From IMG/VR virus record IMGVR_UViG_3300050821_011420, positions 1-34,797 of that record: a DNA stretch of 34,797 bases. One strand, written 5' to 3'. Positions 1 through 34,797 of the stretch are shown here, piece after piece. The notes beneath the pieces were generated by a model that had not been told where the DNA came from, made no database searches, and was given only the letters and a program-made list of their open reading frames with translations. The stretch is from a virus. The translations under genes and the position numbers were made by a program. Every line of letters begins with the position of its first letter. Position 1 is the first letter of the stretch.

Positions 1-93
1 ATCCAGGACGGCCTCCTCCCCTTGAGCGAAACCGTCCCGAACGCCGACTGATGCAGCAGGTTCAGAGAAAGCGCCAGTCGGCGAAGTCGTCAT
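1..93 (-). CDS. Partial CDS, unknown protein (N-terminus only)
   Basis: Only the first 31 codons lie in the window; the gene runs off the left edge. The ATG at 93 overlaps the TGA of the preceding 56-aa gene (TGATG), so the two are probably translationally coupled. The visible N-terminus is polar and Ala/Gly/Glu-rich, with no motif I recognise. No function can be given. Confidence 0.55.
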   Translation of the reverse strand, partial: MTTSPTGAFSEPAASVGVRDGFAQGEEAVLD

Positions 94-263
94 CACGGTA
101 ACTCCCGCACAGCGAAGCGCTGGACGCCGTGCTCGTCCTCAAATTCGATAAGTAAGTTTTGCCGATGCAACTCTTCGAGATCGGCCAGCAGCGCGATGGT
201 TTCGGCGACCGCCAGGAGGCGTGGGGTGGCGAGATCGCTTGTGGGTGCGGAAGGTGAGGCCAT
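93..263 (-). CDS. Small hypothetical protein, 56 aa
   Basis: This short ORF is supported by a strong ribosome-binding site (GAGGAGAG, about 7 nt before the ATG at 263) and by its overlap with the next leftward gene. Residues 18-40 are predicted to be helical and amphipathic (LLAVAETIALLADLEELHRQ), followed by a charged tail containing EFEDEHGV. No family is recognised. It is the first gene after the conserved element at 286-312, which is therefore a candidate leftward promoter or operator for it. Confidence 0.6.
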   Translation of the reverse strand: MASPSAPTSDLATPRLLAVAETIALLADLEELHRQNLLIEFEDEHGVQRFAVRELP

Positions 264-285
264 GGTGTTTCTCTCCTCGCCTCAG

Positions 286-380
286 TTGCGGTATGCTTTC
301 ACCGTTGAGGCTTTGACTGGCTTACAACATCGCTTGTTTTACGGGCGGCGCGGGGTTGGCTCCACGCGCCGTTTCTTTTT
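286..380. promoter_or_regulatory. Conserved intergenic element, copy A, with terminal hairpin
   Basis: A 27-bp block (286-312) matches 23 of 27 positions of the block at 1381-1407. On the + strand both blocks are followed about 35-55 nt later by a GC-rich hairpin and a T-rich run. Here the stem is CGGCGCG (346-352) with CGCGCCG (365-371), then TTTCTTTTT (372-380). In + orientation this resembles a small RNA ending in an intrinsic terminator. In - orientation the conserved block would be a promoter or operator for the gene starting at 263. The sequence does not decide between these. Confidence 0.55.
346..380 (+). terminator. Rho-independent-type terminator, + orientation
   Basis: A 7-bp perfect GC stem (346-352 with 365-371) and a 12-nt loop are followed at once by a nine-base pyrimidine run containing eight T. 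The T-run lies on the + side only, so it would stop rightward transcripts. It sits just beyond the end of the leftward gene at 379-648. Confidence 0.55.
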
Positions 381-648
381 AGGACACCAACTCCACGAAG
401 CCTTTAGGAACCGGGACGCCTCGGCGCCGTTCGTGCACGATCCATAATTTCAGGCGTGCGCCCTTCGGACAATTCGGGCAAGTGCTCAGCGGCCCTGATT
501 TCGGATTGCCGAGGTAGCCTTGATTGCGGCAGAGCAGGCAGTTCTGCGGATTGGTCTGTTCTTCCACGCAGCCCGCGCAAATTTCCTCGCACGCGGTGCA
601 GTGGTGTTTCTTTTCTCCGCAGATCGGACAGCTCTTTTCTTTGATCAT
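379..648 (-). CDS. Cys-rich zinc-ribbon protein, 89 aa
   Basis: The protein has ten cysteines arranged as five CxxC pairs (residues 7/10, 17/20, 24/27, 37/40, 57/60), with His15 and His16 between the first two. This is typical of a compact multi-zinc ribbon or DnaJ-like Cys-rich fold, possibly binding nucleic acid or protein. The basic C-terminal part contains ERRRG. The ATG at 648 overlaps the TGA of the upstream HTH gene (ATGA), so the two are probably co-translated. It belongs to a left-arm group of small zinc-binding-type proteins. The exact family is not recognised. Confidence 0.7.
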   Translation of the reverse strand: MIKEKSCPICGEKKHHCTACEEICAGCVEEQTNPQNCLLCRNQGYLGNPKSGPLSTCPNCPKGARLKLWIVHERRRGVPVPKGFVELVS

Positions 649-1412
649 GGGCTGCCTTCCATTTCCTCCGCCGCTTCCCGAGCTTTATCGAGCGCCACGC
701 CGTGCGCTTCCAGTCCGCGCGCCGGATCGCCGCGCGCCATCGACTGACAGGCCGCGAGAATGGCCACTTCGCGCATCATGGGCTTCACGTAGCGCGCATC
801 TCCCGGCTTCAACTCTGTGATTGAGCCGTTTGCGTACTCGACCGCGGTCGAGCCTTTCTCGTAGAGGTTGATGCGGTCGGCGAGTTCTTTGCGCTGGCGT
901 GGAGTGAGCGAGCGGCCCGCGCTGCGATGCTCCTGCTTCACTGGCGAGGGCGCGATCGGCGCGGATGCGGGTGGCATCGGGCGCGGAGGCAACGGACACA
1001 GCGCGCCGCGCAACTGTGATTCGATGTCGCGTGCCGTAAGCCGCGGGCTCAGCTTTGTGTGGCAAAGCTGGTAGGTTCGCTGGCGGCGAAGCTTTCCGCC
1101 TGGACGGGAATTCGCATCGTAGAGGAGCGTGAGCACGCCCTCACAGCGCACGATGTTCTTCTTGCCGAACTCGTGGCCGCGCTCCAGCCGGTCGAGCATT
1201 CGCTTGACGGTCGAGTAGTGCACGCCCAGCTCGATCGAGAGATTTCGGGTGGAGCGGAACAGTTCGGTGCCGAACTTGTTCTTCTCCAACATTTTCAAAA
1301 GCAGGAGCCGGTAGACGGGCGGCCAGGACGAAGATTCGACAAGAGTGGGCAGCGAGAAATGGCTACTCGCGCGGTCGGAATTGGGGTATGCTCTCGCTGT
1401 TGAGGCTGCCAT
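645..1412 (-). CDS. Helix-turn-helix DNA-binding protein, about 255 aa
   Basis: The N-terminal third carries a winged-HTH-like segment: a helix (VYRLLLLKMLE), then FRSTRNLSIELGVHYSTVKR, where the recognition helix would be HYSTVKRMLDRLE. A likely wing containing CEGVLTLLYD follows. The middle is Pro-rich (PLPPRPMPPASAPIAPSP) and the C-terminal half is helical and charged. The fold suits a phage replication initiator or transcription regulator. The start is uncertain: ATG at 1412 is used, but this would translate through the conserved element at 1381-1407; an ATG at 1430 and one at 1292 (which would cut off the first helix) are alternatives. Its stop overlaps the start of the next gene at 648. 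Confidence 0.65.
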   Translation of the reverse strand: MAASTARAYPNSDRASSHFSLPTLVESSSWPPVYRLLLLKMLEKNKFGTELFRSTRNLSIELGVHYSTVKRMLDRLERGHEFGKKNIVRCEGVLTLLYDANSRPGGKLRRQRTYQLCHTKLSPRLTARDIESQLRGALCPLPPRPMPPASAPIAPSPVKQEHRSAGRSLTPRQRKELADRINLYEKGSTAVEYANGSITELKPGDARYVKPMMREVAILAACQSMARGDPARGLEAHGVALDKAREAAEEMEGSP

Positions 1413-1475
1413 AGCGGGCACTCGACACATTTGTGCGCGGCGCGGGATTGTCCAGATTCCGCGCCGTTGGTTTTA
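1381..1475. promoter_or_regulatory. Conserved intergenic element, copy B, with terminal hairpin
   Basis: This is the second copy of the element at 286-380. The block at 1381-1407 is 23/27 identical to 286-312. It is followed on the + strand by an 8-bp perfect stem, CGGCGCGG (1438-1445) with CCGCGCCG (1459-1466), a 13-nt loop and a T-rich tail (1467-1475). It lies at the beginning of the HTH gene and just past the end of the leftward ORF at 1490. The same order of parts at two sites argues for a functional unit. Confidence 0.5.
1438..1475 (+). terminator. Hairpin with T-rich tail, + orientation
   Basis: An 8-bp GC-only stem with 13-nt loop is followed by TTGGTTTTA. The tail is weaker than that of copy A. 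It would act on rightward transcripts. Confidence 0.4.
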
Positions 1476-1489
1476 CCTCGAAGCTCCTC

Positions 1490-1837
1490 TCAAGCCGCCC
1501 GATCGCGCGTTGGTGACTCCACAGTTCGCACCGATTGAGTCGGCTTTTTCGGTGGCGCAGTCGCGCCAAAAAATTGTTCGTAGCACAGAGACCCGAGTTG
1601 CGCATTCCTGCGCGCGATGATGGCGGGCCAGACAGAATCCGGATGCAAGCCCAGAACGGAATAGCTTGCCAACACATGCGGCGCGGCTACTCCGCGCGCA
1701 GCGTTTAAGACGCAAATCCAGCTGATGCGGTAGTCGTCCCGGTAGTGAGGGTTCAATTCGAGGAGCTCGGTAGCTTCGAGGCGCGCGAGCACTCGTTCGT
1801 ACAGCCGCGGGGATCGGGCCAGTCGGTCCTCCGGCAA
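1490..1837 (-). CDS. Hypothetical protein, about 115 aa, start unclear
   Basis: The segment LYERVLARLEATELLELNPHYRDDYRISW looks like real protein: two amphipathic helices, then a hydrophobic stretch and ARRNAQLG. The composition is unlike its antisense. The only in-frame start upstream is TTG at 1837 with a weak AGG. The 1838-1931 stretch reads as plausible protein in another frame (VVTKNEQIVLPAFRSHVAAY), so the true gene may begin there and be broken by a frameshift or sequencing error. No family is recognised. Confidence 0.45.
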   Translation of the reverse strand: MPEDRLARSPRLYERVLARLEATELLELNPHYRDDYRISWICVLNAARGVAAPHVLASYSVLGLHPDSVWPAIIARRNAQLGSLCYEQFFGATAPPKKPTQSVRTVESPTRDRAA

Positions 1838-1920
1838 AGCAGGCCTGCGAATTGTATGCGGCTACGTGGGAACGGAACGCAGGCAGGACAATCTGTTCGT
1901 TTTTCGTAACAACGGCCCCA

Positions 1921-2250
1921 CTAGGCGGCATTCGCGTGGCTCCGCTGGGGGTTGGGTTGGGCTGGGGTTGGGGGTTTGCGGCTGGATGCGGACTTTACAG
2001 AATACCTGTTCTTATCGGACATTGAGCCGCCTGGGCCGTACTCGACGGCACCGCCCAGTGTCGCGACGAGACCGCCGTCCTCTCCACCACCATTGGGCGG
2101 CGGCGGGGGCGGAAGCTGGCGTCGGCAGCGCGCCCGGCAATTGCGAACACGCGTCCGATTCGCACACTCGGGGGAACAAAACCTCTTATTCCGAGCGGTT
2201 ACGGGGAAGACGTTCGCGCAATCGTCGGCAGCACACGTTCGTTTTTCCAT
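1921..2250 (-). CDS. Zinc-finger protein with FCSxxC motif, 109 aa
   Basis: The N-terminus holds C6 and C11, then C25 and C29 in the motif RFCSPEC, a treble-clef/zinc-ribbon pattern often found in small phage DNA-associated proteins. C38 and C42 follow in a basic stretch (RNCRARCRRQ). The middle is a polyproline and Gly run; the C-terminal part is low-complexity and its DNA contains the G-quadruplex motif at 1947-1974. The ATG at 2250 has a GGGTGG about 6 nt upstream; a start 9 nt earlier is also possible. The function is probably nucleic-acid binding, inferred only from the metal motif. Confidence 0.6.
   Translation of the reverse strand: MEKRTCAADDCANVFPVTARNKRFCSPECANRTRVRNCRARCRRQLPPPPPPNGGGEDGGLVATLGGAVEYGPGGSMSDKNRYSVKSASSRKPPTPAQPNPQRSHANAA
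1947..1974 (+). other. G-quadruplex-forming motif
   Basis: Five G-runs (5, 3, 3, 4 and 5 bases) are separated by 2-nt spacers (TT, TT, CT, TT). This meets the usual four-run rule with very short loops. It lies on the + strand, which is the template strand for the leftward gene at 1921-2250, in the codons of its Pro/Gln-rich tail. Confidence 0.75.
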
Positions 2251-2659
2251 GCGGCCCACCCTACTGTAATGATCATTTCAGCGTCAAGGGAAATCGCACA
2301 GCCAGACTCCACTTCGCCATCGATGATTTCCACAACCGGGGGCAATTTGCTCCCGGGAGTAGTTTGCACTCGGAGCAGGCAGCACGGAGACCGGGTGCAG
2401 ATTGCACACCAAAGAAGCTTTTAGTATTTGAATCTAGTTATCTAAACCCCCTTACCCCCTTTGTTCGCGAAAGACTTGTGCATCCCGTGGAAAAGCACAT
2501 CGGAGCCGCGCAAGCGCGGAATCAAGGCAGGCAATTTTCTAGTGGGGGCGACACGCCCCCACACCCCCTGTTTTTCCACGAGAGGAAAAGCAAAAGCCTT
2601 GCCACCTTCAGCCGTGGCGATGTCGAAAAGTTGTGAAGGGTGAGGAAAACCGAAAAAAT
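2251..2659. other. 409-base non-coding stretch with structure
   Basis: I see no convincing gene here. It contains a near-palindrome at 2336-2357 (CCGGG at one end, CCCGG at the other), an AT-rich island at 2410-2450 that could hold the leftward promoter for the gene starting at 2250, two C-runs, and the nested inverted-repeat element at 2486-2580. Confidence 0.6.
2486..2580. ncRNA. Candidate structured element (three-way junction)
   Basis: A 9-bp closing stem, CGTGGAAAA (2486-2494) with TTTTCCACG (2572-2580), encloses two perfect GC hairpins: CCGCGC-AA-GCGCGG (2506-2519) and GTGGGGGCG-ACA-CGCCCCCAC (2542-2562). All three helices are exact. This could be a structured RNA, an attenuator, or a DNA-level site such as a recombination or packaging site. 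The strand is not known. Confidence 0.45.
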
Positions 2660-2947
2660 CTACGCCAGGTCGGCGTAGCGCTTCGGGCGGGGCACAGAGG
2701 CGGGAGTAGAAGCGGGAGCTTGCAGGGAGATGAATTTCACATCGATACAGCGCGGGCAGAAGACGACGATGTGTTTGCGGATTCTCGTCAACGGTTGATA
2801 GGCGTGGCCATGATATTCGCAAGGCTGTAGCGGGCGCGGGGACGTCGCGGGTTCCATCGCTACTTGAGGAGCGGAGTTCTGGAGTTGGAAGTTTTCCCTT
2901 TCCGCGTCGGCCTCAGATTTGCGGGAGAAGCGAAGCTTCAACGTCAC
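2660..2947 (-). CDS. Small protein with Cys/His metal motif, 95 aa
   Basis: The GTG at 2947 overlaps the TGA of the upstream gene (GTGA), indicating coupled translation. A candidate zinc site is formed by C43, H46 or H48, and the pair C64/C67 (FCPRC) in the segment from PCEYHGHAY to VVFCPRCIDV. The N-terminus is basic and polar and the C-terminus is Pro/Ala-rich. The longer reading to 3355 is rejected because it would overlap the 115-aa gene entirely. The family is not recognised; a zinc ribbon is inferred. Confidence 0.6.
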   Translation of the reverse strand: MTLKLRFSRKSEADAERENFQLQNSAPQVAMEPATSPRPLQPCEYHGHAYQPLTRIRKHIVVFCPRCIDVKFISLQAPASTPASVPRPKRYADLA

Positions 2948-3291
2948 GCGGCCTCGATGGCGCGCACTTTCAGCTTGTAGCGATGCGCGAAGCCGGGCGC
3001 GAACGCTTTGATCGCACCGCGGAACTGGTCCTCGATTTCGAGGTAGTGCTTCTCGTCGACCTTCGCCAGTTTGTCTTTCTTCCAGGCCTTCACGAGTTTT
3101 TTGAGGATGGCGTCTTTCTGCTCGTACAGCGCTTTCGCTCGCTCGGCGAGATCCTCGTGCAGAGCATAGAGCTCGGCGACGGTCTTGGGAGTTTTCGGGC
3201 GAGCGTATGGCTTGCGAGCGTACGGGGAACGTTCCGAGCGGGGCGGCTTGCGGGTGGGCAGCGAGCTGGCGTGGGCGGCGCTCATCGTCAT
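2944..3291 (-). CDS. Basic coiled-coil protein, 115 aa
   Basis: A Lys/Arg/Pro-rich N-terminal 35 residues (PTRKPPRSERSPYARKPYAR) is followed by a long helical segment from about residue 38 to 95 with heptad-like spacing (VAELYALHEDLAERAKALYE, then KKLVKAW). This suggests a nucleic-acid-associated or accessory protein. The ATG at 3291 overlaps the TGA of a tiny upstream ORF (ATGA) and its own stop overlaps the next GTG. No family is recognised. Confidence 0.65.
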   Translation of the reverse strand: MTMSAAHASSLPTRKPPRSERSPYARKPYARPKTPKTVAELYALHEDLAERAKALYEQKDAILKKLVKAWKKDKLAKVDEKHYLEIEDQFRGAIKAFAPGFAHRYKLKVRAIEAA

Positions 3292-3362
3292 GCGGCTTTC
3301 GGCGAGGGAGACGGAGACGCGGGCTTGCGGGCAGGTTTCCGGAATGGGAGAACACGGGCCAT
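3288..3362 (-). CDS. Possible very small basic ORF, 24 aa
   Basis: MARVLPFRKPARKPASPSPS is followed by four more residues. It fits exactly between two leftward genes: it starts 6 nt after one stop and shares ATGA with the next start. No clear ribosome-binding site is present, so it may be only a coupling leader. Confidence 0.3.
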   Translation of the reverse strand: MARVLPFRKPARKPASPSPSPKAA

Positions 3363-3367
3363 CGAAG

Positions 3368-3595
3368 TTAGTAGTTCACTTTCCCGATCACGTCCAGAAC
3401 GGATTCGAAGTTCGGATTCGCGTCCAGTGCTTTGATTGCTGCATCCACGTCGGTGAGTCGCGCCGCCAGTGCGGCCTTCTGCTGAATCAGTCGCTCGCGA
3501 AGTGTCGGAGGATAAATTTGTGCTTGAGCGAGTCCCGTTTCGCAACCCGGAGCATCGGCACCAAAACTGCGCAGAGCTTTATTGAGAGCACTCAT
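3368..3595 (-). CDS. Short helical hypothetical protein, 75 aa
   Basis: The C-terminal two thirds is a coiled-coil-like helix (LRERLIQQKAALAARLTDVD) ending in NPNFESVLDVIGKV. The ATG at 3595 is chosen because it gives a compact start; there is no strong ribosome-binding site. It is divergent from the + gene at 3782, and the 186-bp gap between them holds the repeats at 3727 and 3749. Confidence 0.5.
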   Translation of the reverse strand: MSALNKALRSFGADAPGCETGLAQAQIYPPTLRERLIQQKAALAARLTDVDAAIKALDANPNFESVLDVIGKVNY

Positions 3596-3726
3596 GCACC
3601 AAATGCTACCGAGGGCCATGTCCGACCGGCCACCAGGAATCGCCAACCGGCCAAACCAAAGTAACCGGCGGCCTCAGAGTGTTGACTCTCCTGAGTCCAG
3701 CCAGTGCCTCTCAGACCCGCGCCAGC

Positions 3727-3781
3727 ATTTTGCTAGCATATTCCTGATATTTTGCTATCAAATTCGCTTGGAGGTGGTTCG
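3727..3781 (+). promoter_or_regulatory. Candidate promoter with repeated ATTTTGCTA and strong RBS
   Basis: The 9-mer ATTTTGCTA occurs at 3727-3735 and 3749-3757, 22 bp apart (two helical turns). A possible -35 TTGCTA lies 17 bp before TGCTAT. A strong ribosome-binding site (TTGGAGGTGG) precedes the ATG at 3782. This AT-rich patch stands out from its GC-rich surroundings. Confidence 0.45.
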
Positions 3782-4171
3782 ATGGGACGAGGAAGGCCGC
3801 GCGATGCTCAATTTTGCTGCTCTTCAAAGTGCCTGCGCGAGATTTTGCCAACCGAGAAGGCGGTCGCGTTGACGGTGTTCGCCTGCACCCTTGGCATGGG
3901 GAAACGCCGCACATCGAAATCGGAGCGCTTGTTCCTCTGCCCGCAGTGCGCCTACCGCGTCGCCGGCGTCGAGAAGGAACCTTCGAAGACAGCCCCGTTT
4001 GACCTGGCAATCTTCCGGGTGCTGCTTGACCTGGTCGGCGCGGATCCCGACGTCGCGCAGGCGGGATGGGAACAGCTTCAGCAACGCCGCCGAGAGTTTC
4101 TGTACCAACCTGCGCTCACCACCGGCGAGGTGTTGCCACCCACGCGACGACAACTCAACGCGGCCGTCTAG
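3782..4171 (+). CDS. Cys-rich protein on the opposite strand, 129 aa
   Basis: The gene runs against its neighbours and has its own strong ribosome-binding site (GGAGGTGG). A candidate zinc site is C12/C13, C17, C35 and the CPQC pair at 53/56, inside residues 10-60. The C-terminal half is helical (FRVLLDLVGADPDVAQAGWE). It ends 4 nt from the lysozyme stop, in convergent orientation. The metal-binding part and phage setting suggest a small regulator or host-takeover protein; this is inference. The longer upstream start at 3752 is rejected because it lies before the ribosome-binding site. Confidence 0.6.
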   Translation: MGRGRPRDAQFCCSSKCLREILPTEKAVALTVFACTLGMGKRRTSKSERLFLCPQCAYRVAGVEKEPSKTAPFDLAIFRVLLDLVGADPDVAQAGWEQLQQRRREFLYQPALTTGEVLPPTRRQLNAAV

Positions 4172-4175
4172 AGCC

Positions 4176-4628
4176 TCACTGGTACTGGCCCGAAATGATC
4201 TGCTGCGCGAGTCTCTTCGCGCGATCGCCGACCTGGCGCGCCCAGAGCGAATCGAGGAAGGCGGCCGCGGCATCGCGAAAGTTTCTGGCTTGCATCGAGC
4301 CCATCGCGATGTGAAACCCTTTCAGGTGATCGATCCCTTCGTTGAAAACCATGTTGAGCAGCGCATCCTTGCGCACCTGGTCAAGCTCCATCGACCAGGG
4401 GAAGTTCACCTCGAGCGCAACCGTCGCGTCTTGCACGTCGTTGTCGAGTAAAAAGTCGCGTTCTTTTTTCGCGAGACCTTTCGCGCTGAGATTGCGACCC
4501 ACGCCGATCGTGAGGTTGCCTGCGAGCGTTTGGTCGCGCAGCAAAGTCTTGCCGGTGGCGTCGTCGTAAGCGAACTGACGATCCTCTTCGTCGCGGCGGA
4601 GCTGGTCTTTTAAGTTGGTCGGGGGCAC
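4176..4628 (-). CDS. Endolysin, GH24 (T4-type) lysozyme, 150 aa
   Basis: This is a muramidase of the glycoside hydrolase 24 family, cleaving the MurNAc-GlcNAc bond of peptidoglycan at lysis. The expected triad is visible: Glu14 in RRDEEDRQ (T4 Glu11), Asp23 in YDDATG (T4 Asp20) and Thr40 in LTIGVGR (T4 Thr26). The C-terminal region (AFLDSLWARQVGDRAKRLAQ) fits the family helix. Length is close to T4 lysozyme (164 aa). There is no signal peptide, so it should need a holin. The start is GTG at 4628 with a weak ribosome-binding site. It is the last gene of the leftward lysis group. Confidence 0.9.
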   Translation of the reverse strand: MPPTNLKDQLRRDEEDRQFAYDDATGKTLLRDQTLAGNLTIGVGRNLSAKGLAKKERDFLLDNDVQDATVALEVNFPWSMELDQVRKDALLNMVFNEGIDHLKGFHIAMGSMQARNFRDAAAAFLDSLWARQVGDRAKRLAQQIISGQYQ

Positions 4629-4658
4629 GGTGCTAGCCTGAGACAGGAGAAAACCGAG

Positions 4659-4925
4659 ATGAGGAGTTGGAAATTTCTGGCGCTAAGTTCAATCTTTTTC
4701 GTTTGCGGTTGGTACATGCATGGCCGCGTGGAGAGTCCGGAATTTGTACTCCCTGAAGCAATGGCTGAAGGACCGCATGGCATACTCGAAGCAGCATTTT
4801 GTTTCGAATGCAAAGGCGTTTATTCCCGAGCGCCGATAAACCTGCCGGACGAGCGCTGGCTAGTTAAAGACGTAGCTGTAGACATGGCTGCCCACACGAT
4901 CACGTGCACCAAAGATTCGAAGTGA
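4659..4925 (+). CDS. Small membrane-anchored or secreted protein, 88 aa, + strand
   Basis: The N-terminus MRSWKFLALSSIFFVCGWYM is a positively charged start followed by a hydrophobic helix: a signal anchor or uncleaved signal. The rest is probably outside the inner membrane and has a CFEC motif (around residue 50) plus a Cys near the end. The ribosome-binding site ACAGGAG lies upstream of ATG 4659. The gene is divergent from the lysozyme (30 bp apart) and converges on the 74-aa gene. A role in envelope disruption or exclusion is possible but not shown. Confidence 0.55.
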   Translation: MRSWKFLALSSIFFVCGWYMHGRVESPEFVLPEAMAEGPHGILEAAFCFECKGVYSRAPINLPDERWLVKDVAVDMAAHTITCTKDSK

Positions 4926-4927
4926 AC

Positions 4928-5152
4928 TTACACCTGGTCGCGTTTCGCGCGGGCGTGCGCGTCTTCCGGTGTTTCGACAAACCGGTTCATGTACCTGGTC
5001 AATTCCCAGATCGCATCGATCGCAAACCGTGCGTTGCCGGTGGTGTCGTCGGTGAGTTGCACGAAGTGGGAAATCTCGAGCAGCCGGTTGCCGAGCTTGA
5101 TCACCAGGTCCGCAGAGATGAGCGGAGCCGGTGGCGGAACCGGACGGGACAC
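4928..5152 (-). CDS. Hypothetical protein of the lysis region, 74 aa
   Basis: The start is taken as the GTG at 5152, which shares one base with the TAG of the upstream gene. The longer reading to 5239 would lie wholly over that gene. A Pro-rich N-terminus precedes a helical body (DLVIKLGNRLLEISHFVQLT, then AIDAIWELTRYM). No transmembrane segment is seen. Function unknown; position suggests an accessory of lysis. Confidence 0.55.
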   Translation of the reverse strand: MSRPVPPPAPLISADLVIKLGNRLLEISHFVQLTDDTTGNARFAIDAIWELTRYMNRFVETPEDAHARAKRDQV

Positions 5153-5451
5153 TACTTCGCGGCCAGACCACGCAGCGCCAGGGGCAGCAGGGCGCGGAAG
5201 ATAATCAGGATCGTCGCAAACTGAAAGCCCACCAGCCACGTAAGCACCCTCCGCCAGACTCTTTCTCGCTCCAGCTGCGCCAGCAACTTGTCGTTGATGC
5301 GGATCTGGCGGCGCAGATTGTCGTGGGCGACGGTGATGTCGGCCGCGAGCTCCTCCGGCGATCTACGAGTGTAGTCGGAAATGCGCGGCGGATGGGTCTG
5401 CTTATAAAACTCGTACTCGGTGGGATCGATGTAGAGCGGGTCTTGCGGCAT
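5152..5451 (-). CDS. Small membrane protein of the lysis cassette, 99 aa
   Basis: Residues about 30-65 form a charged helical or coiled-coil segment (AADITVAHDNLRRQIRIND). One hydrophobic segment near the C-terminus (LTWLVGFQFATILIIFRALL) is followed by a short basic tail. The topology resembles small phage lysis or spanin-accessory proteins. The gene begins 3 nt after the stop of the 3-TM protein and overlaps the next by 1 nt, so it is in the lysis operon. The exact role is not known. Confidence 0.65.
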   Translation of the reverse strand: MPQDPLYIDPTEYEFYKQTHPPRISDYTRRSPEELAADITVAHDNLRRQIRINDKLLAQLERERVWRRVLTWLVGFQFATILIIFRALLPLALRGLAAK

Positions 5452-5454
5452 GGG

Positions 5455-6018
5455 CTACTTCGTGTTCTGCGAGAGGCCTTGGATGGTCTCGTCCTTTCGG
5501 GCGGAACCGGCGCTGCTTCCAAAGTAGTAGCCGAGCACCAGCAACAGAGCCGCATCGAGCGTGCCCAAAATTCTTCCGACCAACTCGGGCGATACATTCG
5601 GCGGCGCGCCGTAGCGCAGGTAAAGAAACTCTCCCCCGAAACATAGAGCGCAGACCGTGTAGGCGAGAATGCGCGGCGTCCAATCACGCACCACGGTCTC
5701 GCGCAAGCGTGCGCTCTCGCGGTCCTTCTCCGCAAGCGATTCCAGCTCCTGCGCGTTCTGGTAGCCCAGCTGGGCGAGCTGCAGCTGCAGGTCTTGCTCC
5801 GCCTTGATGAGTGCGGCGCGTTGCTGCGGATCGGCCATCGCCACCGCGATCGCCTGTGAGATGGAATCGCTATTGTTCCCCGGAGCCTTTGTCAGTCCGA
5901 GCGCCGCCGCCAGCGCATTCGCCGCCATCGTCCCGAGCGGCCCGCCGAGTGACGCGGCCGCCGAGATGAACGGAAAGGCTTTCTTGAGAACGTCGGTGAA
6001 GCCGGAAGACGTCGCCAT
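5455..6018 (-). CDS. Probable holin, three transmembrane segments, 187 aa
   Basis: Hydrophobic segments are visible at about residues 14-40 (SAAASLGGPLGTMAANALAA), 115-135 (ILAYTVCALCFGGEFLYLRY) and 150-168 (TLDAALLLVLGYYFGSSAGS). A polar helical stretch rich in Gln and Glu lies between the first two. The pattern, with DWTPRILAY and the GSSAGSARK ending, resembles the 3-TM holin group seen in phages and gene transfer agents. Upstream of a signal-less GH24 lysozyme, a holin is the expected partner. Its start overlaps the stop of the preceding 56-aa gene. Confidence 0.7.
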   Translation of the reverse strand: MATSSGFTDVLKKAFPFISAAASLGGPLGTMAANALAAALGLTKAPGNNSDSISQAIAVAMADPQQRAALIKAEQDLQLQLAQLGYQNAQELESLAEKDRESARLRETVVRDWTPRILAYTVCALCFGGEFLYLRYGAPPNVSPELVGRILGTLDAALLLVLGYYFGSSAGSARKDETIQGLSQNTK

Positions 6019-6188
6019 CAGAGCAGCGCCTTCAGACGATTGCGCACGCTGAGCTCAAGGTTCTGCGCGGCTTTGAAGACGTACTCCGCTTTGGTGTACA
6101 CGTAGGCTCCCCAGGAATAGCCGAGGAAGCCGCCAGTGCAGAGACAGAGCGCGCAGATGATCGCCGCCCAAAGGAATGAGACTGTCAT
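6018..6188 (-). CDS. Single-pass small membrane protein, 56 aa
   Basis: The ATG at 6188 has an excellent ribosome-binding site (GGAGGT, 8 nt upstream), and the stop overlaps the next ATG (TGATG). Residues 4-30 are a hydrophobic helix (SFLWAAIICALCLCTGGFLG), followed by a helical basic tail (KAAQNLELSVRNRLKALL). This looks like a small lysis-cassette membrane protein, possibly a second holin/antiholin or an inner-membrane spanin-like protein, but it is short for a classical Rz. Confidence 0.65.
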   Translation of the reverse strand: MTVSFLWAAIICALCLCTGGFLGYSWGAYVYTKAEYVFKAAQNLELSVRNRLKALL

Positions 6189-6229
6189 GTGAGAAGACCT
6201 CCGAGAAAAGTTGTGGGGGAAGGGAAGCG

Positions 6230-7981
6230 CTACTTAAAGCCGAGCAGAACGTTGGAGGCTGTGCCTACGGTCGAGTTGGCGACCTGCGCGGTGCCGATAA
6301 CGGTTCCTGCTGTATAAGTGCCGGTGCACTTGATGCGCCCGTTGGTCGTGGTGTCGACAATGACGAAGTTGCCGATGGCGCAGGTGCCGGTGCCCAGCGT
6401 GAGAGCTACCGTCCCGGTTGTCATCGTCAGGCAGGAGCCAGCGACACCCGGAGAGTTAACGCACACGCCTATCGGAACGCCTGCGCCGGTGTCTGTCGTC
6501 GTCGTCACCACCACTTGATTCGCGTTGCTGGTGTCCCACTTGACCGGAACCGGGCCAGTGATGGCCGCGGTGGATTTGTAGCCCACCGCATTTCCGACGA
6601 CGCCCGAGGCAAGCGTGTTCCCGGTGTAGACCTGACCGGCCAGCAGATCGAGCACGGGCGTCGTGATGTTGGTGGGATCAACGATGTTCCCGGAGAACGT
6701 GTTCGGAGAACTGGCCGCGCCATCTTCAGTAATTCCTGCAACTCCGAAGCCGCTCACGTTGTTGCCCGAAATTGTGTTGTACTGCGCTCCCGTGCTGAGA
6801 TAGATGCCGTTATTCCATCCAGCTCCGGTTGGTGCGCTAACCGTGTTGCTAGAGACAAGGTTATTCTTGCCAACGACGACGATGCCGCTACTTACGTTGT
6901 TTCCGCCGACATTGATGACGTGCGCCCCGACGATCGAACTGCGAACCGTTCCGGCAGCAAAATAGACGGAGTTCGCGCCGGACGTGGAGCGCTGGGTATA
7001 AGTCCCCCCAATGAGGTGAACGCCTTCACTGTTGCTGACGAGCGCTGTTTGGGGCGTCCCGGTGGTGCCGGTGTTGCACCAGCAATCGATGACCTGAATG
7101 TTATTAGAAATCCCAAAGACGCCGCCGGTTGAGTTGGTCACGTTGATGCAGGCCGTGCCGCACACGTCGAAAATCGGTTCTACGATATGAACGTCGCTTG
7201 CGCCTATGCCGTTAATAGATAGCGCCGTGGAGACAACGCTAGTGGTGGACATATGATAAACGAACGTATCCACAGCCGATCCGGAGGCGAAAGACGTGCA
7301 GGTGGTAGTCGCTGCCGTTCCGTTACAGAGAAATTCGTCTATATAGAGGGAGTTTGTCACCCCACTGATCGACAGACCTACACTTGGCGCGGCATTTGCC
7401 CCGGCGCTGGTGATGACCTTCCAAATATTATTCTTGCCACCGGTGGTGTTGTAATTGATGAAGCTGTCGAACGCCTGGACCCAGTTCAGGGTGCAGTTAT
7501 AGCAATTCGCAAAGTTGAACCCGTTCGGAGTTCCGCTGTAGTTTACCGACCGACCGATCACCAGATTGTTGATGGTGAGCGTGTTGACGGGTGACCCACC
7601 CGTTCCATTGATGTCAATGATGTCCGCGCTCGCCGTGTCCTGTATGATTTGCGATCCGTACCCAATCTGGCCCTGAATGCCCATGTTCGTTGTGCCCGCT
7701 GGGATAGCCAGAGCACTAGTGATATGACAGCTTCCAAAAGGGAGGAGAACTGTACCATGCGCGGCAGCGGCATCATTGAAAGCATTCTGCAGCGCAGTTG
7801 TATTACCTGCAGTGCCCGCTGCTCCAGAGCAGTTAACGTTGTAGGGAGAGCCGGTCACTAGGAATGCAGGTTGGGTTGGCGAGCTTCCGCCAGAACCACC
7901 ACCGCCATTGTTGATCTGCGCGAACGCCAGGCCCGGCGGCAACAGCAGCAGCGAGAGAAGATTGAGCAAGAAAGTTTTCAT
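6230..7981 (-). CDS. Tail-spike-like parallel beta-helix protein with signal peptide, 583 aa
   Basis: The N-terminus MKTFLLNLLSLLLLPPGLAF, then A-Q, is a textbook Sec signal peptide. After a Gly/Ser linker comes a pectate-lyase-like start (NTTALQNAFNDAAAAHGTVL) and a long series of short Asn/Gly/Val-rich turns (for example NTISGNNVSGFGVAGI, then NTFSGNIV), typical of right-handed beta-helix tailspikes that bind or cleave surface polysaccharide. The last ~110 residues look like a cement- or trimerisation-type beta domain. The mature part has 14 cysteines, several closely paired (NCYNC, DCWCN). P22 tailspike is 667 aa. A signal peptide on a spike is unusual. Confidence 0.75.
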   Translation of the reverse strand: MKTFLLNLLSLLLLPPGLAFAQINNGGGGSGGSSPTQPAFLVTGSPYNVNCSGAAGTAGNTTALQNAFNDAAAAHGTVLLPFGSCHITSALAIPAGTTNMGIQGQIGYGSQIIQDTASADIIDINGTGGSPVNTLTINNLVIGRSVNYSGTPNGFNFANCYNCTLNWVQAFDSFINYNTTGGKNNIWKVITSAGANAAPSVGLSISGVTNSLYIDEFLCNGTAATTTCTSFASGSAVDTFVYHMSTTSVVSTALSINGIGASDVHIVEPIFDVCGTACINVTNSTGGVFGISNNIQVIDCWCNTGTTGTPQTALVSNSEGVHLIGGTYTQRSTSGANSVYFAAGTVRSSIVGAHVINVGGNNVSSGIVVVGKNNLVSSNTVSAPTGAGWNNGIYLSTGAQYNTISGNNVSGFGVAGITEDGAASSPNTFSGNIVDPTNITTPVLDLLAGQVYTGNTLASGVVGNAVGYKSTAAITGPVPVKWDTSNANQVVVTTTTDTGAGVPIGVCVNSPGVAGSCLTMTTGTVALTLGTGTCAIGNFVIVDTTTNGRIKCTGTYTAGTVIGTAQVANSTVGTASNVLLGFK

Positions 7982-8010
7982 GGAGAGCTCGTGAGAGAGA
8001 GGGGATCGAT

Positions 8011-9102
8011 CTACTTATTGAAGATGGCCTGCGACCACATGAAGTACGTGCTGGTGGCGGTGGCGGTGTTCTTGTTGTCGACAATCCAGGCGTAGCCCAT
8101 GGCGAGGCTCGCCGATGGCAGGTTGGTGCTGATGGTCGCAACCAGATTGCCGTTCAGATAAAAGTTGGCCGCGGTTGGGGCGAACGACGGCGTGAAGCCA
8201 ACTTCAAAGATGTAAGACGCGGTCGTCGAAACTGCGACGCCAGTGTCGACTACCGTAAAGTGCGTGCTGTCTGTGGAGCAGTACGCCTTCCAGTTGACAT
8301 CGGTCCCATCGGAGTGCCGGAACATGCACAGATTTCCGTTTGGGTTATCGGTCGAGAATCCTGATCCGCCGAAGGTGCCAGACGAGCCGTCCGTGTAGCC
8401 TACCCAGTAACGCGTGCTTGTCGTCGTCTGCGTCATGAGACGCTGCGACACTCGCGCGGTCAGGCCGGGGCTGGTTTGTCCTTGTCCGGGGTTCGCTCCG
8501 AAACCAACTTGGCAACCAGCGTTGGCGTTTACGGAACCCACTGCCGTAGATGTGAACAGCCTGCCTTGTGGCTCGGTAGCCGTTGGAAGAACGCCGAGTG
8601 CCTGAGTTCCAAAGCAACTGCCGCCGCCCACTACGTTGGTTACGGCTGTGTCTTCGGCGATCGTGTAGTAGAACTTTGTCGGGAATGTGAAGCCGGGCGA
8701 AGCCGCCCCGCTGCTTGGCGCCACCTGCGGAGCTACGAATGCGACATAGTTCGCCCCATCCGAGTAGAGGTCCGCGTTTTGCCCGGTCGCAAGCGCCAGC
8801 GTTCCCGAGGCCGTGCCGGTGGAGTTGATCGTGCACGACGAGCACGTGATCGTGACCGTGCCCGCGCCGATGTTTTTCGCAGAAAAGACCGAACCCGCCC
8901 CGAAGTTCGCAGTCCCACCGGCGGGCAAGGTGACGGCGGTCGCGCTGGCGTTCGAGAAGGTTGTGATGCGCGTCGAGTCGGCCCCGACGAACGTGTAGCT
9001 GGTCCCGGTCTGCACGTTCACGCCCGAGAGCATACGGGCAGAGTTGGTCTGCGCGCACAGCGCGGCGCAACTTAGAAAGATAAAAGCGAGAAGACGTTTC
9101 AT
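8011..9102 (-). CDS. Secreted-type fibre protein with C-terminal lectin-like domain, 363 aa
   Basis: The ATG at 9102 begins MKRLLAFIFLSCAALCA and then QT, a Sec signal peptide; the start 21 nt upstream would spoil the charged N-terminus. The mature part begins with a Thr/Ala/Gly-rich beta domain (GTSYTFVGADSTRITTFSNA). The C-terminal half (FKFYYTI-like start to STYFMWSQAIF) resembles concanavalin-like or laminin-G-like sugar-binding folds. It has six cysteines in the mature part. The ATG follows the upstream TAA by one base, so it is in the same operon as the 630-aa fibre. Receptor binding is inferred. Confidence 0.65.
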   Translation of the reverse strand: MKRLLAFIFLSCAALCAQTNSARMLSGVNVQTGTSYTFVGADSTRITTFSNASATAVTLPAGGTANFGAGSVFSAKNIGAGTVTITCSSCTINSTGTASGTLALATGQNADLYSDGANYVAFVAPQVAPSSGAASPGFTFPTKFYYTIAEDTAVTNVVGGGSCFGTQALGVLPTATEPQGRLFTSTAVGSVNANAGCQVGFGANPGQGQTSPGLTARVSQRLMTQTTTSTRYWVGYTDGSSGTFGGSGFSTDNPNGNLCMFRHSDGTDVNWKAYCSTDSTHFTVVDTGVAVSTTASYIFEVGFTPSFAPTAANFYLNGNLVATISTNLPSASLAMGYAWIVDNKNTATATSTYFMWSQAIFNK

Positions 9103-9103
9103 G

Positions 9104-10996
9104 TTAGTTCGAGGAGAAGACATCCAAGATCAGCTGCGAAGCCGGAGCTCCGGTCAACGAAGCACCGACACCGGAATTTACAGTCGCGCTGCCTGCGGCC
9201 GTCGATGCGGCCACGACCGTGAAAGTCACAGCGGCATTGTTGGCGTAAGTGACCGGCGAAGTTCCCGTCCCGTTCTGGCCCACGCCAATCGTGGCCACGC
9301 TACCGGTCTCGTTCGAAACCGAGCCCGCCCAGTTGTTTGTGCCATCGGAGACCATCGCCGCCTGCACGCCGGCATTGGTGGTGGTGATGTAAAGCGCATA
9401 GCTGGCGAGCACCCGGCAGGGGCAGCCGGTGGCGGGCATAGTGACCGCCTTCGAGAAAACGATCGTGTTCGAATTGGGGATCGTCCCATTGACAATGGTC
9501 GTCGTGGTTGCGTGTTGCAGAATCGAAACCGGGCTGCGGATCTCGGGCGGAAACAAGTCAATCGTGTAGGCTCCGGCGCCGATGTTGGTCGACATGACCC
9601 GGCCCACTACCTGGCCGCCGCCCGGATAATTTGCGCCGGCATCGTGGCAGTCGCCGTTCACCGTGATGGAGTTCTGCACGTAATCGCCGGCGGTGGTGGC
9701 TCCATCGAACTGGCAGGCAATCAAGCCCACCTGCGCAATCACCGCGCTTCCGGTCGTTCCGGCTCCGGAGGTGGTGATACCGACAATCCCACCCGTATCG
9801 CCGGTGCCCGTCATCACGGCCTGCGAGGGTGCGCTCGTTAATTTGGTGAGCGTGTTCAGCGTGGTGCCGGCGCCATTGTTCGCGACCGTGATGCCGATGG
9901 AGTTCGCGGAACTTCCTTCAATATCAGGCGAGAACAGCAGCACCTGGTAGGTGCCCGCGCCGCCGTTGGTGGTCATGACCCGCCCGATGATCTGGTTTTT
10001 CAGCGGATAGGTGGCCGAGCCCGAGTCGTGACAATCGCCCGCCACCGAAATCGAAACCTGCACGTAGTCGCCGGCGGTGGTCGCGCCGTCGAAGAGACAA
10101 TTCGCCAGGCCCGACTCCTGCACCACGGCATTGCCGGAAGCGCCCGCTCCACTCACCGTGATTCCGATGATGCCGGTCAGATCGGAGGTGGTCGCGATGG
10201 TCGCCTGTGCGGTCGAGTTGATCAGCTTGGTGAGCGTCGAGGTCGTGGTGCCGGTGGGGTTCGCGTTCGCAATCAGCGCGTAAGTGCCGGGCGAGTTCAC
10301 CACCACCGCGCCATTGATGGTCGGCGTCGAGAACGTTCCTCCGTTCACGGTCGGTGATGTGAGCGTCTTATTGGTCAGCGTGTCGGTGGTCGCGCGGCCG
10401 ACGATCGTGTCGGTCGTGTTGGGGAAGTGCAGGGCAATGTTGCCGGTCGGCGGCGGCGCGTCCAGCGTGGTCTGGTTCGGTGCTGTGCCCAGAATGATCT
10501 GGTTATCGGTGGGCGTGATGACGATGGGCTGCGTGAAGGTCTGGGTCTGCGACCAGGTGTTCGCCGTGTTCAGCAGCGCGAAGTAACTGGCGATGTTGTC
10601 GACACACCACTGCTGCACGTTGAGCGAGTTATAGGCGCAGAACTTGAAGGCCTGGTTGTTCAGCCAGATTTGCGTCTCGATGCCCGTGCCGTTCGAGGCC
10701 ACGCCGGCCGCATCCAGTGGAATCGGATCCAGATTCTGAAACGTTCCGGTGGAGTCGGCGTAGGTGTTCTGCAGGGTGGTGGTGCCGGCCTGGTAGGTGT
10801 AAAGCTTGCCGCCCGCGAGGACGTTGCCTTTTAGGTCGGTGAAGACCAGGCGCGGCGTGGGCGCGATCGCAACCGGAACCTGCGCGAAGGCCGCCGCACT
10901 AAGGTACCCAAACAGTAATAGCCCGGTCAGCAGCTTCGTAACCACCCACAGGAGACCTAGAGAGGAGCGGCTAAGGACGCTATCGTTAACAAGCAT
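9104..10996 (-). CDS. Tail fibre/spike base protein with signal peptide and duplicated domain, 630 aa
   Basis: The signal peptide (LLWVVTKLLTGLLLFGYLSA ending AAAFA-Q) is followed by a classic phage tail fibre N-terminal domain: LVFTDLKGNVLAGGKLYTYQ, then AGTTTLQNTYADSTGTFQNL and IPLDAAGVA. This domain normally starts within the first few residues of fibre proteins. Two tandem copies of a ~115-aa module (each with FDGATTAGDYVQ and GDCHD) occupy roughly residues 265-500. A C-terminal beta domain follows. It has eight cysteines in the mature part. ATG 10996 is preferred over ATG 11008 by a GGA 6 nt upstream. Confidence 0.8.
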   Translation of the reverse strand: MLVNDSVLSRSSLGLLWVVTKLLTGLLLFGYLSAAAFAQVPVAIAPTPRLVFTDLKGNVLAGGKLYTYQAGTTTLQNTYADSTGTFQNLDPIPLDAAGVASNGTGIETQIWLNNQAFKFCAYNSLNVQQWCVDNIASYFALLNTANTWSQTQTFTQPIVITPTDNQIILGTAPNQTTLDAPPPTGNIALHFPNTTDTIVGRATTDTLTNKTLTSPTVNGGTFSTPTINGAVVVNSPGTYALIANANPTGTTTSTLTKLINSTAQATIATTSDLTGIIGITVSGAGASGNAVVQESGLANCLFDGATTAGDYVQVSISVAGDCHDSGSATYPLKNQIIGRVMTTNGGAGTYQVLLFSPDIEGSSANSIGITVANNGAGTTLNTLTKLTSAPSQAVMTGTGDTGGIVGITTSGAGTTGSAVIAQVGLIACQFDGATTAGDYVQNSITVNGDCHDAGANYPGGGQVVGRVMSTNIGAGAYTIDLFPPEIRSPVSILQHATTTTIVNGTIPNSNTIVFSKAVTMPATGCPCRVLASYALYITTTNAGVQAAMVSDGTNNWAGSVSNETGSVATIGVGQNGTGTSPVTYANNAAVTFTVVAASTAAGSATVNSGVGASLTGAPASQLILDVFSSN

Positions 10997-11207
10997 GGTC
11001 GATTCCATCGAATATGAGTTGGTGAACTGGGAAGCGCGCGAGGTGTGGAAGTGCTCGAAGTGCGGCCGCTACCGTCACCGTAAAGCTGTGTTTGGGATCA
11101 TGCCGGCGCTCTGTTGCAGCCAGCCGGCGACGCTCATCGACCGCTATCAGCAGCCGATCGACATCACTGTGTCACAGTCTCTTTCGCCGTCAGCCTGCGA
11201 ACTCTGA
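10995..11207 (+). CDS. Possible small zinc-ribbon protein, + strand, 70 aa
   Basis: MVDSIEYELVNWEAREVW is followed by KCSKCGRYRHRK and later ALCC, giving C20/C23 and C40/C41, a plausible zinc ribbon. It fills the 167-nt space between two leftward genes. Its ATG overlaps the start codon of the 630-aa gene in the palindrome CATG (10994-10997), and its 3' end overlaps the end of the 627-aa gene by 44 nt. The ribosome-binding site is weak. The codon content looks protein-like, but the gene is not certain. Confidence 0.45.
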   Translation: MVDSIEYELVNWEAREVWKCSKCGRYRHRKAVFGIMPALCCSQPATLIDRYQQPIDITVSQSLSPSACEL

Positions 11208-13047
11208 TCGGCACTCTTTCAATTCCTGCCCGCTGCGCGGCGATCGCGCGCGCTCGGCCGTCGACCGAGACAATATTGTTGTCGGCGTCGCGGGTCTCGA
11301 GCACGGGCTCGACGGCTTTTCCCTTTTTGTAGCTCTGCGCCAGTTTGTTGATGAAGTCTTCGGTCTCGTCCGCGCTCATCCCGCGCGTTTGTTCGCGACC
11401 GGAAGCAAGACTCTCTTCGTCAACGCCCCAGCGCTTCAGCAGATCCGCCGGCGCCGCCGTGGTCATGACGCCAGGCTGGCCCGATTTCACTTCCGCCAGA
11501 GACTTTTTCAGCAGCGAAAGCAGGTCAGGCGTGGAAGAGCTGGCCGTCGCCGGTTTATTGAGCGCGTCTTTCAGTAGGTCCAGGTTGGTGCTTTGGCTCG
11601 AGCTTGTTTGACTCGAGGCTGCCGGCTCATCCGTGGGCGAAGCCGATTGCGTCGCGACCGGTGGCTTTGCTGCTATACGCTCGCCATTGACGACCTGCGC
11701 GACACGTGTCACTCCTGGAGCCTTACGGAGCGCGTTCCACGCCGTGCCCTTGGAATCGGTCGCCTCAAAATTAGCAGCCTGTTCCGGCGAGACGTCGCCA
11801 TGCACGTAGTGCTGGCCGCTGTTGGTGATCGATTCGAACTCACGCGTCGCGGGATCGTACTTGTAACCTTTCAGCACTTGCGAATCGACCGGCGTGAAGC
11901 CTTCCGGAAGTTTCACTTCCGCGGTCGGTGTGAACTGGTTGCGAAGGGGAACGCCTTTCGCGAGCGGCTTGCCGCCTAAAGCTTCGTTCAGTTGTTGCTC
12001 GAGCAGCGCAGACGTCGACGGCGGCGGCGGAGCTGGCGCGGCTGCAGGCGGCGGAGTTGCAACCGGAGCTGCAGCTGCGGCCGCCGGCGGTGGTGCCACT
12101 TCGCCGGCTAACGCGAGACCAGGTCGCGCGGGGATCGGCGCCGCCGGTACCGGCCTCGGTCCATAGATCTGCTCTGGTCCCACCTGGCCGGGCATGGTGC
12201 GCGCTTCGCTGACCAGCGCGGGATTGAGTACTTCCGGCGGCGGTGTGGCCGGTAGAGGAGCGCCCGGGTTGGTGGGCGGAGCTTCGGGAAGGGGTGCACC
12301 CGGATAAACCGGCGTCCGCAGCCCGTAATCGCGGCCGGGAACTTTGAAGTTGATGGCCTCGGCAGCGTCGGCCGGCGTCATGATGTTGAGCAGCGGTTTC
12401 AGTGGAACCGCTTTTTGGTTCGCCGCGGTCTCGGCGGCACGCGCCGCGAAGCGTATGGGCAACGTCGCGACTGCACGTGGCAGAGCCTGCACACCTTGCG
12501 AAATTCCCTCGGTCGCTGCCAGCGTGGCCGGCACCGTAACCGCATGGCCCACGACGCCGGCGGCGTCACCTTCCTCGGCAGACTTTTCCATTCCGGAAAC
12601 GTTCACGCCCAGCATTTCGCCGGCAGGCGCGAGGACCTTGCCGTAAACCGCGTTGTGCTGCTGCGTGCGCGCATCCATCTTCGCGCGCGCCTGATCCGAT
12701 TGCTGCTGCGCGATCTTCCACTTGTCAGCGTCGGAAACGTTCGGATCGGTCAGTGGATCGTAATCAGCGACGGCGTGATAGAGGCTTTTCCCCATGCCTA
12801 CCACGTCATCGGTGACCGATTTCCAGAAGCCGGGATGCTGCACGTCTTGCTGCTGGAAGGGTAGAATCTTTCCGCCGTTCTGGACCGCTTCCTGCACACG
12901 GTTCGCGGGCACAGGGCGAACCGTTCCGTCTGGCGCTTTGAAGTTGACGCCAGGAACAGCGCCTTTCTGCACGAGATCATGCAGCTGCTCGTACGGCACA
13001 TCTCGAGCGACGCCGTTCGGATCAAAAATAATTACTGTGGAGCTCAT
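11164..13047 (-). CDS. Ejection (internal virion) protein with KTSC and ParB-like domains, 627 aa
   Basis: The third of three large genes between hub and fibres, where podoviruses encode proteins injected with the DNA. Residues 1-60 look like two short beta repeats (DPNGVARDVPYEQLHDLV, APDGTVRPVPANRVQEAV). Residues 248-344 are Pro/Ala-rich. Residues about 387-445 match the small KTSC fold (GYKYDPATREFE, then GQHYVHGDVSPEQA). Residues about 572-619 (SVDGRARAIAAQRAGIERVP) resemble the ParB N-terminal/sulfiredoxin-like fold. ATG 13047 overlaps the upstream TGA (ATGA). The ejection role rests on position and architecture. Confidence 0.65.
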   Translation of the reverse strand: MSSTVIIFDPNGVARDVPYEQLHDLVQKGAVPGVNFKAPDGTVRPVPANRVQEAVQNGGKILPFQQQDVQHPGFWKSVTDDVVGMGKSLYHAVADYDPLTDPNVSDADKWKIAQQQSDQARAKMDARTQQHNAVYGKVLAPAGEMLGVNVSGMEKSAEEGDAAGVVGHAVTVPATLAATEGISQGVQALPRAVATLPIRFAARAAETAANQKAVPLKPLLNIMTPADAAEAINFKVPGRDYGLRTPVYPGAPLPEAPPTNPGAPLPATPPPEVLNPALVSEARTMPGQVGPEQIYGPRPVPAAPIPARPGLALAGEVAPPPAAAAAAPVATPPPAAAPAPPPPSTSALLEQQLNEALGGKPLAKGVPLRNQFTPTAEVKLPEGFTPVDSQVLKGYKYDPATREFESITNSGQHYVHGDVSPEQAANFEATDSKGTAWNALRKAPGVTRVAQVVNGERIAAKPPVATQSASPTDEPAASSQTSSSQSTNLDLLKDALNKPATASSSTPDLLSLLKKSLAEVKSGQPGVMTTAAPADLLKRWGVDEESLASGREQTRGMSADETEDFINKLAQSYKKGKAVEPVLETRDADNNIVSVDGRARAIAAQRAGIERVPIRVRRLTAKETVTQ

Positions 13048-14609
13048 TTATGTTCGGGGAATTGATCCCAGAAATTGCCACCAGCTTTCGGGGTGGTGGA
13101 GTTGTCGCCGAAATTCGGCTTCGCCTGCACGCCTTGCTGGTAGCTCTCTTTGAGGGATTTCTGTTTTCCGGCGAGCAGCTCGTCGGCAGTATCGGCATAG
13201 CCTTTTAACTGATCCCATGAACTGGCATTGTTGATTTTCTCGATCAAGTCGCGGCGATCCTCAACCCCGACGTTTGCGCCTGCAAAGGCCTTGCCGACTT
13301 CTCCCGCGAACGCGGAGCGTGCGACGTTGAAGTTCGTCGACTTGTCGCTGCCGAATTGTGTGCCGAGCCAGTTGCCGACCTTGTTTGCAAGCAGGAAATT
13401 GCCATTGTCGAGCGCCTCGGCGGTCTGCTTGAACGTGGCCATGTGATTCCGTGAGGTGCTGATGGCGGTGAGCTGCTGGCCATACGAGCCCGAGGTAAAT
13501 GCCTCTTTGACTTTCTTCTCGACGTCGAAGTCGCCGGAGTTGTAGTCGGGATTGATCGCTTTGACTTCTTTCAGAATGGCGATCTTCTGCGACAGCGGCG
13601 TGCGCGCAGCGAGAATATCCGACCATTTCATCTGGTTCGACGCCAGCAGTTGTGCAGTGTCCTTGATGTCGCTCGGGCTCGCCGCATTCTGCAGGTTGAA
13701 CGTGGTCACCGCGGGCGCTGTGCCGAGATCCTTCACGGTTTTGCCCGTGGGATCGACGATCAGCTGCCGGCCGTTTGCGGAAACAACTTTGTTCCCTTGG
13801 TCGACCGCTTCGCGCACGCTCTTGAGATAAGCGGGCGAAACGTTCTGACCTGCCATTTGTGGAACTCCGGCAGCTTCTGCGATGTCTGCGGGAAGCGGAA
13901 GCGGCGCCCCCATCTCGGCCTCGAGTTTCGCGGTTTGTGCGCCTGCCTCTTTCCCTTTTGAAATTGCCTCGCCGGTCTGCGCGACCTTGAGCTGCTGCTC
14001 GATCTGTGCATTGTGGTCAGTGAGCCCCATCTCGAAGGATTGCAGCTGGTCGTCGGTCGGCACAACTTGGCCGGCTTTCATGCCCATCAGGAGCTGTTGC
14101 GTCGTGGGATCGATCCGCTTCATGAGTTGCGGATTCGAGAGCACCTGGCTCGCCTGGTCCTGCGCGACTTGGGCGCGTTGTGTCGGATCTTTCACGTTTT
14201 TGATGGCATCGATGTGGCCGAGAAATTGGTTGTTGGTTTCCTTCTGTGCGGCGAGTTCCGAGGTGTCGGTCTTTGCAAGCTGGTCTTTGTATTGGGCGCG
14301 CTGGAGTGCGAGTGCGGAAAGGGTTTGCGGCGAAACGCCGTTCTGCTGTGCGTTCTGCATCCACTTGTCGAAGGTGTCGGGCTGGGACCAGTCGAGATCC
14401 TTTGCCGACGTCCGCAGCGTGTCCTGATCTTTGAGAGTGAGTGCCCGCTGCTGATTCTCTTGTTCGCCGGCGGTCGCTTGCTGCTGCAGGATCTGGCGTT
14501 GAATCGGCGCGTTCTGCAGCTGATTCCGCAAAGCGAGCAAGCGCGTAAAGTTCTCGCTGGGATCCGGTTGCTGGGCGACGTGAAGCGCGGTTAGAGGAAT
14601 GGAGGCCAT
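13044..14609 (-). CDS. Ejection/internal virion protein, 521 aa, helical
   Basis: It is almost wholly helical and Gln/Ala-rich (for example RQILQQQATAGEQENQQRAL), with a long coiled-coil region over the first 250 residues and another helical region near 330-500. No catalytic motif or signal peptide is seen. It sits between the 384-aa and 627-aa proteins, as the middle member of a three-gene ejection set like P22 gp7/gp20/gp16. Its stop overlaps the next ATG. The start at 14609 lacks a strong ribosome-binding site. Confidence 0.65.
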   Translation of the reverse strand: MASIPLTALHVAQQPDPSENFTRLLALRNQLQNAPIQRQILQQQATAGEQENQQRALTLKDQDTLRTSAKDLDWSQPDTFDKWMQNAQQNGVSPQTLSALALQRAQYKDQLAKTDTSELAAQKETNNQFLGHIDAIKNVKDPTQRAQVAQDQASQVLSNPQLMKRIDPTTQQLLMGMKAGQVVPTDDQLQSFEMGLTDHNAQIEQQLKVAQTGEAISKGKEAGAQTAKLEAEMGAPLPLPADIAEAAGVPQMAGQNVSPAYLKSVREAVDQGNKVVSANGRQLIVDPTGKTVKDLGTAPAVTTFNLQNAASPSDIKDTAQLLASNQMKWSDILAARTPLSQKIAILKEVKAINPDYNSGDFDVEKKVKEAFTSGSYGQQLTAISTSRNHMATFKQTAEALDNGNFLLANKVGNWLGTQFGSDKSTNFNVARSAFAGEVGKAFAGANVGVEDRRDLIEKINNASSWDQLKGYADTADELLAGKQKSLKESYQQGVQAKPNFGDNSTTPKAGGNFWDQFPEHK

Positions 14610-14615
14610 AGAGAG

Positions 14616-15770
14616 TTAGGTCGTCAGTTGGGAGTACATGTCGGGCGGAACGGTGGGAATTGTCTGCATGCCGCCGCCGCCGTTCTGGTTCAGTAAGGCG
14701 TAGAGGCTCGCGAGGTTGCCCAGGTTCTGCAAGCCGCCGCTGTAAGCGTTCGCCTGTCCCACGTATCCGGAGCCACGCGCGGCGCCGGCGTTATTGATGT
14801 TCTGCCCGATCATGTTGCCGGCATTGAGCAAGGTCGACGACACACCGCTCGCGGCGTTCGCGCCTGCCGAGTTCAGCTGCGAGGTTGCGGTCTGGCCGAG
14901 GCCGGCGAGCGCTGCCAGACGATTGAAGGTGTTGGTCTGGTTGTTCTCGAAGATGTTGTAGTTCTGCTGATACTGGCCGAGCGCGCGGTTGTAGACGTTG
15001 CCGTACTCGTTCGAGGCATAGTCCTGCGTGAACTGGTTCTCGGCGTTGAGCGTGTTCCCGGAGAGCAGTCCGCCGCGTGCGGCCGCGGAATTCTGAATCG
15101 CTTGCTGCGCGAGGTTCAGCCGGGCCATGTAGCCCGGGTCGTTGGTCTCCGACAGCGTCGGCGGCGTGAACTGCTGATCGAACCCCCGCAACAACGAACC
15201 GGTTGAACCCAGATTCGGATTGACGTATTGCCCGATCGAAGCCAGCCCGGCATTGGGATTCGCGGCGGTGGGTATGGTCGCGCTGGGTGCGCCCGGTGCT
15301 CCCGGAGGAGCCTTCACGGCGCCGCCGGCCATCGCATTCGATCCGTTGGGAATGCCTACCGCATTAAAGGGCTTGATGCCATTGATCGGTTGCGCGGGAC
15401 TGCCGGTGGAAGCTCCCGTCGTTCCGATGCCACCACCACCCGCCGTCGATCCGCCGCCGATTGCCGTCGAAGGCATCGTTGCGGAAGTGGGGAATTGAAT
15501 CCCTAGCAGGTTCGCTAGATTGGCGAGACCGGCCTGGCCAACACCGAGCCAGGGCGCTTCCTGTTGCTGCTGGTTGTTATAGACCTGCTCCTGGAAGTTA
15601 AGTGCGTTCTGCGCTTCCTGGGACTGCAGCTGCGCGGCATAGTCGGCGGCGTTGACCTGGGCATTCGCCGCGTTCCCGGCAGCGTTCGCCTGGATCGCGG
15701 ACGCGCCCAGAGAAGTCGCGCCGGCGACACCGAGCCCCAAACCCAGGGCAAGACCGGTCGCGATCGGCAT
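14616..15770 (-). CDS. DNA-ejection protein with hydrophobic N-terminus, 384 aa
   Basis: The first 30 residues (PIATGLALGLGLGVAGATSL) are Gly/Ala-rich and membrane-seeking. A Gln/Asn/Ala helix follows (NAADYAAQLQSQEAQNALNF), then WLGVGQAGLANLANLLG, a pattern common in podovirus DNA transfer proteins. A Gly/Pro/Ala linker occupies the middle, and a helical region with FNRLAALAGLGQTATSQL lies near the C-terminus. A good ribosome-binding site (GGGAG) precedes ATG 15770. The expected role is forming the channel for DNA entry. Confidence 0.7.
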   Translation of the reverse strand: MPIATGLALGLGLGVAGATSLGASAIQANAAGNAANAQVNAADYAAQLQSQEAQNALNFQEQVYNNQQQQEAPWLGVGQAGLANLANLLGIQFPTSATMPSTAIGGGSTAGGGGIGTTGASTGSPAQPINGIKPFNAVGIPNGSNAMAGGAVKAPPGAPGAPSATIPTAANPNAGLASIGQYVNPNLGSTGSLLRGFDQQFTPPTLSETNDPGYMARLNLAQQAIQNSAAARGGLLSGNTLNAENQFTQDYASNEYGNVYNRALGQYQQNYNIFENNQTNTFNRLAALAGLGQTATSQLNSAGANAASGVSSTLLNAGNMIGQNINNAGAARGSGYVGQANAYSGGLQNLGNLASLYALLNQNGGGGMQTIPTVPPDMYSQLTT

Positions 15771-15838
15771 TAAAACTCCCTTGTAATCTGCACGTTAGTG
15801 GTATATGTGGTCATAGCAAACCATGGCATGCTATAGGC

Positions 15839-16327
15839 ATGAACGAGAACACGAAATGGTGGTTTAATCTGAGCAAAGAAGAGCGACAGCGCCGAACGAA
15901 GCTTGCGCATGAGAGATATCGCGCGAAGTCAGAAAAGCGTGCAGTCGAAAAAGCGTGGAGAGAACGCCCCGAGGTGAAAGCGAAAATGCGAGCCACTGCT
16001 CGGGCTTTCCATCGAAGCAGATGGGCGCACCGCACGTACTTGAGCGCAAAGCTACGCGCCGAACGCATGGGCGTACCGTTCACGATTACTGAGTCAGATA
16101 TCGTCGTTCCGGACATCTGCCCTGTGTTTGGGTTACCCATTCGCATCGGGAGTAAGCCGGGCGCAGCGCACGGCGGCAGTTCGAACTCGCCGTCACTCGA
16201 TAGAAAGATTCCAGCGCTCGGATACGTACCGGGCAATGTGTGTGTCATCTCGCTGCGAGCGAACGCACTCAAGAACAGCGCAACACTTGAAGAGCTGGAA
16301 GCCATCGTCAGATATTGTCGAAGCTAG
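15839..16327 (+). CDS. HNH-like endonuclease, + strand cargo gene, 162 aa
   Basis: A very basic helical N-terminal half (residues 1-75, many Arg and Lys) is followed by a compact C-terminal domain: DICPVFGLPI, then SPSLDRKIPALGYVPGNVCV and ISLRANALKNSATLEELE. This C-terminal block is typical of small phage HNH-type or homing-like endonucleases. It is transcribed opposite to the virion genes and converges with the GNAT gene, with 4 nt of overlap. No ribosome-binding site is clear; a TATAGG lies 2-7 nt before the ATG. It is a mobile or selfish insertion candidate. Confidence 0.7.
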   Translation: MNENTKWWFNLSKEERQRRTKLAHERYRAKSEKRAVEKAWRERPEVKAKMRATARAFHRSRWAHRTYLSAKLRAERMGVPFTITESDIVVPDICPVFGLPIRIGSKPGAAHGGSSNSPSLDRKIPALGYVPGNVCVISLRANALKNSATLEELEAIVRYCRS

Positions 16328-16758
16328 AGAGCCTTCTGAAAACTCACTTCGACTTGCTTGTAGTGCATCGACTCATACGCCTTGCCTACTTCTGCCGTGG
16401 GCGCGGTGAACTGCATGTACTTCGCACCGAAACTGCGCGCCATGCGTTCGGCGCCGCGCAGCAGCATCAGCGCGGTGAAGCTCTTGCGATATTCGGGCTC
16501 GACGTACCACATCACCTCGCCGGCGGTGAGCTCGCCGGAGAAGTAGTGCGGGAAAACAATGAAGCCCAGCAATCCGCTGAGTGTGCCGTCTTCTTCTTCC
16601 GCCACGAGGATCATTCCCTTTTGCAGCACCTCGAGCGCGAGCTGGCCGGTGCGCTCCGGGTTATCGCCCACCAGGTCCTTGTACGGGCCTTCGCGCAAGG
16701 AGCGCGAACCCATCTCGACAATGCGGGGAACGTCTTCTGCTTTGGCTTCGCGAATCAT
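16324..16758 (-). CDS. GNAT-fold acetyltransferase-like protein, 144 aa
   Basis: The sequence begins MIREAKAEDVPRIVEMGSRS and continues with a central strand (MILVAEEEDGTLSGLLGFIV), then VEPEYRKSFTALMLLRGAER and a final QFTAPTAEVGKAYESMHYK, which follows GNAT order. The acetyl-CoA loop is degenerate (EYRKSFTAL rather than a clear Q/RxxGxG/A). In podoviruses a GNAT-like protein is often coded between tail and ejection genes (T7 gp13 is one case), so a virion-assembly role is as likely as acetylation. ATG 16758 is chosen by homology-like start; no good ribosome-binding site. Confidence 0.7.
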   Translation of the reverse strand: MIREAKAEDVPRIVEMGSRSLREGPYKDLVGDNPERTGQLALEVLQKGMILVAEEEDGTLSGLLGFIVFPHYFSGELTAGEVMWYVEPEYRKSFTALMLLRGAERMARSFGAKYMQFTAPTAEVGKAYESMHYKQVEVSFQKAL

Positions 16759-16799
16759 GGGTCGAGTGTGTTGCCAGCGGTAGGGTGGCCAGACCGTGA

Positions 16800-17069
16800 C
16801 TAGAAGGCCGTGTGCGGAATGCGCCGCCAGACATTCGCAGCAATGCATATATAGAGAAAGTTTCCGTCGAAGAGAATCTGGCCGGGCGTGCCCTTGTCGG
16901 TCGAATTCACCGGCGTTGCTCCCACCGCAGGCGAGGTCAAACGCGCGGGCAACAACTGAAACCACTGGTACCAGGGCTGCGCGGGCTTGCCGGTGGGTTT
17001 CCCTTGCTCATCCACTTCATGGAACGATTGTTCGCGCGGCGGTGCCGGCTGAAATTTCGCGACGGCCAT
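16800..17069 (-). CDS. Small virion-associated protein, 89 aa
   Basis: A Pro-rich and polar N-terminus (PAPPREQSFHEVDEQGKP) leads to a short beta domain: NSTDKGTPGQILFDGNFLYI, then CIAANVWRRIP. This ending is widespread in phage tail-region proteins and tail fibre segments. The ATG at 17069 is directly next to the TAG of the 611-aa gene, so it belongs to the same operon. A tail-accessory role is inferred from position. Confidence 0.6.
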   Translation of the reverse strand: MAVAKFQPAPPREQSFHEVDEQGKPTGKPAQPWYQWFQLLPARLTSPAVGATPVNSTDKGTPGQILFDGNFLYICIAANVWRRIPHTAF

Positions 17070-18905
17070 CTATGCCCGCTTCACCAGTTCCTTGGTCATG
17101 CGTTCCGAGGGCTTATAGCCCGGATCCGCGTCGAGGTAGGCATCCACGATGCGCAGCGGCGCAGGATCGGAGAACAGCACCTGATAGACCCGATCGCGGG
17201 TGGTGCCCAGCTGGCGCCAGATCACGCGCTTTTTGTAGTCGCCGATTCTGCCCAGGCTCTTTAGGTGCTCGTTCGACCAGGTGTGCGCGAAATCGTTTGA
17301 CCAGGAGAGCGAAATCTGCGGACCGCGGACGAAGTTCCCGGTCTTCTGCGTCTTGATCACGGCATGGCCGCCGCCGACGTCGGTCACGAATAAATTCCAG
17401 ATGGTTTTCCCGGAAATCGAAATCATCTGCAGCGCTTGCAGATAGCCGGTGTTCGCGGTGACGGGAACAGCCTGGAGGACACCCAGCGGGGTAATGATGA
17501 TCTGCCACGAGGTGCCGTCGCCCGCCGAATCGTTGAAGTAGAGCAGCTGCGGGCTGGGCAGACCGCCGATCGGCAGCGCAGTCACCAGCACACCCAGGTC
17601 GTTTACCTGCACGGCCCAGGTCTGCCCGGTCGAATCGTTCAGATACAACGTGGTGGTCGGACCTGAGTCGAGAATGTTTGGCCCGAGTCCCGTCTCGCAG
17701 TCGAGCCACAGATACCAGTGCGTCGAGAATTGGTTCTCGACCGAGATGTGCGGCGCACGCCTGAGTCTGCGGATCGGGTTGCCGTTGTCGGTCACAAACT
17801 GCCACGACCCGTTGACCAAGGTCGGAAGCGCGCTTTGATACACCAGGCCGGTGGTGGGATCGCCCACCAGGTGCATGCCGAAGTTGAAATCGTGGAAGAG
17901 CGCCCGATCCATCTGGAAGGTGCCGTTCTGGGTGTTCCAGTAGCCGCGCTCGGTCCACATCCCGTTGGCCGTGTCGTAAACCCAGGTCTTCTGCGCGGTG
18001 GGGAAGTTCACCACGACGTTTTCGTGCCCGTCACGCTGCTCGGAATACATCACGCAATCGGAGATCGTTCCGTAGCTCTGAATTTCGTGCTCGACCGCAT
18101 GGTTTGAAACGCGCACCGGGGTGAAGCCGTTCGCCCGGCGAACCATGGCCTGGCCGCGTTCGGAGGCGTCCAGCCAGAAAATGGAGTTGTCGGCTTTGCA
18201 GATGGCCGCCGGCGCGCCCAGTCCGTTTTCGATGTAGCCGCCCTGAATGGTGTCGAAAGGGAAGGGGAAGTTGCCCGAGCTGTAGTACGGCTGAATACCC
18301 TTCGGGCTGAAGACCCAGAGCTGCTCATGGTCGACAAAGAGTGCGCTCGGGAGTTCCGAGAAATTCTGCACGCCGGCGGCGCTCGTTCCCGGCCAGGTAG
18401 TCGCGTCGCCCGCCGCCGAGGCCTGGAGCTTATTCTGGCCGAACATGATAGCGACGAAGAATCCGGAAAAGTAGGCGACCTGCCCGACCGGGCCGCCGAT
18501 GGTCGCAGTCACCTCCACAATTGTGTTCGCGTTGATGTCGTAGACCCAGGCACGCTGCTCGGAGGAAATCAGAATCTGCGTGCCGCCGATCGCGATCGAC
18601 ACCGGCAAGCCGTCGGAGGCGATGGGAGTCGAACCATTGCGCTGGGTTTGGCCGCCGCCGGCGAGCAACTCCCAAAGCGCGGTTCCGGCCACTGAAAACG
18701 TGCGCGCGCGGAGGGTCTTGATGCCGCGCATGGGAGCGCCGCCCAGGTTGTAAACGAGATTCTTGCCGGGCGTCGCGTACATCGCCATCGGTCCTTTGCC
18801 GACCTGACTCTCGATAGCCTCGACGTAGAGGTTCATCGTGGTCTGGCAGTCCGCATTCAAGGACTGGCTGCGGTATGTTGGGCCGACAAACCCAAATCTA
18901 GACAT
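17070..18905 (-). CDS. P22 gp10-like packaged-DNA stabilisation/tail hub protein, 611 aa
   Basis: The N-terminus FVGPTYRSQSLNADCQTTMN, then LYVEAIE and ATPGKNLVYNLG, and the C-terminus WSNDFAHTWSNEHLKSLGRI, then YKKRVIWRQLG, are landmarks of the P22 gp10-like family, which plugs the connector and joins the tail. P22 gp10 is 472 aa. The extra length is partly an insertion at about residues 415-520 with three related beta units (YLNDSTGQTWAVQV, YFNDSAGDGTSWQI, ISGKTIWNLFVTD). No signal peptide is present, unlike its neighbours. Confidence 0.8.
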   Translation of the reverse strand: MSRFGFVGPTYRSQSLNADCQTTMNLYVEAIESQVGKGPMAMYATPGKNLVYNLGGAPMRGIKTLRARTFSVAGTALWELLAGGGQTQRNGSTPIASDGLPVSIAIGGTQILISSEQRAWVYDINANTIVEVTATIGGPVGQVAYFSGFFVAIMFGQNKLQASAAGDATTWPGTSAAGVQNFSELPSALFVDHEQLWVFSPKGIQPYYSSGNFPFPFDTIQGGYIENGLGAPAAICKADNSIFWLDASERGQAMVRRANGFTPVRVSNHAVEHEIQSYGTISDCVMYSEQRDGHENVVVNFPTAQKTWVYDTANGMWTERGYWNTQNGTFQMDRALFHDFNFGMHLVGDPTTGLVYQSALPTLVNGSWQFVTDNGNPIRRLRRAPHISVENQFSTHWYLWLDCETGLGPNILDSGPTTTLYLNDSTGQTWAVQVNDLGVLVTALPIGGLPSPQLLYFNDSAGDGTSWQIIITPLGVLQAVPVTANTGYLQALQMISISGKTIWNLFVTDVGGGHAVIKTQKTGNFVRGPQISLSWSNDFAHTWSNEHLKSLGRIGDYKKRVIWRQLGTTRDRVYQVLFSDPAPLRIVDAYLDADPGYKPSERMTKELVKRA

Positions 18906-18921
18906 TGGAGACGGTAGGGAA

Positions 18922-19305
18922 CTACTGGATGTAGATCACGTCGATGACGTCGGCATTGGTGCCGTTGATGTACCACTGGTTCAGATCGGTGGCGGCCTGC
19001 ATGCCGAAAGCGCCGGTCGTGATCGATCCACCGGGCGAGCCGGAGGAGATCAGCGCGCCACGCGTCGAGCTGGTGTTGACGTCGCCCACGCGGATGGTGT
19101 GCGCGGCGTTGTTCTGAATGTAAATCTCTTTGCAGGGGATCGACGAGGTCGAGACCTGGGTCGTCGAGGCGCCGATGGTCACCTGCAGGGTGTGAACGCC
19201 GGGAACGTAGAGGGAGCTCTGGGCGTGCCCGGCGAATACGAGCACCAAAAGAATGCACGTGAGAACTAAAGCGAAGAAAAGATCGAGACGGCGGGCTTGT
19301 GTCAT
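18922..19305 (-). CDS. Small virion-region protein with signal peptide, 127 aa
   Basis: The ATG at 19305 has GGAG about 9 nt upstream and gives a Sec signal peptide: DLFFALVLTCILLVLVFAGH ending A-Q. The mature ~97 residues form a beta-rich domain (HTLQVTIGASTTQVSTSSIP, then EIYIQNNAAHTIRVGDVN and GALISSGSPGGS) like small cement or fibre-tip proteins seen in phage tail regions. It lies between the gp4-like and gp10-like genes. The longer ORF to 19422 is rejected because it overlaps the upstream gene and hides the signal. Confidence 0.7.
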   Translation of the reverse strand: MTQARRLDLFFALVLTCILLVLVFAGHAQSSLYVPGVHTLQVTIGASTTQVSTSSIPCKEIYIQNNAAHTIRVGDVNTSSTRGALISSGSPGGSITTGAFGMQAATDLNQWYINGTNADVIDVIYIQ

Positions 19306-19309
19306 GACG

Positions 19310-20080
19310 CTACTCCCGTAATCCAGTGAGGAAATTGAAATCTGGCCGGCCATTGCCCGGCGAGCCTGGCATGCCGCTGTTGGTATCGATCCGCGGCGGC
19401 CCGGAGTTGTTGTCGAGCACACCCTTGGCGGCTTCCTTCAGTAGTCCGATCAGCGTGGGCGAGGCCTCTTTGCCATAGGACGGACTCAACCGCACAGCCA
19501 GCGACAAAACGATGAAATCCCAATAGGCCGCCGGCAGCCCGATCGAGGCCTGCAGCGAGATCGCCTGCGCCAGGCCCACCCAGAGCTCGAGGCGGACCGG
19601 GCTGGCCACGTTGCAGATCGGGTAAAAGTTCAGCGTCCCGAGCGGCGTGTCGGGACTGTAAAAAAGGTCGGTGACGATCGATGAGGTCAGCGACTTCAGC
19701 GGATTCGCGTTCCACCAGTCGTCGTCGCGGATATTGATGGGCGTATCGACCGGGTTGGACGAGGCGCTATTGAGAACGAACGACGCGCCGACCACTTTCA
19801 CGGGTCGGAGCGGAACATTGAAGTCTCCGCCTGGCCCGATGGTGTGCGGCGCGTGGTTGGCCTGCAGGTTAAACAGCGGGAAGTTGACGTTGTAGATCAG
19901 CGAACGTTTCGCGTTGATCAGGTCGATCAAGCGCTGCAGCTTCTCGAGGCCCCAGGCCGCCATATCCGCGTCGATCGGCTCCTGTGGGTTTTGAATGCCC
20001 GCCTCGGTGAGCGCCGAGGAAATGATGTCCTGCGGCTGCGCCGTGACAGAAGCGTTCGCGGCTGTGAAGACGACGGTCAC
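19310..20080 (-). CDS. P22 gp4-like head-to-tail connector/tail accessory protein, 256 aa
   Basis: The pattern DIISSALTEAGIQNPQEPID, then LEKLQRLIDLINAKRSLIYN, followed by TIGPGGDFNVPLRPVKVVGA is characteristic of the gp4-like tail accessory factor that binds the portal after packaging. The C-terminal half contains LPAAYWDFIVLSLAVRLSPS, also typical of this family. The GTG start at 20080 immediately follows the TAA of the 118-aa gene. P22 gp4 is shorter (166 aa), but many podovirus homologues are about 200-260 aa. Confidence 0.8.
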   Translation of the reverse strand: MTVVFTAANASVTAQPQDIISSALTEAGIQNPQEPIDADMAAWGLEKLQRLIDLINAKRSLIYNVNFPLFNLQANHAPHTIGPGGDFNVPLRPVKVVGASFVLNSASSNPVDTPINIRDDDWWNANPLKSLTSSIVTDLFYSPDTPLGTLNFYPICNVASPVRLELWVGLAQAISLQASIGLPAAYWDFIVLSLAVRLSPSYGKEASPTLIGLLKEAAKGVLDNNSGPPRIDTNSGMPGSPGNGRPDFNFLTGLRE

Positions 20081-20437
20081 TTATTTCGCCCGGCGCTCTG
20101 TTTTGCTCGAGTCATACAAACGAGCGTTCGGGTCGGGCAGCGGCGGTGCGATGTAGGCCTCTTTCACCCAGCCATCGGCCAGCGCTTTCTCGAGCTCCTC
20201 GGGCGTGTTCACAAGCTGTGTGAGGTGCTCCGAGGGCACTTTCTCGACGTCGACCACCTCGTGCAGCGTGTTGCGGTGCTCGATCATGCGGAAAGGCTCG
20301 CGCGGGTGCTTATAGACCACTCGCGGATATTCCAGGTGCGGGATCTGCTTGGTTGGAGGCGTCGCCGGATCGAGCGAGGTGAGCCCGCCTTGGCCGGGCT
20401 TGGCGTTGAATTTCTCTTCATCAATGGCAAACGGCAT
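20081..20437 (-). CDS. Small virion-operon protein with EYP...VN motif, 118 aa
   Basis: The sequence contains HLEYPRVVYKHP and later LVNTPEELEKALADGWVKEA, a pattern repeated in many small podovirus proteins coded between coat and connector. A strong ribosome-binding site (AGGAG) precedes ATG 20437. The next gene (92 aa) carries a related EYPK ... LVNSAEEE block, so these may be paralogues. A virion accessory role is suggested by position; the function is unknown. Confidence 0.65.
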   Translation of the reverse strand: MPFAIDEEKFNAKPGQGGLTSLDPATPPTKQIPHLEYPRVVYKHPREPFRMIEHRNTLHEVVDVEKVPSEHLTQLVNTPEELEKALADGWVKEAYIAPPLPDPNARLYDSSKTERRAK

Positions 20438-20476
20438 GATGCTTTTCTCCTGGTGAGATTCGGACGCTTGGGAGGT

Positions 20477-20755
20477 TTACGCGTCTTCCGTGAAATCGCG
20501 CAGCTTCGGCGTTCGGCGCGAACCCGTGCGGGTGGCCGCGGACTCTTCCTCGGCGGAATTCACGAGAACTGTTTTCGGGGAGTCGTCTTCGTTTTTGCCG
20601 ACGACAACGTGTTTCGGGTACTCGCGGTGCACGTGCAGAATCAAACGCACGGAGATCTCACGTGGTGCGTGCGGATCTTTGGCGAGGGCTTCCATAGCAT
20701 CGGTGATGCGCTGCTCTTCGCCCATTGCGAAGGAAGCGCCGGTGGGTAGCGTCAT
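20477..20755 (-). CDS. Small virion-operon protein, 92 aa
   Basis: The body HVHREYPKHVVVGKNEDDSP continues to KTVLVNSAEEESAA and shares the EYP-to-VNxxEE arrangement with the neighbouring 118-aa protein. The ATG at 20755 has a good ribosome-binding site (GAGGAAA). The C-terminal tail is basic (RTGSRRTPKLR). It is preceded by the long inverted repeat at 20784-20841. Confidence 0.6.
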   Translation of the reverse strand: MTLPTGASFAMGEEQRITDAMEALAKDPHAPREISVRLILHVHREYPKHVVVGKNEDDSPKTVLVNSAEEESAATRTGSRRTPKLRDFTEDA

Positions 20756-20783
20756 AAAGATTTCCTCTTATCCGAAAAATGGC

Positions 20784-20841
20784 CCCTGGCGTGGATCCCG
20801 CGCATGTGGGTGTGGAGTCGAAACGAGATCCACGGCCAGGG
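20784..20841. repeat. Long imperfect hairpin between two leftward genes
   Basis: CCCTGGC plus GTGGATC (20784-20797) pairs with GATCCAC plus GCCAGGG (20827-20841), a 14-bp stem with one bulged G (20834) and a 29-nt loop. It lies between the stop of the 277-aa gene and the start of the 92-aa gene. It has no T-run, so it is more likely an RNA-processing, stability or attenuation site than a classical terminator. Confidence 0.55.
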
Positions 20842-20879
20842 CGACGACGATTGCTGGTTGGCAATCAGCCGACGGTCGA

Positions 20880-21713
20880 TCAGTAGCTCGGAACGTACTT
20901 CTTATTCGTCTGGTCGAAGGTGAAGCAGAGGATTTTGTTCACCACTGCCGTCGACGCCAGAGCGATGTTGTTGGTCGCGGTGGTCGTGAAGATCGCATCG
21001 GGAATCACACAGAACGGCGCGCCGATAATACTGGTCGCCGACCCGCCGCCGGATCCGAGGCCCGCTGAGGTGGACGTGCCCCAAGCGGTAATTGCATTCG
21101 TTCCGGTGACGTGGAACAAAGGCCCGCTGGGATTCGTCGCGCCAGCCACGGAAGCCACGGCCGTGGTAACCCCTGAAACGCCCGCGGTGTTGAAGTAACC
21201 GGGCACCCAGGAATTCGTCACGGTCGAACAGAGCCACTGGTTTCCTGTGCGAACGTTGATGTACGGAGTCACCAGCGTATTCGCCGGGGTGCAGCTGCCC
21301 GCCGGCTCGACCGCGAAAAACTGGTCCGGCCGACCGACGAACACAATTGCACCCGACAAATGCGGAGATGCCACCGTCGAAGCCGCACCGCGCACAACCG
21401 TGACCGTAGTTCCGGTCACTCCGGTGACCAGCATTGCTTCCGCCGTACCGAGTCCGCCCGAAGTGCCGTCCTCGATAAACAGCAGAGAGCCGCCGCTTGC
21501 GGGAATCGCTACGTTCCCGCCGGTGGCGCCCGGAGCCGAGATATTCGTGGCCGAGGTCACCGTGATTGCGGTTTGCCCCGCGCTGGTGATCGCATTGGAG
21601 AGAGTGGTGACAGTGAGCGCAGTCTGCGCCGATGCTGGGGTACCCAGCAAAAAGGCGACGGCGACGACAGCGCAAAGAAGAACTGCAACGCGAGAGAAAG
21701 TTGATTTTGTCAT
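20880..21713 (-). CDS. Secreted-type virion protein beside the coat gene, 277 aa
   Basis: RVAVLLCAVVAVAFLLGTPA, then SAQ, forms a Sec signal peptide. The mature part is Thr/Val/Ala-rich beta structure (VTTLSNAITSAGQTAITVTS), with GGSLLFIEDGTSGGLGTAEA and VTVVRGAASTVASPHLSGAI, similar to small head-decoration or adhesin-like domains. It has four cysteines. It is coded directly after the major capsid gene in transcription order, where decoration proteins are often found; the hairpin at 21728-21760 separates them. The function is inferred from position only. Confidence 0.6.
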   Translation of the reverse strand: MTKSTFSRVAVLLCAVVAVAFLLGTPASAQTALTVTTLSNAITSAGQTAITVTSATNISAPGATGGNVAIPASGGSLLFIEDGTSGGLGTAEAMLVTGVTGTTVTVVRGAASTVASPHLSGAIVFVGRPDQFFAVEPAGSCTPANTLVTPYINVRTGNQWLCSTVTNSWVPGYFNTAGVSGVTTAVASVAGATNPSGPLFHVTGTNAITAWGTSTSAGLGSGGGSATSIIGAPFCVIPDAIFTTTATNNIALASTAVVNKILCFTFDQTNKKYVPSY

Positions 21714-21727
21714 GGTGGTTTTCCCGG

Positions 21728-21760
21728 ATTGAAGAGCGTGCAGTTCGCACGCTCTTCAAT
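21728..21760. repeat. Perfect 14-bp hairpin after the major capsid gene
   Basis: ATTGAAGAGCGTGC (21728-21741) pairs exactly with GCACGCTCTTCAAT (21747-21760) around the 5-nt loop AGTTC. It lies 19 nt beyond the coat stop. There is no U-run on either strand, so it may reduce rather than end transcription, or protect the abundant coat mRNA 3' end. Confidence 0.7.
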
Positions 21761-21778
21761 TGGCGGGGATCTCCTTCG

Positions 21779-23020
21779 TTAAGCTCCCACCACGGCGCAC
21801 GCGCCGTAGTCCGAGTTGAGATTGCCGAAGCCGTAGCACATATCGAAACGGTTCGTCATTTTGCGGTTGAACTGATCCCAGGCGCGCACGAATGCGACCG
21901 AGGCACCCGTCTCCGGATCCTCAGCGCGCTCTGCTTTTTCGACCGCTTCGGGGTTCTCGAACTTGCCGAACGCTTTCGCGAAGGCGTATTTCGAGAGGCC
22001 GAGAGAGACCGAACCAGACAGGCCCGAGGGGGTTGTGGTGCCGGGGAAGAACGTCAGCGCTGCACCGTTGCCAGGCAGGGAATCAACGTTCTGGTACTGC
22101 GAGCCTGGTCCGTAGATGGCCGGCGAGATTGCAATATTGTCCGCGCCGCCGGTGAGCGTGAAAGGTGCGCCCCCGACATAGACGAACTGCTTCAGGCCGA
22201 GGCCATTCACCTGGTAGGTAGCCGGGTTGACCGCGTTCACCGAAGCGATGTTGAACTTGTCGCCGGGGTTGATGACGTCGGCCGCGGTTCCGGTGATCGT
22301 CAGGGTTCCGCCCGACTGGCCGGCACCCGAAACGGTGGTCGCGTGCGCGGGAGCTGTTCCGCATGTGTGGCGAGCCAGCGAGTTCGAGCGAACCCACTTC
22401 CAGCCGGCCGCGTCGCCGATCACACCCTTGCGGTACATGTCGGAGATCGCCTTCTGCGGGTTGAACTGGGTAACGTTGTTCTTCACGTAACTGCGCATCA
22501 GCTGTGGGCTGAGGCACAAATAGCGATCGGCATCCGCGGGGCAGGCGAGAGCGAACAGAACCTGCTCAGCAGCCAGCGCGAAGTCGATGGTGGTCGAATC
22601 CGTGCCCAGCGTGCCGACAACGTTGTTCGTATACAAACGCGCCCAGTTGGCCGCGTCCAGGTCGATCTTCTGCGCCAGGGCTTGCCCGGCGGGGTAGAGA
22701 TACGACTCTTCGAGCTCTTTCTCGGAGCGTTCCATCTTCACCAGGCGCTCGTAGGAGTCCCAGCCAAAGTGCACGCCCTTGATCTGGTCGAGGTTGACGG
22801 TGGTCACCAGGCGCGAGATTCCTTGCTCCTGGTAGGCGAGGCCGGTGGTTACCAGCCAGCGCTGCGGATACTTGATCTGCGCGGAAGATCCGACGGGAAA
22901 GCTCTTCCCGAACTCTGATTCCCAGTCGCTATTGAAGTTGGCAGCAACTTCGTAGCTGTTCTTGAAGAACCAGAGGATCTTCATCGAGACCCAGTTGGTG
23001 GTCGCGAAATTGTTAGGCAT
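21779..23020 (-). CDS. Major capsid protein, P22 coat-like, 413 aa
   Basis: The N-terminus NNFATTNWVSMKILWFFKNS, then YEVAANFNSDWESEFGK, and the following KYPQRWLVTTGL, then FGWDSYERLVKMERSEKELE, match the P22 gp5 coat family. A central insertion-like beta region with GQSGGTLTITGTAADVINPG is also typical (the I-domain area). The length is near P22 gp5 (430 aa). It is followed in order by the scaffold and portal genes upstream. The ribosome-binding site is AGGAC, 9 nt before the ATG. It assembles the icosahedral head. Confidence 0.85.
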   Translation of the reverse strand: MPNNFATTNWVSMKILWFFKNSYEVAANFNSDWESEFGKSFPVGSSAQIKYPQRWLVTTGLAYQEQGISRLVTTVNLDQIKGVHFGWDSYERLVKMERSEKELEESYLYPAGQALAQKIDLDAANWARLYTNNVVGTLGTDSTTIDFALAAEQVLFALACPADADRYLCLSPQLMRSYVKNNVTQFNPQKAISDMYRKGVIGDAAGWKWVRSNSLARHTCGTAPAHATTVSGAGQSGGTLTITGTAADVINPGDKFNIASVNAVNPATYQVNGLGLKQFVYVGGAPFTLTGGADNIAISPAIYGPGSQYQNVDSLPGNGAALTFFPGTTTPSGLSGSVSLGLSKYAFAKAFGKFENPEAVEKAERAEDPETGASVAFVRAWDQFNRKMTNRFDMCYGFGNLNSDYGACAVVGA

Positions 23021-23048
23021 CTAGATTTGTCCTGTGAGCCCGGCCGGA

Positions 23049-24092
23049 TTAATGGCGGGTAAGAAGGCGGCGAGTCTGCTCTTTCTCAAAGTCAGAGAAG
23101 TTGTTCGCCCGCGCCGCCGCGACCAGCGCATCTTCAGACGTGGTCCCTCGACCGCCGACCTCCGATGGTGGTTTCGGTGCGCGTGGTTTGGTCTCAACAG
23201 GAGTTTCTTTTTTCTCGTCGCCGGCGCCCGCTTCCGCTTCACCACTCTTCGCCGCTTTCCCTTTGGCCAGTTCCTTGGAGACTTCCTGTTCCAAGAAAAA
23301 CAGCTTCTGGATGGCCGCAATGGGATCGGCTTTCGCGGTCGCGATGAAATCGTTCAGCGCTTTTTGGTCGCCGCCCAGCACGTACATCACGTCGGTGAGG
23401 TGCGGCGTGCGGTTGACCGCTTGCTGCACCACCACAGGGATGTCGTTGGCCTGCCCGAGTAGCTGCTCAACGGCGGGCGCGATGACGGTCTCAAAGTCGG
23501 AGTAACGCGTTTTCGCGTCCTCGATCTGGGCCTTCATCTGCTCCGCGGCCGCGGCTTCCTGCTGCTTGCGCTGGAATTCCTGGGCTGCCTGCGACTTCAG
23601 GTGGCTTTCCCATTTTTCCTGCGCCGCCTCGAACTCTTCCGGCGTCCCTTTGAATGTGAATGGATTGGGACGCTTGGGCGGTTCGACTTTGGCTTCGGCT
23701 TTGGCGGGTTCGGTCTTCGAAGTCGGCTGCGTTGCCGATTCACGCCCACGGAGGCGCTCTTCGAGTTCCTTGTTCTCCCGCTTCAGCTGGGCAATGCGCT
23801 CTTCCGCGCTGATCTTCTCTCCCGGCTTGCGAGCTTTCTTCTCCTGTTGCTGTGCGGTCTCCGCCTCCGCTGCGCTTTTGCCTTTCGGCCCGGAATCCGA
23901 TTTATCGGACGAGGTAGCAGGCGCCGTTTCCTGCTCTTTCTTCGGCTGCTCGGGCACATCTCCCGTCTTATTCCAGTGCTCCCGCTGCTCTGGCGACCAG
24001 GTGTTCTGATCGGACGGGTTAAATTGAGGTGCTTCGGGTGTCGCTGGTGCTGCAGCCGACGGCTCTGCGGCGTTTTTAACGTCTGTGGTCAT
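23049..24092 (-). CDS. Scaffolding protein, 347 aa
   Basis: This is a highly charged protein, rich in Glu, Lys, Ala and Pro, with a disordered first 90 residues and a coiled coil (EERIAQLKRENKELEERLRG) near residue 95. A helical C-terminal portion holds EEFEAAQEKWESHLKSQAAQ and later KALNDFIATAKADPIAAIQK. Placement between portal and coat is the invariant place of the P22-type scaffold (gp8, 303 aa). A strong ribosome-binding site (AGGAG) precedes the ATG. The basic C-terminal end fits coat binding. Confidence 0.75.
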   Translation of the reverse strand: MTTDVKNAAEPSAAAPATPEAPQFNPSDQNTWSPEQREHWNKTGDVPEQPKKEQETAPATSSDKSDSGPKGKSAAEAETAQQQEKKARKPGEKISAEERIAQLKRENKELEERLRGRESATQPTSKTEPAKAEAKVEPPKRPNPFTFKGTPEEFEAAQEKWESHLKSQAAQEFQRKQQEAAAAEQMKAQIEDAKTRYSDFETVIAPAVEQLLGQANDIPVVVQQAVNRTPHLTDVMYVLGGDQKALNDFIATAKADPIAAIQKLFFLEQEVSKELAKGKAAKSGEAEAGAGDEKKETPVETKPRAPKPPSEVGGRGTTSEDALVAAARANNFSDFEKEQTRRLLTRH

Positions 24093-24125
24093 GAGTTACT
24101 CCTGGGTGGTGCTAAATTCGTGGCG

Positions 24126-24323
24126 ATGCTGCTCTCAAAACAGCAAGTCCTCGAGCGTCTCTGCTTCTTGGCAAATTCGGTAATGAATGGCGCGTTCGCC
24201 TGTCAGCATTCGGCGGATTGCTTCTGCGGCGTCGTGAACGACGTGCTACCAGAAAACTGGCGATTCGAAAGCGAAGTGCTCGAGTTCATTGAGCAGGCGA
24301 CGCAGGAGAAGCTCCGCCGGTAG
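24126..24323 (+). CDS. Possible small protein, + strand, 65 aa
   Basis: MLLSKQQVLERLCFLANSVM continues to QHSADCFCGVVNDVLPENWR and ends VLEFIEQATQEKLRR. It has two helical ends and a CFC motif. It fills the 193-nt gap between scaffold and portal genes on the opposite strand and overlaps the 3' end of the portal gene by 38 nt. No strong ribosome-binding site is seen. The protein-like composition makes it more than a random ORF, but expression is unproven. Confidence 0.45.
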   Translation: MLLSKQQVLERLCFLANSVMNGAFACQHSADCFCGVVNDVLPENWRFESEVLEFIEQATQEKLRR

Positions 24324-26445
24324 CGCCTGGCGGTGTACTCGATGCCGCCTCTTGCAGTGCCGCCGCTTGCTGTGCCGCTTCCTGCTGCTGCTGTGCCTGC
24401 TGCGCTGCGAGTTCCTTGGCGTTGTTGTGCGCCTGTAGGCCCATGGCGATTTCGTGCGCTTGCGAGTGCAGCTGCTTCATCAAGTCTTCCACCGCCGACA
24501 TGCGCTCTTGAATGTTCTGGGCTTTGGTCATCACCTCGGCGACCGCGAGTTTCGTTTCGCGATCCTTGTCGGCTTCGGCCATGCGCGTCTGGGCCTCTTT
24601 GTCGGCGATCGCCATCTTGCCTTGCGTCTCGGTAACCTTCCCGAGCTTCTCGAGCTGCAGCTTCTGAATCTCCTGCGTGAGCATCTGCACTTGGCCCTGA
24701 GCCTGGGCGAGGATGGCCTTCGCGGCGGGCGGAAGCTTGCTCGGATCGGGAGGCGAGAGCAGGTCGGCGATCTCGTCGCCATAGCTGCCAATGTTTTTCA
24801 GCTTCACCGCGATCGAGAGGATCTGCTGCATGAGCGCCGGAGGCACACCCAGCGTGGGGAGAACTTTTAACAGCGTGTCGGCGAAGTCGGAAGCCTCTTC
24901 GCGCTGCGATTGGTAGTTCGGGCCATCCGAGATCGAGACTTCAAACTGGCCGCGGTGCGCGAAAAAGTATTCCGCTTCGGGGAGCTCTTCGGATGCCGCG
25001 TCCTGCTCTCCCGATTGAGTGCGGGGAGCAACTTTCAGAATCTTGTCATCGCCCTTCTGGTCTTTGCCGAGTACTTGCTTGGGCAGGGAATCGAGCTCGG
25101 CGAGTTTGGTGATCAGCTCATTGATCTGGCGGCCGGTGTTGCCGAGAGCACGAACGAAGTTGTCGGTGATATGGAACGAGCCAACCGCTTCCTGGGTCTG
25201 GATACGCTCGAGCGCGATGCCCGACTTCTCGTTCTGTCTTTGTGCTGCGGTGGGCAGCGGCGTCACGCCGACTGCAGCCTGGATCGAGCGACGCCAGCGC
25301 TCGTAGGCGATCTCGTAGGCCTGGGCGTTCGGAATAAACTGCATGCGCGACGGCAGCGGCGGCGGACCCCAGCTCGGGTTCCAATCGTCGGGGATTCCGA
25401 ATTCGGCATAGGCCTGCGGCAGTTTGTGCAGGTACTTGTGCTTTTCCGGATCGAACTGGCCTTTGTAGCCTTGCATCGGGGCGCGCGGCGCCATGCCGAA
25501 CTCTTCCGCCTCTTGTGACGCGATATAGGCCAGCATCTGCTGGGCGCCACGAGCTCGCCGGATCAGCGACATGAACATGCGCTTCGACTCGCCGCCGGTG
25601 CGGACGTAGAGCTCCTCGCCGAATACGCCCACGACCGGGATCCACGAACCAATCCACTTATTGGTTTCGAGGATCTCGAGCCCGTTGGTGATGCGCTGGG
25701 TCACGTCGTAGAGCTTCTCACCGTCTTTCACCTCGATCTCGTCGCGCTTCCAGGCTTCGGCCACGACGATGTTGTCGCCCGAGAACCAGTCGGGCGCGAT
25801 CTTCATATCGGCGTCGCTGAAGCTGCGTTTCTTCGCCTTCGGGTAGCGGCGCGCGAAGGTCGCCTGCCGCATCGAGTCGAGCACGAAATAAATCGACGAG
25901 TCGGAGAAGTCGGCTTCCTGCGCGTCCGGATCCGGGTAGACGGTGAACTGGTTGGGGATCCGGACGATGCGCGGTTCCTGCTCGCCCTTTGAACCCACCA
26001 CGCGACAGTTGATGCGCCAGAAGCCGAACGCCGAGTTGGTGCAGGCCTCGTACGCGGTCGTATAGATCGATTGGGCCTTCGAGGCGTACTCGATTCCGCG
26101 CATGTAGGCCTGGCGATGTTCGGCGTCGATGTCCTTGGCATCTTCCGAGCGCGGAGAAACCTTGATCGATCGGGTGTTCTGCCGCAGGTTGTTGTTGGCC
26201 TGCTTGCAGTACTGCGAGACTTCATCGGGCCAGATGCATGGGCGGCCTTTGCGATCGTCGCGGAAGTCGGGCGGCGGAATGGCCGCCACACACTGCATGT
26301 CTTTCTCCGCCTCGTCGTGGTTCTCCCGCCAGTACTCTTTGCAGTAGCGGAAGTCCTCGCGGATCTGGTGAATCAGCTCGTCGTTGCTATCGTCGGACGA
26401 GGCTTTCTTGTCTTGAGTCTCGTCGGTTGAATTGATCGGGGGCAT
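24286..26445 (-). CDS. Portal protein, P22 gp1-like, 719 aa
   Basis: The length matches the P22 portal (725 aa). Recognisable segments are DFRYCKEYWRENHDEAEKDM near the N-terminus, RPCIWPDEVSQYCKQANNNL, then VYPDPDAQEADFSDSSIYFV and SGIALERIQTQEAVGSFHIT in the core. The C-terminus is a long Gln/Glu/Ala helix resembling the portal barrel. It forms the 12-fold packaging ring at one vertex and the connector docking site. The ATG 26445 start overlaps the 76-aa gene end (TGAAATG). Confidence 0.85.
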   Translation of the reverse strand: MPPINSTDETQDKKASSDDSNDELIHQIREDFRYCKEYWRENHDEAEKDMQCVAAIPPPDFRDDRKGRPCIWPDEVSQYCKQANNNLRQNTRSIKVSPRSEDAKDIDAEHRQAYMRGIEYASKAQSIYTTAYEACTNSAFGFWRINCRVVGSKGEQEPRIVRIPNQFTVYPDPDAQEADFSDSSIYFVLDSMRQATFARRYPKAKKRSFSDADMKIAPDWFSGDNIVVAEAWKRDEIEVKDGEKLYDVTQRITNGLEILETNKWIGSWIPVVGVFGEELYVRTGGESKRMFMSLIRRARGAQQMLAYIASQEAEEFGMAPRAPMQGYKGQFDPEKHKYLHKLPQAYAEFGIPDDWNPSWGPPPLPSRMQFIPNAQAYEIAYERWRRSIQAAVGVTPLPTAAQRQNEKSGIALERIQTQEAVGSFHITDNFVRALGNTGRQINELITKLAELDSLPKQVLGKDQKGDDKILKVAPRTQSGEQDAASEELPEAEYFFAHRGQFEVSISDGPNYQSQREEASDFADTLLKVLPTLGVPPALMQQILSIAVKLKNIGSYGDEIADLLSPPDPSKLPPAAKAILAQAQGQVQMLTQEIQKLQLEKLGKVTETQGKMAIADKEAQTRMAEADKDRETKLAVAEVMTKAQNIQERMSAVEDLMKQLHSQAHEIAMGLQAHNNAKELAAQQAQQQQEAAQQAAALQEAASSTPPGATGGASPASPAQ

Positions 26446-26446
26446 T

Positions 26447-26677
26447 TCAGACGTAACGGGAAACTACTTTGCGCTTCGGGCGTTTGTGGCTGTAGTCGTG
26501 CGACTCGCCCTTGAACTTCGAAATGTCCTCGCGCTTCTTTAGCTCAGCCGAGCCCTTCTTCTCGTGTCCCATGGCCGGATCGGCGTGCAGCTCGCCTTTC
26601 ATCTTGTCTTTCTGGCCCGCGGTGAGCGGCGAGCCCGACGAGAGCAGGTATTTAACTTGTTTTCTCGTCCAGGGCAT
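26447..26677 (-). CDS. Small conserved-type phage protein, 76 aa
   Basis: MPWTRKQVKYLLSSGSPLTA continues with KDKMKGELHADPAMGHEKKG and a Lys/Arg-rich tail. Such basic proteins of 60-90 aa, beginning with a short helix and SSGSPL, are common next to phage portals. The ATG at 26677 immediately follows the TGA of a 33-aa ORF (TGATATG). No distinct ribosome-binding site is present, which favours translational coupling. The function is unknown. Confidence 0.65.
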   Translation of the reverse strand: MPWTRKQVKYLLSSGSPLTAGQKDKMKGELHADPAMGHEKKGSAELKKREDISKFKGESHDYSHKRPKRKVVSRYV

Positions 26678-26678
26678 A

Positions 26679-26780
26679 TCAGTCGACGATAAAATACCGC
26701 GTATGCCGGCTGTGAAAAGCAGGGAAGAGTCGGCCCACACCTCGCCACAGGAAAGCAATCATTCGATCTCTCATTCGCAT
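26679..26780 (-). CDS. Very small basic ORF, 33 aa, with strong RBS
   Basis: A near-ideal ribosome-binding site (TAGGAGGA, about 7 nt from the ATG at 26780) precedes MRMRDRMIAFLWRGVGRLFP and 13 more residues. The protein is amphipathic and Arg-rich. Its stop lies against the start of the 76-aa gene, so it could be a leader that feeds ribosomes to that gene. Confidence 0.5.
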   Translation of the reverse strand: MRMRDRMIAFLWRGVGRLFPAFHSRHTRYFIVD

Positions 26781-26794
26781 ATCAAGTCCTCCTA

Positions 26795-27352
26795 TCAGGC
26801 GTTCCCCTCTTCCATCAGCACGAGCGGCTGCTTGGTCGTCTCTGGGCACTCCGGGCACAGCTCGAGATTCACGCCCGGATCCTTGCGCCAGCCGGCTTTG
26901 CGGGCTTCGATGATTGCTCCCACCGGCGTGTCGGCCAGGAAGCGCTTCTCGACGCCGCACTTGTGGCAGCGCACAATCACCCAACCGCAATTCGCCTGGT
27001 CGGGCGTGGTGATCTGCACCTGGTGGCCGCCGATCTCGATCGGCTTGGGTGCGGAGCCTTCCACACGTGCTCGCCGCTGGCTCACCATGCGGCCGGCTTT
27101 CTCGGCGATGCGGCATTCGTACTGCGGCAGGGAGAGCGGTTTAAACGTCAGCTTGGGCGCGATGGCGTTGTACATCTCGGAGCGCTTATCGGCGTCGCAC
27201 TCGTTGAGCAGATCCTGCAGAAACTCGTGACGATCGCCGCGCCACTCGCTTACTAACGCGGCAAGCTGGCCGATCAGCTCGGGATCGTCGAGCCGGGCCA
27301 GGCCCATGGCGAGCAGCTGGTTATCGAGTTGGCGCTTCTGTTTCGCGTTCAC
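26795..27352 (-). CDS. Zinc-ribbon-containing protein, 185 aa
   Basis: The N-terminal half is helical (LARLDDPELIGQLAALVSEW). The C-terminal half has a zinc ribbon: C129/C132 (VRCHKCGVEKRF) and C166/C169 (ELCPECPE). The start is GTG at 27352, 2 nt after the TAA of the upstream gene. It is placed between terminase and portal, as is common for small accessory DNA-binding or regulatory proteins. The family is not recognised; metal binding is well supported. Confidence 0.65.
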   Translation of the reverse strand: MNAKQKRQLDNQLLAMGLARLDDPELIGQLAALVSEWRGDRHEFLQDLLNECDADKRSEMYNAIAPKLTFKPLSLPQYECRIAEKAGRMVSQRRARVEGSAPKPIEIGGHQVQITTPDQANCGWVIVRCHKCGVEKRFLADTPVGAIIEARKAGWRKDPGVNLELCPECPETTKQPLVLMEEGNA

Positions 27353-27354
27353 GC

Positions 27355-27684
27355 TTATTCTTTCTCGGCTGATTCCCGCTCGACTTCGGTTTCGCCTTCG
27401 CCGTGGTGTTTCGCCGCGCTGTCTTTCAGCACTACATGCGGCATGTCCATCGCCTTCGCGATATGCAGAAGGACATGGCCTTCGGGCAGCTGGGGCTTCG
27501 GGCCTTCATGTTCGGCGAACGGATAGGCCTTCGGCTCTTCCCACGGGCCGCCGTTGTGCTCCATGTGGTGCGTGACGATGTGCCCGCCGTCTTCGCCGGC
27601 TTTCACCTGGATATGATCGAGCTCGGCCTTCGGTTGACGGGCGCGCGGTCGGGGTGCGCTCAACATCTCTTCGTATCGGGCCAT
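27355..27684 (-). CDS. Hydrophilic hypothetical protein, 109 aa
   Basis: Rich in His, Glu and Pro, it contains LDHIQVKAGEDGGHIVTHHM and EGHVLLHIAKAMDM. A strong ribosome-binding site (GGAGG) supports ATG 27684. There is no hydrophobic segment or Cys pair. It lies in the accessory cluster between terminase and portal. No family is recognised. Confidence 0.6.
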   Translation of the reverse strand: MARYEEMLSAPRPRARQPKAELDHIQVKAGEDGGHIVTHHMEHNGGPWEEPKAYPFAEHEGPKPQLPEGHVLLHIAKAMDMPHVVLKDSAAKHHGEGETEVERESAEKE

Positions 27685-27696
27685 AAGTGGTTCCTC

Positions 27697-27900
27697 CTAT
27701 TTTCCTAAGACTCGATTCGCCTTCGCGCGGATCTTCGCGGCGGACGCGGCCGAAAGCTTGCCTGCGTTGACTTGCTGTGTGGCGCGGGCTTTTGCGTTCG
27801 CTGCGTGGGAGCGGTCCGGCATCGGGTAGCGACGGGATCCGGGCAGGCCGAACGTCGAAGCCGGCAGCTTGTTGCGCGTTGCTGCTTTTAGTTTTGCCAT
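27697..27900 (-). CDS. Small basic phage protein, 67 aa
   Basis: The pattern MAKLKAATRNKLPASTFGLP, then RRYPMPDRSHAANAKARATQ and ending KIRAKANRVLGK, is a frequent small protein in phage packaging regions. It is highly basic and helical. AGAGAGG about 11 nt before the ATG serves as ribosome-binding site. The function is unknown. Confidence 0.65.
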   Translation of the reverse strand: MAKLKAATRNKLPASTFGLPGSRRYPMPDRSHAANAKARATQQVNAGKLSAASAAKIRAKANRVLGK

Positions 27901-27988
27901 ATGGGTGATGCCTCTCTAGCGTCTATGCAGGCCGGTTTGTACAACGACACCACCCACACGCCGACCCGAAGGACTTGGTCGGACTTTG

Positions 27989-29497
27989 TCAGCTCCAGAT
28001 TCCTACGTGCGGCGGTGGTTCGTTCGACTGCGGCTTTCTAGGCGCCACCGGCATTGCGAACGTCAACGCCAGCGCGTCGCCATCGTCGGGAGAACTGGAA
28101 TCGGCGCCCATCTTCGCCAGACGCTTCTGCATCACGTCTTTGGGCTCGAGCTTCACGCGCTGCAGCCGGTCCTGCACGAGGATGGGTTTCGAGAGATCGG
28201 CCTCGAGGCCGGGATCGAGATCGATGGCGCCGCCTTCCATCAGCCAGGCCTTCATCTTTCCCCACATCTCGTCGCGGCGATAGGCGAACTTCGGGTCGGT
28301 CGAGTCCTGGCCGAAGTTCACCTCCATAATGTTTCTGTGTCCGAGAGCCCGCAGACGTTGCGCTACTGGCCCGGCGATGCCGGCGGAATCGCAGAACAGC
28401 ATGGCCAGCTTCTCGCCGTTGTAGCGTTTCTCGAGTACGTCGGCGAGCTTGCCCACCATCACGGCCGGGTCGCGGGTGAATTCGCCTTTGACTTTGATCG
28501 GCGGGATGGAGCGCGCATCGTTGCCTTTGCGGAAGCGGATGACGTTGTCGTCTTTTCCGCCCCAGGCGAAATCCACGCCCGCAATGAGGGGATCATCCGG
28601 CAGATTTCGTACAGGTCGGCGCTGGGCGTTTTGAATCGTCTCGAGATCAATGAACTGTCCACTCGCAGCGCGCGGAGGTAAGCCGCGCACGCGTACTCGA
28701 AAAAAGTCTGAGTCTTCTCCGTAGTCTTGCTCCCATTCGGCGATTTCCGCTTTGTTGGTGCCTTCGACCGTTCGGGAATCGATGACATAAGTTTTCCAGC
28801 GGTGGCGCTGGTTGCCGTGCACGCAATCGTAGAAGTCGCCCGAGTTCAGCGTCGGATTGCCAAACTTAAACCACAGCAGCTCGGTGTCGGCGTCTGTCAT
28901 GGCGCCGCGGCCCACTTCGCCCGAGATGATGGCGGCAATCTCGGAAGCCTCGTCCATGATGATCACCAGGCGCTTGCCCTGGTTGTGCGCGCCGGCGAAG
29001 GCCGATGAGTTTTCCTCGGACCAGGGATTGAAGTCGCAGCGCCAGGTGCGATCGTGCTCGTCATCCCGGCTCTTGATGGAGGCGACGTTCACCTCCCACT
29101 CTTCCGCGGTCAACGCCATGCGAAACCACTTCGAGGCCTCGGGCTGGGTTTTGGTGTCGAGCTGGCCTTTGGTGTTGGCCGTGACAATCACGCGCGCATC
29201 GCCGAAGGTATCGAGCGCCCAGCCGATCAGCCACGAGACCACGGTGGATTTGCCGATGCCGTGCCCGGACGAGATCGCAGCCTTGAACGGAGTGAAGCGC
29301 GTCTCGGGATTCGAGAGGTGTTCGCCTACGTCGGTGAGCAGCTGCGCTTGCCAGGTGCGCGGCCCGGTGTGTTTCTCGAGTGGCCCTTCGCCCCATGGAT
29401 AGATGTATTTCACGTAGGCGAGCGGGTCGTGCGCGAACTTGCCGATGTCGGCGGCGACCAACTCGCGCTCCTGCGGGCTCAATGCAATGGCACTCAC
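27989..29497 (-). CDS. Terminase large subunit, 502 aa
   Basis: This is the packaging motor. The ATPase shows Walker A GHGIGKST (residues 78-85), Walker B LVIIMDEA (177-184) and coupling motif KFGNPT (211-216). The nuclease domain has acidic residues at D309 (AGVDFAWGG), D370 (FCDSAGIAGP) and a final acidic stretch SPDDGDAL near 476. The GTG at 29497 overlaps the TGA of the upstream small-subunit-like gene (GTGA). It cuts and translocates DNA through the portal. The length is normal. Confidence 0.9.
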   Translation of the reverse strand: MSAIALSPQERELVAADIGKFAHDPLAYVKYIYPWGEGPLEKHTGPRTWQAQLLTDVGEHLSNPETRFTPFKAAISSGHGIGKSTVVSWLIGWALDTFGDARVIVTANTKGQLDTKTQPEASKWFRMALTAEEWEVNVASIKSRDDEHDRTWRCDFNPWSEENSSAFAGAHNQGKRLVIIMDEASEIAAIISGEVGRGAMTDADTELLWFKFGNPTLNSGDFYDCVHGNQRHRWKTYVIDSRTVEGTNKAEIAEWEQDYGEDSDFFRVRVRGLPPRAASGQFIDLETIQNAQRRPVRNLPDDPLIAGVDFAWGGKDDNVIRFRKGNDARSIPPIKVKGEFTRDPAVMVGKLADVLEKRYNGEKLAMLFCDSAGIAGPVAQRLRALGHRNIMEVNFGQDSTDPKFAYRRDEMWGKMKAWLMEGGAIDLDPGLEADLSKPILVQDRLQRVKLEPKDVMQKRLAKMGADSSSPDDGDALALTFAMPVAPRKPQSNEPPPHVGIWS

Positions 29498-29925
29498 TTC
29501 TCAGTTGCCCGCTTTCTGGCGCGCTCAATCACTTCAAAGTAGGAAACGGTCACGTTGTGCTCGATGGGTTTGTCGTGCACGTGGTTCACGGTGTCAACTG
29601 GCCGGCCGTAGGCCCGATCTTCGAGGTATCGGAGCAAATTCGTGAGCGGGATGATCGAGAACTTGCCCTGGTAGTCCGGGCCACTGATGACACCGTCTTC
29701 TGCTGCGTCCTTCGCGTGCTGCAGCAGCTTCCCACTCACGCCGATGCCGAGCCGGTGACATTCCAGCTCGATCATCGCGAGCCAGAGCTTCTCGGCTTTT
29801 GCCTGCGCCAGGACTCGAGTAGCTACGTTGGCGTTTGTGGGCCGTTCCTGCTTCGGCCGGCCCATCTTGGGGCAGCTGCCGCACTTGCAGTCGGCGGGAT
29901 GTTTGCGTGAGCCTCCGCGGGCCAT
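29494..29925 (-). CDS. Probable terminase small subunit, 143 aa
   Basis: It is directly upstream of the large subunit and coupled to it through GTGA. The N-terminus has a Cys cluster (ADCKCGSCPKMGRP), then a helical core (AKLW-like MIELECHRLG, SGKLLQHAKDA) and a C-terminal helix (VSYFEVIERARKRATEK), which could contact the large subunit. Small terminases vary strongly, so the call rests on position and size. The Cys motif is unusual for this protein. There is no clear ribosome-binding site. Confidence 0.65.
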   Translation of the reverse strand: MARGGSRKHPADCKCGSCPKMGRPKQERPTNANVATRVLAQAKAEKLWLAMIELECHRLGIGVSGKLLQHAKDAAEDGVISGPDYQGKFSIIPLTNLLRYLEDRAYGRPVDTVNHVHDKPIEHNVTVSYFEVIERARKRATEK

Positions 29926-29975
29926 TCAGTTCGAGAAGCCTGGTACTAAAGCAGAGAAAGCAGACGAAACCAAAC

Positions 29976-30512
29976 CTATATTTCCTGCAACGCCGCGCTC
30001 ACCAGCTCGTCAGTGACCGCTTTTTTCGGGTGCAAATAAATTCCCAGCGATCCCAGTTCCACGTGCCCGCTGCGATCCTGCAGCTTGTCAAGTGGCATGC
30101 GATCAGAGAGATACGTGAGCACGGAATGCTTCAGCGTGTGGGGATGGCAGTAGAGTTCGGGCAATCCGGCGAGCTCGCCGTAGTAGTGCATGCGGCGTTG
30201 AAAGGTCCGCGCGCAGATCGGGAATAGTTTTTGCTTCGGGCGCGTCTGCCGGCACAAAGCTAACAGCGCCGGCCGCTCATTCAGCAGCGGATTTTCGTGC
30301 TCGAGCAGATCATCTTCGAAAGGCCGGGACTTCTTCTTGCGCTTCCCGACGAGCTTTGTGCCGACGATGTTATCTGGCGTCAACCCAACAGCTTCCGAGG
30401 CGCGCAGCGCGTGCAGGAATGTAACCAGGATGAGCAACCAGTCCGATTCCGACTCGCTTTTCGCTGCCCGGAGGAGCTTCAAAACTTGCTCGATTTCGAA
30501 CTGGTGCGGCAT
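29976..30512 (-). CDS. Single-domain tyrosine recombinase/integrase, 178 aa
   Basis: The catalytic landmarks are R37 (LRASE), H125-x-x-K128 (PHTLKHS, where Arg is usual), H150 (RSGHV) and the nucleophile Y159 (LGIYLHP). Only the catalytic domain is present; the usual N-terminal core-binding domain is missing, as in small FimB-like or cassette-type recombinases. The start codon ATG 30512 lies in a 15-bp palindrome (30512-30526). It may act in integration or in DNA inversion; the target site is not visible. Confidence 0.75.
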   Translation of the reverse strand: MPHQFEIEQVLKLLRAAKSESESDWLLILVTFLHALRASEAVGLTPDNIVGTKLVGKRKKKSRPFEDDLLEHENPLLNERPALLALCRQTRPKQKLFPICARTFQRRMHYYGELAGLPELYCHPHTLKHSVLTYLSDRMPLDKLQDRSGHVELGSLGIYLHPKKAVTDELVSAALQEI

Positions 30513-30526
30513 TTGCTTAAAGCAAA
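30512..30526. promoter_or_regulatory. Palindrome over the recombinase start
   Basis: TTTGCTT-A-AAGCAAA is a perfect 7-bp inverted repeat with one central base. It spans the upstream edge of the recombinase gene, overlapping the first base of its start codon. It is a candidate operator for autoregulation. Confidence 0.45.
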
Positions 30527-30581
30527 AAAGAAGCTAAAAATGTCTGAGTTCCCCAAATTCGGACAGGGCGCGCAGCCTAAC

Positions 30582-30695
30582 TCAGTGGTACGTGTAGTAC
30601 ATCCCCACGATCACCGCGCCCAGGAAGATCCCGATCGCGAGGCCCGCGAGAATGAGACTCCAGGCCGCCGAGGTCAGCTTCCGCAAGCCAGTCAC
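30582..30695 (-). CDS. Small single-pass membrane protein, 37 aa
   Basis: The GTG at 30695 overlaps the TGA of the HTH gene (GTGA). Residues 12-33 form a hydrophobic helix (WSLILAGLAIGIFLGAVIVG) with a short aromatic tail. It was too short for routine calling. Its coupling to a regulatory gene suggests a signalling or exclusion role, but there is no direct evidence. Confidence 0.5.
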   Translation of the reverse strand: MTGLRKLTSAAWSLILAGLAIGIFLGAVIVGMYYTYH

Positions 30696-31039
30696 AGCCC
30701 CACGGAAACGCCGGCAGCTCGAGCGGGCCGGTGCAGTACCTCGAGATTCGATTCGGAGTCATGGGGGAGAAGACCGAGTTCGGTCAAGCCGATCCGGAAG
30801 ATGGGAGAGTTCCACCAAACAGCGAGCAACACGCGCTGATTGATTCCGAAACCGTTCAGCCCAACGATTTCTCCCATCCGCATCAGACGCTGTTTCACGT
30901 AGAGAGGCGAATAGCCCAGGGCGCCCGCAATCTGCTGGTTGGTATGGCGGTCTCCGCCGGCGAGCTCGTCCAGGATCTGCACGTCAGCATCGGTCAGCCG
31001 GTCCATGGTTCCGGATCCATTGCGCATGCGGGTGTTCAT
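30692..31039 (-). CDS. HTH DNA-binding protein, LuxR-like, 115 aa
   Basis: DRLTDADVQILDELAGGDRH continues to QQIAGALGYSPLYVKQRLMR, the four-helix arrangement of the GerE/LuxR-type HTH, with the recognition helix around SPLYVKQRLM. The ATG at 31039 overlaps the stop of the upstream gene (ATGA), and its own stop overlaps the next GTG. It could be a phage regulator of the lysogeny region. No receiver or ligand domain is present. Confidence 0.65.
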   Translation of the reverse strand: MNTRMRNGSGTMDRLTDADVQILDELAGGDRHTNQQIAGALGYSPLYVKQRLMRMGEIVGLNGFGINQRVLLAVWWNSPIFRIGLTELGLLPHDSESNLEVLHRPARAAGVSVGL

Positions 31040-31383
31040 GCGGTGGTTTCGCAGCTCCAATCCCAGCGCGGAGCGGATTCCGTCAGAGAAGCGACTTCCA
31101 GGCGGGGAAGTGTGGGGTTCTGTTCCATCTTCGGCGGTACGAACTTGATGCCAGGCAACTCGGCCCAGTCGAAATCAAGGTTTCCCGTTGTACCTTCTTT
31201 CGGGGTCTCGCGTGTGCCGAAGTGCAGGAGCTCACGGCACATGATGCCTTTGCGAGGATCGTTGTAGTCGATCCAGTCGGCGCGGCCTTCCGCCACTTGC
31301 TGCTCGGCGTAGAAACGGGACTTTCTCAGGATGGGGGGATCAATGGCGGGGTTGGCCCGCCGGGCGAACACAGGAATTCTCAT
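31036..31383 (-). CDS. Hypothetical protein, 115 aa
   Basis: The protein is polar with conserved-looking blocks (RKSRFYAEQQVAEGRADWID, then GIMCRELLHFG). The ATG at 31383 is preferred since the part upstream to 31422 looks non-coding, but there is no clear ribosome-binding site, so the start is uncertain. It is coupled to the HTH gene by ATGA. The function is unknown. Confidence 0.55.
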   Translation of the reverse strand: MRIPVFARRANPAIDPPILRKSRFYAEQQVAEGRADWIDYNDPRKGIMCRELLHFGTRETPKEGTTGNLDFDWAELPGIKFVPPKMEQNPTLPRLEVASLTESAPRWDWSCETTA

Positions 31384-31531
31384 GGGAGGGGTGCTGTCTG
31401 TGGGCAGTGCTTTGGCGCGCACGCAAGCGCTTACCGCGAAGGCAGACGAAACGAGGCGATCCAGGGGGAATTCTCGGGGTTCCGGGGGTGCAACCGCAAG
31501 TTACCGACGTGTAGGTGCGCGGGGCGTCGAC

Positions 31532-31696
31532 TTACTGACTTATTTTTCCCGCATCCGGGCCAGACAGGGTCTCATCCCATTCGATCGATTTCGGAAACAC
31601 CACCATGCCCACCAGCAAGGCCAGCAGCGTGATGATCAGCACAATGCCGAGCACGTCTGGGAACGTAATCGGACGAGGGTCAGGCGAGAGTTTCAT
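31532..31696 (-). CDS. Small membrane protein, 54 aa
   Basis: A strong ribosome-binding site (GGAGG, 10 nt before ATG 31696) lies within the end of the acyltransferase gene, with 17 nt of overlap. Residues 14-34 are one transmembrane helix (DVLGIVLIITLLALLVGMVV), with a short acidic tail. Coupling to the acyltransferase suggests a partner role at the membrane. Confidence 0.6.
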   Translation of the reverse strand: MKLSPDPRPITFPDVLGIVLIITLLALLVGMVVFPKSIEWDETLSGPDAGKISQ

Positions 31697-32738
31697 TCGG
31701 CAGCATCCTCCGTAAAGGCAACCAGGAACGATCTTTCCAAGCCATGAACCATTCTTCGAAGGTGAAGCGGGACACGGTCGCGAGCACGATCGAGAGACCC
31801 GCGCAGATCACAAATTCGATACACACATTCCCGAACCCCACCGGGGAATGGAAGAATCGAACATAGACCTTGAACACCAGCACGTGAACCAGATAGAGGC
31901 CGTACGAGATGTCGCCGAAGAATTGCAGCCACTTCGGACGCGTCCAGGCGGCGAACCGGCTCGTCCCCGCCAGCAAAGCAAACAACAGCATTCCTGCGAA
32001 GACCAGGTCCCAGCCGCATTGCAAGGCCAGGCCGACTTGCGGACGAAACCAGGGAGATCGCGAGAGCCAAACCGAAACCCAGCCGATCAACGATAGGGTC
32101 GCGGCGACTTTCCCCACATGCGATCGCGAAGCGTAGGACGAGCGCAGATAGAGAGCCAGCAGATCCCCCACGGCAAGAGCGTGCGCGGCGTACCAGATCG
32201 GGTAGGTGGCGTGCGGAGAGTCGGTGCGCAAACCGAGCGCGAGCACGAAGCTGTTCACGAAAAGGCCAACGGGTAAAGTGGCGATGATACGGTTCGAGAA
32301 CTTGCGCACGAACCAGGGCCAGAGCATGTAGAACTGCTCCTCGACCGCCAGTGACCAAAAAGGCCCGTAGCCCATCACGATGCCGAGCATAGGAGCCATA
32401 TTGGCAATGTGCAAAAGACTCAGGCACAGGAATTTCGCCGAGACGCCCCAGAGCGCCAGCAGCACAATCATCACGTAGTAGACCGGAAGGATGCGCAGCG
32501 CTCGGCGCTTATAGAAGCGCTGGAAGTAGTCGGGCCGGTCTTTCGAGTCGCGCAAAATGCCGGTGATCAGCATCCCACTCAGCACGAAAAACAAAGTGAC
32601 ACCGCGGAAGCCTTGCGAAGTGAAGGCGCGCACAAAGCCGGCAATGCCGGTGGCGGATTGGGGAATGTTCCACCAGAGGCCGTGACAAAAAAGCACGGCC
32701 AGGCAGGCCAGCCCGCGAATACTGTTTAGCTCGGGCAT
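31680..32738 (-). CDS. Membrane O-acyltransferase (acyltransferase-3/OafA type), 352 aa
   Basis: An integral membrane protein with about ten hydrophobic segments. Family landmarks: R8 and H19 in SIRGLACLAVLFCHGLWW, FFVLSGMLITG, YKRRALRILPVYY and the catalytic-loop-like WSLAVEEQFYMLWPW. These enzymes move an acyl, usually acetyl, group from acyl-CoA to a surface sugar such as O-antigen. In a phage this is a known lysogenic-conversion strategy that alters the receptor and blocks superinfection. The start may be ATG 32738 or an upstream TTG at 32774. Confidence 0.85.
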   Translation of the reverse strand: MPELNSIRGLACLAVLFCHGLWWNIPQSATGIAGFVRAFTSQGFRGVTLFFVLSGMLITGILRDSKDRPDYFQRFYKRRALRILPVYYVMIVLLALWGVSAKFLCLSLLHIANMAPMLGIVMGYGPFWSLAVEEQFYMLWPWFVRKFSNRIIATLPVGLFVNSFVLALGLRTDSPHATYPIWYAAHALAVGDLLALYLRSSYASRSHVGKVAATLSLIGWVSVWLSRSPWFRPQVGLALQCGWDLVFAGMLLFALLAGTSRFAAWTRPKWLQFFGDISYGLYLVHVLVFKVYVRFFHSPVGFGNVCIEFVICAGLSIVLATVSRFTFEEWFMAWKDRSWLPLRRMLPNETLA

Positions 32739-32776
32739 GAAGGGGCGCAGGAGCGGTGGGTGTTGGTCGGGCAAGG

Positions 32777-33250
32777 TCAGGCAGACTTCTCTTTCTTTAG
32801 GGTCTGCTTTGAATGCTCAGCCCAGCGGGCTTGAGCGGCTTTCCGAGCGGCTTCTGAGCGTTGCACAGGAGCGAGTTTTGCCCAGCGAGCCTGGGCTCCT
32901 TTCCTCCCGAGGTCACGTGCCCAGCGGGTAATTTTGGCCCGCAGTTCCGGAGTTACGCCCTGTTCCTGGTACAGTCTCTCTTTCATCGCTTGCTGCGCTG
33001 CCTTCAATCTTTGGGAGCGCGTTTCGCTCAACTGAATATTGAACCTAGGCTTGCATCCCAGAATCAGTTCACGCTCGCGTTGCAATGCATCCCCTGGCAC
33101 AACAAAATGCTCGATCTCGCAACGCGAAACTAGATGCCACCATATCGAGTCGGCAACGTGTTCCATTTGCCGCCGCCGACCCCTGCAGGTGACGCCCACG
33201 TAGAGCAGCACGTCGTCAGCCCCAAAGTACTTGTATACCGATACGCTCAC
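32777..33250 (-). CDS. GIY-YIG endonuclease domain protein, 157 aa
   Basis: GIY-YIG landmarks are V5YKYF9 (GIY position), Y17VG19 (YIG), Arg25-27 with H31, Glu61 and N71 (PRFNIQ). The C-terminal half is a helical repeat with QARWAKLAPVQRSEAARKAA, then QARWAEH, probably a DNA-binding tail. The GTG start at 33250 overlaps the stop of the 52-aa gene (GTGA). It is perhaps a homing or DNA-processing nuclease. Confidence 0.75.
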   Translation of the reverse strand: MSVSVYKYFGADDVLLYVGVTCRGRRRQMEHVADSIWWHLVSRCEIEHFVVPGDALQRERELILGCKPRFNIQLSETRSQRLKAAQQAMKERLYQEQGVTPELRAKITRWARDLGRKGAQARWAKLAPVQRSEAARKAAQARWAEHSKQTLKKEKSA

Positions 33251-33405
33251 GGCTGCTTCCTCTTGGCCTTTTTCTTGCGGGCTTTGGCGGCGGCTTTTGA
33301 GGCTTTTTGAGCGATGTTCTTGCGTTCTTCGGCGGTCAATGCCTTGGCGCGGGCATGGCCCCCAGACCTTCCCAACGCCACGGCGGCGGGGTTTTTCTCG
33401 TTCAT
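33247..33405 (-). CDS. Small highly basic protein, 52 aa
   Basis: ALGRSGGHARAKALTAEERK continues to NIAQKASKAAAKARKKKAKR, a basic helix pair resembling the C-terminal repeat of the adjacent GIY-YIG protein. The ATG at 33405 has AAGGTGG upstream, but the predicted transcription start of the leftward promoter lies at about 33405. It is the first gene of the leftward operon. DNA binding is likely from charge; no family is recognised. Confidence 0.65.
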   Translation of the reverse strand: MNEKNPAAVALGRSGGHARAKALTAEERKNIAQKASKAAAKARKKKAKRKQP

Positions 33406-33410
33406 GCGCC

Positions 33411-33481
33411 CACCTTACCGCTAAGATCAGGCAAATGCAAGCGAAAACTTGCTTGACATGAATTCACCTTAGCGGTAAGAT
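33411..33481. promoter_or_regulatory. Divergent promoter pair with twin operators
   Basis: Rightward: -35 TTGACA (33453-33458), 17-bp spacer, -10 TAAGAT (33476-33481). Leftward: -35 TTGCAT (complement of 33435-33440), 17-bp spacer, -10 TAAGGT (complement of 33412-33417). The 12-mer CTTACCGCTAAG (33414-33425) and its exact reverse complement CTTAGCGGTAAG (33468-33479) cover each -10 in the same place. A smaller inverted repeat, GCAAG/CTTGC (33437-33452), lies between. This is the arrangement of a phage genetic switch or a repressed divergent promoter. Confidence 0.8.
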
Positions 33482-33563
33482 GTGTCCATAAACAGCAGCG
33501 CCCCGAGCCAGCGTGCGACCGCCAGCCCGAGGCTAACCAAAGCAACCTGACTTGGAGGTCACC

Positions 33564-33860
33564 TTGGCTCAGTCCACTCTAGCAGCCCACCACTCCCCCA
33601 ATTTCCACAGCGTCTTAACCGAATCGATTCGCCAATTCCGGGAACGCGTCTGCGTCATCGTAGACCGGGCCATGGAGCCCGAGCTCGCCCACGAATTCTG
33701 CAGCTACGAATATCCGGAATCGTCAATCGGAGCCTGCGATGGGTTCCCCTGTGGCGATCTCTCGACCGTGCACGATCTCGAAAGTGATCAGCCGTTGTGC
33801 ACGCTGCATTTTCTCCGCGTCAATCTTGGCCGCGCACTGGCCGAACTGGAGGCGCAATAG
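33564..33860 (+). CDS. Hypothetical protein, 98 aa, TTG start
   Basis: TTG at 33564 is chosen because GGAGGT ends 5 nt upstream; an earlier reading would begin inside that site. The protein is polar and helical at both ends, with Cys at VCVIV, HEFCSYEY, ACDGFPCGD and PLCTLH. The Cys spacing is compatible with metal binding. It is the first gene of the rightward operon, so it is likely an early gene. No family is recognised. Confidence 0.6.
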   Translation: MAQSTLAAHHSPNFHSVLTESIRQFRERVCVIVDRAMEPELAHEFCSYEYPESSIGACDGFPCGDLSTVHDLESDQPLCTLHFLRVNLGRALAELEAQ

Positions 33861-33862
33861 CA

Positions 33863-34096
33863 ATGACCGACCAGTTCACCCACCTTCTGAAAGAGAAAGA
33901 CCGCACCGGCGCTCGCGTCATCGGTGCGGCCATCAACGCCGTCCGCTTCTGGGAAGTGCAGGACTACGAAGTCGGCTACCGGATCCTGAAAGAAGCGGTC
34001 GATTCCCACAACCAGGCCACCCGCGCCTATATCGAGTTCCTCTCCCGCTCCACCGAACGAAAGGAAAACCAGAATGGCAACCGCCCAGCCGCTTAA
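33863..34096 (+). CDS. Hypothetical early protein, 77 aa
   Basis: GGAGG lies 10 nt before ATG 33863. The sequence is largely helical and charged (RVIGAAINAVRFWEVQDYEV, then RAYIEFLSRSTERK). It overlaps the next gene by 23 nt, which suggests coupled expression. It precedes a recombination-type ATPase, so it may be an accessory of DNA metabolism; function unknown. Confidence 0.6.
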   Translation: MTDQFTHLLKEKDRTGARVIGAAINAVRFWEVQDYEVGYRILKEAVDSHNQATRAYIEFLSRSTERKENQNGNRPAA

Positions 34097-34797
34097 CTCA
34101 CCACCGCAGCAACGTTTGCTTGCGCAGATCCCCGCGAAGCTACCCGTAATCCCGATCAAGGTCGCCTTCTTCGGGGAACAGGGAACAGGCAAGACCACCT
34201 CGGCCGCTCTGCTCGCCGCGGCGCTCTCGAAAGAGTTTCACCAGGGCGCGCCGGTCTGGGTCACGGATCCGGAACTGGGCTGGCAGTTTCCGAAGCACCG
34301 GATCTTCAAGGCCGAGGGGATCGAACTGGTGCAGCGCACCGTGCCGACTTACAAGGCGATGATGGAAAACCTGCGCGAGGCCGAGAACGCCGGAGCGTGT
34401 GTCTTCGCGGTCGAGCTGCAGAAGATCTGGATTGAGCTGCTGCGCACCGTCCGCAAAGAGTGCGGGAGCAACTGGGGCAACCAGCTCAATTCGCTGTGGG
34501 GCGAATGGGTCAACCGGTTTCTGAATTCCGGGATGCATTGCATGGCGCTCGGCCGGGTTGGCGATGTGACCGACGAGATCCTCGACGAGCACGGGGAAGT
34601 GCTGCGCATCAAGACCGGGGAAAAGATGAAGGCCGGCGGCTCGCAGAGTTTCGGGTACGAACCGCACCTGGTTATCCGCATGAAGCTCGAACAGAAGCCG
34701 GCGCGGCGCAAGGGTCAGGTCCTCGATGGCGAAGGGAGAATGCTGCACTGTGGGCATGTGCTCAAGGATAGGACCTGGGAGCTGAATGGGAAGATAC
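34074..34797 (+). CDS. RecA-fold/Sak4-like ATPase, partial (N-terminal 241 aa)
   Basis: A P-loop is present at residues 34-41 (GEQGTGKT), then WVTDPELGWQFPKHRIF in place of the usual acidic strand, and ACVFAVELQKIWIELL as Walker-B-like. Later GVGDVTDE-type and GGSQSFGYEPHLVIRM segments fit phage Sak4/RecA-like single-strand annealing ATPases. A ribosome-binding site (AAGGA) precedes ATG 34074. The gene runs off the right edge. It points to replication or recombination genes further right. Confidence 0.65.
   Translation, partial: MATAQPLNSPPQQRLLAQIPAKLPVIPIKVAFFGEQGTGKTTSAALLAAALSKEFHQGAPVWVTDPELGWQFPKHRIFKAEGIELVQRTVPTYKAMMENLREAENAGACVFAVELQKIWIELLRTVRKECGSNWGNQLNSLWGEWVNRFLNSGMHCMALGRVGDVTDEILDEHGEVLRIKTGEKMKAGGSQSFGYEPHLVIRMKLEQKPARRKGQVLDGEGRMLHCGHVLKDRTWELNGKI

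Follow-up and report, generated by a model that had tools for sequence, protein, structure and literature searches.

Genes and features of the locus

The window, by which we mean the whole stretch of 34,797 nucleotides analysed here, carries the virion module of a P22-like podovirus. Matches to PHROGs were obtained for the portal, scaffold, P22-type coat, head closure, DNA ejection and terminase genes. The coat, portal, scaffold, gp4/gp10-like connector and DNA-ejection genes follow the P22 order, and relatives keep a P22-like order of their virion genes (Table 1). Among the three ejection-type proteins, the one encoded at 14616-15770 matches phrog_598 (DNA ejection), the other two being assigned by position; orthologues of all three are nearly devoid of cysteine.

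Table 1. Features of the window discussed in the text
Feature	Coordinates	Strand	Remarks
Beta-helix-like spike protein, 583 aa	6230..7981	-	predicted cut AFA-Q; mature form 14 Cys; fold from repeats only
Fibre-like protein, 363 aa	8011..9102	-	predicted cut LCA-Q; phrog_8780 minor tail protein, partial match; mature form 6 Cys
Tail fibre/spike, 630 aa	9104..10996	-	predicted cut AFA-Q; head-binding domain at mature residues 1-105; Cys pair 82/93
Three ejection-type proteins (627, 521, 384 aa), signal-less	11164..15770	-	
gp10-like head closure protein, signal-less control	17070..18905	-	phrog_578, E=1.7e-75; signal in 0/61
Small protein with predicted signal, 127 aa, between gp4-like and gp10-like genes	18922..19305	-	
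gp4-like head-tail adaptor, signal-less control	19310..20080	-	PHROGs; signal in 0/90 orthologues
Post-coat protein, 277 aa	20880..21713	-	predicted signal 1-29, ASA-Q; mature form 4 Cys
P22-type coat, signal-less control	21779..23020	-	phrog_283, E=2e-51; signal in 0/81 orthologues
Portal, signal-less control	24286..26445	-	PHROGs; signal in 0/55 orthologues
O-acetyltransferase gene, related to O-antigen acetylases	31680-32774		

Five open reading frames of this module, all on the minus strand, begin with Sec-type signal peptides that each end at Ala-Gln. All were found with the N-termini given in the preliminary description. Named after the position of their start, and with the predicted cut marked by a hyphen, these are MKTFLLNLLSLLLLPPGLAFA-QINN (7981), MKRLLAFIFLSCAALCA-QTNS (9102), MLVNDSVLSRSSLGLLWVVTKLLTGLLLFGYLSAAAFA-QVPV (10996), MTQARRLDLFFALVLTCILLVLVFAGHA-QSSL (19305) and MTKSTFSRVAVLLCAVVAVAFLLGTPASA-QTAL (21713). 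A positively charged n-region, a hydrophobic core of 10-20 residues and a cut of the A-x-A type mark them as predicted Sec signals, that of the 19305 protein being the weakest of the five. A lipoprotein (SPII) signal was ruled out, as it is Gln, not the lipobox Cys, that stands at +1 of the predicted cut in all five; a Tat signal was ruled out as well, S/TRRxFLK being absent from the five N-termini (19305 has ARR, without RRxFLK). A Pfam search returned no match for any of the five proteins, and inspection of open reading frames and PHROGs matches brought to light no fibre candidate without a signal in this stretch.

The 10996 gene might start with the ATG at 11008, with that at 10996 or with an internal GTG; whichever is used, neither the hydrophobic core nor the cut is lost. 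The 19305 protein has a single mature cysteine and might be cut either at FA-G or at GHA-Q; a search for its homologues found none. In four relatives (L002, L026, L048 and L050) its slot is occupied by larger, unrelated proteins which also bear signals.

Conservation of the predicted signals

Signals were called by a home-made signal-peptide scorer and by eye, not by SignalP. As a positive control, the scorer found seven of seven known exported proteins of E. coli, with plausible sites. Relatives were taken to be the 86 loci that share the coat protein. There, the scorer found the signal to be kept in 17/17 fibres and in 50/55 post-coat proteins, and two of its five misses in the latter family (L005 and L088) have a signal visible by eye. 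That neighbouring virion proteins do without signals, as had been proposed, is borne out among these relatives: the scorer called none in 402 orthologues of the coat, gp4, gp10, portal, scaffold and ejection proteins. Close relatives devoid of the hydrophobic N-terminus had been named as evidence that would speak against the initial reading; close relatives keep the signal, and only distant ones lack it. The predicted signal appears to be a trait of this whole clade of short-tailed soil viruses, associated with Acidobacteriota.

The head-binding domain of the fibre

A profile of the fibre domain matches solved head-binding domains of tailspikes (hmmsearch: 7eeq_A, E=2e-14; 9vyg, E=7e-12), in agreement with the attachment domain recognized earlier behind the signal of the 630-aa protein; a Pfam scan of the domain gave nothing useful. 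On this profile match, the window fibre has a true tailspike head-binding domain of the 7eeq family. The domain is, nevertheless, preceded by a 38-residue signal and would be N-terminal only after the predicted cleavage, which makes the window fibre a variant rather than a standard member of that family. Scanning viral contigs with the whole window fibre recovered one relative only, and alignments of the domain recovered more. The initiator Met of 103 signal-less homologues is followed, after 27-32 residues, by an anchor motif. The same motif comes 28-36 residues (mode 30) after the predicted cut in 34 signal-bearing homologues. The similarity of the two distances suggests that cleavage regenerates the normal N-terminus. 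The signal-less homologues include Xanthomonas, Rhodoferax, Vibrio and Pseudoalteromonas phages, and all signal-less relatives with a named host are phages of Pseudomonadota.

Cysteine pairs and the post-coat family

Two or more cysteines are present in 30 of the 34 signal-bearing fibre domains, and in none of the 103 signal-less ones. They occupy two alternative pairs of sites, the members of each pair being always gained together. With calls made by the scorer only, cysteine pairs are found in 27/31 signal-bearing against 3/106 signal-less domains, and those three show signals by eye. Of 78 signal-bearing proteins, 65 have an even number of cysteines; in controls the split is 157:148. There are four transitions between signal and no signal on the tree, a single origin not being rejected, so that the association with cysteine rests on few independent events. 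Since they are conserved and paired, these cysteines point to an oxidizing compartment, and the mature fibres are probably disulfide-bonded.

The post-coat protein is likely to be a head or tail fibre or decoration protein. Its N-domain (mature residues 1-102) has, in an AlphaFold model (pLDDT 78.7), a beta fold of the type used for docking in phage virions. It matches the phage Chi tail tip, the VP1 capsid, the Mystique tail tube and the GP4 portal-tail complex (VIA-align Z 10-11.7). ATPase entries returned by Foldseek and VIA-align, with Z of about 8 or less, were set aside as reflecting a common beta arrangement. A tblastn search with the mature protein gave no match in 50,697 phage records. 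Exactly four mature cysteines are found in 37 of 48 homologues. The signal-less members L082 and L119 begin at position 1 of the domain and have 0 and 1 Cys, respectively, which indicates that the register and the cysteine pattern of the fibre hold for this family too.

Hosts

A related prophage is present in Acidicapsa dinghuensis 4GSKX (G001:C10, at about 650-680 kb) and in other Acidobacteriota genomes, and the hosts of the signal-bearing clade are Acidobacteriota. Among the own signals of A. dinghuensis, 16/48 end at Ala-Gln, against 0/18 in E. coli. Two phyla were surveyed, and in genome draws the domain came with a signal in 6/7 Acidobacteriota and in 0/8 Pseudomonadota. A related contig (L087/L287) is binned in a betaproteobacterial MAG, which is likely to be a case of mis-binning. 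Four isolated phages of Acidobacteriota, Tunturi_1 to _4, were also examined: Tunturi_1, _2 and _4, which belong to other lineages, have signals on unrelated spike or tail proteins, with mostly even cysteine counts, and in the podovirus Tunturi_3 no such signals were found. In Tunturi_1, whose host is Tunturiibacter psychrotolerans X5P2, a cut is predicted in gp12, gp13, gp14 and gp17, and would leave Gln at the N-terminus of gp12, gp13 and gp17. The association of the trait with Acidobacteriota throughout the clade, the regeneration of a presumed ancestral start by cleavage and the cysteine pairs that accompany the signal all go beyond the preliminary description.

Proposed assembly in two compartments and its rivals

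Virions of tailed phages are held to be assembled wholly in the cytoplasm, and we know of no tailed virus that builds its fibres outside of it. The signals described here are placed so that cutting would restore a normal front end, which suggests precisely such a construction. We consider it probable that, in this P22-like phage of Acidobacteriota, fibre or spike and decoration proteins are exported by Sec, cut and oxidized, and that they dock on heads at lysis; export and cleavage are strongly indicated by sequence, and the exported fibres are presumably incorporated into virions. Host-type Sec signals would, very probably, export the proteins, leader peptidase cutting them at Ala-Gln, and this would give the head-binding domain the N-terminus that signal-less homologues owe to their initiator Met. 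The mature proteins would then oxidize in the periplasm into disulfide-bonded, probably sturdier fibres. Judging from what is known of P22, heads would meanwhile assemble and package DNA in the cytoplasm, fibreless, until the holin opens the inner membrane and lets them meet the periplasmic fibres, docking being the last assembly step. With somewhat less assurance, we favour the view that at least three lineages of tailed Acidobacteriota phages use this two-compartment assembly, with heads made in the cytoplasm and fibres exported by Sec, cut, oxidized and docked at lysis.

The preliminary description had left two options, completion of part of the virion in the periplasm or secretion of free proteins. 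The head-binding domain with its restored N-terminus, the paired cysteines and the lack of a visible signal-less fibre favour the former; the latter, while unlikely, is still the main rival. The exported proteins would never join virions, acting as free adhesins, depolymerases, receptor blockers or decoys during infection or lysogeny. Bacteria do have exported tailspike-like or fibre-like proteins (Pantoea WceF, PMC7949094; Bdellovibrio MAT fibres, PMC10769870), and the O-acetyltransferase of the phage would fit with surface modification. Yet the fibre retains a domain for binding to virion heads, its N-terminus exactly restored, of which a free protein would have no need; the genes lie inside the late virion operon, and the virion would be left without a spike, as every spike candidate seen in the window has a signal. 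A mixed scheme, where exported fibres dock on progeny and, ahead of lysis, also block receptors or protect the cell surface from superinfection, fits all data and would follow if export came minutes before lysis. We deem it improbable: no signal for crossing the outer membrane was noticed, and periplasmic fibres could not reach surface receptors before lysis.

Two further accounts are less likely still. The hydrophobic N-termini might be uncleaved anchors tethering fibre assembly to the inner membrane, export being of no importance, an idea to which the long n-regions found in certain cases (the 10996 gene) lend some colour. The conserved small-x-small-Gln cut motif, the close register with signal-less homologues and the gained cysteine pairs make it very improbable. 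Least credible of all is an artefact, in which the N-termini are hydrophobic by chance or the start codons are misassigned, and the true starts lie downstream. Composition-preserving shuffles of the same N-termini did score positive in 9% of cases, and chance may still account for the 19305 protein. For the fibre and post-coat families this explanation is effectively refuted: the signals are conserved across the clade despite their divergence in sequence, controls gave none, and no alternative start codon is found at residues -5 to +45 around the cut of the window fibre.

Significance and comparison with known systems

If the preferred reading, assembly in two compartments, is true, a clade of Acidobacteriota phages that exports its receptor-binding proteins breaks the rule of cytoplasm-only assembly. 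This would explain a possible reliance of phage fibres on disulfides; the last stage of assembly would then hinge on the Sec and oxidation machinery of the host and on the timing of the holin. Viruses of Acidobacteriota are little known, and an Ala-Gln signal followed by a head-binding domain could serve as a sequence signature to assign uncultivated soil viruses to this phylum. In the open-access literature, most subscription journals lying outside this scope, we found no report of exported virion proteins of tailed phages.

Parallels found in this analysis are the signal-bearing, cysteine-rich spike or tail proteins of the Tunturiibacter phages Tunturi_1, _2 and _4 (PMC11924767), in whose description we found no passage on signal peptides; the signal-bearing proteins of Tunturi_1 have no significant sequence similarity to those of the window. 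Bdellovibrio MAT fibres and Pantoea WceF, the latter with a Tat signal, share with the window proteins the presence of export signals on fibre-like or tailspike-like proteins, but they are encoded by bacterial genes outside of a virion operon, with no virion to dock on. Phage tailspikes of the 7eeq/9vyg family (for example that of Xanthomonas phage PBR31) have in common with the window fibre the head-binding domain, the register of the mature N-terminus and, as neighbours, genes for a P22-type coat, gp4 and gp10. They differ in having a cytoplasmic Met start, with neither signal nor cysteine pairs, whereas the window fibres appear to have both. Finally, the coat proteins pIII and pVIII of filamentous phages are, like the window proteins, virion proteins made with Sec signals, in their case known to be cleavable. 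Filamentous phages, however, assemble at the membrane without lysis, while the window belongs to a tailed phage, expected to form its heads and package its DNA in the cytoplasm.

Conserved signals in a P22-like virion module

The window is an IMG/VR virus record whose minus strand encodes a P22-like virion module: portal, scaffold, P22-type coat, gp4-like and gp10-like connectors, ejection protein and terminase. The preliminary description had proposed that five proteins of this module carry Sec signal peptides cut between alanine and glutamine. All five exist: in each a charged n-region leads into a hydrophobic core, and Gln comes directly after a cut site of small residues. The protein starting at 19305 is the weakest, with one mature cysteine, an ambiguous cut and no homologue found.

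Features of the window and of a related bacterial locus
Position	Strand	Product	Remarks
start 7981	-	signal-bearing protein	
start 9102	-	signal-bearing protein	
start 10996	-	fibre, 630 aa	signal-bearing
11164-13047	-	ejection-type protein, 627 aa	weak ParB_N (E=0.0012) and KTSC (E=0.0027), both below Pfam cut-offs
15839-16327	+	162-aa ORF, like homing HNH-type endonuclease (by eye)	inserted in minus-strand virion operon
16324-16965	-	GNAT acetyltransferase (phrog_1249)	within virion module, adjoining ejection genes
start 19305	-	signal-bearing protein	
20880-21713	-	post-coat protein, 277 aa	signal-bearing; adjoins coat gene
31680-32774	-	O-acetyltransferase/O-antigen acetylase-like (phrog_3333, E=4e-34)	
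L301:13692-14999		fibre with head-binding domain, 315 aa	signal-bearing; another signal-bearing ORF follows

A coat-protein search gave 302 related stretches in viral contigs, 80 of which were taken, together with six from bacterial genomes. Genes were called mechanically and signals scored with a simple rule that recovers seven of seven known E. coli exported proteins. By this rule signals are present in 17/17 fibre orthologues and 50/55 post-coat proteins, and in none of the neighbouring virion proteins (coat 0/81, gp4 0/90, gp10 0/61, portal 0/55, scaffold 0/72, ejection 0/43). Extra signal-bearing proteins lie in the gp4-gp10 gap of four loci (L002, L026, L048, L050). The signal sequences diverge widely among relatives: it is therefore the function, not the letters, which is conserved. 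Coat relatives at a greater distance (about 50% identity; L056, L058, L061, L064, L068, L070, L077) have two gp4-like genes each; in several, a large fibre-like protein without a signal separates the two, so that the arrangement differs within the same coat family.

Register of the cut and cysteines

Mature residues 1-105 of the fibre form a head-binding domain of the tailspike kind (7eeq, E=2e-14; 9vyg, E=7e-12). Relatives annotated in Xanthomonas, Rhodoferax, Vibrio and Pseudoalteromonas phages have their Met immediately ahead of this domain. Two further viral scans led to 137 non-redundant copies, 103 without signal and 34 with one; of the latter the scorer identified 31, and inspection by eye added L103, L191 and L196. 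The Met of signal-less copies lies 27-32 residues ahead of an anchor motif (mode 30), and the predicted cut of signal-bearing copies 28-36 residues ahead (mode 30, 19/34); cleavage would therefore return the protein to the cytoplasmic form's N-terminus. Post-coat proteins keep the same register, signal-less L082 and L119 beginning at domain position 1, the cut point of signal-bearing members. The window member of the post-coat family, modelled by AlphaFold from 36 sequences as all-beta (pLDDT 78.7), has an N-domain whose predicted structure matches phage Chi tail tip, VP1 capsid, Mystique tail tube and the GP4 portal-tail complex (Z 10-11.7, against about 7.5-8 for unrelated rows of the same comparison); the protein is probably a fibre/decoration component of head or tail.

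Cysteine pairs accompany the signal. Exactly two are found in the head-binding domain of 28 signal-bearing copies, three in two and none in four, versus none in 95 signal-less copies, one in eight and two in 0. The pairs sit at two alternative places (about residues 26/83, or 82/93 and equivalents), and wherever one occurs both of its cysteines are present. With scorer-only calls the split is 27/31 signal-bearing versus 3/106 signal-less. Post-coat proteins mostly have four mature cysteines, signal-less L082 none. Total cysteine number is even in 65/78 signal-bearing proteins, controls giving 157 even versus 148 odd. This pattern is what periplasmic disulfide formation would leave. The association is strong in number, yet so far not phylogenetically replicated within this family, because the tree holds few independent transitions.

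Hosts and other phage lineages

Cultured Acidicapsa dinghuensis carries a relative of the same layout on a 1.16-Mb scaffold; further relatives occur in Acidobacteriota MAGs. The same scorer finds Gln at +1 in 16/48 of the own signals of A. dinghuensis, versus 0/18 in E. coli. Among genomes drawn by taxonomy, leaving out two used as anchors, the domain bears a signal in 6/7 Acidobacteriota (five by scorer, L299 by eye) and 0/8 Pseudomonadota (Fisher p = 0.0014; scorer alone 0.007). One anchor contig, binned as Betaproteobacteria (L087/L287), bears the signal; mis-binning is possible. The fibre of L301/L302 belongs to a 6.4-Mb Acidobacteriota chromosome assembled as one contig. Close to the fibre gene are an Sf6-type small terminase and a lysozyme that shares 41% identity with that of the window; the region is a partial or remnant prophage.

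Deposited gene starts were used to examine the isolated phages of Tunturiibacter described in PMC11924767, a paper whose main text lacks the term 'mass spectrometry' and which yielded no signal-peptide passage. The podoviruses Tunturi_1 and Tunturi_2 have signals on gp12, gp13, gp14 (tail spike/pectin lyase), gp16 and gp17 (virion structural), with 20, 10, 20, 1 and 32-34 mature cysteines; those head, portal, tail and lytic tail proteins that were examined lack signals. In the siphovirus Tunturi_4, gp113 and gp114 bear signals (8 and 20 cysteines), and no structural gene examined in the podovirus Tunturi_3 encodes one. The signal-bearing proteins of Tunturi_1 have no significant similarity to the window's.

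The GNAT gene of L108 is placed much as in the window, and acetyltransferases are annotated near tail genes of Tunturi phages. Since O-acetyltransferase genes occur in the window, in L108 (directly after the signal-bearing fibre) and, as annotated, in Tunturi_4, surface modification may accompany these phages.

A proposed route through the periplasm

Conserved signals, cut register, cysteine pairing and host association are established at the level of sequence. The proteins would be exported and cleaved by host Sec and leader peptidase, and the mature forms oxidized in the periplasm; they might then dock onto cytoplasm-assembled heads once holin opens the inner membrane. This last step is suggested by the P22 tailspike, the final part to join the virion and one that will also bind completed heads in vitro. 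The main rival, one of two readings in the preliminary description, makes these proteins free secreted adhesins or decoys. Preservation of the head-binding domain with its N-terminus restored argues against it, as does the fact that no other fibre candidate was seen in the window.

We know of no tailed phage with demonstrated export of virion fibres, and the open-access literature searched reported none. The fibre family is already known; it is the proposed export route which would be new.
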